Source: Diadema setosum (taxonomy: Eukaryota; Echinodermata; Echinoidea; Diadematoida; Diadematidae). Taken from it: 64,000 nucleotides of DNA. This document shows, in pieces, positions 1-64,000 of this stretch. The position numbers and the translations under genes are program-made. The notes under the pieces were generated by a model. The model was not told where the DNA came from and ran no database searches. It saw only the letters and a program-made list of their open reading frames with translations. Each line of letters starts with the position of its first letter. Within the stretch, counting starts at the first letter, position 1. The DNA lies in the NCBI GenBank assembly GCA_033980235.1, contig CM067069.1:16875650-16939649 (forward strand), written 5' to 3'.

Positions 1-225
1 GTCAAGTTAAAGTCCTTAAATCCCTAGATACATGCTCTCCTATTCATCCAATCAAACCTAGGTCAAGGAAGGTGAACATTCAACACATTTGTGACAAACT
101 TGTCATTTCAATATTTTGCCAATTTTGTGAAAATGTAATCACACATTGTCCACATGTACTATCTAGACCTATTGGGAAAATCATGCATTATGGCGGAGGC
201 ATACCAGTCGCCAAAGCGACATTTC
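1..225. repeat. Dispersed repeat fragment with GCGGAGGCAT end
   Basis: The reverse complement of this stretch resembles about 55925-56070: both share the CATTATGGCGGAGGCAT block, a run around CACATTTGTG/CACAAATGTG and a run about TTTGCCAATT. It is one end of a dispersed family whose other members carry ATGCCTCCG near (ACGG)n runs (43.5 and 56.9 kb). No coding content is seen. Confidence 0.55.
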
Positions 226-320
226 TAGTTACTTTCATTTTATCTCTCAAAATCTATATCAACATTGTGCCCCACATTGTATTCATTTATTTGTCTGTTT
301 GTTGTTTATGTTTTCTCCAG

Positions 321-510
321 GCAACACTCAGACAGGAAGGTTTGCTTGGGAACTACAGGGCAAGGGAGACTGGTAAATCATCACATCTTGGAAATTCAGA
401 GAGTGCTTCTGCTGAGTCTGATAATGCAGAGAACGCAGCTCAACCACGGGAGGCAGCAACAGGTGGCAGAAAGCAATGTCATTTTACATCTACACAGAAA
501 GGAGGAAGGG
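321..510 (+). CDS. Penultimate coding exon of an unidentified plus-strand gene
   Basis: A pyrimidine-rich tract ending TTTTCTCCAG is followed by an open frame of 63 codons plus one base, closed by GGG|GTGAGA. The peptide begins ATLRQEGLLGNYRARETG and continues into a Ser/Ala/Glu/Asn-rich low-complexity part, then a basic end (KGGRG). An internal donor, ACTG|GTAAAT at 372/373, would also leave phase 1, so a short form of 52 nt is possible. Either form joins in frame to the terminal exon at 1196. I do not recognise the family. The composition suggests a disordered C-terminal region of an intracellular protein. Start codon and upstream exons lie outside the window. Confidence 0.45.
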
Positions 511-1195
511 GTGAGAGATTGATCCAGCAAAAAGCAAAGGGTTACTATGTAGTGTGTGATTGTCTACTCATTTACATGCAAAGCAGCCATAAGGAGAATA
601 AAACAAAAAATTTAAGTATTCACGACACTTCCCATGCCTGGGAAGTGTTTTTTTTTTTAATCTTTTGTATATATGCACATTTATGTTGTTGTTGTTTGCT
701 TTTGTTTTGTTAAACAAATTACATGCAGATACTTCCAGCGAACTTGATTCTCTTCTTGCCCTTATTTATTTGGGATCAAACTCAACTGTGTCTGTGGAAC
801 CCTTATGAATCAGGGGACAGTGAATATAAGTTTTTTATGTTCTTAGTCCTGATGTGTAGAAATTTTGTAACAGCCATGTAATTGACCATTGCGTCAGTAA
901 TTACTTTATCCAATGTTCCTCACAGTGATTCCACATTCCATTTGAGAGGCTTTTGGGGGGCCTTTCCAGAGCTAAATTTCTTCATATGGACATTGCCAAC
1001 TTGGTTATAAAACCTCTTTTGCCTCCCTCCCAGCATCATTTCACTTGACTGTAACCAAAAGTATCCAAATCTTGCTGAACCTCATCAGATGAACACTCAC
1101 TTTTGCATGACTGACCAAAGAAAATCCGTAATGTCCAACCACATGTCGGCAGCCAAATAAAAGCATAATTATGTTCCACTTTTCTGTCTCCTCAG

Positions 1196-1290
1196 AACCT
1201 CTTCATGCTGTACTGGAGGACCTCCACAACATCGCTGCTAAAGTGCTGGAGGATGAGGATGAAGATGATGATGAAGATGAGGAAGGATGA
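1196..1290 (+). CDS. Terminal coding exon with acidic C-terminus
   Basis: The acceptor TCTGTCTCCTCAG is followed by an open frame to TGA at 1288-1290. With phase 1 entry (G|AA) the peptide starts EPLHAVLEDLHNIAAKVLED and ends in an uninterrupted Asp/Glu run closed by Gly. A short amphipathic helix followed by an acidic tail is what can be seen. It follows the exon at 321-510 with matching phase. No polyadenylation signal can be assigned with confidence just downstream. The protein family is not recognised. Confidence 0.5.
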
Positions 1291-1519
1291 AATGCTGTCC
1301 ACAGCGTGGCAAACTATGGCTACTACTTTATTATCACGTCATGTTTGAAGATGCAAACCTTTCTTAAGTTTAGGAAAGTCACCAGAATAATAGCAACAAC
1401 AAAGTTTCTGGTTTGCTTTTGGTATCCAATCAAAAGGAAGATGATATCAAGAGAGACATTTTAAAATATCTTTAGGGGAAGACAGAAAACTGTGCTAAGA
1501 CTTATAGTTTAACTATGTA

Positions 1520-1765
1520 TGTGCCACATTTGCACACCTGACTCGGTCGACGGCGTGCCTAGGTCACATATTCTGCTCAAAGGCACAAAACCTGCCCAAA
1601 CCAATTGATAAATCACCAAATGCCACAGTACAATAAAAGTGTTTCTCGGGATTCTATTCCAGTCACATGTAGTGTGCATTTTATGCGGTGGTTAAGCGGT
1701 GTTCCCGATTGGATTTGCGAGTAAATTCTATGTGTCTGTCACTGTTATGTGTGCAAAAGTCATGC
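1520..1765 (-). repeat. Dispersed repeat, same family as in the CUB array introns
   Basis: Read on the minus strand this contains the succession TTTGCACAC, TTTACTCGCAAATCCAAT, GAGAAACACTTTTATTGTAC, GGCATTTGGTGATTTATCAA and GAGCAGAATATG, ending in a GCCGTCGAC block next to CGAGTCAG. The same succession occurs in each array unit (for example 15061-15395) and at 58741-59035, so this is an interspersed element and not part of the gene. Confidence 0.6.
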
Positions 1766-1831
1766 CTCTACAAATACTCTAGCTACTGGTCATTTGATGT
1801 AAAAACAGTAAGAGATTTGTAAGGCAAAGTA

Positions 1832-1971
1832 CAGTAAAACTCGCATGAGTCGAAGCTCTCGGGACTGACAAAAATGCGTCAACTTAAGTGAACTTCGACT
1901 CTCGCGAGAGTCGATTTTTTTTCGACTCACAGTTATGTACATGTATTATACATGTAGTACATTTGCATGCA

Positions 1972-2003
<32 letters not shown>

Positions 2004-2757
2004 CGTGTGTGTGTTTGCATTCAAATTTGTCTGTTCTTGAAGATAATGTTCTTATTTTGTTCTAAATTGAACATGAAATTTGTATCAATACTAGTAATTA
2101 AACGTATTTCTGAGAATGTCTGCGCTAATGTGGCAATGTGCATGTACTAGGTCTATGGTACAACATTGGTAGCCATCTCTGTCAACCTACCTTGAGACAA
2201 ACACTCTCCCAGGCCCATCCCACCTCCATTGAACAAAACTATACAGCCAGCCAGGCACGCACAAACAAGCTCCGCCCACTTGACCTGTCACTAAAATATT
2301 AAAGCAGCGATTGGTTGACCAAGGAGTTCTGGCTTGACATGGATAAAGTATGGATGTGCTGTGTGTATGGATAAAGTATGGATCGATATGCTGTGTGTAT
2401 ACATGTATACATGTGTATGTATTCGACATGCGTGCGGAGCGGTACGGTGAGTGTGCATACCTGCAGCAGGTCCGGTCAGGCAGGGACAGGGTTCTGCGAC
2501 ATGCCACTTTTTTTGTTCTCCTCTAGTAATGAGAATGCCAGACAAATCTTCTTCGGTTCAAGTGATGTAATCTACGTGTATTTTGTACAAAAGGGACTGA
2601 ATGTTTTACTTCGACACAGCCGAAATTCGACTCTCGTACTGCGGCTTATCCAAATATTTCTTAGAGAAAATACGTAGGGAAAAATCTGGACTTTTTATTT
2701 TGCTTCGAGTTAAGTGATTTTCGACTCACTCGACGTCGACTTATCCGAGGTTTACTG
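1832..2757. mobile_element. pogo/Tigger-like MITE
   Basis: The left end CAGTAAAACTCGCATGAGTC is mirrored at the right end by GACTTATCCGAGGTTTACTG, and TA dinucleotides flank both ends (1830-1831, 2758-2759). CAGT...ACTG ends, TA target duplication and a CAGTAAA(A/C)CTCG terminal sequence are typical of pogo-type Tc1/mariner elements. No transposase is visible, so this is a non-autonomous copy. It contains a (GT)n run at about 1971-2014. Confidence 0.7.
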
Positions 2758-3523
2758 TACAATGTACATCAAAGCAAAGCTTGACATTTTTTCTACAACT
2801 TTGTTCATTTCATGTCCAGGTTAACAAAAATCTGTAACAGTCGCATAGATTCAAAATATAACTTTGCTGCTGTCTCAGAATACTCTTGCACACAGGGGGT
2901 TTTAATTGTGGCACATACAGAGTTAACTATCCTTAGCTGGCACTGATCAAGAGATCGTCACATTTGTAATTGCTAGTTTTTAGGAATTTATGAAGATCTG
3001 TAATTGTGTATGATTTTGGCACACAATGTCAAGTAAGTTTCATTGAATTTATTTCTCCATAAAAGAGATCATTGCCAGTCAACTTCAGAGATAATGCAGA
3101 ACAAGAATTAGACAGCCTCTCCCTGGCTCTGCCTCATTGCCAAGATTCATTGTTTGTGCTCCAGAGGAAGTGAACACCTTGCAAGCTGTTGATATTTTGA
3201 AAGAGTTTTGTTCATTAAAGGTAGGGAATCCCATTTGCATGCCTCAAATGAAGAGTTGTATAAATACAGTGGTATGTTGAAGAGAGTATCATTTGAGAAA
3301 CTCCCATAAAGTATTGAAAGTGGAAGGTAACATTTAGTGCATTTTTATTGACCGTTAGATTTTGAATTGAATTTTTTTCGGGGCTCACCGTAAATTCCAG
3401 TATATTACTAGGCTACCTTTGCAGACCCATGCACTGCATGTGTGTCCATCATGTATATTTTGTGAAGAAAGTTCATCAAAACTTACAAACATTTCTATAT
3501 ACATTCTTGCCACACACTCTATA
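2758..3523. other. Non-coding, no recognised feature
   Basis: AT-rich sequence without a convincing exon, RNA gene or repeat structure that I can identify. Confidence 0.5.
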
Positions 3524-4216
3524 TGTGACCCTGCACCTCAAAACAAACAAAAAGTCGCCAGACATGAATTTTTAGTTAAGACCATATTCTGAAAGAGCAG
3601 AATTTAAGCTTTAAAATGATGTATGATTCAAATCAAATGGACTCTCCTAACATATCTAAATATTGGAAAGAAAGCACACACTCAGGAGAAGTGTGAACTG
3701 AGAAAAGAGGCTCTGAAGTACAGTGTCTATTCAAGTGCTTAATCTTTACCAAACCGTGCTGGCTGTGCGATGAATGGGACAAAAAACAGGAAGTAAACCG
3801 CCAGAGTAACAACAATGAAGGGATTATCAGATTAAACTGAAATTAAGCATGCCTCATTAACACATTCTGTCCACAATTAACGCCAACTTTAAAAGCAGTA
3901 GCACTATCCTTTCAAAAGTTATTAGAGTTGAAAGTGAAGAGTGTGGACAAGGTTTCTCAGAAATGAAAAAGGGATTCTAAAAACACACCTAATCACACTA
4001 CTCTACCAAAAATGTTGGAGATAAACTGCTAAAAAAAAACACACTTTCCTGCCCGTTTTATGATACCAAATTTTAGCATAATGTAAAAGAAGACCCGCTC
4101 TTTCAGAAAATATGAAAAAGTCAAGTTCGGCTAGGTTGACCCATTTCACTTATTTTCAGTCCTCACGAAAAATCAGGGTGTGCGACTTTATGTTCGTTTT
4201 GAGGTGCACGGTCACA
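3524..4216. mobile_element. MITE with TGTGACC...GGTCACA ends
   Basis: The left end TGTGACCCTGCACCTCAAAA is the near inverse of the right end TTTTGAGGTGCACGGTCACA, flanked by TA. The interior (the stretch with GAGAAGTGTGAACTGAGAAA) reappears in inverted orientation inside 9755-10390, so the two are copies of one family in opposite orientation. No open frame for a transposase is present. Confidence 0.65.
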
Positions 4217-5017
4217 TATGTTATTACATCAGCTCTTATACTTTTAGATTTGTGTTTATAGATAAAAAATACAGAAGACTGCAACAAAAAGGCTTAAAAA
4301 TGTGGCTGACACACAGAACTACTGAGTAGTTGAGTTTTGTGCATTATTCAAATTGTAGATAACTGTTGACTTCCAAATTTCTCAGCAGTGGCCTAAGCAA
4401 GTCCTCCGAGGTTCATATTTAATGTTTTGCTGCATTTTGGGAGGTCTGTAAAAGGTATCCCCTACCTTTAAGGCAAGCAGCACCTTGATTTTATGAAGAT
4501 GCATTCAGACACAACCATGTTATTTCTGCTGAAAGAAAAGGAGATAAATTATGAAACCATCATAACTGTCATCACATTCTCACTTTTCCTGCTGCAGCTT
4601 TGTTTTGTGTTGTTTTCTTGCAAACTGCCTTTAACATTCCAAGTATGATTTCTTGGATATTGAAAATTGAAAGATTTAATGCCATTCATGGAGTATACCA
4701 TAATTATATCCCCCTCAAAAATTACAATCAGAATTTCTGCAGCAATAACCTCAATCTGTTGAGGACGGACTGATTTTGCTATCACACACATTTCCCATAG
4801 ACACCTGCCTGAGTATATTCGGGACTCAATTCCAAGGTATGAAACTAAACAGGTGCTCATAAAACAAAAGATTTGTTCTGCTTCATGTTGACTCTGTTGT
4901 AGTAAAAGTCAAATTTTTCCTTAAGTCAATGCTTTTTCTTTTGCCACAATTGTGTAGACTTATGCAGGTCTTTACAAATGTATGAATGCATATTATACAT
5001 TATGTTTGTGTACATTT

Positions 5018-5083
<66 letters not shown>

Positions 5084-6257
5084 TATACATTCATGTACAT
5101 TTGTATATGCACTGTACATCAATGCATACAAACATTCGTGCACACATGCATATCTACGCACAAGGTACATTTGTAACACTGGTCTTGAAAGTGATTTCAG
5201 AGACTGCAGGCTTTTAATTTTATCAGCAATAGGTCTACTGCAGCAAATTCATGAAAAGGATAGATATTTTATCTACACAATGTATAAACACATATGCATA
5301 CACACATTTTTTTTTTGTGTGTGTGAGATAATCTAAATAGTCCCCATGAATTATGCACATCTGTCAAAGATTCATCTGGCAAGTAAAATTAGCTTTCCCC
5401 CTTCAGCTCAAACTGTGAACCATCATGCCGAGTTCAATACTTGATTATTTGATTGTTTTAATTTGTTCTTTGTTTTCAATAGAAAAAAAATCGCACATTC
5501 ACAATCCTTCAAAAAGAACTGGCAGTACAATTCATTTTGATTGGCAACTGATGAATGCTGAAGGTAGGGCGACAAAGAGAAGCTCAGCTTAGAAATAGGT
5601 TTGATACGCTTGCTGCTCAAGTTCCTAGGAAAAAGAAATAATTAAACCCAGACGTTCAAATTTTCGGTTGAAGATCTCTTGCTTTCAAATATTCTACCGA
5701 ATGTAAGTGATATCATTATTATTATCGGTATTCTGTGAAGCTGTCTGAAACCTTAGGGTACACTTTGATGAATCTATGACCGTGAATCCACACATCTGAT
5801 CATATGGTAAGATATCAAAACAGTTTGTGAATGATTATAATGATACACTTTACCTCTTATTTTGCTGTCCATGATACACAATGCATTCATTTTGCCCTAG
5901 AGTAATAATCTAATACAAAATGTAGATGCCATGTTGGCTTCACTACATTTCAAACTTGAGGCTAACGAGAATCCATTGTATGAGTAACAAACACCAAAAT
6001 AAAAGAAAAACAAAGGTTTTCCAGACATGATTACTCTGCATGCTACCCTTTCCCTTATCCTTTCCTCTTTTTTTTTTACCTCTGACTGATAGAATAATAA
6101 TGTTCTTAATGTAATGTATCTTCATGCTAAATTTTCTCTCAATGTCACCAAGAAATATTGCTGAACAGTTTATCACTTTCAACTACAAACTACTAGACTA
6201 TCTGCTCTATCAGTGGAAGATTAATATCAGATTCAAGTAAAATACAGCCAATGGAGT
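4217..6257. other. Non-coding interval with microsatellites
   Basis: Contains a long (TA)n tract at about 5022-5080. No exon with credible splice sites and domain content was recognised. A short minus-strand candidate at 5589-5624 was considered and rejected. Confidence 0.4.
5022..5080. repeat. (TA)n microsatellite
   Basis: Two blocks of alternating TA separated by ACTGTA. The apparent Tyr/Ile-rich translations of this tract are artefacts. Confidence 0.9.
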
Positions 6258-6400
6258 AGCTTAAGGTATCATCTCCCAAACGAGGGTGGAGTTGAGGGAG
6301 GATATTCGAGAAGAATTGGCAGCCATGAAAAGGAAAATATTTCTTCACGGCGATGGGCCTTCTTCAGTAGGAACCTCTGTCGTGCCATCATCTACAGATA
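6258..6400 (+). CDS. Possible orphan coding exon (coiled-coil-like)
   Basis: An open plus-strand stretch reads QTRVELREDIREELAAMKRK and continues for about 25 residues, with the charge pattern of a coiled coil. The upstream TTAAG|GT could act as a weak acceptor, but no convincing donor follows, and a poly-G run begins about 130 bases further on. It could be an isolated exon, a remnant of a retroposed gene, or chance. No family is recognised. Confidence 0.2.
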
Positions 6401-7289
6401 AAACACCAAAAATATGCACAAATAAATCACACACACTCTTTGTGACCCTTGTAACACAAAACAAGAAAAGCAACAACCAAAAAAACATGTTAGCAATCAC
6501 ATACCTAGTGTATGTAAGATTATAAATGGGGGGGGGGGGGGGGGAGGGGGTGAAATAGATATAATTTATGTAAAGCTCTACAAATTGTATTTTAGGAAAA
6601 TAGTGGGTCACAACTTCAGTCTCAGAAAAGGATGTGGTGAGCATATAATGTCCCTTATTTTAAAGTTGATAATTTATATAAGGCGGAATATGATAATTTA
6701 ATGCGGTTAGTATAGACTCTCAAAGCGTAATCATCATCAAATGCATTTTGTATCATTTAGTTCTAATCTTTAATTCTAATCTTTTGTCAGGGCCCACATA
6801 TCCTGTCGATATGCCTGTGTACTTTGCAATAGCTGCCTGAACAATTATGTGACACCTTTTCATCATTTCCTTTCTCTCTTCCTCCAATCATCATGAGAGA
6901 AATGAAAGAAGGGAGAAAGCTGTAAAAAAGGCAAGTGCCATAATGTGTCTCGCACATTTGCGTACAAGAAATTGTACGCGAATGGGATATAACAAGTTTC
7001 AAGTTTAGTTTCAAGTTTATTCAAAGTTTCCACAATACAAAAATTACATGAGAACAATAATAAGTAACAAGGAATACATTGTTGAATATATGCGATTAAA
7101 ACAATTTGCAGAATATTTGAATATAAATTCACAATGCATGTAGATGCATTATAGATGTAAAGTGGAGGGGTCTTAAAGAAAAGCAAGCTTGTATAATAAG
7201 ACCCAGATAACAGATAAAAAAGGAGAAATAACAGATAAAAAGATATAAAAGGGTACAAATTTATGGCAAAAAGGAAACGTGCCATAAAA

Positions 7290-7985
7290 ATTCAACATTG
7301 GGTCCTTAAAGTTCGTTGACCCCTGCCTTTGACCTTTGACCTTGTGGTGACCATCCACTCACCAAGGGACATCTACCATCCAAGTTTGGTCACAAACGGA
7401 CCTATAGATCAAAAGTTATGACCCATAATAGAAATGCACCATAAAAACTTAAAATTGGGTTCTAAAAGTTCGTCGACACTTGCTTGTGACCTTTGACCTT
7501 GTGGTGATCATCCACTCCCCAAGGGACATCTACCATCCAAGTTTGGTCACAAACGGACCTACAGTATGTGTAGGACCCTATGGATTAAATGACCCATAAT
7601 AGAAACGTGCCATAAAATTTTGACATTGGGCTCTAAAATTTCGTTGACCCATGCTTGTGACCAATGACCTAGTGGTGACCATCCATTCCCCAAGGGACAT
7701 CTACCATCCAACTGTAGTCACAAACGGACCTATGGATCAAAAGTTATGACCCATAATTGAAATGCGCCACAAAGACTTAACATTGGGCTCTAAAAGATCA
7801 TTGACCCCTGCCTGTGAGCTTTGACCTTGAGGTGACCGCATATGGTAAAATGTGAAACATTGTATGACCCCTCTTCCATCAAAGTTTGATTGCAATTGAA
7901 GCCCAGTGTAAAGAGTTATTCAAGTTTTTGTAGCGTTACGGACAGACGACGGACGGACGGATGGACGACGGACGGACGGCGGACG
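7290..7985. repeat. TGACCT-rich tandem repeat ending in (ACGG)n
   Basis: Four diverged copies of a unit of about 160 bp containing CTTTGACCTTGTGGTGA, CCAAGGGACATCTACCATCC and CACAAACGGACCTA are followed by GACGGACGG repeats. Related architecture occurs at 43130-43535 and 56200-56935. It is non-coding. Confidence 0.7.
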
Positions 7986-8075
7986 GACAGACGCCGCAGA
8001 TGATCCTTTAGTCTCCCCTCACTTCCGGTGGGCTCGACAAAAAACCGCATGCATGAATACGGAAAATTGACTCAC

Positions 8076-8189
8076 CGTCTAAACAGACCTTACAGCTGAG
8101 ACAGCAGTTTGCCATCATCCAGCGAGGAAGCCGATCACACTCTCCGATCGATGCCCAGTACGGACACCTCTCGTGATTGTCCTGGCAAA
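8076..8189 (-). CDS. ShKT-domain exon of the CUB-array gene
   Basis: The minus-strand exon lies between the acceptor TTGCGATAG and the donor GACG|GTGAGT and is 114 nt, phase 1-1. It encodes a complete ShKT (ShK toxin-like) fold signature: CQD, then Cys, WASIGEC, MMANC, SC and VC, with the canonical spacing of six cysteines and one extra Cys (NCC). ShKT modules are small disulfide-rich extracellular domains found at the C-terminal side of many invertebrate secreted proteases and matrix proteins, where they need not be toxic. The exon lies on the same strand and in the same phase class as the CUB exons, downstream in transcription order, so it is probably a C-terminal module of that protein. 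A second acceptor eight bases downstream (TTTGCCAG) would lose the first Cys and change phase. The final exon and stop codon were not identified. Confidence 0.75.
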
Positions 8190-8545
8190 CTATCGCAAGA
8201 AATGAACGAGTGTTATCAAGACATGCAATACCACGTCTTAAGGCTACTTCATTTGCTATAATCTTTCATACATTTCATGTCTTTCATATCTTCCTTACCC
8301 AAGAAGAATTGTGGTAATTGTGATTTTCTTTATCTGTACAAAATATAAACAACACAATAACTTTGAAGTTATTAATTTCAATGCAATACAATTTATCTTT
8401 TAGTGATCGTGAATTCTGTAATCTCATTGGTCAATCAACCACTGAATATTTCCTGTATTCCGTGAAAAGGTCATATTATGCGCATGCGCTATACCCGCCA
8501 CTGAATATTTTCCGTATTCCGTGATGTGATAACCATATATTATCA

Positions 8546-9062
8546 TTTATATTTTGGATCAAAAATTTGTCTTCCATTGATTGGTTAAAAGAGCTTCACG
8601 TGATTATAGGTATTTTGAACTATTTTAGAGTGTTGGTGTGTTTGACACTCCATGAAGTACTATTTGCAAAATGACGTCACTTTTATGACGACATTTTGCA
8701 AATAGTATATACTATTTGCAAAATGATGTCACAATCACCCTTCTTTACAATCAAGTGTACGTGGTCCGTCCACGTCCGGTCCCGAATTCAAGTGTTCAGG
8801 TTTGCAGCGGCCATACGAGCGCTTGGATACATGCGACGGGCAACTCTGGCGGTGCCACGGCTGCTACGTTTTTCAATTTCCGGTGTCTCACACTGTCGCG
8901 TATTGCAGGCGCTGCGCTGCGGCCGCAGTGCGGCTAAGCCTAACTGCGACCAGCCCCAACACGCAGTGTTGCAGTGTAACTGTGTACACGGAGCGTCCCG
9001 GGGTTAGGCTAAGCCTATAATGATTTTCACTTTTTATTCAAATTTTTGATCCAAAATATAAA
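8546..9062. repeat. Foldback element with nested palindromes
   Basis: The outer inverted repeats are TTATATTTTGGATCAAAAAT on the left and its inverse at about 9041-9060. Inside, TACTATTTGCAAAATGACGT occurs in both orientations around 8656-8730, with a TGACGTCA palindrome. It is an inverted-repeat element without coding capacity. Confidence 0.6.
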
Positions 9063-9754
9063 ACAAATATACTTTGCCTAGTTTCGAGTTTCTTGTTAAA
9101 ACTATGGGCCTCGGTGACTCCAAACTAGTACTATTCACTTCGGGGCTGCGCCCCTCCTTGGATGCAATAATATGCCAATTATGCAAATTATGCACAAAGG
9201 CAGTTGCTACTGATGTGATGATTGTGTCTCTTAACCTAAAACACATAGGTTTAGACACAAGAAGTAACGTTCTATGGGTTTACGTCCCAAGATATAGGCC
9301 TAAATAGGTTACATGGCGGCCATTTTGAATTTATGCAAATTAGGCCTTGATTCACCACCCGAATTCTAGGGAACTTTTAATATGTTATTTTCATAGGTCT
9401 TCGTTTGTTAGCTCTTTGTTTTGGGTCATTCCATATTTTGACTCGACTAATAGGTCTAATATTCAACATCAAAATCAATAAACGATTTAAAGATTATCTT
9501 TGAAAAAACACTGAAATTATCTTTTTACTATCAAAATACTAAAGGCATATGAATGTAGTCCTTGATAGAAAAAAAAAAAACATCTTTAAGAAAAAAAAAG
9601 TAACGTTCTCTCCCATTCAGCGGCATAAGGAAATAATTAAATTGTGTATACTTATCTCTCATAAATTAGCCCAAGAAAATGAAATTTAGTTAATAACTGT
9701 TGCTTAGTCATTATTTCCCCAGGGCAATTATGATTGCATGTATAACATACAATC
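9063..9754. other. Non-coding, no recognised feature
   Basis: Intron-like AT-rich sequence with short A and T runs and a small GC-rich patch near 9140-9165 (GGGGCTGCGCCCC, a short hairpin). No exon recognised. Confidence 0.4.
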
Positions 9755-10390
9755 TATGTGACTGTACATCACAAAACCAACAAAAAGTCGCACCCCGTGA
9801 TTTCACGTGAGGACTCAAAAATCCGAAACGGGTCAACCAAGTTAATCTTGAGTTTTTTTCATATTTTCTGAAAAAGTTATCCTCCATCTTTATTATTCCG
9901 AAGTTTGGGATCATAACATGAATGGGAAATTGTGTTTTGAGCAGTTTTTCTACAACCCTTTCGTGGGGACAGTTGAATGAGCAAGTATGTCTCAGAGGCC
10001 CTTTTTCATTTCTTGAACATCTCTTACACACTATCACTGACTATTCACTTTCAACTTTTGTAACTTTTGAAAGGAAATGCTACTGCTTTGAAAGCCGGCA
10101 TCAATCACGTTCATAATATGTGTATAGAGCATGCTTACTTTCAGCTTAATCTGATAATCCCTTCATCGTTGATGCTCCGGTGGTTTATACATTTGTATCT
10201 TCTTTTTGTCCCTTTCAGTGCACAGTTTTAAGCGTTTGAATAGACTCTGTACTTCAAAACCTCTTTTCTCAGTGCACACTTTTCAAGAGTGTGTGCTTTC
10301 TATCCAATAATTGGATAGGTTAGAGTTAGGCCTAACTAAAAATCCATGTTTGGTGACTTCTTGTTAGTTTTGTGATGCAGGGTCACATAT
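9755..10390. mobile_element. Second MITE of the TGTGAC...GTCACA family
   Basis: The left end TATGTGACTGTACATCACAA and the right end GTTTTGTGATGCAGGGTCACATA are diverged inverted repeats about 38 bp long. The interior matches 3524-4216 in inverse orientation. Its right terminus is the same sequence that lies directly upstream of each CUB-B exon in the array (see 15835-15862). Confidence 0.6.
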
Positions 10391-11016
10391 ATTTACAAAA
10401 TGAAATTCAGAAAAAAGTTCGTATGCATCCTCGCAGGTCATAATAAAAAGCCCTGTACCATAACTCTGTAGGAATAGTACAAAATTTCACGGGCTCTCTG
10501 TCTATTCTGTCATGCCATTACGACAGATTACATTATATAAGATTTGGGTCGTTTTGCAAACCAACACACATGCCACTAGCACACACACACAAATGCCATT
10601 AGAACAAAACAAAATGATGCAAAATGCCAAGTTGCATTGTTGTGATATAGACTTGCATAACCTGGCATTCATTATTTCCCATCTTCAGTCGCCCATATTT
10701 GTATTCAATTATACTGTGCTTTTCTTGTGATGTTACTGTGTCAACTATCTACAACAGAAGAATTTTGTGCAGTCAAACAATTTGAAGAGAACCTAGTAGA
10801 TTCTCTATAGGCATAGTCCTTTATTGCAGAACCCTTTCTGATAACTTGCTAATTATCTATTCAAATATTGATTGTAATGTGCTAGATTGAATAAATGATG
10901 AATTGAGCTTTCATCACTTTAATATCAAGTAGTCCTTTCTACTAAAGTAGTCCCTACTTGAAGCAGTTTGGTCTTGTCCTTTTTTTAATCTCTTTTTTCT
11001 TGTCTGTCATGCTTAC
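10391..11016 (-). other. Diverged copy of an array intron
   Basis: From about 10371 this runs parallel to the array intron beginning at about 15841. Shared are the order GATGCAGGGTCA(C/T)ATATAT, CATAA(C/T)TCTGT, a Ser/Asn-poor AT-rich middle, GAATAAATGATGAATTGAGC versus GAATAGATAATGATGAATTGAGC, and then a linker microexon. It appears to be the flank of an older, decayed unit. Confidence 0.5.
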
Positions 11017-11067
11017 CCTGACTGTGCGAGATTTGAGTTGTTTGAACCACTGGACCAATAGTTGAAC
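11017..11067 (-). CDS. Diverged linker microexon (51 nt)
   Basis: Acceptor TTTTAG and donor CAGG|GTAAGC enclose 51 nt in phase 1-1, encoding STIGPVVQTTQISHSQ. It is the array's STMVPTTQSSHSQ linker with three extra residues. Its position after the last CUB-A and the array-type splice sites mark it as the outermost, oldest linker copy. Confidence 0.6.
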
Positions 11068-12057
11068 CTAAAATAATACAAATGGTTGTTATTGATGAAA
11101 GTACCGTATGCAAAACAGATAAAAAGAAAAGAACGCAAGCACGTCCAAGCTTGAAAGACTTGGTCACTCTCAAAAGCAAAAAGATGTGATGAAATATAGC
11201 GTAATAAAATCACAATTCATAACTTCAATCATTACCAAATTTTGACATCAAAATTTTTCTGGTTTCTGTCCTCAAAATACTTGTGCATCGTTATTTTTTT
11301 TTATTTTTGTATTTTTGGACTGGTTAAGCTGCATTTTTGAGGGGGATGCTCATATCAAGTTTCTTCTAAAGGTCTTTTTTTTTCATTACAGGGAATTTAT
11401 GGTGGCCATTCGACAGAAAGAAAAGAACAATGGAACTTGTCAAAATGGTATAACATAAGAATGATTCCAGACTAGACAGTCTACACTGATATCTGATATA
11501 CACTGATAATACTGATATCTCTTTATAGTTAAGGCTTTATTGCTTTTTTTTTTTAATGGTAGGATGTTTTATGATACAACAGACCTACACATATGCATCA
11601 AAAGTGATATCTTGAACATTTTTAAACTCACTGCTCCCAAAGGTAAACTGGACCTTTGAATTTCTGGAGTACGGGAGGGCGGGGAGAAGTGGGACATTAT
11701 TTCAAGTTCGCCGATTTTCTTCTTAATTATCTTTTTATAGAAGAGATAATTACATTTCCTTTCGGGCTTGAAGGTTCATATGGTAGGTTACATAAAGAGC
11801 TGTAAGCTGGGGGTGGCACTGTTCTCAATTTTCTGCAGTTAATGAAAAGAAAAAAAAAAGTTATTTTGGGGGAGAAGTTGACCCACCCGTGGGTAAAGTG
11901 CGACGCAAGGGAGAAATGGGACTGTGGGGTAAAGTGTGACATCGTAGTTGGTCTATAGAAATGTAAAAGTTGGAAGGCGTATTGAAACATTGGTAATGAA
12001 AACAGTCCAACATGCTTTAAAAATATTTCAACAAAACAATTTGAATAACACTTAAAG
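11068..12057. other. Intron between outer linker and array
   Basis: No exon or element recognised. Poly-T tracts are present at about 11290 and 11548. Confidence 0.4.
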
Positions 12058-12265
12058 TAAATTCTTTGTGGTAAATACAATACTTTATAAAATTACCCTT
12101 ATGACAACTTACTGATTATTAAAATGTCACGTGGAATGTTATGTGCCAGAATGAGTAGATAATAATGGCTTGATATATTACGTATATAGTCGTGTGCAGG
12201 ACTTGAACAAGAAAACTTTTGGATATCCAATGCTTGTCAGTCATGAAATCTTGAATATTACTTAC

Positions 12266-12307
12266 CCTGACTGTGCGAGCTTTGGGTAGTTGGAACTATA
12301 GTTGAAC
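12266..12307 (-). CDS. Linker microexon after CUB-A, unit 1
   Basis: 42 nt, phase 1-1, between TTTAG and CAGG|GTAAGT. Encodes STIVPTTQSSHSQ, with Ile in place of the Met seen in other copies. Rich in Ser/Thr/Pro, so it is likely an O-glycosylated spacer. Confidence 0.7.
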
Positions 12308-12841
12308 CTAAACAAGAATCGTATAACAATATAAATGTTTGCTATTGGTGCATAATGCAAACCGATTCAGAACTCAAACGTAATCAAGCTTTCAAGACTT
12401 TGTCACTCTCAAAACACGCCGCTGTGTTCAAATAGTGTCAAAACTTAACTTAAACTTATTACAAAATTGAGATACCGACAATTCTTTTTATCTTCTTTGT
12501 ATTTGTTTCCCTGGTACGGATATTCTTATGCCTTTTTTATATACTAATTTTTTTCAAGAAATGTTGCTTATTACATTTGTTATACGCAGAAGCTATTATG
12601 GGGGTTATAAAACAGAAAGGAAATAACAATAGTGCTTTCTCAAAATATTGAATCACAGGTACATCAATATTCGCAGTATGTTTCCTTGCCCACATTTCGT
12701 CTTTAAACGGAATTCAGATGGGTTGAGATATCAAACTGCGTGCCTGCGGGTGACGATATTGTTCGGAAATCCGTTACAGCTTTAATAATTGTCATGTTTT
12801 CAATTTCACATCCTTTGGCAGCAGATGCATTCAAAACCCAC

Positions 12842-13192
12842 CTTCTTGGCACTGGAGTGTCAAGTCAGCCCTGAAACCAGAGTATGTTACGGACCCATCA
12901 CTGTGGAAGTACACAAAGGCTGACGTCGAATTCACCAGAACGTCAAACGGCGTCTCACGGTCTCCTGTGATTCTCCTTTCCACTGCTGTTGCATCTGCCC
13001 GAGTCGAACCAGGTCCTACTTTCACATAATCATAGGGACGTTCCGTTCGGAAACTGAGAAATTCCACGTTGAGTGAGCATCCAGCAGGAGAATTAATTGA
13101 CCATAGGACATCTGAGAAATCATCGTAGTCATCTGGGAAATTTGGTGAGGCGATGCGGTAGGTCATCCCAGGAACAAGCCTGACGTTTCCAC
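12842..13192 (-). CDS. CUB-A exon, unit 1
   Basis: 351 nt, phase 1-1, acceptor TTTTCAG, donor GAAG|GTGGGT. It encodes a whole CUB domain: the N-terminal strand GNVRLVPGMTYRIASPNFP contains the hallmark SPNFP, followed by DDYDDFSDVLWSI, PAGCSLNVEFLSF, RPYDYVKVGPG and the C-terminal YSGFRADLTLQC. CUB domains are extracellular beta-sandwich modules of about 110 residues used in protein and ligand binding, often with calcium. Here only two Cys are present (GCSL and LQC), not the usual four, and the second acidic residue of the common DG calcium motif reads PG. This copy has FHSDGSVTYSG. There is no internal Met requirement, as it is an internal exon. Confidence 0.85.
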
Positions 13193-14051
13193 CTGAAAAG
13201 ATGAAAAGCAGTATTAAAACGTCTCAACGAATTGACAATGCAAGTTGAATGCAACTTAACTGTAAATTAATATTAACATTCAAAAAAAAAATGCTGAGAC
13301 GTCTCGAGCACTGAATCCAAAGAAAATTGAACTAGAATGCAAAATGGGGCTAATAGAAGCGTTCCTTTACAACACCACAACAGATAGGTCGTATATCATG
13401 AGCAATGTGATTGGCTACAATAACAAAACATCCAACAGATTATAGATTAAACAGATAATATTATATACTGTAAAGTATGATTGGATAGCTACCTTTGATT
13501 TTTATCAATAGAGCATTTAAGCTCTTGAGAACTGTTTGAACATTTTATGCAGAAAAGTGTTTAATTAATTCCATTATAACTTGTATAATTGTTAGATGAA
13601 GAAACCCGGAAGTGGCATCAGAAGTTGCGCTGAATGCCTTTTTTGTTATTGTTATTTTTTGCTTGTTAGCTCGTGAAACCCTGAGGTGTTCCCCCCCCCT
13701 TCCCCCCCCCCCCCCCTTTGAAAACACTCCGCCGGCCCTGTGGTGTGCTCATGGTCATCAGTTATGTTTTATTTTTCTTGTGACTTTGTCATCTCAACTA
13801 TTGTCTCATCTTCACTGGGAACAATTTTTGTGCACTTAGCTAATTTGTATAACACTTACTCGATTCTTTGGTAAATACAATGATTTATAAAATTACCTTT
13901 ATGACAACTTACTGATTATTAAAATGGCATATGGGATGTTATGTGCCAGAATGAGTAGATAATAATTTCACGTAGTCGTGTGCAGGACTTGAACAAGAAA
14001 ACTTTTGGATATCCAATGATTGCCAGTCATAAAATCTTGAATATTACTTAC

Positions 14052-14093
14052 CCTGACTGTGCGAGCTTTGGGTAGTTGGGACCATAGTTGAAC
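14052..14093 (-). CDS. Linker microexon before CUB-A, unit 1
   Basis: 42 nt, phase 1-1, encoding STMVPTTQSSHSQ. It has the same sequence as the linker on the other side of CUB-A, so CUB-A is bracketed by a duplicated linker. Confidence 0.75.
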
Positions 14094-14318
14094 CTAAACA
14101 AGAATCATATAACAATATAAATGTTTGCTATTGGTGCAGAATGCCAACCGATTTAGAACTCAAACGTGATCAAGCTTTCAAGACTTTGTCACTCTCAAAA
14201 TTGCAACTTATAATTTTCATCAATAAAGCATTCAACCTCTTGAGAACTGTTTGAACATTGGAAGCAGAAAAATGAATAAATAATTTCATTATAACTTGTA
14301 TAATTATAAAGTATTTAC

Positions 14319-14360
14319 CGTCTGTGTCCAGGACAAATAGTTGCTCGGTTGTGCCTGCAC
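14319..14360 (-). CDS. GAGTTEQ microexon, unit 1
   Basis: 42 nt between ATCTGCAG and ACG|GTAAAT, phase 1-1, encoding GAGTTEQLFVLDTD. It is less Ser/Thr-rich than the other linkers and lies between CUB-B and the linker preceding CUB-A. Length and phase match the linkers, but sequence similarity is limited. Confidence 0.7.
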
Positions 14361-14625
14361 CTGCAGATTTAATAGCAAAAATAACCACACTATTATTTAT
14401 GACTTTCATACTAAAAAAGAAGAACAACAAATGTTTCAATTTCGAAGATTTGGATCGAAGTTAAGGAAGTTGAATTTCGATAGCAAAGGTTTTCTACGGT
14501 TAAGAAATTATCATTCATCATTTGATGTTCCTATTAACAAAATTATATAGAACGTAAGAGACGAAAAACTTAATTTCTGTGGAGTATCGCTGTCATGTTA
14601 AAAAGGGTAGTACATACATATATAT

Positions 14626-14674
<49 letters not shown>

Positions 14675-15486
14675 GCAAATAACTAAAAAAAAAGATATAT
14701 AGTTCCCATAGTAATTGCCACCACAGAGTCAGTATATCTAAACTTAGGAATGGCCTGTAACACTTCAATATGTAGGACTATTCTGATCTTGCCGCTATAC
14801 CTTGTCATGGTTTACCGTGTATATTATTTCCACAATCACAAGCTTTCTCATTGTAAAAGTAGCAATTAATGTGCTTTCTCAACAAACCATTGCCGCGCCA
14901 CTTGAGTACTCTCCTGTTTTTCTATCTCAAAATATTGTGTGAAGTTAATACTGTATTTTAGTTGTAATTATAACTTTATTCGTGCTCACTTATCATTATT
15001 TCAACAAATAATTGGTCATAGAAGACGAATACATGTAATTGCAAGAGCAAAGATGTAAAGAAAATGCCAAGCTTTGCATCGGTGTAAATTCTATGACAAA
15101 TCTATAATTGCTTTTCTCTAAAATTGCTTTTCTCTAAAATGCCCAGTAAATATATTACTTTTGCCCACAAAACAGTGACATAAACTTAGAATTTGCTCGC
15201 AAATCCAATATGAAACACTTCTTGCTAGTCAATCACCACATAAAATGCAAACTATTGACAAGAGGAACGGAATCGCGAGAAACGCTTTCATTTTACTGTG
15301 GCATTTGGCGATTTATTGATCGGTTTAGGCGGGTCTCTGAGTTTGAGCGGAATATGCGAAGTTGGAAAGCCGTCGACTGAGTCGGACTTTGTAAATCTTA
15401 TGCTTGATGAATGCAGACAGGGAAAATAAACAGAAAAAAAAAGGAAAATAGAACTCATCATGTTAACGACATAATCAAGTGCTCAC

Positions 15487-15831
15487 CCTGCATACAATCT
15501 GCTTGCACTGTTATATTGAATCCAGTGCTAGTGGATCTGTCATTAGAAACGAATCGAATCAACGTGCGTTCAGAGTTAACGTCGAGGTCAAAGGGCTTGA
15601 CTGGTCCAAAATAGGAATGGTCGTCGCCGATGTGAAGCCAGTCTCTAAATGCAGTGTCGAAAGTTACAAAGTGGACGTGTAGCTGACATCCCGATGGAAC
15701 TGTGACACTCCACGACACGTTAGTGTTGTCGCGATAGTCTCGCGGGAAGTTCGGAGAGGTGATGGCGGCAACTGCACCATCTGATTCCAAGTTCACTGTT
15801 CCAAAGAAAGGATTGAAGCCCAGGATGTTCA
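15487..15831 (-). CDS. CUB-B exon, unit 1
   Basis: 345 nt, phase 1-1, acceptor TTAACAAACAG, donor CAGG|GTGAGC. It encodes a CUB domain distinct from CUB-A: VNILGFNPFFGTVNLESDG leads into AAITSPNFPRDYRDN, WSVTVPSGCQLHVHF, RDWLHIGDD and STSTGFNITVQADC. As in CUB-A, two Cys occur, at the GC(Q/S)L position and at the domain end. This suggests a non-standard disulfide joining a central strand to the C-terminus. One or two N-glycosylation sequons are visible (NVSW, NITV). The acceptor lies directly against a remnant of the TGTGAC MITE end. Confidence 0.85.
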
Positions 15832-16447
15832 CTGTTTGTTAATTTTCTGATGCAGGGTCATATATATTTCATTCATGTGATAGAATTTAGAGAAGAAGTT
15901 TGTCCAGTTCATAATTAAAAACCCTTCAGCATAATTCTGTTAGACGAGACAAATGTCAAATTTTGACCCACTATATTATACTGTCATGCTAAATGAGAAA
16001 TTTAACACTGTCCATACACACGTGAGCAGAACAAAATGTTTCAAATATTCAGTTGCATCGGAGTGGAATACCGGAATAAAACATTAATCGCTGTCCATCC
16101 ATTCATCCATCTGTAGGCTTATTGTCTATTTATTTGCTCATGGTTGTCAGTTATACTTTTGTTTTGATTCTTTAGTCTCAAGTAGAATGTACATCTCTAA
16201 TAAAAACATTTTTGGTGCAATCAACCAATTTTATTGACACTTAGTCCATTCTCTATTAAATACAATGATTCATTACAATTATCCATATAGAGCTTAGTGA
16301 TTATCAAAATATGGACTGTCGTGTTCCAGAATGAATAGATAATGATGAATTGAGCTTTTATGTGGTCGTTTGCAGTACTTGAACATGTTGAACAAGTGAG
16401 TTTTTGAATTTTTGTTGGTCAGTCGTGAAATCACAAATTTTACTTAC

Positions 16448-16489
16448 CCTGACTGTGCGAGCTCTGAGTAGTTGCAGCGATAGTAGATC
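16448..16489 (-). CDS. Linker microexon before CUB-B, unit 1
   Basis: 42 nt, phase 1-1, acceptor GGTTTAG, encoding STIAATTQSSHSQ. The AATT variant is specific to this position of the unit. Confidence 0.75.
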
Positions 16490-16852
16490 CTAAACCAGAA
16501 TAATGTAACAATGCAAATATTTGCTAGTGATGAACCAATATAATTCAAAACTATTGTATGATCTTCCTTGAAAGACATAGTCATTCTCACAACACGTTGG
16601 TATGCTGAAATACAGTGTGGTGAAATATCAAATCTTAACGCCATCTTATCACAAAAAAGAAAATCAGACATCAGCAATTTCATATTTTCCCCCAGTATTT
16701 GATATCTTTATTCAAATTAATGAAATCCTTCAGTTGAGATGTTTTTATTGGAACCGATTGTCAATTTGCCCTACATCACATCAACATAAATAAAAGCACT
16801 ACCCGCTGCATAATGTAAGGATTAGAAAGACAACTTGCTGTCGAGCTGAAGC

Positions 16853-16911
16853 TGGGCGGTCTAGTGAAGATGACGCCTGTCCGGAGATCAGGAAGTCGTA
16901 GGTTTGAATCC
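16853..16911 (+). repeat. tRNA-like (SINE-like) relic, unit 1
   Basis: GGGCGGTCTAGTGAAGATGA resembles a pol III A box, CCTGTCCGGAGATCAGG forms an anticodon-arm-like hairpin, and GGTTTGAATCC differs by one base from the B-box consensus GGTTCGANTCC. There is no matching acceptor stem, so it is a tRNA-derived repeat and not a working tRNA gene. Confidence 0.5.
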
Positions 16912-17250
16912 TTATGATATTATTATAATGTTTATAGAATGTACGCCCATGATTTCTTTCATCATGGCAACAACTACTACTAAAACAAATAAACAAATTT
17001 TGCATTTTCAGATATGAAATTAACAGTCGATTCTTTGGTAAATACAATGATTTATAAAATTACCTTTATGACAACTTACTGATTATTAAAATTACCTTTA
17101 TGACAACTTACTGATTATTAAAATGGCATGTGGAATGTTATGTGCCAGAATGAGTAGATAATAATTTCACGTAGTCCTGTGCAGGACTTGAACAAGAAAA
17201 CTTTTGGATATCCAATGCTTGTCAGTCATGACATCTTGAATATTACTTAC

Positions 17251-17292
17251 CCTGACTGTGCGAGCTTTGGGTAGTTGGGACCATAGTTGAAC
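17251..17292 (-). CDS. Linker microexon after CUB-A, unit 2
   Basis: 42 nt, phase 1-1, STMVPTTQSSHSQ. Just to its left the intron carries a 33-bp direct duplication containing ACCTTTATGACAACTTACTG. Confidence 0.75.
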
Positions 17293-17834
17293 CTAAACAA
17301 GAATCATATAACAATATAAATGTTTGCTATTGGTGCAGAATGCCAACCGATTTAGAACTCAAACGTGATCAAGCTTTCAAGACTTTCTTACTCTCAAAAC
17401 ATGCCGCTGTGTTCAAATAGTGTCAAAACTTAACTTAAACCTATTACAAAATTGAGATACCGACAATTCTTTTTATCTTCTTTGTATTTGTTTCCCTGGG
17501 ACGGATATTCCTATGCCTTTTTTATATACTAGTTTGTTTTTTTTTTTCAAGAAATGTAGTTTATTACATTTGTTATACGCAGAAGCTATTATGGGGGTTA
17601 TAAAACAGAAAGGAAATAACAATAGTGCTTTCTCAAAATATTGAATCACAGGTACATCAATATTCGCAGTATGTTTCCTTGCCCACATTTCGTCTTTAAA
17701 CGGAATTCAGATGGGTTGAGATATCAAACTGCGTGCCTGCGGGTGACGATATTGTTCGGAAATCCGTTACAGCTTTAATAATTGTCATGTTTTCAATTTC
17801 ACATCCGTTGGCAGCTGATGCATTCAAAACCCAC

Positions 17835-18185
17835 CTTCTTGGCACTGGAGTGTCAAGTCAGCCCTGAAACCAGAGTATCTTACGGACCCATCACTGCGGA
17901 AGTACACAAAGGCTGACGTCGAATTCACCAGAACGTCAAACGGCGTCTCACGGTCTCCTGTGATTCTCCTTTCCACTGCTGTTGCATCTGCCCGAGTCGA
18001 ACCAGGTCCTACTTTCACATAATCATAGGGACGTTCCGTTCGGAAACTGAGAAATTCCACGTTGAGTGAGCATCCGGCAGGAGAATTGATTGACCACAGG
18101 ACATCTGACAAATCATCGTAGTCATCTGGGAAATTTGGTGAGGCGATGCGGTAGGTCATCCCAGGAACAAGCCTGACGTTTCCAC
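17835..18185 (-). CDS. CUB-A exon, unit 2
   Basis: Same architecture as unit 1, with three replacements I can see: DDLSDVLW for DDFSDVLW, FRSDGSV for FHSDGSV and VRYSG for VTYSG. Splice sites intact, no stop. Confidence 0.85.
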
Positions 18186-19040
18186 CTGAAAAGATGAAAA
18201 GCAGTATTAGAACGTCTCAACGAATTGACAATGCAAGTTGAATGCAACTTAATTGTAAATTAATATTAACATTCAAAAAAAAAATGCTGAGACGTCTCGA
18301 GCACTGAATCCAAAGAAAATTGAACTAGAATGCAAAATGGGGCTAAAAGAGGCGTTCCTTTACAACACCACAACAGATAGGTCGTATATCATGAGCAATG
18401 TGATTGGCTACAATAACAAAACATCCAACAGATTATAGATTAAACAGATAATATTATATACTGTAAAGTATGATTGGATAGCTACCTTTGATTTTTATCA
18501 ATAGAGCATTTAAGCTCTTGAGAACTGTTTGAACATTTTATGCAGAAAAGTGATTAATTAATTCCATTATAACTTGTATAATTGTTAGACGAAGAAACCC
18601 GGAAGTGGCATCAGAAGTTGCGCTGAATGCCTTTTTTGTTATTGTTATTTTTTGCTTGTTAGCTCGTGAAACCCTGAGGTGTTCCCCCCCTTCCCCCACC
18701 CCCTTTGAAAACACTCCGCCGGCCCTGTGGTGTGCTCATGGTCATCAGTTATGTTTTATTTTTCTTGTGACTTTGTCATCTCAACTATATTGTCTCATCT
18801 TCACTGGGAACAATTTTTGTGCACTTAGCTAATTTGTATAACACTTACTCGATTCTTTGGTAAATACAATGATTTATAAAATTACCTTTATGACAACTTA
18901 CTGATTATTAAAATGGCATGTGGAATGTTATGTGCCAGAATGAGTTGATAATAATTTCACGTAGTCGTGTGCAAGACTTGAACAAGAAAACTTTTGGATA
19001 TCCAATGCTTGTCAGTCATGAAATCTTGAATATTACTTAC

Positions 19041-19082
19041 CCTGACTGTGCGAGCTTTGGGTAGTTGGGACCATAGTTGAAG
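19041..19082 (-). CDS. Linker microexon before CUB-A, unit 2
   Basis: 42 nt, phase 1-1. The first exon base is C instead of G (TTTAG|CTTCAAC), changing the junction residue from Gly to Ala if the preceding base is G. Otherwise STMVPTTQSSHSQ. Confidence 0.7.
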
Positions 19083-19308
19083 CTAAACAAGAATCATAAA
19101 ACAATATAAATGTTTGCTATTGGTGCAGAATGCCAACCGATTTAGAACTCAAACGTGATCAAGCTTTCAAGACTTTGTCCCTCTCAAAATTGCAACTTAT
19201 AATTTTCATCAAATAAAACATTCAACCTCTTGAGAACTGTTTGAACATTGGAAGCAGAAAAATGAATAAATAATTTCATTATAACTTGTATAATTATAAA
19301 GTATTTAC

Positions 19309-19350
19309 CGTCTGTGTCCAGGACAAATAGTTGCTCGGTTGTGCCTGCAC
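19309..19350 (-). CDS. GAGTTEQ microexon, unit 2
   Basis: Encodes GAGTTEQLFVLDTD. The acceptor is ATCTTCAG here, not ATCTGCAG as in units 1 and 3. Confidence 0.7.
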
Positions 19351-19615
19351 CTGAAGATTTAATAGCAAAAATAACCACACTATTATTTATGACTTTCATA
19401 CTAAAAAAGAAGAACAACAAATGTTTCAATTTCGAAGATTTGGATCGAAGTTAAGGAAGTTGAATTTCGATAGCAAAGGTTTTCTACGGTTAAGAAAATA
19501 TCATTCATCATTTGATGTTTCTATTAACAAAATTATATAGAACGTAAGAGACGAAAAACTTAATTTCTGTGGAGTATCGCTGTCATGTTAAAAAGGGTAG
19601 TACATACATATATAT

Positions 19616-19661
<46 letters not shown>

Positions 19662-20475
19662 TGTGCAAATAACTAAAAAAAAAATATATAGTTCCCATAG
19701 TAATTGCCACCACAGAGTCAGTATATCTAAACTTAGGAATGGCCTGTAACACTTCAATATGTAGGACTATTCTGATCTTGCCGCTATACCTTGTCATGGT
19801 TTACCGTGTATATTATTTCCACAATCACAAGCTTTCTCATTGTAAAAGTAGCAATTAATGTGCTTTCTCAACAAACCATTGCCGCGCCACTTGAGTACTC
19901 TCCTGTTTTTCTATCTCAAAATATTGTGTGAAGTTAATACTGTATTTTAGTTGTAATTATAACTTTATTCGTGCTCACTTATCATTATTTCAACAAATAA
20001 TTGGTCATAGAAGACGAATACATGTAATTGCAAGAGCAAAGATGTAAAGAAAATGCCAAGCTTTGCATCGGTGTAAATTCTATGACAAATCTATAATTGC
20101 TTTTCTCTAAAATTGCTTTTCTCTAAAATGCCCAGTAAATATATTACTTTTGCCCACAAAACAGTGACATAAACTTAGAATTTGCTCGCAAATCCAATAT
20201 GAAACACTTCTTGCTAGTCAATCACCACATAAAATGCAAACTATTGACAAGAGGAACGGAATCGCGAGAAACGCTTTCATTTTACTGTGGCATTTGGCGA
20301 TTTATTGATCGGTTTAGGCGGGTCTCTGAGTTTGAGCGGAATATGCGAAGTTGGAAAGCCGTCGACTGAGTCGGACTTTGTAAATCTTATGCTTGATGAA
20401 TGCAGACAGGGAAAATAAACAGAAAAAAAAAGGAAAATAGAACTCATCATGTTAACGACATAATCAAGTGCTCAC

Positions 20476-20820
20476 CCTGCATACAATCTGCTTGCACTGT
20501 TATATTGAATCCAGTGCTAGTGGATCTGTCATTAGAAACGAATCGAATCAACGTGCGTTCAGAGTTAACGTCGAGGTCAAAGGGCTTGACTGGTCCAAAA
20601 TAGGAATGGTCGTCGCCGATGTGAAGCCAGTCTCTAAATGCAGTGTCGAAAGTTACAAAGTGGACGTGTAGCTGACATCCCGATGGAACTGTGACACTCC
20701 ACGACACGTTAGTGTTGTCGCGATAGTCTCGCGGGAAGTTCGGAGAGGTGATGGCGGCAACTGCACCATCTGATTCCAAGTTCACTGTTCCAAAGAAAGG
20801 ATTGAAGCCCAGGATGTTCA
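20476..20820 (-). CDS. CUB-B exon, unit 2
   Basis: The encoded peptide is identical to that of unit 1 CUB-B over the full 115 codons. Splice sites intact. Confidence 0.85.
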
Positions 20821-21436
20821 CTGTTTGTTAATTTTCTGATGCAGGGTCATATATATTTCATTCATGTGATAGAATTTAGAGAAGAAGTTTGTCCAGTTCA
20901 TAATTAAAAACCCTTCAGCATAATTCTGTTAGACGAGACAAATGTCAAATTTTGCCCCACTATATTATACTGTCATGCTAAATGAGAAATTTAACACTGT
21001 CCATACACACGTGAGCAGAACAAAATGTTTCAAATATTCAGTTGCATCGGAGTGGATTACCGGAATAAAACATTAATCGCTGTCCATCCATTCATCCATC
21101 TGTAGGCTTATTGTCTATTTATTTGCTCATGGTTGTCAGTTATACTTTTGTTTTGATTCTTTAGTCTCAAGTAGAATGTACATCTCTAATAAAAACATTT
21201 TTGGTGCAATCAACCAATTTTATTGACACTTAGTCCATTCTCTATTAAATACAATGCTTCATTACAATTATCCATATAGAGCTTAGTGATTATCAAAATA
21301 TGGACTGTCGTGTTCCAGAATGAATAGATAATGATGAATTGAGCTTTTATGTGGTCGTTTGCAGTACTTGAACATGTTGAACAAGTGAGTTTTTGAATTT
21401 TTGTTGGTCAGTCGTGAAATCACAAATTTTACTTAC

Positions 21437-21478
21437 CCTGACTGTGCGAGCTCTGAGTAGTTGCAGCGATAGTAGATC
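21437..21478 (-). CDS. Linker microexon before CUB-B, unit 2
   Basis: 42 nt, STIAATTQSSHSQ, identical to unit 1. Confidence 0.75.
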
Positions 21479-21841
21479 CTAAACCAGAATAATGTAACAA
21501 TGCAAATATTTGCTAGTGATGAACCAATATAATTCAAAACTATTGTATGATCTTCCTTGAAAGACATAGTCATTCTCACAACACGTTGGTATGCTGAAAT
21601 ACAGTGTGGTGAAATATCAAATCTTAACGCCATCTTATCACAAAAAAGAAAATCAGACATCAGCAATTTCATATTTTCCCCCAGTATTTGATATCTTTAT
21701 TCAAATTAATGAAATCCTTCAGTTGAGATGTTTTTATTGGAACCGATTGTCAATTTGCCCTACATCACATCAACATAAATAAAAGCACTACCCGCTGCAT
21801 AATGTAAGGATTAGAAAGACAACTTGCTGTCGAGCTGAAGC

Positions 21842-21900
21842 TGGGCGGTCTAGTGAAGATGACGCCTGTCCGGAGATCAGGAAGTCGTAGGTTTGAATCC
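21842..21900 (+). repeat. tRNA-like relic, unit 2
   Basis: Copy of the 16853 element with the same A-box-like and GGTTTGAATCC motifs. Confidence 0.5.
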
Positions 21901-22239
21901 TTATGATATTATTATAATGTTTATAGAATGTACGCCCATGATTTCTTTCATCATGGCAACAACTACTACTAAAACAAATAAACAAATTTTGCATTTTCAG
22001 ATATGAAATTAACAGTCGATTCTTTGGTAAATACAATGATTTATAAAATTACCTTTATGACAACTTACTGATTATTAAAATTACCTTTATGACAACTTAC
22101 TGATTATTAAAATGGCATGTGGAATGTTATGTGCCAGAATGAGTAGATAATAATTTCACGTAGTCCTGTGCAGGACTTGAACAAGAAAACTTTTGGATAT
22201 CCAATGCTTGTCAGTCATGACATCTTGAATATTACTTAC

Positions 22240-22281
22240 CCTGACTGTGCGAGCTTTGGGTAGTTGGGACCATAGTTGAAC
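22240..22281 (-). CDS. Linker microexon after CUB-A, unit 3
   Basis: 42 nt, STMVPTTQSSHSQ. The acceptor-side intron reads CCTTTTTAG here, a small difference from other copies. Confidence 0.75.
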
Positions 22282-22833
22282 CTAAAAAGGAATCATATAA
22301 CAATATAAATGTTTCCTATTGGTGCAGAATGCAAACCGATTCAGAACTCAAACGTAATCAAGCTTTCAAGACTTTCTTACTCTCAAAACATGCGCCGCTG
22401 TGTTCAAATAGTGTCAAAACTTAACTTAAACCTATTACAAAATTGAGATACCGACAATTCTTTTTATCTTCTTTGTATTTGTTCCCTGGGACGGATATTC
22501 TTATGCCTTTTTTATATATAGGCCCCTACTAGTTTTTTTTTTTCTTCAAGAAATGTTATTTATTACATTTTTTATACGCAGATGCTATTATGGAGGTTAT
22601 AAAACAGAAAGGAAATAACAACAATGCTTTCTCAAAATATTGAATCACAGGTACATCAATATTCGCAGTATGTTTCCTTGCCCACATTTCGTCTTTAAAC
22701 GGAATTCAGATGGGTTGAGATATCAAACTGCGTGCCTGCGGGTGACGATATTGTTCGGAAATCCGTTACAGCTTTAATAATTGTCATGTTTTCAATTTCA
22801 CATCCTTTGGCAGCTGATGCATTCAAAACCCAC

Positions 22834-23184
22834 CTTCTTGGCACTGGAGTGTCAAGTCAGCCCTGAAACCAGAGTATGTTACGGACTCATCACTGTGGAA
22901 GTACACAAAGGCTGACGTCGAATTCACCAGAACGTCAAACGGCGTCTCACGGTCTCCTGTGATTCTCCTTTCCACTGCTGTTGCATCTGCCCGAGTCGAA
23001 CCAGGTCCTACTTTCACATAATCATAGGGACGTTCCGTTCGGAAACTGAGAAATTCCACGTTGAGTGAGCATCCAGCAGGAGAATTAATTGACCATAGGA
23101 CATCTGAGAAATCATCGTAGTCATCTGGAAAATTTGGTGAGGCGATGCGGTAGGTCATCCCAGGAACAAGCCTGACGTTTCCAC
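22834..23184 (-). CDS. CUB-A exon, unit 3
   Basis: Like unit 1 except for a Gly-to-Glu change giving FHSDESVTYSG, in the C-terminal strand region. Intact splice sites and frame. Confidence 0.85.
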
Positions 23185-24052
23185 CTGAAAAGATGAAAAG
23201 CAGTATTAAAACGTCTCAACGAATTGACAATGCAAGTTGAATGCAACTTAACTGTAAATTAATATTAACATTCAAAAAAAAATGCTGAGACGTCTCGAGC
23301 ACTGAATCCAAAGAAAATTGAACTAGAATGCAAAATGGGGCTAATAGAAGCGTTCCTTTACAACACCACAACAGATAGGTCGTATGTCATGAGCAATGTG
23401 ATTGGCTACAATAACAAAACATCCAACAGATTATAGATTAAACAGATAATATTATATACTGTAAAGTATGATTGGATAGCTACCTTTGATTTTTATCAAT
23501 AGAGCATTTAAGCTCTTGAGAACTGTTTGAACATTTTATGCAGAAAAGTGATTAATTAATTCCATTATAACATGTATAATTGTTAGATGAAGAAACCCGG
23601 AAGTGGCATCAGAAGTTGCGCTGAATGCCTTTTTTGTTATTATTATTTTTTGCTTGTTAGCTCGTGAAACCCTGAGGTGTTCCCCCCCCCCTTCCCCCGC
23701 CCCCCCCCCCCCCCCCCTTTGAAAACACTCCGCCGGCCCTGTGGTGTGCTCATGGTCATCAGTTATGTTTTATTTTTCTTGTGACTTTGTCATCTCAACT
23801 ATTGTCTCATCTTCACTGGGAACAATTTTTGTGCACCTAGCTAATTTGTATAACACTTACTCGATTCTTTGGTAAATACAATGATTTATAAAATTACCTT
23901 TATGACAACTTACTGATTATTAAAATGGCATATGGGATGTTATGTGCCAGAATGAGTAGAATATAATTTCACGTAGTCGTGTGCAGGACTTGAACAAGAA
24001 AACTTTTGGATATCCAATGATTGTCAGTCATGAAATCTTGAATATTACTTAC

Positions 24053-24094
24053 CCTGACTGTGCGAGCTTTGGGTAGTTGGGACCATAGTTGAAC
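24053..24094 (-). CDS. Linker microexon before CUB-A, unit 3
   Basis: 42 nt, STMVPTTQSSHSQ. Confidence 0.75.
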
Positions 24095-24319
24095 CTAAAC
24101 AAGAATCATATAACAATATAAATGTTTGCTATTGGTGCAGAATGCCAACCGATTTAGAACTCAAACGTGATCAAGCTTTCAAGACTTTGTCACTCTCAAA
24201 ATTGCAACTTATAATTTTCATCAATAAAGCATTCAACCTCTTGAGAACTGTTTGAACATTGGAAGCAGAAAAATGAATAAATAATTTCATTATAACTTGT
24301 ATAATTATAAAGTATTTAC

Positions 24320-24361
24320 CGTCTGTGTCCAGGACAAATAGTTGCTCGGTTGTGCCTGCAC
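24320..24361 (-). CDS. GAGTTEQ microexon, unit 3
   Basis: 42 nt, GAGTTEQLFVLDTD, acceptor ATCTGCAG as in unit 1. Confidence 0.7.
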
Positions 24362-25461
24362 CTGCAGATTTAATAGCAAAAATAACCACACTATTATTTA
24401 TGACTTTCATACTAAAAAAGAAGAACAACAAATGTTTCAATTTCGAAGATTTGGATCGAAGTTAAGGAAGTTGAATTTCGATAGCAAAGGTTTTCTACGG
24501 TTAAGAAAATATCATTCATCATTTGATGTTCCTATTAACAAAATTATATAGAACGTAAGAGACGAAAAACTTAATTTCTGTGGAGTATCGCTGTCATGTT
24601 AAAAAGGGTAGTACATACATATATATTATATAATATATATATATATTGTGCAAATAACTAAAAAAAATATATATATAGTTCCCATAGTAATTGCCACCAC
24701 AGAGTCAGTATATCTAAACTTAGGAATGGCCTGTAACACTTCAATATGTAGGACTATTCTGATCTTGCCGCTATACCTTGTCATGGTTTACCGTGTATAT
24801 TATTTCCACAATCACAAGCTTTCTCATTGTAAAAGTAGCAATTTATGTGCTTTCTCAACAAACCATTGCCGCGCCACTTGAGTACTCTCCTGTTTTTCTA
24901 TCTCAAAATATTGTGTGAAGTTAATACTGTATTTTAGTTGTAATTATAACTTTATTCGTGCTCACTTATCATTATTTCAACAAATAATTGGTCATAGAAG
25001 ACGAATACATGTAATTGCAAGAGCAAAGATGTAAAGAAAATGCCAAGCTTTGCATCGGTGTAAATTCTATGACAAATCTATAATTGCTTTTCTCTAAAAT
25101 TGCTTTTCTCTAAAATGCCCAGTAAATATATTACTTTTGCCCACAAAACAGTGACATAAACTTAGAATTTGCTCGCAAATCCAATATGAAACACTTCTTG
25201 CTAGTCAATCGCCACATAAAATGCAAACTATTGACAAGAGGAACGGAATCGCGAGAAACGCTTTCATTTTACTGTGGCATTTGGCGATTTATTGATCGGT
25301 TTAGGCGGGTCTCTGAGTTTGAGCGGAATATGCGAAGTTGGAAAGCCGTCGACTGAGTCGGACTTTGTAAATCTTATGCTTGATGAATGCAGACAGGGAA
25401 AATAAACAGAAAAAAAAGGAAAATAGAACTCATCATGTTAACGACATAATCAAGTGCTCAC

Positions 25462-25806
25462 CCTGCATACAATCTGCTTGCACTGTTATATTGAATCCAG
25501 TGCTAGTGGATCTGTCATTAGAAACGAATCGAATCAACGTGCGTTCAGAGTTAACGTCGAGGTCAAAGGGCTTGACTGGTCCAAAATAGGAATGGTCGTC
25601 GCCGATGTGAAGCCAGTCTCTAAATGCAGTGTCGAAAGTTACAAAGTGGACGTGTAGCTGACATCCCGATGGAACTGTGACACTCCACGACACGTTAGTG
25701 TTGTCGCGATAGTCTCGCGGGAAGTTCGGAGAGGTGATGGCGGCAACTGCACCATCTGATTCCAAGTTCACTGTTCCAAAGAAAGGATTGAAGCCCAGGA
25801 TGTTCA
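25462..25806 (-). CDS. CUB-B exon, unit 3
   Basis: Peptide identical to units 1 and 2. The A-run just downstream of the exon is shorter than in unit 1. Confidence 0.85.
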
Positions 25807-26422
25807 CTGTTTGTTAATTTTCTGATGCAGGGTCATATATATTTCATTCATGTGATAGAATTTAGAGAAGAAGTTTGTCCAGTTCATAATTAAAAACCCT
25901 TCAGCATAATTCTGTTAGACGAGACAAATGTCAAATTTTGCCCCACTATATTATACTGTCATGCTAAATGAGAAATTTAACACTGTCCATACACACGTGA
26001 GCAGAACAAAATGTTTCAAATATTCAGTTGCATCGGAGTGGAATACCGGAATAAAACATGAATCGCTGTCCATCCATTCATCCATCTGTAGGCTTATTGT
26101 CTATTTATTTGCTCATGGTTGTCAGTTATACTTTTGTTTTGATTCTTTAGTCTCAAGTAGAATGTACATCTCTAATAAAAACATTTTTGGTGCAATCAAC
26201 CAATTTTATTGACACTTAGTCCATTCTCTATTAAATACAATGCTTCATTACAATTATCCATATAGAGCTTAGTGATTATCAAAATATGGACTGTCGTGTT
26301 CCAGAATGAATAGATAATGATGAATTGAGCTTTTATGTGGTCGTTTGCAGTACTTGAACATGTTGAACAAGTGAGTTTTTGAATTTTTGTTGGTCAGTCG
26401 TGAAATCACAAATTTTACTTAC

Positions 26423-26464
26423 CCTGACTGTGCGAGCTCTGAGTAGTTGCAGCGATAGTAGATC
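26423..26464 (-). CDS. Linker microexon before CUB-B, unit 3
   Basis: 42 nt, STIAATTQSSHSQ. In transcription order this copy follows the extra copy at 27374-27415. Confidence 0.75.
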
Positions 26465-26828
26465 CTAAACCAGAATAATGTAACAATGCAAATATTTGCT
26501 AGTGATGAACCAATATAATTCAAAACTATTGTATGATCTTCCTTGAAAGACATAGTCATTCTCACAACACGTTGGTATGCTGAAATACAGTGTGGTGAAA
26601 TATCAAATCTTAACGCCATCTTATCACAAAAAAGAAAATCAGACATCAGCAATTTCATATTTTCCCCCAGTATTTGATATCTTTATTCAAATTAATGAAA
26701 TCCTTCAGTTGAGATGTTTTTATTGGAACCGATTGTCAATTTGCCCTACATCACATCAACATAAATAAAAGCACTACCCGCTGCATAATGTAAGGATTAG
26801 AAAGACAACTTGCTGTCGAGCTGAAGCT

Positions 26829-26888
26829 GGGCGGTCTAGTGAAGATGACGCCTGTCCGGAGATCAGGAAGTCGTAGGTTTGAATCCTT
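26829..26888 (+). repeat. tRNA-like relic, unit 3
   Basis: Copy of the 16853 element. Confidence 0.5.
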
Positions 26889-26998
26889 ATGATATTATTA
26901 TAATGTTTATAGAATGTACGCCCATGATTTCTTTCATCATGGCAACAACTACTACTAAAACAAATAAACAAACGAACAAATTTTGCATTTTCAGATAT

Positions 26999-27137
26999 GA
27001 AATTAACAACTTTGGACAAGAAAAGTACCTGTATTGTTCATTTTCGTCAAAAACTTGTTTTGCCCCCCCCCCCCCCAAAAAAAAGTATAGGGGAAGGGAG
27101 GGAGGGGGGGGGGGACAAGTGCCCCCTGTGTTGATTT
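26999..27137. other. Trapped copy of the array's outer right flank
   Basis: From AACAACTTTGGACAAGAAAA to CAAGTGCCCCCTGTG this matches 42955-43072, which lies just outside the array, including the poly-C/poly-A block and GTATAGGGGAAGGGAGG. No other unit contains it. It ends where a second copy of array sequence begins (TGCAATCAACC at about 27139). Confidence 0.8.
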
Positions 27138-27373
27138 GATGCAATCAACCAATTTTTTTTTGACACTTAGTCCATTCTCTATTAAATACAATGCTTCATT
27201 ACAATTATCCATATAGAGCTTAGTGATTATCAAAATATGGACTGTCGTGTTCCAGAATGAATAGATAATGATGAATTGAGCTTTTATGTGGTCGTTTGCA
27301 GTACTTGAACATGTTGAACAAGTGAGTTTTTGAATTTTTGTTGGTCAGTCGTGAAATCACAAATTTTACTTAC

Positions 27374-27415
27374 CCTGACTGTGCGAGCTCTGAGTAGTTG
27401 CAGCGATAGTAGATC
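27374..27415 (-). CDS. Extra linker microexon (seventh AATT-type copy)
   Basis: 42 nt, phase 1-1, STIAATTQSSHSQ with intact splice sites. If spliced in, it puts two identical linkers in tandem before CUB-B of unit 3, still in frame. Confidence 0.7.
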
Positions 27416-27779
27416 CTAAACCAGAATAATGTAACAATGCAAATATTTGCTAGTGATGAACCAATATAATTCAAAACTATTGTATGATCTTCCTTGAAAG
27501 ACATAGTCATTCTCACAACACGTTGGTATGCTGAAATACAGTGTGGTGAAATATCAAATCTTAACGCCATCTTATCACAAAAAAGAAAATCAGACATCAG
27601 CAATTTCATATTTTCCCCCAGTATTTGATATCTTTATTCAAATTAATGAAATCCTTCAGTTGAGATGTTTTTATTGGAACCGATTGTCAATTTGCCCTAC
27701 ATCACATCAACATAAATAAAAGCACTACCCGCTGCATAATGTAAGGATTAGAAAGACAACTTCCTGTCGAGCTGAAGCT

Positions 27780-27839
27780 GGGCGGTCTAGTGAAGATGAC
27801 GCCTGTCCGGAGATCAGGAAGTCGTAGGTTTGAATCCTT
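27780..27839 (+). repeat. tRNA-like relic, extra copy
   Basis: Copy of the 16853 element inside the extra partial unit. The preceding CTTCCTGTCGAGC (CTTGCTGTCGAGC elsewhere) is shared with unit 4. Confidence 0.5.
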
Positions 27840-28184
27840 ATGATATTATTATAATGTTTATAGAATGTACGCCCATGATTTCTTTCATCATGGCAACAAC
27901 TACTACTAAAACAAATAAACAAACGAACAAATTTTGCATTTTCAGATATGAAATTAACAGTCGATTCTTTGGTAAATACAATGATTTATAAAATTACCTT
28001 TATGACAACTTACTGATTATTAAAATTACCTTTATGACAACTTACTGATTATTAAAATGGCATGTGGAATGTTATGTGCCAGAATGAGTAGATAATAATT
28101 TCACGTAGTCCTGTGCAGGACTTGAACAAGAAAACTTTTGGATATCCAATGCTTGTCAGTCATGACATCTTGAATATTACTTAC

Positions 28185-28226
28185 CCTGACTGTGCGAGCT
28201 TTGGTTAGTTGGGACCATAGTTGAAC
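28185..28226 (-). CDS. Linker microexon after CUB-A, unit 4
   Basis: 42 nt with one replacement, STMVPTNQSSHSQ (Thr to Asn). Frame and splice sites intact. Confidence 0.75.
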
Positions 28227-28763
28227 CTAAACAAGAATCATATAACAATATAAATGTTTGCTATTGGTGCAGAATACCAACCGATTTAGAACTCAAACGT
28301 GATCAAGCTTTCAAGACTTTCTTACTCTCAAAACATGCCGCTGTGTTCAAATAGTGTCAAAACTTAACTTAAACCTATTACAAAATTGAGATACCGACAA
28401 TTCTTTTTTTTCTTCTTTGTATTTGTTTCCCTGGGACGGATATTCCTATGCCTTTTTTATATACTATTTTTTTTTTCAAGAAATGTAGTTTATTACATTT
28501 GTTATACGCAGAAGCTATTATGGAGGTTATAAAACAGAAAGGAAATAACAACAGTGCTTTCTCAAAACATTGAATCACAGGTACATCAATATTCGCAGTA
28601 TGTTTCCTTGCCCACATTTCGTCTTTAAACGGAATTCAGATGGGTTGAGATATCAAACTGCGTGCCTGCGGGTGACGATATTGTTCGGAAATCCGTTACA
28701 GCTTTAATAATTGTCATGTTTTCAATTTCACATCCGTTGGCAGCTGATGCATTCAAAACCCAC

Positions 28764-29114
28764 CTTCTTGGCACTGGAGTGTCAAGTCAGCCCTGAAACC
28801 AGAGTATCTTACGGACCCATCACTGTGGAAGTACACAAAGGCTGACGTCGAATTCACCAGAACGTCAAACGGCGTCTCACGGTCTCCTGTGATTCTCCTT
28901 TCCACTGCTGTTGCATCTGCCCGAGTCGAACCAGGTCCTACTTTCACATAATCATAGGGACGTTCCGTTCGGAAACTGAGAAATTCCACGTTGAGTGAGC
29001 ATCCAGCAGGAGAATTAATTGACCATAGGACATCTGAGAAATCATCGTAGTCATCTGGGAAATTTGGTGAGGCGATGCGGTAGGTCATCCCAGGAACAAG
29101 CCTGACGTTTCCAC
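28764..29114 (-). CDS. CUB-A exon, unit 4
   Basis: FHSDGSVRYSG type, the same peptide as in units 5 and 6. Intact. Confidence 0.85.
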
Positions 29115-29972
29115 CTGAAAAGATGAAAAGCAGTATTAAAACGTCTCAACGAATTGACAATGCAAGTTGAATGCAACTTAACTGTAAATTAATATTAACA
29201 TTCAAAAAAAAAATGCTGAGACGTCTCGAGCACTGAATCCAAAGAAAATTGAACTAGAATGCAAAATGGGGCTAAGAGAGGCGTTCCTCTACAACACCAC
29301 AACAGATAGGTCGTATATCATGAGCAATGTGATTGGCTACAATAACAAAACATCCAACAGATTATAGATTAAACAGATAATATTATATACTGTAAAGTAT
29401 GATTGGATAGCTACCTTTGATTTTTATCAATAGAGCATTTAAGCTCTTGAGAACTGTTTGAACATTTTATGCAGAAAAGTGATTAATTAATTCCATTATA
29501 ACTTGTATAATTGTTAGATGAAGAAACCCGGAAGTGGCATCAGAAGTTGCGCTGAATGCCTTTTTTGTTATTGTTATTTTTTGCTTGTTAGCTCGTGAAA
29601 CCCTGAGGTGTTCCCCCCTTCCCCCCCCCCCCCCCCCTTTGAAAACACTCCGCCGGCCCTGTGGTGTGCTCATGGTCATCAGTTATGTTTTATCTTTCTT
29701 GTGACTTTGTCATCTCAACTATTGTCTCATCTTCACTGGGAACAATTTTTGTGCACTTAGCTAATTTGTATAACACTTACTCGATTCTTTGGTAAATACA
29801 ATGATTTATAAAATTACCTTTATGACAACTTACTGATTATTAAAATGGCATGTGGAATGTTATGTGCCAGAATGAGTAGATAATAATTTCACGTAGTCGT
29901 GTGGAAGACTTGAACAAGAAAACTTTTGGATATCCAATGCTTGTCAGTCATGAAATCTTGAATATTACTTAC

Positions 29973-30014
29973 CCTGACTGTGCGAGCTTTGGGTAGTTGG
30001 GACCATAGTTGAAC
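29973..30014 (-). CDS. Linker microexon before CUB-A, unit 4
   Basis: 42 nt, STMVPTTQSSHSQ. Confidence 0.75.
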
Positions 30015-30239
30015 CTAAACAAGAATCATAAAACAATATAAATGTTTGCTATTGGTGCAGAATGCCAACCGATTTAGAACTCAAACGTGATCAAGCTTTC
30101 AAGACTTTGTCACTCTCAAAATTGCAACTTATAATTTTCATCAATAAAGCATTCAACCTCTTGAGAACTGTTTGAACATTGGAAGCAGAAAAATGAATAA
30201 ATAATTTCATTATAACTTGTATAATTATAAAGTATTTAC

Positions 30240-30281
30240 CGTCTGTGTCCAGGACAAATAGTTGCTCGGTTGTGCCTGCAC
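30240..30281 (-). CDS. GAGTTEQ microexon, unit 4
   Basis: 42 nt, GAGTTEQLFVLDTD, acceptor ATCTTCAG (type shared with units 2, 5 and 6). Confidence 0.7.
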
Positions 30282-30549
30282 CTGAAGATTTAATAGCAAA
30301 AATAACCACACTATTATTTATGACTTTCATACTAAAAAAGAAGAACAACAAATGTTTCAATTTCGAAGATTTGGATCGAAGTTAAGGAAGTTGAATTTCG
30401 ATAGCAAAGGTTTTCTACGGTTAAGAAAATATCATTCATCATTTGATGTTCCTATTAACAAAATTATATAGAACGTAAGAGACGAAAAACTTAATTTCTG
30501 TGGAGTATCGCTGTCATGTTAAAAAGGGTAGTACATACATATATATTAT

Positions 30550-30598
<49 letters not shown>

Positions 30599-31416
30599 CT
30601 ATTGTGCAAATAACTAAAAAAAAAAATATATAGTTCCCATAGTAATTGCCACCACAGAGTCAGTATATCTAAACTTAGGAATGGCCTGTAACACTTCAAT
30701 ATGTAGGACTATTCTGATCTTGCCGCTATACCTTGTCATGGTTTACCGTGTATATTATTTCCACAATCACAAGCTTTCTCATTGTAAAAGTAGCAATTAA
30801 TGTGCTTTCTCAACAAACCATTGCCGCGCCACTTGAGTACTCTCCTGTTTTTCTATCTCAAAATATTGTGTGAAGTTAATACTGTATTTTAGTTGTAATT
30901 ATAACTTTATTCGTGCTCACTTATCATTATTTCAACAAATAATTGGTCATAGAAGACGAATACATGTAATTGCAAGAGCAAAGATGTAAAGAAAATGCCA
31001 AGCTTTGCATCGGTGTAAATTCTGTGACAAATCTATAATTGCTTTTCTCTAAAATTGCTTTTCTCTAAAATGCCCAGTAAATATATTACTTTTGCCCACA
31101 AAACAGTGACATAAACTTAGAATTTGCTCGCAAATCCAATATGAAACACTTCTTGCTAGTCAATCACCACATAAAATGCAAACTATTGACAAGAGGAACG
31201 GAATCGCGAGAAACGCTTTCATTTTACTGTGGCATTTGGCGATTTATTGATCGGTTTAGGCGGGTCTCTGAGTTTGAGCGGAATATGCGAAGTTGGAAAG
31301 CCGTCGACTGAGTCGGACTTTGTAAATCTTATGCTTGATGAATGCAGACAGGGAAAATAAACAGAAAAAAAAGGAAAATAGAACTCATCATGTTAACGAC
31401 ATAATCAAGTGCTCAC

Positions 31417-31761
31417 CCTGCATACAATCTGCTTGCACTGTTATATTGAATCCAGTGCTAGTGGATCTGTCATTAGAAACGAATCGAATCAACGTGCGTT
31501 CAGAGTTAACGTCGAGGTCAAAGGGCTTGACTGGTCCAAAATAGGAATGGTCGTCGCCGATGTGAAGCCAGTCTCTAAATGCAGTGTCGAAAGTTACAAA
31601 GTGGACGTGTAGCTGACATCCCGATGGAACTGTGACACTCCACGACACGTTAGTGTTGTCGCGATAGTCTCGCGGGAAGTTCGGAGAGGTGATGGCGGCA
31701 ACTGCACCATCTGATTCCAAGTTCACTGTTCCAAAGAAAAGATTGAAGCCCAGGATGTTCA
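31417..31761 (-). CDS. CUB-B exon, unit 4
   Basis: Identical to the other CUB-B peptides except FNLFFG for FNPFFG (Pro to Leu) near the N-terminus of the domain. Confidence 0.85.
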
Positions 31762-32377
31762 CTGTTTGTTAATTTTCTGATGCAGGGTCATATATATTTC
31801 ATTCATGTGATAGAATTTAGAGAAGAAGTTTGTCCAGTTCATAATTAAAAACCCTTCAGCATAATTCTGTTAGACGAGACAAATGTCAAATTTTGCCCCA
31901 CTATATTATACTGTCATGCTAAATGAGAAATTTAACACTGTCCATACACACGTGAGCAGAACAAAATGTTTCAAATATTCAGTTGCATCGGAGTGGAATA
32001 CCGGAATAAAACATGAATCGCTGTCCATCCATTCATCCATCTGTAGGCTTATTGTCTATTTATTTGCTCATGGTTGTCAGTTATACTTTTGTTTTGATTC
32101 TTTAGTCTCAAGTAGAATGTACATCTCTAATAAAAACATTTTTGGTGCAATCAACCAATTTTATTGACACTTAGTCCATTCTCTATTAAATACAATGCTT
32201 CATTACAATTATCCATATAGAGCTTAGTGATTATCAAAATATGGACTGTCGTGTTCCAGAATGAATAGATAATGATGAATTGAGCTTTTATGTGGTCGTT
32301 TGCAGTACTTGAACATGTTGAACAAGTGAGTTTTTGAATTTTTGTTGGTCAGTCGTGAAATCACAAATTTTACTTAC

Positions 32378-32419
32378 CCTGACTGTGCGAGCTCTGAGTA
32401 GTTGCAGCGATAGTAGATC
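32378..32419 (-). CDS. Linker microexon before CUB-B, unit 4
   Basis: 42 nt, STIAATTQSSHSQ. Confidence 0.75.
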
Positions 32420-32782
32420 CTAAACCAGAATAATGTAACAATGCAAATATTTGCTAGTGATGAACCAATATAATTCAAAACTATTGTATGATCTTCCTTG
32501 AAAGACATAGTCATTCTCACAACACGTTGGTATGCTGAAATACAGTGTGGTGAAATATCAAATCTTAACGCCATCTTATCACAAAAAAGAAAATCAGACA
32601 TCAGCAATTTCATATTTTCCCCCAGTATTTGATATCTTTATTCAAATTAATGAAATCCTTCAGTTGAGATGTTTTTATTGGAACCGATTGTCAATTTGCC
32701 CTACATCACATCAACATAAATAAAAGCACTACCCGCTGCATAATGTAAGGATTAGAAAGACAACTTCCTGTCGAGCTGAAGC

Positions 32783-32842
32783 TGGGCGGTCTAGTGAAGA
32801 TGACGCCTGTCCGGAGATCAGGAAGTCGTAGGTTTGAATCCT
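32783..32842 (+). repeat. tRNA-like relic, unit 4
   Basis: Copy of the 16853 element. Confidence 0.5.
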
Positions 32843-33188
32843 TATGATATTATTATAATGTTTATAGAATGTACGCCCATGATTTCTTTCATCATGGCAA
32901 CAACTACTACTAAAACAAATAAACAAACGAACAAATTTTGCATTTTCAGATATGAAATTAACAGTCGATTCTTTGGTAAATACAATGATTTATAAAATTA
33001 CCTTTATGACAACTTACTGATTATTAAAATTACCTTTATGACAACTTACTGATTATTAAAATGGCATGTGGAATGTTATGTGCCAGAATGAGTAGATAAT
33101 AATTTCACGTAGTCCTGTGCAGGACTTGAACAAGAAAACTTTTGGATATCCAATGCTTGTCAGTCATGACATCTTGAATATTACTTAC

Positions 33189-33230
33189 CCTGACTGTGCG
33201 AGCTTTGGGTAGTTGGGACCATAGTTGAAC
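33189..33230 (-). CDS. Linker microexon after CUB-A, unit 5
   Basis: 42 nt, STMVPTTQSSHSQ. Confidence 0.75.
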
Positions 33231-33767
33231 CTAAACAAGAATCATATAACAATATAAATGTTTGCTATTGGTGCAGAATACCAACCGATTTAGAACTCAA
33301 ACGTGATCAAGCTTTCAAGACTTTCTTACTCTCAAAACATGCCGCTGTGTTCAAATAGTGTCAAAACTTAACTTAAACCTATTACAAAATTGAGATACCG
33401 ACAATTCTTTTTTTTCTTCTTTGTATTTGTTTCCCTGGGACGGATATTCCTATGCCTTTTTTATATACTATTTTTTTTTTCAAGAAATGTAGTTTATTAC
33501 ATTTGTTATACGCAGAAGCTATTATGGAGGTTATAAAACAGAAAGGAAATAACAACAGTGCTTTCTCAAAACATTGAATCACAGGTACATCAATATTCGC
33601 AGTATGTTTCCTTGCCCACATTTCGTCTTTAAACGGAATTCAGATGGGTTGAGATATCAAACTGCGTGCCTGCGGGTGACGATATTGTTCGGAAATCCGT
33701 TACAGCTTTAATAATTGTCATGTTTTCAATTTCACATCCGTTGGCAGCTGATGCATTCAAAACCCAC

Positions 33768-34118
33768 CTTCTTGGCACTGGAGTGTCAAGTCAGCCCTGA
33801 AACCAGAGTATCTTACGGACCCATCACTGTGGAAGTACACAAAGGCTGACGTCGAATTCACCAGAACGTCAAACGGCGTCTCACGGTCTCCTGTGATTCT
33901 CCTTTCCACTGCTGTTGCATCTGCCCGAGTCGAACCAGGTCCTACTTTCACATAATCATAGGGACGTTCCGTTCGGAAACTGAGAAATTCCACGTTGAGT
34001 GAGCATCCAGCAGGAGAATTAATTGACCATAGGACATCTGAGAAATCATCGTAGTCATCTGGGAAATTTGGTGAGGCGATGCGGTAGGTCATCCCAGGAA
34101 CAAGCCTGACGTTTCCAC
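33768..34118 (-). CDS. CUB-A exon, unit 5
   Basis: Peptide the same as units 4 and 6 (FHSDGSVRYSG type). Intact splice sites. Confidence 0.85.
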
Positions 34119-34973
34119 CTGAAAAGATGAAAAGCAGTATTAAAACGTCTCAACGAATTGACAATGCAAGTTGAATGCAACTTAACTGTAAATTAATATT
34201 AACATTCAAAAAAAAAAATGCTGAGACGTCTCGAGCACTGAATCCAAAGAAAATTGAACTAGAATGCAAAATGGGGCTAAGAGAGGCGTTCCTCTACAAC
34301 ACCACAACAGATAGGTCGTATATCATGAGCAATGTGATTGGCTACAATAACAAAACATCCAACAGATTATAGATTAAACAGATAATATTATATACTGTAA
34401 AGTATGATTGGATAGCTACCTTTGATTTTTATCAATAGAGCATTTAAGCTCTTGAGAACTGTTTGAACATTTTATGCAGAAAAGTGATTAATTAATTCCA
34501 TTATAACTTGTATAATTGTTAGATGAAGAAACCCGGAAGTGGCATCAGAAGTTGCGCTGAATGCCTTTTTTGTTATTGTTATTTTTTGCTTGTTAGCTCG
34601 TGAAACCCTGAGGTGTTCCCCCCTTCCCCCCCCCCCCCTTTGAAAACACTCCGCCGGCCCTGTGGTGTGCTCATGGTCATCAGTTATGTTTTATCTTTCT
34701 TGTGACTTTGTCATCTCAACTATTGTCTCATCTTCACTGGGAACAATTTTTGTGCACTTAGCTAATTTGTATAACACTTACTCGATTCTTTGGTAAATAC
34801 AATGATTTATAAAATTACCTTTATGACAACTTACTGATTATTAAAATGGCATGTGGAATGTTATGTGCCAGAATGAGTAGATAATAATTTCACGTAGTCG
34901 TGTGGAAGACTTGAACAAGAAAACTTTTGGATATCCAATGCTTGTCAGTCATGAAATCTTGAATATTACTTAC

Positions 34974-35015
34974 CCTGACTGTGCGAGCTTTGGGTAGTTG
35001 GGACCATAGTTGAAC
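34974..35015 (-). CDS. Linker microexon before CUB-A, unit 5
   Basis: 42 nt, STMVPTTQSSHSQ. Confidence 0.75.
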
Positions 35016-35240
35016 CTAAACAAGAATCATAAAACAATATAAATGTTTGCTATTGGTGCAGAATGCCAACCGATTTAGAACTCAAACGTGATCAAGCTTT
35101 CAAGACTTTGTCACTCTCAAAATTGCAACTTATAATTTTCATCAATAAAGCATTCAACCTCTTGAGAACTGTTTGAACATTGGAAGCAGAAAAATGAATA
35201 AATAATTTCATTATAACTTGTATAATTATAAAGTATTTAC

Positions 35241-35282
35241 CGTCTGTGTCCAGGACAAATAGTTGCTCGGTTGTGCCTGCAC
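35241..35282 (-). CDS. GAGTTEQ microexon, unit 5
   Basis: 42 nt, GAGTTEQLFVLDTD. Confidence 0.7.
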
Positions 35283-35550
35283 CTGAAGATTTAATAGCAA
35301 AAATAACCACACTATTATTTATGACTTTCATACTAAAAAAGAAGAACAACAAATGTTTCAATTTCGAAGATTTGGATCGAAGTTAAGGAAGTTGAATTTC
35401 GATAGCAAAGGTTTTCTACGGTTAAGAAAATATCATTCATCATTTGATGTTCCTATTAACAAAATTATATAGAACGTAAGAGACGAAAAACTTAATTTCT
35501 GTGGAGTATCGCTGTCATGTTAAAAAGGGTAGTACATACATATATATTAT

Positions 35551-35595
<45 letters not shown>

Positions 35596-36413
35596 CTATT
35601 GTGCAAATAACTAAAAAAAAAATATATAGTTCCCATAGTAATTGCCACCACAGAGTCAGTATATCTAAACTTAGGAATGGCCTGTAACACTTCAATATGT
35701 AGGACTATTCTGATCTTGCCGCTATACCTTGTCATGGTTTACCGTGTATATTATTTCCACAATCACAAGCTTTCTCATTGTAAAAGTAGCAATTAATGTG
35801 CTTTCTCAACAAACCATTGCCGCGCCACTTGAGTACTCTCCTGTTTTTCTATCTCAAAATATTGTGTGAAGTTAATACTGTATTTTAGTTGTAATTATAA
35901 CTTTATTCGTGCTCACTTATCATTATTTCAACAAATAATTGGTCATAGAAGACGAATACATGTAATTGCAAGAGCAAAGATGTAAAGAAAATGCCAAGCT
36001 TTGCATCGGTGTAAATTCTATGACAAATCTATAATTGCTTTTCTCTAAAATTGCTTTTCTCTAAAATGCCCAGTAAATATATTACTTTTGCCCACAAAAC
36101 AGTGACATAAACTTAGAATTTGCTCGCAAATCCAATATGAAACACTTCTTGCTAGTCAATCGCCACATAAAATGCAAACTATTGACAAGAGGAACGGAAT
36201 CGCGAGAAACGCTTTCATTTTACTGTGGCATTTGGCGATTTATTGATCGGTTTAGGCGGGTCTCTGAGTTTGAGCGGAATATGCGAAGTTGGAAAGCCGT
36301 CGACTGAGTCGGACTTTGTAAATCTTATGCTTGATGAATGCAGACAGGGAAAATAAACAGAAAAAAAAAGGAAAATAGAACTCATCATGTTAACGACATA
36401 ATCAAGTGCTCAC

Positions 36414-36758
36414 CCTGCATACAATCTGCTTGCACTGTTATATTGAATCCAGTGCTAGTGGATCTGTCATTAGAAACGAATCGAATCAACGTGCGTTCAG
36501 AGTTAACGTCGAGGTCAAAGGGCTTGACTGGTCCAAAATAGGAATGGTCGTCGCCGATGTGAAGCCAGTCTCTAAATGCAGTGTCGAAAGTTACAAAGTG
36601 GACGTGTAGCTGACATCCCGATGGAACTGTGACACTCCACGACACGTTAGTGTTGTCGCGATAGTCTCGCGGGAAGTTCGGAGAGGTGATGGCGGCAACT
36701 GCACCATCTGATTCCAAGTTCACTGTTCCAAAGAAAGGATTGAAGCCCAGGATGTTCA
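36414..36758 (-). CDS. CUB-B exon, unit 5
   Basis: Peptide identical to units 1, 2, 3 and 6. Confidence 0.85.
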
Positions 36759-37374
36759 CTGTTTGTTAATTTTCTGATGCAGGGTCATATATATTTCATT
36801 CATGTGATAGAATTTAGAGAAGAAGTTTGTCCAGTTCATAATTAAAGACCCTTCAGCATAATTCTGTTAGACGAGACAAATGTCAAATTTTGACCCACTA
36901 TCTTATACTGTCATGCTAAATGAGAAATTTAACACTGTCCATACACACGTGAGCAGAACAAAATGTTTCAAATATTCAGTTGCATCGGAGTGGAATGCCG
37001 GAATAAAACATGAATCGCTGTCCATCCATTCATCCATCTGTAGGCTTATTGTCTATTTATTTGCTCATGGTTGTCAGTTATACTTTTGTTTTGATTCTTT
37101 AGTCTCAAGTAGAATGTACATCTCTAATAAAAACATTTTTGGTGCAATCAACCAATTTTATTGACACTTAGTCCATTCTCTATTAAATACAATGCTTCAT
37201 TACAATTATCCATATAGAGCTTAGTGATTATCAAAATATGGACTGTCGTGTTCCAGAATGAATAGATAATGATGAATTGAGCTTTTATGTGGTCGTTTGC
37301 AGTACTTGAACATGTTGAACAAGTGAGTTTTTGAATTTTTGTTGGTCAGTCGTGAAATCACAAATTTTACTTAC

Positions 37375-37416
37375 CCTGACTGTGCGAGCTCTGAGTAGTT
37401 GCAGCGATAGTAGATC
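37375..37416 (-). CDS. Linker microexon before CUB-B, unit 5
   Basis: 42 nt, STIAATTQSSHSQ. Confidence 0.75.
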
Positions 37417-37779
37417 CTAAACCAGAATAATGTAACAATGCAAATATTTGCTAGTGATGAACCAATATAATTCAAAACTATTGTATGATCTTCCTTGAAA
37501 GACATAGTCATTCTCACAACACGTTGGTATGCTGAAATACAGTGTGGTGAAATATCAAATCTTAACGCCATCTTATCACAAAAAAGAAAATCAGACATCA
37601 GCAATTTCATATTTTCCCCCAGTATTTGATATCTTTATTCAAATTAATGAAATCCTTCAGTTGAGATGTTTTTATTGGAACCGATTGTCAATTTGCCCTA
37701 CATCACATCAACATAAATAAAAGCACTACCCGCTGCATAATGTAAGGATTAGAAAGACAACTTGCTGTCGAGCTGAAGC

Positions 37780-37839
37780 TGGGCGGTCTAGTGAAGATGA
37801 CGCCTGTCCGGAGATCAGGAAGTCGTAGGTTTGAATCCT
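37780..37839 (+). repeat. tRNA-like relic, unit 5
   Basis: Copy of the 16853 element. Confidence 0.5.
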
Positions 37840-38186
37840 TATGATATTATTATAATGTTTATAGAATGTACGCCCATGATTTCTTTTCATCATGGCAACA
37901 ACTACTACTAAAACAAATAAACAAACGAACAAATTTTGCATTTTCAGATATGAAATTAACAGTCGATTCTTTGGTAAATACAATGATTTATAAAATTACC
38001 TTTATGACAACTTACTGATTATTAAAATTACCTTTATGACAACTTACTGATTATTAAAATGGCATGTGGAATGTTATGTGCCAGAATGAGTAGATAATAA
38101 TTTCACGTAGTCCTGTGCAGGACTTGAACAAGAAAACTTTTGGATATCCAATGCTTGTCAGTCATGACATCTTGAATATTACTTAC

Positions 38187-38228
38187 CCTGACTGTGCGAG
38201 CTTTGGGTAGTTGGGACCATAGTTGAAC
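38187..38228 (-). CDS. Linker microexon after CUB-A, unit 6
   Basis: 42 nt, STMVPTTQSSHSQ. Confidence 0.75.
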
Positions 38229-38764
38229 CTAAACAAGAATCATATAACAATATAAATGTTTGCTATTGGTGCAGAATACCAACCGATTTAGAACTCAAAC
38301 GTGATCAAGCTTTCAAGACTTTCTTACTCTCAAAACATGCCGCTGTGTTCAAATAGTGTCAAAACTTAACTTAAACCTATTACAAAATTGAGATACCGAC
38401 AATTCTTTTTTTTCTTCTTTGTATTTGTTTCCCTGGGACGGATATTCCTATGCCTTTTTTATATACTATTTTTTTTTTCAAGAAATGTAGTTTATTACAT
38501 TTGTTATACGCAGAAGCTATTATGGAGGTTATAAAACAGAAGGAAATAACAACAGTGCTTTCTCAAAACATTGAATCACAGGTACATCAATATTCGCAGT
38601 ATGTTTCCTTGCCCACATTTCGTCTTTAAACGGAATTCAGATGGGTTGAGATATCAAACTGCGTGCCTGCGGGTGACGATATTGTTCGGAAATCCGTTAC
38701 AGCTTTAATAATTGTCATGTTTTCAATTTCACATCCGTTGGCAGCTGATGCATTCAAAACCCAC

Positions 38765-39115
38765 CTTCTTGGCACTGGAGTGTCAAGTCAGCCCTGAAAC
38801 CAGAGTATCTTACGGACCCATCACTGTGGAAGTACACAAAGGCTGACGTCGAATTCACCAGAACGTCAAACGGCGTCTCACGGTCTCCTGTGATTCTCCT
38901 TTCCACTGCTGTTGCATCTGCCCGAGTCGAACCAGGTCCTACTTTCACATAATCATAGGGACGTTCCGTTCGGAAACTGAGAAATTCCACGTTGAGTGAG
39001 CATCCAGCAGGAGAATTAATTGACCATAGGACATCTGAGAAATCATCGTAGTCATCTGGGAAATTTGGTGAGGCGATGCGGTAGGTCATCCCAGGAACAA
39101 GCCTGACGTTTCCAC
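38765..39115 (-). CDS. CUB-A exon, unit 6
   Basis: FHSDGSVRYSG type, intact. Confidence 0.85.
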
Positions 39116-39969
39116 CTGAAAAGATGAAAAGCAGTATTAAAACGTCTCAACGAATTGACAATGCAAGTTGAATGCAACTTAACTGTAAATTAATATTAAC
39201 ATTCAAAAAAAAAATGCTGAGACGTCTCGAGCACTGAATCCAAAGAAAATTGAACTAGAATGCAAAATGGGGCTAATATTGGCGTTCCTCTACAACACCA
39301 CAACAGATAGGTCGTATATCATGAGCAATGTGATTGGCTACAATAACAAAACATCCAACAGATTATAGATTAAACAGATAATATTATATACTGTAAAGTA
39401 TGATTGGATAGCTACCTTTGATTTTTATCAATAGAGCATTTAAGCTCTTGAGAACTGTTTGAACATTTTATGCAGAAAAGTGATTAATTAATTCCATTAT
39501 AACTTGTATAATTGTTAGATGAAGAAACCCGGAAGTGGCATCAGAAGTTGCGCTGAATGCCTTTTTTGTTATTGTTATTTTTTGCTTGTTAGCTCGTGAA
39601 ACCCTGAGGTGTTCCCCCCTTCCCCCCCCCCCCCTTTGAAAACACTCCGCCGGCCCTGTGGTGTGCTCATGGTCATCAGTTATGTTTTATCTTTCTTGTG
39701 ACTTTGTCATCTCAACTATTGTCTCATCTTCACTGGGAACAATTTTTGTGCACTTAGCTAATTTGTATAACACTTACTCGATTCTTTGGTAAATACAATG
39801 ATTTATAAAATTACCTTTATGACAACTTACTGATTATTAAAATGGCATGTGGAATGTTATGTGCCAGAATGAGTAGATAATAATTTCACGTAGTCGTGTG
39901 GAAGACTTGAACAAGAAAACTTTTGGATATCCAATGCTTGTCAGTCATGAAATCTTGAATATTACTTAC

Positions 39970-40011
39970 CCTGACTGTGCGAGCTTTGGGTAGTTGGGAC
40001 CATAGTTGAAC
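39970..40011 (-). CDS. Linker microexon before CUB-A, unit 6
   Basis: 42 nt, STMVPTTQSSHSQ. Confidence 0.75.
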
Positions 40012-40236
40012 CTAAACAAGAATCATAAAACAATATAAATGTTTGCTATTGGTGCAGAATGCCAACCGATTTAGAACTCAAACGTGATCAAGCTTTCAAG
40101 ACTTTGTCACTCTCAAAATTGCAACTTATAATTTTCATCAATAAAGCATTCAACCTCTTGAGAACTGTTTGAACATTGGAAGCAGAAAAATGAATAAATA
40201 ATTTCATTATAACTTGTATAATTATAAAGTATTTAC

Positions 40237-40278
40237 CGTCTGTGTCCAGGACAAATAGTTGCTCGGTTGTGCCTGCAC
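40237..40278 (-). CDS. GAGTTEQ microexon, unit 6
   Basis: 42 nt, GAGTTEQLFVLDTD. Confidence 0.7.
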
Positions 40279-40546
40279 CTGAAGATTTAATAGCAAAAAT
40301 AACCACACTATTATTTATGACTTTCATACTAAAAAAGAAGAACAACAAATGTTTCAATTTCGAAGATTTGGATCGAAGTTAAGGAAGTTGAATTTCGATA
40401 GCAAAGGTTTTCTACGGTTAAGAAAATATCATTCATCATTTGATGTTCCTATTAACAAAATTATATAGAACGTAAGAGACGAAAAACTTAATTTCTGTGG
40501 AGTATCGCTGTCATGTTAAAAAGGGTAGTACATACATATATATTAT

Positions 40547-40591
<45 letters not shown>

Positions 40592-41410
40592 CTATTGTGC
40601 AAATAACTAAAAAAAAAAATATATAGTTCCCATAGTAATTGCCACCACAGAGTCAGTATATCTAAACTTAGGAATGGCCTGTAACACTTCAATATGTAGG
40701 ACTATTCTGATCTTGCCGCTATACCTTGTCATGGTTTACCGTGTATATTATTTCCACAATCACAAGCTTTCTCATTGTAAAAGTAGCAATTAATGTGCTT
40801 TCTCAACAAACCATTGCCGCGCCACTTGAGTACTCTCCTGTTTTTCTATCTCAAAATATTGTGTGAAGTTAATACTGTATTTTAGTTGTAATTATAACTT
40901 TATTCGTGCTCACTTATCATTATTTCAACAAATAATTGGTCATAGAAGACGAATACATGTAATTGCAAGAGCAAAGATGTAAAGAAAATGCCAAGCTTTG
41001 CATCGGTGTAAATTCTATGACAAATCTATAATTGCTTTTCTCTAAAATTGCTTTTCTCTAAAATGCCCAGTAAATATATTACTTTTGCCCACAAAACAGT
41101 GACATAAACTTAGAATTTGCTCGCAAATCCAATATGAAACACTTCTTGCTAGTCAATCGCCACATAAAATGCAAACTATTGACAAGAGGAACGGAATCGC
41201 GAGAAACGCTTTCATTTTACTGTGGCATTTGGCGATTTATTGATCGGTTTAGGCGGGTCTCTGAGTTTGAGCGGAATATGCGAAGTTGGAAAGCCGTCGA
41301 CTGAGTCGGACTTTGTAAATCTTATGCTTGATGAATGCAGACAGGGAAAATAAACAGAAAAAAAAAGGAAAATAGAACTCATCATGTTAACGACATAATC
41401 AAGTGCTCAC

Positions 41411-41755
41411 CCTGCATACAATCTGCTTGCACTGTTATATTGAATCCAGTGCTAGTGGATCTGTCATTAGAAACGAATCGAATCAACGTGCGTTCAGAGT
41501 TAACGTCGAGGTCAAAGGGCTTGACTGGTCCAAAATAGGAATGGTCGTCGCCGATGTGAAGCCAGTCTCTAAATGCAGTGTCGAAAGTTACAAAGTGGAC
41601 GTGTAGCTGACATCCCGATGGAACTGTGACACTCCACGACACGTTAGTGTTGTCGCGATAGTCTCGCGGGAAGTTCGGAGAGGTGATGGCGGCAACTGCA
41701 CCATCTGATTCCAAGTTCACTGTTCCAAAGAAAGGATTGAAGCCCAGGATGTTCA
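41411..41755 (-). CDS. CUB-B exon, unit 6 (first CUB in transcription order)
   Basis: Peptide identical to units 1, 2, 3 and 5. It is the CUB copy nearest the FN3 exon and so the most N-terminal in the array. Confidence 0.85.
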
Positions 41756-42371
41756 CTGTTTGTTAATTTTCTGATGCAGGGTCATATATATTTCATTCAT
41801 GTGATAGAATTTAGAGAAGAAGTTTGTCCAGTTCATAATTAAAGACCCTTCAGCATAATTCTGTTAGACGAGACAAATGTCAAATTTTGACCCACTATCT
41901 TATACTGTCATGCTAAATGAGAAATTTAACACTGTCCATACACACGTGAGCAGAACAAAATGTTTCAAATATTCAGTTGCATCGGAGTGGAATGCCGGAA
42001 TAAAACATGAATCGCTGTCCATCCATTCATCCATCTGTAGGCTTATTGTCTATTTATTTGCTCATGGTTGTCAGTTATACTTTTGTTTTGATTCTTTAGT
42101 CTCAAGTAGAATGTACATCTCTAATAAAAACATTTTTGGTGCAATCAACCAATTTTATTGACACTTAGTCCATTCTCTATTAAATACAATGCTTCATTAC
42201 AATTATCCATATAGAGCTTAGTGATTATCAAAATATGGACTGTCGTGTTCCAGAATGAATAGATAATGATGAATTGAGCTTTTATGTGGTCGTTTGCAGT
42301 ACTTGAACATGTTGAACAAGTGAGTTTTTGAATTTTTGTTGGTCAGTCGTGAAATCACAAATTTTACTTAC

Positions 42372-42413
42372 CCTGACTGTGCGAGCTCTGAGTAGTTGCA
42401 GCGATAGTAGATC
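42372..42413 (-). CDS. Linker microexon before CUB-B, unit 6
   Basis: 42 nt, STIAATTQSSHSQ. It is the first array exon after FN3, and both have phase 1 ends, so FN3 can be joined directly to it. Confidence 0.75.
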
Positions 42414-42777
42414 CTAAACCAGAATAATGTAACAATGCAAATATTTGCTAGTGATGAACCAATATAATTCAAAACTATTGTATGATCTTCCTTGAAAGAC
42501 ATAGTCATTCTCACAACACGTTGGTATGCTGAAATACAGTGTGGTGAAATATCAAATCTTAACGCCATCTTATCACAAAAAAGAAAATCAGACATCAGCA
42601 ATTTCATATTTTCCCCCAGTATTTGTTATCTTTATTCAAATTAATGAAATCCTTCAGTTGAGATGTTTTTATTGGAACCGATTGTCAATTTGCCCTACAT
42701 CACATCAACATAAATATAAGCACTACCCGCTGCATAATGTAAGGATTAGAAAGACAACTTGCTGTCGAGCTGAAGCT

Positions 42778-42837
42778 GGGCGGTCTAGTGAAGATGACGC
42801 CTGTCCGGAGATCAGGTAGTCGTAGGTTTGAATCCTT
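42778..42837 (+). repeat. tRNA-like relic, unit 6
   Basis: Copy of the 16853 element with GGTAGTCGTAGG in place of GGAAGTCGTAGG. Confidence 0.5.
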
Positions 42838-42955
42838 ATGATATTATTATAATGTTTATAGAATGTACGCCCATGATTTCTTTCATCATGGCAACAACTA
42901 CTACTAAAACAAATAAACAAACGAACAAATTTTGCATTTTCAGATATGAAATTAA

Positions 42956-43092
42956 CAACTTTGGACAAGAAAAGTACCTGTATTGTTCATTTTCGTCAAA
43001 AACTTGTTTTGCCCCCCCCCCCAAAAAAAAAGTATAGGGGAAGGGAGGGGGGGGGGGGGACAAGTGCCCCCTGTGTCCCCCCCCCCCCCCCG
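42956..43092. other. Outer right flank of the array
   Basis: Unique flank beginning CTTTGGACAAGAAAAGTACC and passing through poly-C, poly-A and poly-G runs. CTTTGG is shared with the internal junction TCGATTCTTTGG and could be the microhomology at the founding duplication breakpoint. Confidence 0.6.
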
Positions 43093-43129
43093 CTTCCGGC
43101 GCTCGTAGACCATGAAAATATATTGCACC

Positions 43130-43535
43130 ATTTGAGACCTGGGAAAAATAACATTTTAACATTGTTTCTTCACCTATGACTTTGACCTTTGACCTCTTGA
43201 CCCGAATGTCTCCCTGGAGAATTTTATTTCATAGTAGGGCCTACATTATACTAAGTTTCACAAAAATCAATGAATTCATGCACTGCATTGACATGGGGGA
43301 AACTGAAATTTGTATTATTTGACATTGACTCTTTGATCTTTGACCTTCAGCATGTGCATCCAAAAATTCGATAGGCACAACTTATACTCACTCAAATATA
43401 CACATGCCAAGTTTCATCTGGATATCTCAAAATATTCTTTAGTTACGCTGTCCACAAAATTGATTGCGGATTGAAGGACCGAAGGACGGACAGCCCAAAA
43501 ACATAATGCCTCCGTTGACACTTCATGGAGGAGGC
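43130..43535. repeat. TGACCT-rich repeat ending in ATGCCTCCG
   Basis: Contains GACTTTGACCTTTGACCTCT, CTTTGATCTTTGACCTTCAG, the phrase CATGCCAAGTTTCATCTGGATAT, GGACGGACAGCC and CATAATGCCTCCG...GGAGGAGGCG. It belongs to the same class as 7290-7985 and 56200-56935. It sits between the array and FN3. Confidence 0.6.
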
Positions 43536-43949
43536 GTAAAACGTTTCGCAATTTCTGAGTTTCGGTAATCTGAAAACGAAGTAATGTGCGTACAAACAAA
43601 CCTTCAGAATTAAAGAACCATATCTGTGTGTGTGTCTTCTTTTATTTAAAAGCCTTCATATTAACAACATTTGATCATATTTTGATTAACAAACCTTAAA
43701 ATAAAGAGCCTTATTTTGCTTTCGGATTAACGAATCTTCGGAATGATAAACTTTGTTTAGTTTATGATATAATTACAGTAAGCTTCAGAGTAAAAAGCAT
43801 AATTTCATCTGCAGATTATGATCCCTTCGGATCACAAATGAACCAACGCGATAATAAAACTTTGAAATAGTAAACTGTAATCACAAGCAGCGTGTGTTAA
43901 GTACTTGTAAGTGACTTCCTGCTTTGGTCTCATCAATCTCTAGACTCAC
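43536..43949. other. Intron between array and FN3 exon
   Basis: Short diverged direct repeats containing AACAAACCTT(C/A) and TAAA(G/A)A(G/A)CC are visible at about 43595-43870. No exon recognised. Confidence 0.35.
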
Positions 43950-44234
43950 CTGTTGGAGGCACCACGGTGGTACTGGCGGTCCTTGACACTATCTTCCTCC
44001 CAAGGGGCGTTACATCGATCACATACTCCGTGTCACCAATGAGATCACTGACTAGAAGGCTATGTTCGCCCGGCAATTCGACACTGTAGCTAATCAGTTG
44101 TCCCGTGGCAACATCCCAGATGAGGATGGCGTACGCCGTGACGAGGTTTGCGCCCTCAGCGGGGGGTTCCCATGAAACAATTACAGATGATGCTGAGAGG
44201 GGAACAGCTTCGAGATTGCGCACTTCGATCTGTC
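43950..44234 (-). CDS. Fibronectin type III exon
   Basis: 285 nt, phase 1-1, acceptor CATTAACAG, donor ACAG|GTGAGT. It encodes one complete FN3 domain of about 95 residues: QIEVRNLEAVPLSASSVIVSW with the conserved Trp, PPAEGANLVTAYAILIWD with the conserved Tyr, LLVSDLIGDTEYVIDVTPLG with the canonical L..L...TEY motif, then a Thr-rich tail. FN3 is a beta-sandwich adhesion module of extracellular and receptor proteins. It lies immediately upstream of the array on the same strand with matching phase, so I place it N-terminal to the CUB repeats. Confidence 0.85.
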
Positions 44235-44520
44235 CTGTTAATGAGGAAATAAAAACATACAAAACATAATTATAACCGTCAACTTGTCGTGATCTCTACA
44301 CTAACGTCCGCTGTCAGTCTTTTCTCTACACAATTAGTGCTACAGGAGGACTTCGGAGATTCCAGATAATGGGTGCACATGTATTAATATTTCATTGCCT
44401 CACTTGAAATATATATAAAAAAAAAATACAAGAGACACCTCGATCTGGAGCTGTCTAAAGAATATTTCCCAAAAAGTTTCGGTGAAACTTGGACATTTCG
44501 ATTATTTTGACCACTGACTG

Positions 44521-45505
44521 GTTACGCGGGACCCCGACAAGACCTCTCATCACCTGGAACAACTAAAATCGCACCTCAAAGACAGAAATTACAACCCCAA
44601 AATGGTAAACTAACAAATTTCGCGAGCACATGATCACAATTGCACTAGGGGAAATCTTCTCTCATACAAGGAACGAACCACAACAAACAACATACACTTC
44701 CCTATCACATACACACCCACCACAGTCAACGTCTTGCGCATCATCCACATACATTTTTCCATTATTAGCGAGTGCGATACCCTACGAGGTATCTTTCCAA
44801 GGCCACCCATCACATCCTACCGACGTAGTAGAAGGCTACGGGACATGCTTGTGAATGACAAATTACCCAAACAACACACTCCAGCCACAGACCATAAAGA
44901 ACATACTCAAACTCAAACAATATCCATGCTTGTAGACGCAATATTCATGAAGACGCCCTATACAGAGCTCTGAATCATCAACGAACACCAACTCACACAC
45001 TTCTCTGAGCCCACCCCACCCAACCTCACCATGAGATCCACAGTACGCCTACAGACATCGGCTCTTCAACGCCTGGTTTCTACCAATGCAAGTAAAAAAA
45101 AAAAATGCATCCTGCACCAGCTGCACATCCAAGACACACACGCATTCACAAGCTCATCAACAAAGAAAACCTATTTCATCACAGACCATATTATAAACTG
45201 CATTCTTGGGTAATACACCTCATCACATGCTCTGGCCTGCAGTACGTTGGTAAAACCCAGACGTCTCTGCACACCCGCCTAAACAATACAAGCTCTGAGA
45301 TTATCAACCACAGCACCGTTGGGCTTCCAGCCGCAAAATCCTTCCCTACACCTTGCACTTTAACCTACAAAATCATTCAGTTCAGGATGTACAAATCACA
45401 GGCATCGAACTCATCAAAAATAAGGAAAGCCATATCATACTCAACCTAGAATCGTACTGGATATCCCAATTTCACACTTTTACGCCCACAGGGAATTAAT
45501 GCCGA
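44521..45505 (+). mobile_element. Penelope-like element fragment with GIY-YIG endonuclease
   Basis: Across shifted frames the plus strand gives a post-RT region (CDTLRGIFPRPPITSYRRSR, followed by a RLRDML-like stretch), then VIHLITCSGLQYVGKTQTSL and HTRLNN, and finally NLESYWISQFHTFTP. Order and motifs match the C-terminal half of Penelope-like retroelements: RT thumb/linker, then a GIY-YIG-type nuclease with the YVGKT core and the ESYWI...TL.P tail. The stops and frameshifts show it is dead. The N-terminal RT core is absent, as is usual for 5'-truncated copies. Confidence 0.65.
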
Positions 45506-46194
45506 TCCTTAATTTTTCATTCACCCTTTCTCATTTCACAGGACTCGTTTTAATCTATCACCCAGAACCTATGAAAGTGTTGATGATTATTGAGTATTCA
45601 CTTATGTTTACAGTATCAATAATGAAGGGGTTGAATGAAATGATAGGAATAATATTCATGTTTCTAGGATTGGATGGATTATGATATATTTATGTGCGGA
45701 TATCTGCTTCTGTATTAGAAGCACATTATCCACATGTGTGTTTTCAGTAATACGTTTGTATATAAACTTGAAAGCGCGTGGATAATTACGGTATGTATGC
45801 AAGTGCACTATTTGGAGTGATTATGCACCAGGTCTTGTATGTATGTCCACGCTTTTATAATTTGTGTGTATTTTACTGCACGCACACATTCAGTGCATGA
45901 TCTTGGGCAAAATGTAAGAGAGAAGTCGAGTATAATTATTAATCTAATTCAAGTTCTTAGCGCCATCAACGTCCCGAATACTCCAAGCCACATCACCCCC
46001 ACACTTCACTATCCCCAGGGATTGCGAACCCCTCACACTTACCCCTCTGACACCACACCACACACAGGTGTCATATCTGGCAATATACACGTATACTTTA
46101 TTTGTCAGCATTTTCTAGCCATTTCGAGTATTAGGAACATCTTCAATATGAAATGCTCTTTGGGAGTTTTTACTCTTGTGTGATTAACCTTTTT
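45506..46194. other. Non-coding, no recognised feature
   Basis: AT-rich. No exon, RNA gene or clear repeat boundary seen between the Penelope-like fragment and the LINE tail. Confidence 0.35.
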
Positions 46195-46948
46195 TCAATT
46201 CAATTCAATTCATTTATTTTTCATTCTTCTTTTTCCAACAAAACATAACGCATAATATAATCAATTGTTTGGAATTACATCATAAACATAAACATTCGAC
46301 TTTGTAAAAGATAAATGCTACAAATAAACAAAGGAATGCACACTAGCAAAAAAGTACAAAGTTATGCTTCAGTTGAGAAAAAAAAAAGAACTGAGAGGTC
46401 CACTAAAAAGCAAGCTTGTATATTGTGAACCACTCAAAAAATGAACAAACTTATGAATTACTTATTTACAAATACTTATCACAGGTATAATTTACGACAG
46501 AACGATACAAGACAGGAAAAAAAAAACATGACACGACTTGACAAAAAAGACGGAAAGAATGGGGAGAGAGAAAGGAAAAGAGAATAAGAGAAAGCCTAAA
46601 CGCTGAACTAGGGAAATGGAACAGGGGTGATTGAGAATGTGCTTCAGAGGGCTGGTATTGCACGCAGCTGTGCAGGGATTTAATGGCTATTGCATAATAA
46701 TCCTTGTAATCCATTACGTAATAATGAAGTCAGTAATCGAAAGATTGGTGGATGGATGATGAACCCTGAGGTTGATGAGATCTAATAACGAAATATATCA
46801 AAGAGGATTTAACAGAAATGCTTGCGCTTAAAAGAATGCAAAGACAATGAAAGAAGGGGAATTTTTTATTTCACAGCTTAATGAATTCCAAAATCTAGGA
46901 CCGGTGTATATAAATGTACTTTGAGCTAATAAAGTTCTCAAGAGGGGC

Positions 46949-47015
46949 AAACATTGAATTGAAAATACTGGGAAGTGCATTTATTGCACTTCCCGGTATT
47001 TTCAATTCAATGTTT
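46949..47015. repeat. Near-perfect palindrome 1 in the LINE
   Basis: Arms of 31 bp (AAACATTGAATTGAAAATAC... and inverse) differ by one base, with a spacer of about 5 nt. Confidence 0.9.
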
Positions 47016-47073
47016 CCACGGAATCAGTGTTTTCATAATCATCCCACTAGACAATCTAATGAGTTTCATTGTA

Positions 47074-47146
47074 TCAGCTTGGTCAGTTTATGTTTAATTA
47101 CAATGCAAATTTTGCATTGTAATTAAACATAAACTGACCAAGCTGA
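47074..47146. repeat. Perfect palindrome 2 in the LINE
   Basis: Two 36-bp arms, TCAGCTTGGTCAGTTTATGT... and its exact inverse, are separated by a single T at 47110. Confidence 0.95.
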
Positions 47147-50100
47147 AAAAAAATACAAATCTTTTATTTTCAAAATCTTATATTCAGTAAACAATGGTTC
47201 TGAATGGGAACGTGGCGGTACGCCGCATATGATACGAAGTACCTTTTTTTTTTTGCAGTAAATTATTTATCTAATAAAGTTTGATGGGCACTACTCCATG
47301 CTAGGAGTCCGTAATTAAGATACGGTAAAATCAGAGAAAAATACAAGGTCAACAAAGAGGACATTGGAATATGACACTTGAGTCTATTTATGATACCAAT
47401 ATTACGTGAAATGATTGTACTAAAGTTAATAATGTGCGGTCTCCATGAAAATTTATCATCCACTGTGATACCAAGGAATTTTATATGAGATACACGTTCT
47501 AACAGAGTGTCATCAAAACTGATATTTGTGCGCAAAGCTTCTACAGATTTGCTAAAAAGCATATACTTAGTTTTCTGGAGATTAAGTGATAATTCATTAG
47601 CTCTTATCCACTGAGTAACTTTTTTCAATTCAGAATTAACAATGCTTACGAGAGTATCTGGATTTCGGTGAGAAAAGAAAACACTGGAATCATCAGCAAA
47701 AAGTATAAAAGAGTATATCACATGATACAAAAGTCATTGATATAAATAATAAAAAGTAAAGGTCGTAATAAGCTACCCTGTGGGACGCCACGTTTAATAA
47801 ATTCTAGATGTGAGTCATTCTCGTCTAGAGATACATATTGTTTTCGATTTTGTAGGTAACTCCTGAACCACTCCAAGGCCTTCCCCCGTATTCCATAATG
47901 AGACAATTTATATGATAAAATGTCATGATTTATCGTTTCGAAGGCCTTGGAGAAGTCCAGGAAGATACCAATTAGATGAGAATGATTATCAATAGCATGC
48001 GCGGCGTGGTCAATAAACTTCAAAAAGGCATGAATGGTACTGTGTTTCTGACGAAACCCAAATTGAGAATGTTTAAAAACATGAAAATTAAGAAAATTAA
48101 TTGTTCTTACAAATACCAATTTTTCCAACATTTCAGATAAGGATGAAAGCAAAGAAATGGGTCTATAATATTACTTACATCAAATTCGTCTCCTTTTTGA
48201 AATAAAGGAAAAACCTTAGCTTTCTTCATAATTTCAGGAAAAACATCACTTAGTATAGATTTATTGAAAATATGTGAAAGTGGGTGAGCAAATGATGATA
48301 TAATTACTTATATCATCATAACCGGCCCTTCGTTTATTATTCATTGCAGTAACAATATCTATTATTTCATATTTTGTAGTTGGAACAAAAAAAAAATAGA
48401 ACTAGAATTAGGTTGACCTAAGAATGTAGAAAAATGCGTATTTGACTGTGGTCCTTCTTCTGTCAGATTTTCCCCAATCATTGAAAAATAAGAATTAAAT
48501 ATATTAACTATATCATTAGGATCTTCAAAAATTTTATTATCATATTTTAACTTTGTAATATCTAATTTCTTTTTTGATATATTCATAGCCTGCTTCAATA
48601 TCTTTCATGTATTCTTTATATTATGTTTATATTTCTCTAACTGAATCATATAATATTTCCTCTTTTCCAACCGTATAATCTTCGTTAAAATATTTTTATA
48701 CGAAGTGTATTTATTTTTTGACTTCTCAGTTTTGTTCATTTTGAATTTATAATATAACCTATTTTTCCTATTTATTGAACGAAGAACAGATTTTGAAATC
48801 CATGGAAGTTTAAGAGACGTTTTATAATTAAGTAACTTATCTTTTATTTTAGGAATATAATCATCAAAATATTTATTCATAATCTCTGAAAATTTTCAAA
48901 TGATGCATTTACGTCATCATTATCATAAACACTAGACCAGTCAGCCCTATCTATTGTAGCAAGCACCAAGGCTAGCCAAATTTTCCGGTGAAGCTCTACG
49001 TCTAAATGAAGAAAATTGAAACTTTTTAACCAAATGTTTAAGATCAAAACATGTTATAATAGGGAAATGATCAGTTATATCGGATAGAATTATACCAGAA
49101 TTTAAAATTCGCACAGAATTAGAAAAATATTATCAAGGAGGGTTGCGGAGTGACTTGTAACACGAGTTGGGTTCAAAATTAGTGGGAAGAAAGAGGCTGA
49201 CAAAAACATTTCAAGAAATTCTTGAGATGTGATATTATTCTCAATCAAATCAATATTAAAATCACCCATTATGAAAATGCTTTTATTGATAAATAAAGGA
49301 CTTTTTAATAAATTTGTCATACAATTCAAAAAATCCTTGGAACTAGAACTTGGGGGTCTATAAACAATACCAATTATAATATTCTTACTTTGCGGAATAC
49401 AAATTTCCACAAACAAATTCTCTACAATTTCATTCATTACATTTAATTCATCACAAACACTAAATTCAATTTTTTAGATAAATAAAAAGTGACTCCACCA
49501 CCCGACCTGTTTACTCTGTTGTTAACAATAAACTCATAACCATTTAATGCATACGGCAAATTAACGTCAAATGATAACCATGTTTCAGTTAAACCTATTA
49601 CTGAAATGTGTTGTTTATTTTGATTATCTAATAATATCTGTAACTCATCAAAATGTTTATTGATACTCTTTATATTTAAATGTAACATAGAAAATATACT
49701 TTGTAAAATCTTTTGTGTAATCTTTAAACTGATCAACAGTTACATATTTAGAAGGAATTTGAGGGGAGTCATATTCAAAATCAAAATCATTATACACATT
49801 ATCTTTTGAAGATGAGTTTACATTATTAGCAATAAGATCGTCAAAAAAAGCTGACGATTGTGACTAATTCCGACTTAATTCCGAAGGGGAGCATCTAAAC
49901 AGATCAAAGAGTTCATCATCATCTAGGGTACCTTGTATGATTATTGCTATTAAATAGATTATTGTGCATTAACCCCCACCCCCGCCCCATTAGCAATGTA
50001 CATTTTGTTTTTCTAAGGAAGAACATAATTAAAAGATAAAGGTTGTAGGATTTTGATGACAGTTCAAATGGAACAGATTGTATGCAGAGGTGCACATTCT

Positions 50101-50599
50101 TTTTAATATCGTACATATTTCTGTAAATGTCACTTTTAGAAACACCTGTGCCCGAAGTGATGCCCACAGAGAGTATTGGTAAGAACAGCTCTTTATTTAA
50201 AGTTTCTGTAATATTTATTAAGCTTGACGCTATAGATGTATCACCCACCTTATTATCTATGTGTCGAATGTAGAGATTGTAGCTTGATATATTTATTTGT
50301 TCATATTCTCCATGTTCATAGTATCTATTCATAATAAAATCTAATGTCTTGGTTTTTCCTTAATGAGTTTTATGAAAGACATATCAAAAGATCAAGTATG
50401 TCGTTACAGTTATTATTCTGAAAATTAAAAATTTAGAAGTCATGTTGGACTTGTGCTGCATTGTGGGGGAACTCCCTTTCTTGATGCTACACACTCCCTC
50501 TTTCTAAACACTCTCTGTCGGATGAACAAAACAATGACAATTCATTTTTATACAAATTTGATATCAAACATTCGTATGCCAAAGCCCGGAATTTACTGA

Positions 50600-51142
50600 A
50601 GTCCATGATTTGGTTGAATTGCTGATTTAATTGTCACTGGAAATGGTTATCTCTTTCTGGCATGTCCAACAATATTTGAAAAATAATACAGGACATGCAC
50701 AGATATCTGGGAATAGAACTTAAATGGAGATTTCATCCTGGCTGGTTTTATACTGTTTTGTATATGAAAACAGAAAATTCAGGAAAATTTGAAGACACAC
50801 AAACAAGTCATGAATTGTTAAAGCTTAAGAAGTAGTAAAAACAGATTGGCAGCTCTGTGGTGAATAGGTGTTGAACTGCAACGCTCTATTTGGTTTAAAC
50901 ACACAAAAAAGAATTGTAATGTTTTTCTTATGTTCTGAAAGCTAGCTTTCATGTAGGTCCCATCGTATTTCTCTTTGTTTAACCCTATTTCGGTTTTGAC
51001 CAGTTATAATTCCAAAACGTGTTATCACTATGTATATTGTTTGTTTTCTGCACATTGCTTACAAGGTAAAATAACTTGTCTATATCTGTTGTAATATTCA
51101 TAAATGAGAAGTATGAAAATAAAATGAATTGAAATGAATTGA
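50600..51142 (+). repeat. Probable 3' end of a second CR1-type LINE
   Basis: The stretch ends AAAATAAAATGAATTGAAATGAATTGA, closely similar to the reverse-oriented tail of the LINE at 46195, and is followed by a T run. A short plus-strand translation, YLGIELKWRFHPG, resembles the LGI(xx)D...W..H motif near the RT end. Boundaries are uncertain. Confidence 0.4.
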
Positions 51143-51684
51143 TTTTTTTTTTCAGATCTCTCTAGGTCTGAAACAAGAGTACTCTTCTTTTAGGAGAGGG
51201 TTGGGGGAGCTTTCCCTGAGCAAATCACTTTCATCTGTTCCCTAGTATTAATAAAAGGGACAATTGTTGGAACTTTGTATACAAAGCAAACGGAAAGCTG
51301 TTCGATAACGATGTCACGCAGAGTGGACAATTTGTCTTACTCACTAAACATTGACAGTTCACACTATTTAGGAGTGTTAAGTGTTAACTTAAAGTGATTG
51401 TAGAAAGCAGCCACAAAATCATCTCCTTCCCCACTCTGCAAAATCATAAACGCCTTCATGCCCATTTTTCAAAATTGTGCATCGTCAGTACATGTACTTA
51501 TTTCAAATTGTACATTGGCCTTCAAATACACGTACACTATCTTTCTAAGAATAGTCAACAAGGTGTGTTCGAAATCTCCCTTCTCTGAGTGTTAAGTTCT
51601 TTTCCATTACTTCTGTTTATTGTCCTAGGTATCGATGTATAAATGTCATGTAGTTCAATGCCCCCTTTCTTTCTTCGTCAATAG
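51143..51684. other. Upstream intron or flank of the Ly6-like gene
   Basis: No first exon or signal-peptide exon was recognised. The pyrimidine-rich CCCCCTTTCTTTCTTCGTCAATAG at its end is the acceptor for the next exon. Confidence 0.35.
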
Positions 51685-51873
51685 TTATTACGACAGAAAG
51701 TGGCATCACATGCTCACAGTGCAGAGATATAAGGCCAAATATGCCAGGATTCACTGGATTTAACGGAGTCGGCCAACCTTGTGTGGATTTCCCATCGCCA
51801 AACTCCTTTAGCTGTCCTCAGTCTAGGAGCTGCAAGTTTATGAACATCACAACTTCTATGCACCACCCACTGC
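51685..51873 (+). CDS. Ly6/uPAR-like gene, first recognised exon
   Basis: Acceptor CTTCGTCAATAG, donor CTGC|GTAAGT, 189 nt, phase 1-1. The peptide begins TTESGITCSQCRDIRPNMPG and has six Cys in the order CxxC, C, C, C (QPC, FSC, RSC), ending SCKFMNITTSMHHPL. The ITCSQC start with following Cys spacing is that of the N-terminal half of a Ly6/three-finger domain, as in secreted or GPI-anchored cell-surface proteins. The gene lies on the opposite strand, between the HYR and FN3 exons of the CUB-array locus. The upstream signal peptide and downstream splice partner are not resolved. Confidence 0.65.
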
Positions 51874-52129
51874 GTAAGTTTGCGTATTTTCTGTGGGATT
51901 TCTCAATATTCTTCTTATGACGCTCTATACCTGTAATATTGATAGAATCATCAATTCGCTTGTTTACGTAACAGAGGGAAACAAAGATAAATAAAATATC
52001 ATTAGCTGAGATCAGAAGAGATAACTTTATTGCCTCAATTTTTATTTCCTATTAACCTTTGTGCACAGTTTTCACTCTTTAAAAAGGGGATATTTTTTAA
52101 ACATTGTCAATACAAAGTAACATCATCGC

Positions 52130-52982
52130 CGAGGCGGCCTTCACTTCAGTGTAAACGCGCAAAAGGCCAAAATGTGAGGTCAAAATTGGCCGCGCATTTG
52201 GCCTCGCTCTGGAGGTGGTCTCGGCCGTGGCCAAGCCGCGGCCGAGCCCGGCCTTTTCTCAGTGTAAACGCAAACTGGGCCAAATGCGCGGCCAGTTTTA
52301 GTCTGGCTTCCAAACCCTCTGCCTGTACTATTTCGCTATTCAGGATATTAACCCCCTCAACGTCGAAAACTAGTATAATTTAAGGAGGTATTGTCCTGCA
52401 AAGGATTTTTTTTTTCCTTAAGCAAAGGCCTTTGCCTGAACGGCGACGGAATTCAGTTGGCAAAGGGTCTGAAAACCAGACAATACCAAATTACATTTGT
52501 TTACAAGCAGAGCGCCACTACGACAAAATATGGAAAGGTTTGAATTAAAAGCGCGGCCGAGCCCGGCAGTGTAAACGGACAAAATTGCGCGGCCCGGCCT
52601 CGCAATTGAGGCTGGGCTCGGCCCAGCCCCGCTTCAGTGTAAACACACAAAAGGCCAAATGCGGGGCCAAAATTGACCTCGCATTTGGCCTCGCTCTGGA
52701 GGAGGTCTCGGCCGCGGCCGAGCCCGGCCTTTTCTCAGTGTAAACGCAAACTGGGCTAATTGCGCGGCCAATTTTAGTCTGGCTTCCAAAACCTCTGCCC
52801 ATACTATTTCGCTATTCAGGATATTAACCCCCTAAACGTCGAAAGCTAGTATAGTTAAAGGTGGTTTTGTCCTGCAAAGGATTTTTCCTTCGGCAAAGGC
52901 CTTTGCCCGAACGATTACGCTTGTTTACAAGCAGAGCGCCACTACGACAAAATATTGAAAGGTTTGAATTAAAAGCGCGGCC
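52130..52982. repeat. GC-rich tandem repeat, two copies of 424 bp
   Basis: TTACAAGCAGAGCGCCACTA recurs at 52501 and 52925, and TATTTCGCTATTCAGGATAT and CAGTGTAAACG also recur. Copies contain dense GGCC, GCGGCCG and CTCGGCC motifs, unlike the AT-rich neighbours. It contains no credible gene; the Arg/Ala-rich translations are compositional. Confidence 0.75.
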
Positions 52983-54090
52983 TTACCCAACGTTTTCTTT
53001 TCTTTCTTCATAGGTTCCTTTTGGCGCACCATAACAAAACACAACAACCCGGACGCACTCCGTCCACACAGTGGGCTTCGTTGCCTCTCCCTCGCTTCTT
53101 CTACCATCCCGACTTTGCCACTGTCACTATCAGTGTCATTGTCACTGTCATCACTCAATTCACTCTCGATGTCAAACTCAAAGTCTGTCCGTACAATATA
53201 AGGTAAAAATTGGACGTTTTAATGTCTCAGCCGAGAAAGCAGATGCGACTAAAGACAGGCCAGATATTGCATCCGCTCACCAAGAAATACGTGCTTTATG
53301 AATGGTGATCTCGATGTCCCGCTGCACTCGTACAAATGGTTTCGTTCATTCGTGACGGCATATTTTAGGGCTCGAAAAAGACGGCTGTTCCGGAGCGAAT
53401 ATCGGTGAAGCAAATCAGGCAGCTTTAACTCACGATTTCTCAGTGGCGCGAATTATCTTTTAATAAGTCACATTTAAAATCTGTTCTAGGAGACATTTCC
53501 CTCTGCTTTGACACCTTCTTTTATATGATTCTATTGATTTCAATGTCTCGTTCACCATACTTTAAGTGCGACAGGTGATGAGTTCCCTACGTCAGGACCA
53601 TGGTGTCCAAGTAATTTATGATCTATTGAAACAGAGATCTAGGATTATTGAGATGAAAGTCGGATGAGTGGCGTGTGGGGTAAGAATGGATATCAGTACT
53701 GTAGGTAAAGAATGCTTCAAATGAAAAAGGAAGTAGGTGTGTGACATACTTAAACATACAGTGTAAAAATGTAATTCTTTTCTTTGAAAATGGGAGTGGT
53801 ATGATCAAAATAGTTGGATTGGGAGCATATTCTTATTGCTTTCTTTTCTAATAAAAAAGAGTGCTTCGATCTTGCTTTCAGTCAATCAGATGAAATAATT
53901 TGTGTAGCTTATAAGAGTCTGTCCGTGCGAAAAAAAAAATCTGACCAAACGCTTCATGAAATACCCCCCCTCACTCAATGTCACAGGAGCTACCTATTAG
54001 ATTGCAGCGGTACTATGGGTATCTTAACTGTATGTTCTTAATACATCTTTTTTTTTTTTTTTTGATATGTTGGGTACGTTCATAGTATAG
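52983..54090. other. Non-coding interval with a possible acidic coding remnant
   Basis: On the minus strand about 53085-53200 an acidic stretch reads DFEFDIESELSDDSDNDTDS. It could be an N-terminal exon of an unknown gene or a domesticated or decayed transposase, but no splice or downstream support is seen. The rest shows no feature except a T run at about 54044-54062. Confidence 0.2.
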
Positions 54091-55018
54091 AAATAATGAC
54101 TGCTATGAGGGGCACAGTTAAAATTATGGACCCAAGGTGATGTGAAAACCGTAACCATGCCCGAAGCGAAGCTGAGGGCATTATGGTTATGGTGTTCACA
54201 TCACCGAGGGCCTATATAATATTTTAACTGTTCCCCGAATATCAAGCAGTCATTATTTGTTTTATATACCGAAAATATAGATTCCGAAACATAGATACCG
54301 ACAATATAGATTCTAGTCTCTTTTACAGCACTCGTAATCAACACTGATCGACAGCGCGGCGGTCGTATTGTTTGGTGCGTACATGAGTGATCTTGTGTGT
54401 ACAGTGTACGGGGTTGCGACTGTCTCCAAACCAGTCCGCTAGTCTGTTTTACAGCACGCTGATCGAATGCGCGGCGGTCGTATCATTGGTGCGTACATTA
54501 TGAGCGATCTATGTGTACGGGGTCGCGACTGTCTCCAAACCTATGTACTAACTGTGACTGTACATACACGCTGACATACACTGACACGCTGACTATGAGG
54601 GGCACTGATACACTGACACGCTGACATACACTGTGTACACATAGATGATCACGTGTACGCATATTATATGAGCGATCTATGTGTACGGGGTCGCGACTGT
54701 CTCCAAACCTATGTACTACGCACCAATGGTACATGTACGTACGACCGCCGCGCTGTCGATCAGCATTGATTACAACTTACAAGTGCTGTAAAAGAGACTA
54801 GAATCTATATTTTCGGTATCTATATTTCGGAATCTATATTTTCGGTATATAAAACAAATTATGACTGCTTGATATTCGGGGCACAGTTAAAATTATGTAG
54901 GCCCTCGGTGATGTGAAAACCATAACAATGCCCTAAGCTTCGCTTCGGGCATGGTTACGGTTTTCACATCACCTCGGGCCCATAATTTTAACTGTGCCCC
55001 TCATAGCAGTCATTATTT
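54091..55018. mobile_element. Foldback element with inverted repeats of about 300 bp
   Basis: The left arm from AATAATGACTGCTATGAGGG through GATCGACAGCGCGGCGGTCGTA is repeated inversely at the right, ending CCCTCATAGCAGTCATTATT, with scattered mismatches. The centre contains TACACTGACACGCTGAC-type short repeats and TATGTGTACGGGGTCGCGAC in both orientations. There is no coding capacity. It ends only a few bases before the Ly6-like exon at 55022. Confidence 0.8.
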
Positions 55019-55021
55019 GTT

Positions 55022-55137
55022 TGATGTGACCGTTACTCAAATGGAGAGAGGGTGCGGCGATGAGGGTATGCCTCCCAACATGTGTCTCACTTCATCTGAC
55101 TTGGTTGGGGCGCTAGATGAAATTAGTGGCCCCTTAA
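55022..55137 (+). CDS. Ly6-like exon, left part (split by transposon)
   Basis: The frame FDVTVTQMERGCGDEG, then PPNMCLTSSDLVGALDEISG continues the Ly6 pattern with the central RGC and C motifs. It runs into a TTAA at 55134-55137, where a mobile element starts, and would stop seven bases later. With the element and one TTAA removed, the frame passes directly into 57136. The 5' splice boundary is unclear: the nearest AG in the correct phase lies inside GGAGAGAG|GG, and the preceding bases belong to the foldback element end. Confidence 0.55.
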
Positions 55138-57131
55138 CCCTATAAAGCCCAAGGGGGGGGGGGGCACATTGTGCCCCCTACCATATTTTCGTTTGCCAAT
55201 CCTACACCCTTAACCCGATTTCAACCAAATTTGGTAACTTTACCTAAAATCTTATTGCGCACATTTTGATGTATAGTTTAGCTATGTCCGATATTGCTGG
55301 TTGCCATAGCAACCGTAAACTGACAACCATGTTCGTCAGATTGTGCACGATTTTCTGTTCCAATTTCATTTAACAATAATAATAATGGATGAAGTGGGGG
55401 TTTCTTGGCTGTAATTTGCTGAAGGACCAAAGGGTGAAGTAATTATGGTTGTGAATTACCCTGAAATGGCCTTCTTATTATTTCCTTTATTTTCTATATG
55501 TCATACGCATTAAACAATAGATACAATAGAAATAATCGAAAATACAGCATTTTCCAAAGACTACCCTTTTATTTTGTGTTATCTTCACACAAGCGTTGCC
55601 TGTAATATCATTTGTTTATCATATTATCAATCTGCAAACTCAAAATTTCAATATTTTGGAAATATGAAATATGATACCAATATTTATGTATCCATTCCGA
55701 GCAATACATCATAGGTTTTAAATATTTCTGTATATTGTAATGAATAGCGCCCCTATAAAAATGTTGACCTTGAGAAACTTCAACCATAACAAATAGTGAA
55801 GGTTGACTTGCTTTGCCTTTGTAGTAAATATGAAAATGATTGATATAAAATAAAAACATAGATATACTTGGGTTAGGGTTAGAAAGATAAAGAAATAAAA
55901 AGAACTAGATATATCGCTACGGCTACTGATATGCCTCCGCCATAATGCATGGTTCTCCTAATAGGTCTATAGTATAATGTCTTGACAATGTGTGATGACA
56001 GTTTCACACAATTGGCAAAATATTAAAATGACAGGTTTGACACAAATGTGCTGATTGTTCACTTTCTAGAACTAGGCTCAATTGGATGAATGATTAAAAT
56101 GTCAGAGTGCAGGTATTTGGGGAACTGATGATTTTTACTTGACTTTTGACCCTTTTATAAGTTTATGCATTGAGTAATTTTCAAGGTATTGAGAAAAAGT
56201 ATAATTTCAGTATCAAATGGGAAAATAGCATTATCTAAACCTGGTCTTTGACCTTTGACCTCACAGTTCCACAGAGAATCACTGTTAAGTAGAACATGCA
56301 TAAATATGTAAGTTTCATGATGATACCTTGAGTTACTTTCGAGATATGGAGGAAAAAGTGAAATTTAGCACTTTCACTTGACCTTTGACCTTTTGACCTT
56401 TGACCTTTTGGCAAGAAACTTCCCCAAAAATATATATTGGGTAATACATGCCATACATCAAGTAAAAAAAAAAAACAAACTTCAGGCATATTGCATTTTA
56501 AGGAAAGTAGTAATATTTTGAGGAGTTGACCTTGACCTTTGACCCCCTGACCTTTGACCCATAACCCCAACTTCCCTAGATAATCACTGCCCATCGGTAC
56601 AAGCATATATACTATTCAAGTTCCATGAAGGTACCTTGAACCATTTGCGAGATATGGAGAAAAACATGAAATTTCAAATTTTTTTCACAAAATAACCTGT
56701 GACCTTTGACCTTTGACCCTGTGACCCTAAAATCCACACAAAGTATCATCCCCCAAGGATATACCCTCATACCAAGTTTGATGTAAAACCATCACACGGT
56801 TCTTGAGATATCGACAAAAACAAAACGGGACGGACGGACGTACGGACGGACGTACGGACGGACGGACGGACGGACGGACGGACGGACGACCCGAAAACAT
56901 AATGCCTCCGGCCACTTCGTTGCGGAGGCATAAAAAACATTATTTTAGCGTATTTCCTATGTATTTCTGTATATTTTGGTGAATAGCGCCCTCAGTGGAT
57001 GATCTTGAGAAATTTCAAGTGTTGGGTCATGTACAGTATGAGTTGCCCTACCCATGTGCTAAATATGATGGTCATACATCATATAATAAAGAAGTTATAT
57101 AGGGGGTCAAAATAGCTTGGGCTTTATAGGG
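55138..57131. mobile_element. piggyBac-type non-autonomous element, TTAA target
   Basis: Perfect 16-bp terminal inverted repeats CCCTATAAAGCCCAAG / CTTGGGCTTTATAGGG are flanked on both sides by TTAA (55134-55137, 57132-57135). TTAA duplication and a CCC terminus are diagnostic of the piggyBac superfamily. The element contains two diverged direct copies of a segment with TATTTCTGTATATT and GAATAGCGCCC (55725 and 56965 regions) and a nested repeat at about 55900-56940. No transposase is present. Confidence 0.85.
55900..56940. repeat. Nested repeat with TGACCT runs, (ACGG)n and ATGCCTCCG ends
   Basis: It begins near GATATGCCTCCGCCATAATG (a relative of 1-225 in inverse) and ends GGACGGACGG...AACATAATGCCTCCGGCCAC, TGCGGAGGCATAAAA. 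The middle carries several diverged copies of a unit with CTTTGACCTTTGACC and GAGATATGGAG(G/A)AAAA. It sits inside the piggyBac-type element and separates that element's two direct repeats. Confidence 0.55.
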
Positions 57132-57285
57132 TTAAGCTCTCTGGAGGCTATTGGACTGACCTTCAAGGGAATTGATTGTCAGGTCTGCACTTGCCACACC
57201 GGCGACCTGTGCAATGAAAGACCACTGGACTTGGCTGCAACAACACCAGCAACTAACACAGGGCCTATAATGAATCTTGTGGTTC
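57132..57285 (+). CDS. Ly6-like exon, right part
   Basis: The frame reads LSSLEAIGLTFKGIDCQVCT, then CHTGDLCNERP, with the Ly6 C-terminal hallmark C.C....DLCN, followed by a Thr/Ala-rich stretch. The TTA at the TTAA is in the same frame as the TTA at 55134, so the two parts were one exon before insertion. A donor C|GTACAT at 57285 leaves phase 1 and could join the acceptor TTTTCTAG at 57373. Otherwise the frame stops at about 57308. Confidence 0.55.
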
Positions 57286-57373
57286 GTACATCACCCATCA
57301 CACTTTGAGTGTCATCTCTCATGCACTATTGGTCATCCCTTTGACTAAGTTGACATATTTGTTTCTTTTCTAG

Positions 57374-57735
57374 CTGAAACCCATCAATGGTTCCATTGCA
57401 ACCAGACATGGCAGGAGTTGTTCTTTAGGGTTATAGAGAATACGTATTCTATCCACACGGTGTAGATGTCCACCGCCCGATAAAGTTGGGCACAAGGTTG
57501 GGACTGAAAACTCCAAAAAGTGTAGGCCTACGACTCCTAAGTGTTCATGAATTATGACAGCGACATGCAGCCCACTGTTTGACACTGTGTTCTTTCCAAT
57601 AGGGATGGTATGACACCTTTCCCAGAGACCCACTTCCGAAATTATTTTTGTGATAAAAAATCTGAACTCTTCATCCGCTGTGCGGATAAATGTCGCATTG
57701 ATTTCATTCTGCACTGTTGTAATCTAAACAACTGT
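57374..57735 (+). pseudogene. Second Ly6-like domain exon, frame-disrupted
   Basis: After the acceptor TTTCTTTTCTAG the frame reads ETHQWFHCNQTWQELFFRV and stops near 57453. A neighbouring frame continues CRCPPPDKVGHKVG and KKCRPTTPKC, then stops. A third gives NYFCDKKSELFIRC, ADKCRID and ends LHCCNLNNCE, the CC..n.C ending typical of Ly6 domains. The three pieces in order look like one Ly6 domain with two frameshifts. Alternatives are a sequencing or assembly error, or chance Cys clustering. Confidence 0.4.
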
Positions 57736-57864
57736 GAAATTACGCTGTTTTTTTCACATCAGTTTGGAGGATTGAAGACAGCAGAGTCAATTGCGTCAAT
57801 AGATCAGCAGAGAGGTGTCGTTAATGAGTTTTGGGTTACAGGTACCTGCAGAGTTAGGGGGTGC

Positions 57865-60185
57865 AGCCAAAGTTTTTCTGCACATTATGGCAGTAACGGA
57901 CTTAAACGGCACCCTTGACGAACACCACGTTGTAACTGAAAGAATTCAGAAGCGTGGCCGTTATCTGAAATGTAAGCCATTACATCTGTGTATAACATTT
58001 CAATCCATGTTAAAGACTCTTGTCCCCCCCCCAAAAAAAAAAAAATGCAATGTTTGAAATCTGTCACAAACATAAACCCAGTAGTATTCTTATTTGTACA
58101 AGCAATCATTTCAAGTGTTTATCGAATATTTTCTCCAATTCATCTCCCTGGAAGAAAGCCAGTTTGGTCATGATTTGTTCCATGGTAAAACCTTTTTAAG
58201 GCGAAGAGCGACAGATTGCGCAATAATTGTATAATCTGTATTCAAAATTGATATCAGTCGCCAATTCTTTAAATGTAATAAATCTTTATTTATTTATTCT
58301 TTTTAGGAATGAGATTCATAACACTTATCCTTTGGTCAAGTGTTACTTTCTTATGAACAAAAGAATAATGAAAAAAATGAATTAAACAATGACTGAGGTC
58401 CTGAATAAAAAACAAAATAAAAAAAAAAACTTCAGAAGGAAAACCATCAGTCCCATAGTTTCAGGGGTCTTATTATTGTGCATAGTTTTAAGCGCATCAA
58501 CACATTCCTGAAAAGAAATTGTAACTTCGCATTCTAATTGCGAATCATTTGATAATTTAGGGGTTAAATCATTTTAATTTGATGATGCCAATCCATTTAA
58601 CTCTGTATTTGCCATGGTGGAAACCCCCTGTGTGCCACCTTATTCTGAGACACGAAGGTAGCCATTCTTTGAGAAAGAATTATGTTTTTACAATTTATAT
58701 ATCTTCTGCAAATTTCTGTTAAGCTGGACATAATAGTGAGCAAAGTTGAAGAGGAATGCCACGCTTTGCTTTGATATGAATTTTATGACAAATCTATTTC
58801 TACTTATTTTTTTAATGACCAGTTGTTACATTACTGTAAAGGCACGATTTTTGCACATGGAACCGTAATAAGAGAAACTCGGAATTTGCAAGCTGTATGT
58901 AAAAGGAACAAAAGCGCGACAAAAGCTTTCATTGTACCGCGGGATTAGGCGATTTATCGATTATTTTAAGCAGATTAGTGGGTTTGAGCGGAATATGCGA
59001 AGTTGGCACGCCGTCGACTGAGTGGGACGTGCGAACATGGCATATAAAGAATTAAATCAACAATGAGAGGGTTTTAAGTGGCATATAAGTTTTCAAAAAA
59101 TGATTCATTTTTTTTTTTCATCATTAGGTATATCTTTTATGGAATTCAAAATCACACCATCCTCAGTAGACAAAATTCTTATAGTCTTTAAAAGGCTGAT
59201 TTTTTTTTTCTAAATTAATAAAATATTTTGAATTTCGTTCTCCATATTAAACCCACTTAGCCCTTGAACGTACAGTATAACCTTTTTTTTTTTTCAAATT
59301 CATAAAATGTTCTAGCTCTTGTTAACAGTCATCATTTTGTCTTTGAACATCAGAATCTCGATCAATCGAAATGTGTTCTAAATTCTTCAGTCTATTTAAT
59401 AAATATTTTCATGATTACGTATTTCCCTAGATTTCTGAAAGGAATACTCAATAGCAATTGATCTTAAATGACATTTTAGATAATCCCAAAATATATTTGG
59501 ATTCATTTCTTGCAAACAGTTATTTTTTATCATTTGTATATGTTCTCGAATCAGATAAGTATATTATGTTTCTAATGTTTCATCTTGCAATAGAGACACA
59601 TTAAACTTCCAAAATCTCCGACCCCTTGCTGCATTATTCACTTTAATATAACAAATAATAGCAGAATGATTAGGTTTATATCCTGGTAATATGTCACAAC
59701 ATTTCACTTGAGAAACTAAATTTGTGCAATGCACAAATGTTGACCGCCATATATATCTAAATTTCAAAGGATTCTTAAAATCTCCATGATATATGTCAAT
59801 TAATGGTAATTCTTGCATAATACTTTATATATAACATTGACGGCATGAACGCCAACCTTTCCTATCAGTATTAACATCCAATACACAGTTAAAATCCCCT
59901 CCCCATTTTATTGACTGACATCCGAATCGTTCCAAATGCACAATAATGAATTATTATCAAAAAATCCCGGGTCATAAACTAGTGATGATAGTGTCTAATA
60001 CAGATATATCTAGTAAAACAAATCCACCGTCCTTATGATACATCTTTTGTTTTACTTCTTTTTGCTCCAAACTACGAAACAAAATACACGTACCGCGACT
60101 ATTCAAATTTCCATGAGAGAAAAACAAAATCCCAGGCGATCCCCGCTGATCTTTCCAATCTTGTTCTGTTTCTGGGGGGAAGTGT
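57865..60185 (-). mobile_element. L1/Tx1-type LINE, decayed and 5'-truncated
   Basis: Minus strand, in order: endonuclease remnants at about 59880-60180 (FFSHGNLNSRGTCILF; GGDFNCVLDVNTDRKG), 59564-59818 (LIDIYHGDFKNP, RFWKFNVSLL), a linker at 59200-59400, RT start at about 58440-58560 (ECVDALKTMHNNKTPE), then 57885-58280 (NWRLISILNTDY, NTTGFMFVTDF, WIEMLYTDVMAYISDNG, RGVRQGCRLSPLL). Numerous stops and shifts are present. The NWR.ISLLN and RGVRQGCPLSPLL motifs and the endonuclease type fit the L1/Tx1 group, not CR1. A dispersed repeat (58741-59035) lies inside it. Confidence 0.75.
58741..59035 (+). repeat. Dispersed repeat, copy of the array-intron element
   Basis: It shares with 15061-15395 the order GCTTTG(C/T), TATGACAAATCTAT, GGAATTTGC/GAATTTGC, AAAGCTTTCATT, GGCGATTTAT(C/T)GAT, GAGCGGAATATGCGAAGTTGG and GCCGTCGACTGAGT. 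It is inserted within the L1/Tx1-type LINE. Confidence 0.7.
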
Positions 60186-60546
60186 GTTTTTTTTGTAAAA
60201 TATATACACTATAGCTATATTGACATCTTTATCTTACCACATAAATATTTCCGGACACCCTACCTACAACCGAAGTAAATAAATGAAAAAGAAATCACCC
60301 TTTCATTTCCCCCTATTATCTTCACCCTATATCATAACTTACACGTTGTCATTACTCCCTTTTATTTTCACACTATATTATAATCACTATGAACTAAATT
60401 TTTCATTTTTAGTAGTATGCATGCATCTTAAGCACTCTGCAAAGCGGGTTGGGCGAAATGTCAGTAGGAGTGAAAGTAGTTTATCCTAGAAAGATGAAAA
60501 ATATATTCTTATTAAAAGTAATGAATAGGTATTAATCCATATTTAC

Positions 60547-60786
60547 CCACAACTGTGATAGTAAAATTGCACGTTGCTTCATTCCCGCTCGAATCTTCAG
60601 CTGTAATTGATACTGTGGTATTCCCGACTGGAAACATACTTCCCGACGAAGAAGTAGAGGTAACAGTAAAGACCCCAGAGTCATCGGTTACGTAGGGATC
60701 TGACCACGTGACATTAGCACTACACAATCCTGTGTCTGTTGACTGTGTGATGTCGGTGGGACAAGAGATGTTTGGAGACTCCAGAT
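60547..60786 (-). CDS. HYR (hyalin repeat) domain exon
   Basis: 240 nt, phase 1-1, acceptor TTGCTTTCTAG, donor GTGG|GTAAAT. It encodes a full HYR module: LESPNISCPTDITQSTDTG, then LCSANVTWSDPYVTDDSG, SSSGSMFPVGNTTVSITAED and SSGNEATCNFTITVV. The CP.DI, C.A.VTW.DP, FP.GNTTV and A.D.SGN...C.FT signatures are all present. HYR is an Ig-like extracellular module first named in hyalin and found in adhesion and complement-like proteins. It has the same strand and phase as FN3 and the CUB exons, and would be the most N-terminal domain seen. The 16 kb between HYR and FN3, with a gene on the other strand, leaves linkage unproven. Confidence 0.85.
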
Positions 60787-61028
60787 CTAGAAAGCAAAAT
60801 ACAAAGGAAGATATTCTGAGTATCGTTCCGCTCGCGAACGAAATATCCAGAACTTTTTCTTATATTCTTATATTCAACACCACTAACGAAGAAAAGAATG
60901 CATTCTCATTATAGCTGTTGGGGACATAAATTTTAGTATTTACAACGGCATTGCCTAAAACTGACAGAAATAATAAAATGACAATACTTGTCACCAACGT
61001 CATGACTAATAATGTATTAAACATTTAC

Positions 61029-61060
61029 CGATGACTGTTACAGTCATTACCTCAATTTAA
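61029..61060 (-). pseudogene. Possible remnant of a second HYR exon end
   Basis: The minus strand reads IEVMTVTVIG followed by the donor G|GTAAAT, resembling the end of the HYR exon at 60547 (TITVVG|GTAAAT). Upstream there is only an A/T-rich tail-like sequence, so any exon would be truncated. It could be coincidence. Confidence 0.25.
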
Positions 61061-61081
61061 AAAAAATGTAAAATTTTTTTT

Positions 61082-61190
61082 GCTTTCATCCCTTGGGGTT
61101 CGAACATGCATGGGTCCAAACTACGTCTTTGGCGATAGAGACATCGCCTTTAACTATCTAGCTTTAACACCTCCACGAACCAAGCATGTG
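61082..61190 (-). repeat. Possible tRNA-derived SINE fragment
   Basis: The minus strand contains GGCGATGTCTCTATCGCC and, later, CATGTTCGAACCCC, a B-box-like GTTCGAACC. An A/T-rich tail adjoins the HYR-end remnant. No full tRNA fold was verified. Confidence 0.3.
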
Positions 61191-61446
61191 GAACGTAATT
61201 TATATCCGTGAAGGATAAAACATAACGGTCGCCCATGATCGACACATTTTCAAAAATACAGTTAAAAATTAAAGCAGTACTAAGTATTGTCACATTAATT
61301 CAAAAGCAATAATACCATAACATATAATACCACACATAACAGGCATACCTCAATTTCACCTCTCAAATCAATGATATCACTAATGCACAAGTGATTGCAT
61401 CGTGCTTTAACTCCCCTTTATAAAGGCCCTGCCCCAATTTGTACCG

Positions 61447-61449
<3 letters not shown>

Positions 61450-61491
<42 letters not shown>
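61450..61491. repeat. Long poly-A tract
   Basis: Roughly forty consecutive A, followed 40 bases later by a T run (about 61530-61543). It may mark a retroposition tail or a low-quality stretch. Confidence 0.85.
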
Positions 61492-61494
<3 letters not shown>

Positions 61495-62660
61495 TCCGGG
61501 CAAGGGTTATGTGCAACGTGCAAAGAACATTTTTTTTTTTTTTTGCTACTGCAGGTCCCCACAGATGACCAGCACGTGACAGTACCTATGTAGCACGTAT
61601 CTCGCCCGTAGTCACTCGGAGGTGCACACCTCGCAGGCCACACCACGCAGGTACTTCGCAGTCCCCGTATGTGGCGAAGATGATAACATTCTGTGGTAAT
61701 TCTGCAATTTCTTCAGAGGAATTCCTGCACTGAGTTGGCAGCTCCCACGCAACTGGCACGCAGGTCACACAGAATACCCGCAAGTAGAACTTAAGTAGAA
61801 CGCATCCAGCAAATATAATATGCAAACCGCGCCCAAATCCTTCTCCGCCCTCAGAAATTGTCCGGTAAGCTGGAAAGTCCCCACACGCAACAAGCCAGCG
61901 TAGCTTGCCCGGAAAGGTGTGACATGGCATAAACATGTTAAGGGTAAAAAGGATTTGCGTACGCACCTCCGGGCGACTACGGGTGAGATACGTATTAGGT
62001 ACTGTCATGTGCGGGTCATCTGCGGGGGCCTCCGGATAGTAAATATTGTTCCTCGCAAGTCGCACGCAAGGCTTGCCCGGAAAAGGTGTGACACGGCCTT
62101 TAGACGCTGTCACACCTTTCTGAGAAAGCTACGAGGGGCTTGTTGCGTGTGGGGATTTTCCAGCACGCAGGACAGTCTTTGCTGTCGGACAAGGATTTGG
62201 GCGAGTTTCGCGTTATCTTGCCTGCATCTGCAAGTCAACCCGCAAGGCTTCCCCAAACACGGTTTGACAAGGCCTTGGGCATGCTCAAAAATTTGTTCCG
62301 TTTGAGTTGCGGGGGGATGACCCGCAGAGGTACACGCAGAACACCAGTAGGAGGTCCTTAATAGCGGCAGCACCTCGCAGGCCACCCCCATGCAGGTACC
62401 TCGCAGTCCCCGTATGTCTCTCGTATTAAAACCGAAAATCGGTTTCGAAGCTGTCATGCAGGTCACACGGACAACACTGAATACACACAGGTAGCAGGTA
62501 AAACGTAAGTACGGAAATCGCCAGCATCCTTGTCAGCCGGCAGAAAATCATCCTGTGTGCTGGAAAATCCCTACTTGCAACAAGTCCGCGCAGCTTACCA
62601 AGAAAGGTGTGACAGGGCCTCTAGCTTCCAATTAAACGTGTCAAACATGTATTATGCTCG
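61492..62660. repeat. GC-rich interspersed repeat with nested copies
   Basis: TCGCAGGCCAC and CTCGCAGTCCCCGTATG/CTTCGCAGTCCCCGTATG recur about 740 bp apart (61635 and 62375 regions). AAAGGTGTGACA(T/C/G)GGC occurs at about 61911, 62084 and 62605, and in inverse near 62108. Long open stretches here come from base composition; no conserved domain is seen. Confidence 0.6.
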
Positions 62661-63039
62661 ATCACCAGTGACTGACTTTAAAGAAGAAAGACATATCAAA
62701 TTGAACGCTTACCATGTAACTGAGGGTGTACCAGAGAACCCACGTTCGAATCCTGCAGGATGCTGTCTTTTTTTTGTTTTGTTTTAGGTGATACGCTAAC
62801 AGCGTAGCACCTATTTTGTTTGTATGTATTGAATCTTCCTTTTTATTCTTCTTCCTTATAGACGAAAGTGAACAAAATATCTCAGCAATGACATGACCAG
62901 TTAACATGAACATTTCAGTTAACATATCTCATATCTATATCTAATGACATGAAACTTTTCGCCATAGCTCCTGAAAATGAGCGGGGACCTTCTTTTTATT
63001 ACATATTCCGAAAGGATATATAGTTAAATACATGTACCT
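62661..63039. other. Non-coding interval
   Basis: A B-box-like CGTTCGAATCC occurs at about 62743, followed by a T run, possibly a tRNA-derived fragment. Nothing else recognised. Confidence 0.3.
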
Positions 63040-63805
63040 TGTAACTAGTGGGGGGCGCCAGGGATTTTTGGTTCAAATTTTTCCAAAAGCACCAAAAATT
63101 TGGCACACATGTAGCCCAAACCATACTATTTCGATTTTTGATGGGCGCCAAGAAGGGCGCCCTCTGGGACGGCCATATTGGCAAAATCCAATATAGCCAC
63201 CATATAGGTTTAAAGGTTACTTGCATTTGAAAACATTTAAGGGTAACAATCATTTAATAAGTCAGGTTAGGAGGTTTTGTGGGTCAAGGAATTCGAATCT
63301 TAAGTTGCTTTTCTGAAGTCAATTTTTCATTATAAGGTCACCTTAAGGTCATCTAGGGGTCAAGCCACTGTATTCATAACAGTTTATTGAAAAAATGGTT
63401 TGCCCATAGTCAATATTCCAGGAATGCCAGCCTTAGTAATAGAATTGCAGTTGTCGACGGCTGAAAAAAGGCGTATTTATTGTGAAGGACGCCCTCAGGG
63501 GCGGCATATTTCCAAAATCCAATATGGCTGCCACCTACGTTTAAAGGCCAGTATAACAATTAAAAACCTTTTAAGTGTTACAATAATTTTGAAAAGTCAG
63601 CTTTTTAGGTTTTATGGGTCAAGGAGTTCGATTCTGAAGTTGTTTTTATGGTCTGATGTCAACTTTTCCTTATAAGGCCTCCCTTAAGGTCATTTGGGGT
63701 TAAACCATTATATTCGCAATAGGTAATTTAGAAAATGGCTTGCCTATAGTCAATATAGGAGGAATGCCAGCCCTGCTAATAGAATTGCAGTTGTTGAGGG
63801 CTGTG
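63040..63805. repeat. Diverged tandem repeat with AAAATCCAATATGGC motif
   Basis: Two copies about 335 bp apart share GGGTCAAGGA(A/G)TTCGA, TTATAAGG, GGAATGCCAGCC, TAATAGAATTGCAGTTGT and CAAAATCCAATAT(A/G)GC(C/T). A partial earlier copy starts near 63050 with GGGCGCC. Non-coding. Confidence 0.65.
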
Positions 63806-64000
63806 GGAGAGGGAGAGGTGGGCTTTCTCACGAGTAACATCAATGTATCTGCTTTCGTGTTAAGATTTCAAATACTAGGTATACACTCATGAATTACGAT
63901 TAGAACCCCTTTCTGAGAATAATTAGGTTTAAGGGATCTTAATCAGATCCTTATTTCTCAATTAAATTTGAAGACTTGGCAACCCTTCAATTTCATTTTT
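63806..64000. other. No feature recognised
   Basis: AT-rich end of the window. Confidence 0.4.

Follow-up and report, generated by a model that had tools for sequence, protein, structure and literature searches.

Six tandem CUB exon pairs in a predicted mosaic gene of the sea urchin Diadema setosum

The analysed window, 64,000 nucleotides of scaffold_11 of a Diadema setosum assembly (positions upstream of it are given as C11), holds six near-identical direct repeats of about 5 kb, each carrying six exons in the order STI-CUB-B-AGT-STM-CUB-A-STM. The repeats probably form part of one minus-strand gene for a secreted, multi-domain extracellular protein, in which CUB pairs have been amplified in tandem and would raise the valency of the product. 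If so, a whole 5-kb genomic segment, six exons together with their introns, has been copied inside one gene, always in frame.

Anatomy of the array

Homology between the units runs from ~42957 down to ~12058-12088, with repeat spacings of 4989, 4986, 5955, 4997 and 4997. The first-pass annotation had recognized six in-frame dual-CUB units of about 5 kb; the direct repeats and the Pfam CUB matches given below bear these out, with limits essentially as it placed them.

42957-12058, minus strand: whole array, six direct repeats of about 5 kb
37962..42957, minus strand: Unit 1; STI 42413-42372, CUB-B 41719-41411, AGT 40278-40237, STM 40011-39970, CUB-A 39115-38765, STM 38228-38187
32964..37961, minus strand: Unit 2; STI 37416-37375, CUB-B 36722-36414, AGT 35282-35241, STM 35015-34974, CUB-A 34118-33768, STM 33230-33189
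27960..32963, minus strand: Unit 3; STI 32419-32378, CUB-B 31725-31417, AGT 30281-30240, STM 30014-29973, CUB-A 29114-28764, STM 28226-28185
22015..27959, minus strand: Unit 4, with a 951-bp insertion; STI 27415-27374, extra STI 26464-26423, CUB-B 25770-25462, AGT 24361-24320, STM 24094-24053, CUB-A 23184-22834, STM 22281-22240
17026..22014, minus strand: Unit 5; STI 21478-21437, CUB-B 20784-20476, AGT 19350-19309, STM 19082-19041, CUB-A 18185-17835, STM 17292-17251
12058..17025, minus strand: Unit 6; STI 16489-16448, CUB-B 15795-15487, AGT 14360-14319, STM 14093-14052, CUB-A 13192-12842, STM 12307-12266
26204..27154, minus strand: 951 additional bp lying between units 3 and 4, a second unit start plus a copy of ~120 bp of the 5' edge of the array (42957-43076, a poly-G/C tract); partly read by eye

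The extra STI exon in the 951-bp insertion brings the total of STI exons to seven. The gene lies on the minus strand, which corrects the first-pass annotation. In the 264 kb around the locus, 34 repeat pairs (at least 600 bp, 90% identity) were found, 14 of them inside the array; the remaining 20 all link seven places of one dispersed repeat of ~700 bp, and the array is unusual against these surroundings. Neither Rfam nor tRNA scans found anything in the window.

All 41 modelled exons (HYR, FN3, seven STI, 12 STM, six AGT, six CUB-B, six CUB-A, ST7 and ShKT) are phase 1-1 with AG..GT borders, and the spliced model, confined to the window, reads through 1,899 aa with no stop, in agreement with the earlier claim that phase 1-1 exons preserve the frame. 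The 37 array exons contain neither a stop nor a broken splice site. With breakpoints in introns, such exons would keep the frame at any whole number of units; given these two features, unequal crossing-over and gene conversion can alter the copy number and preserve the similarity of the copies.

Three of the 12 CUB exons were submitted to Pfam, and one B exon (E 2.7e-12) and two A exons (E 4.9e-14 and 4e-14) matched CUB (PF00431) at 47-53 bits against a cut-off of 21.4 bits. A minus-strand Pfam scan of unit 2 returned two CUBs and no further family except a second CUB model, and a genome-wide CUB list includes all six CUB-A exons. The CUB-B exon, previously set at 345 nt, is more probably 309 nt long, as judged from a simple splice model (acceptor score 2.5 for the 309-nt exon vs -8.7 for the 345-nt exon) and from its start, which at 309 nt aligns with that of the CUB-A exon. 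CUB-A retains E, D and D at positions aligned to MASP-3, which we take to be the marks of calcium-binding CUBs. The window model shows no membrane anchor, no 19-residue stretch having a mean hydropathy >1.42.

Flanking exons and Diadema relatives

The gene model extends beyond the array on both sides.

60547..60786, minus strand: 240-nt HYR exon lying upstream of FN3, phase 1-1 (Pfam HYR, E 1e-21; splice sites)
43950..44234, minus strand: FN3 exon, 285 nt, phase 1-1 (Pfam fn3, E 1.3e-8; splice score; 91% to P0002)
11017..11067, minus strand: ST7, a diverged Ser/Thr spacer exon, 51 nt, phase 1-1, STIGPVVQTTQISHSQ (matches P0002 STIGPMVQTTQISHSQ)
8076..8189, minus strand: ShKT exon, 114 nt, phase 1-1 (Pfam ShK, E 0.0004, 21.3 bits vs a cut-off of 20.9; 87.5% to P0002)
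6345..6391, minus strand: terminal exon, DDGTTEVPTEEGPSP then stop, its first residue shared with the ShKT exon (93% to the P0002 C-terminus)

Upstream of the window lie NIDO pieces, also matched by Pfam in D. setosum DNA itself, CUBs at C11:16979277 and C11:16982824, and an exon for a signal peptide, MLSANSILVVCLLAQLAA, whose phase-1 donor is at C11:17018328. This last exon may belong to the array gene; against its membership, the paralogues carry a near-identical signal exon, and the interval between it and the first CUB was covered by tblastn with seven family proteins only. The first-pass product, FN3-(CUB-B/CUB-A)6-ShKT, thus stands in its order and falls short in its extent, HYR lying in the window and NIDO, two more CUBs and the putative signal peptide upstream; its exon list also lacked the HYR, ST7, terminal and extra STI exons.

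Two predicted, uncharacterised D. antillarum proteins, P0002 and P0003, share with the array gene the order CUB-NIDO-HYR-FN3-spacers-CUB-A-spacers-ShKT-tail, and the HYR-FN3 junction agrees in both. Identity of P0002 to the window is 85-91% for the CUB-A exons, 91% for FN3 and 87.5% for ShKT. The two proteins differ from the array gene in having two CUB-A and, in these models, no CUB-B, and in having two ShKT; P0002 also has two HYR. Because a D. antillarum protein is predicted with the same exon order, the locus looks like one gene. The first-pass proposal of a single gene gains further support from exon phase, from the D. antillarum protein joining HYR-FN3-spacer and spacer-ShKT alike, and from unit 2, the one unit of six tested, in which no signal-peptide-like first exon (ATG-hydrophobic-donor) was found (of five control stretches, one gave two candidates and four none). 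Against it, a search of annotated proteins of 430-3323 aa did not turn up the array protein, even though another D. setosum assembly seems to carry an annotation, and the orthologue model omits CUB-B.

Exons are no more conserved among the units than introns (12/828 vs 93/4151 variable sites, p=0.18), which also counts against the single-gene reading and in favour of six separate genes or of a decaying, non-coding duplication. The intact array exons, the lack of a first exon in unit 2 and the orthologous order, with one FN3 end and one ShKT end, all speak against such an origin, which we regard as very improbable; separate genes in particular are disfavoured by the last two. Because exon and intron variability do not differ significantly, intact exons alone do not prove selection, and we claim no selection on the array exons from this comparison. 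Against paralogous exons, dN/dS was 0.37 for CUB-A and 0.31 for CUB-B; changes between units are too few for such an estimate (at most 4 synonymous and 4 nonsynonymous per CUB-A pair, and none in CUB-B).

Since the D. antillarum model skips CUB-B, some units may go unused. The array could be a store of cassettes for alternative splicing, with one or few CUB pairs per mRNA; symmetric exons permit any subset, and the D. antillarum model retains the AGT spacer exon despite lacking CUB-B. Choice among units so alike in protein would, however, yield little diversity, and D. antillarum may simply possess fewer exons; we consider a cassette store quite unlikely.

Two paralogues, P0001 (D. antillarum) and P0125 (D. 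setosum, another assembly), resemble the array gene in FN3 followed by Ser/Thr spacers and CUB-B, with CUB-A in P0001, and their first CUB-B is 94% and 91% identical, respectively, to that of the window. They differ in that their units are diverged rather than homogenised and in a cysteine-rich cassette before FN3, and P0125 additionally carries SRCR and kringle domains; Pfam gave no HYR, NIDO or ShK match in either. With them, the array gene would form a family of Diadema mosaic proteins, put together from phase 1-1 exons and located in a cluster on one chromosome.

Divergence and number of the units

The units diverge by 0.08-1.48%: unit 2 differs from unit 1 by 4 substitutions in 4,995 bp and unit 3 from unit 1 by 13, and units 4, 5 and 6 are 1.23-1.48% apart from each other. 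In protein the six CUB-B exons are identical and the units nearly so overall. In a four-gamete test, 97/496 site pairs (32 informative sites) were incompatible, a count from six sequences only, part of which repeated mutation or alignment error could explain. Unit divergence also lies below the published heterozygosity of D. setosum, 2.11% (PMC11066563). On these two comparisons the array is young, and it has probably been homogenised by unequal exchange or conversion. All six CUB-A copies group in a single clade, separate from D. antillarum P0001-P0003 (support 94/98, just under the tool's star at 95 and 80, in a protein tree with long-branch warnings), and are thus closer within the species than to orthologous repeats. 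A segment of ~5 kb with one CUB-B/CUB-A pair would have been amplified in tandem after the split from D. antillarum, or homogenised since.

The gene may be real and the number six a product of assembly, with two alleles or an unresolved repeat strung together, for example as 3+3 haplotype units. Between units 3 and 4 the edge of the array appears a second time, as a 3+3 layout would have it, beside a poly-G/C tract; such tracts are hard to sequence. Units 1-3 are separated by only 4-13 substitutions per 5 kb. HiFi reads with a mean of 8,449 bp at 21x, together with the 2.11% heterozygosity (PMC11066563), are to be set against units of 5 kb, and with reads of this length the count of six is unproven. 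Yet the window is without any N, and units 4, 5 and 6 are distinct. At ~27131-27155, where unit and edge meet, the sequences joined are not homologous; an overlap error would not produce such a junction, which should therefore stem from real (or chimeric) reads. As indirect evidence, no other entry of the genome-wide CUB list (150/665 candidates scored) matches the six CUB-A exons in both score and 130-residue frame. We judge an assembly origin possible but unlikely. At such loci, copy number should not be trusted to assemblies from reads shorter than two units.

Length change by unequal crossing-over, as first proposed, is made plausible by the near-identical units, the incompatible site pairs and the duplicated array edge. 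A bolder version, which we hold only tentatively and think rather doubtful, is that individuals of D. setosum differ today in how many nearly identical CUB-B/CUB-A pairs one secreted protein contains, through unequal crossing-over on the time scale of ordinary allelic variation, with pair number setting how strongly the protein binds in egg-coat or microbial recognition; this would be a parallel in echinoids, of independent origin, to the repeat arrays of EBR1 and VERL. Were copy number to vary among urchins, nature would have supplied a range of domain valencies at almost constant sequence, from which the influence of repeat number on recognition outside the cell could be measured directly.

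Predicted product and known systems

Under the favoured reading of one gene, the product would be an estimated ~2,400 residues, arranged as signal-CUB-CUB-NIDO-HYR-FN3-(CUB-B/CUB-A)6-ShKT with a short tail, its CUB pairs set on short Ser/Thr spacers. The repeats would most likely multiply a low-affinity, CUB-mediated contact, and the protein may serve in extracellular recognition or matrix, for instance in egg-coat binding or body-fluid defence.

Searches of open-licence literature found no paper uniting the CUB domain, ShKT, HYR and fibronectin type III, none on tandem duplication of CUB domain exons with concerted evolution and, by title, no such gene among papers on urchin immune tandem families. 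Those mentioning Diadema and the CUB domain bear titles on the venom of assassin bugs and the spinning glands of spiders, and those mentioning echinoderms, CUB, ShK and nidogen bear titles on a red coral and a sponge. The first-pass statement that no protein of this architecture is described holds for the exact array; more broadly it yields to the predicted paralogues, to the D. antillarum orthologue with fewer CUBs and to urchin EBR1, which already combines CUB repeats with HYR.

Cubilin likewise has many CUB domains in one protein, and the array CUBs match its solved CUBs by sequence. Its CUBs have diverged from each other and follow on without interruption, unlike the two alternating types of the array gene on their Ser/Thr spacers.

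The closest known systems appear to be EBR1, with its CUB repeats and HYR, and abalone VERL, with its homogenised repeats. EBR1 is described as a large echinoid extracellular protein with CUB and HYR repeats (PMC8403831) and as a member of the ADAMTS family that carries CUB and TSP1 repeats (PMC9265791); the array gene shares the CUB repeats and HYR (12 CUB exons and one HYR, where EBR1 has multiple HYR). Pfam matched neither ADAMTS nor TSP1 in P0001-P0003 or P0125, nor on the minus strand of window positions 1-12300 and 42501-64000, unit 2, C11:16939650-16944649 and 16949650-16999649, the parts scanned of a stretch that reaches up to C11:17018328; a protease could yet lie further upstream. 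With no ADAMTS protease core or TSP1 where scanned, we do not assign the gene to EBR1. VERL, whose repeats are ZP-N domains (PMC8830517), shares with the array gene a long intragenic array and repeats closer within species than to orthologous ones; its repeats adjoin without introns, whereas the array gene copies CUB exons together with long introns.

Exon anatomy of the array gene

Within the window the gene lies on the minus strand, and its array comprises six ~5-kb units, each carrying two CUB types (CUB-B and CUB-A) and short spacers (STI, AGT and STM); a diverged spacer, ST7, follows. As the first-pass annotation had proposed, exon phase is symmetric: all 41 modelled exons are phase 1-1 with AG and GT borders, and the spliced window model is free of stop codons over 1,899 residues. 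The 345 nt given there for CUB-B is probably too long, since the upstream acceptor scores -8.7 versus 2.5 for the 309-nt acceptor; either form keeps the frame.

Features of the gene (minus strand; bare coordinates are window positions, C11 is contig CM067069.1)
C11:17018328, signal-peptide exon, phase-1 donor, probably part of the gene
C11:16951007-16945481, NIDO and its border, in four pieces of P0002
HYR exon, 240 nt, phase 1-1
FN3 exon, 285 nt, phase 1-1
42957-12058, six units, each in order STI 42, CUB-B 309, AGT 42, STM 42, CUB-A 351, STM 42 nt
One additional STI exon besides the six units, phase 1-1
ST7, 51 nt, then ShKT, 114 nt, 3' of the array, phase 1-1
6391-6345, terminal exon ending in a stop, matching the C-terminus of the D. 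antillarum protein

Pfam matched CUB (E 2.7e-12 for CUB-B, 4.9e-14 for CUB-A), fn3 (E 1.3e-8), HYR (E 1e-21) and, barely above cut-off, ShK (E 0.0004). By sequence, the solved structures closest to CUB-A are MASP-3 (E 3.8e-16) and MASP-1 (E 8e-16), and cubilin is closest to CUB-B (E 2.3e-10). Alignment to solved CUB structures shows acidic residues E, D and D, which we take to be calcium-binding positions, conserved in CUB-A, and an Ala in CUB-B at the position of the cubilin Glu; on this basis CUB-A is predicted to bind calcium and CUB-B not to. The spacers between CUBs are Ser/Thr-rich, N-glycosylation sequons number three or more per unit (NVS and NIT in CUB-B, NST in CUB-A), and no membrane-spanning stretch was found in the window model.

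The HYR-FN3 intron contains a fragmented non-LTR retrotransposon (47263-49739, minus strand), whose matches to reverse transcriptase and endonuclease are spread over several reading frames.

Upstream exons and relatives

The 1,098-aa P0002, a predicted D. antillarum orthologue model, is collinear along C11: CUB at 16982824, CUB at 16979277, NIDO pieces, HYR, FN3, array and ShKT. Pfam also detected NIDO in the D. setosum DNA itself. The HYR-FN3 junction (TVVGQIEVRNL) is identical in P0002 and the window model, the FN3-spacer junction (PPTGST) is common to both, and P0002 repeats the junctions at ST7 and at the last ShKT before the tail, although between these it has one more ShKT than the window model. 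Between the signal-peptide exon and the first CUB, tblastn with seven proteins gave no family exons. We infer that the 5'-end exons belong to the gene, which would span ~136 kb and encode an estimated ~2,400 residues. The CUB-NIDO intron holds a minus-strand GDSL-lipase family match (C11:16959650-16969649; E 4.8e-7, barely below the Pfam cut-off), and a DUF4817 match was obtained in a further scanned stretch, L013.

Protein relatives were collected in sets of 7, 146 and 14 (the ~8,000 best candidates were scored each time; best 120 of the 146 examined). Among the matches listed, only Diadema proteins closely share the FN3-spacer-CUB part; the remaining ones are CUB proteins of 23-31% identity in the 7- and 14-protein sets and match chiefly via HYR or NIDO in the 146-protein set. 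The array protein was not found among annotated proteins of 430-3323 aa. The D. antillarum paralogue P0001 has FN3 followed by alternating, diverged CUB-B and CUB-A, and P0125, a D. setosum paralogue from another assembly, carries SRCR and kringles. Both have a cysteine-rich cassette directly upstream of FN3 in sense direction, whereas in the window it is inverted within the HYR-FN3 intron (exons 51672-51872, 55011-55139 and 57132-57260, plus strand; 80-84% identical to P0125). The cassette is Ly6/uPAR-like by eye; Pfam gave no match.

A tree built from 33 domains, 26 of them different, and carrying long-branch warnings groups all six window CUB-A copies in a single clade (94/98) separate from D. 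antillarum CUB-A; amplification of the array, or its latest homogenisation, therefore probably postdates the split of the two species. A genome CUB profile search (885,718,524 bases, 96 contigs) gave 665 candidates, and at least 27 of the best 150 lie at C11 16.88-17.44 Mb, all on the minus strand, forming a family cluster. Within it, three matches stand ~1.35 kb apart at C11:17436444-17439437, and pairs 1.3 kb apart occur near C11:17425521 and 17157971, which makes these further tandem CUB exons.

Divergence and number of the units

Units 1-3 differ mutually by 4-13 substitutions per 5 kb, and units 4, 5 and 6 each differ by 0.72-1.48% from every other unit. Because exons and introns vary similarly (12/828 and 93/4151 variable sites; p=0.18), this likeness is explained by recent copying or homogenisation rather than exon constraint. 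Over the longer term, dN/dS against diverged paralogous exons (CUB-A 0.37, CUB-B 0.31) supports function. The four-gamete test was failed by 97 of 496 pairs of informative sites (six copies, 32 sites), modest evidence for sequence exchange among units. Outside the array, only 20 pairs in 264 kb reach both 600 bp and 90% identity, and all of them connect seven copies of a single dispersed repeat.

One ~700-bp copy of that repeat, found at seven places in the 264 kb, lies at 3520-4223, and a diverged relative (~72%) in opposite orientation lies downstream of the array at 9755-10323. Between ST7 and ShKT, remnants of unit introns (10361-10469 and 10863-10914; 70-91% identity) suggest an older, decayed unit that lost its CUB exons.

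The assembly was built from HiFi reads averaging 8,449 bp at 21x, and heterozygosity is given as 2.11% (PMC11066563). Six may therefore be a miscount, or the units may be drawn from both haplotypes, since the mean read is shorter than two units, units 1-3 are nearly identical and alleles diverge more than units do. However, the array has no assembly gap, units 4-6 are mutually distinct, and among the best 150 of the 665 candidates no other match equals the six CUB-A exons in both score and frame length. Moreover, a 951-bp piece between units 3 and 4 copies the array's 5' edge, including ~120 bp of flank, and contributes one spacer exon in frame. Its junction joins non-homologous sequences within an intron, which an overlap error would not yield, and should therefore reflect genuine reads and mark a block duplication.

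Mechanism, role and known parallels

Symmetric phase, intronic breakpoints, near-identity and incompatible site patterns were all observed, and it follows that unit number can change with the frame intact, in line with the earlier claim that any number of units keeps it. More units would be expected to give higher avidity.

Egg bindin receptor 1 (EBR1) of sea urchins is described as a protein of the egg that carries repeated CUB and HYR domains (PMC8403831) and as an ADAMTS-family protein with TSP1 (PMC9265791). Because neither ADAMTS nor TSP1 was matched for the array gene in the stretches scanned, its identity with EBR1 was set aside. It may nonetheless work like EBR1, an immune or structural role being no less possible. 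In the abalone protein VERL, repeats 3-22 are reported to be >95% identical via conversion or unequal crossing-over (PMC2704960).
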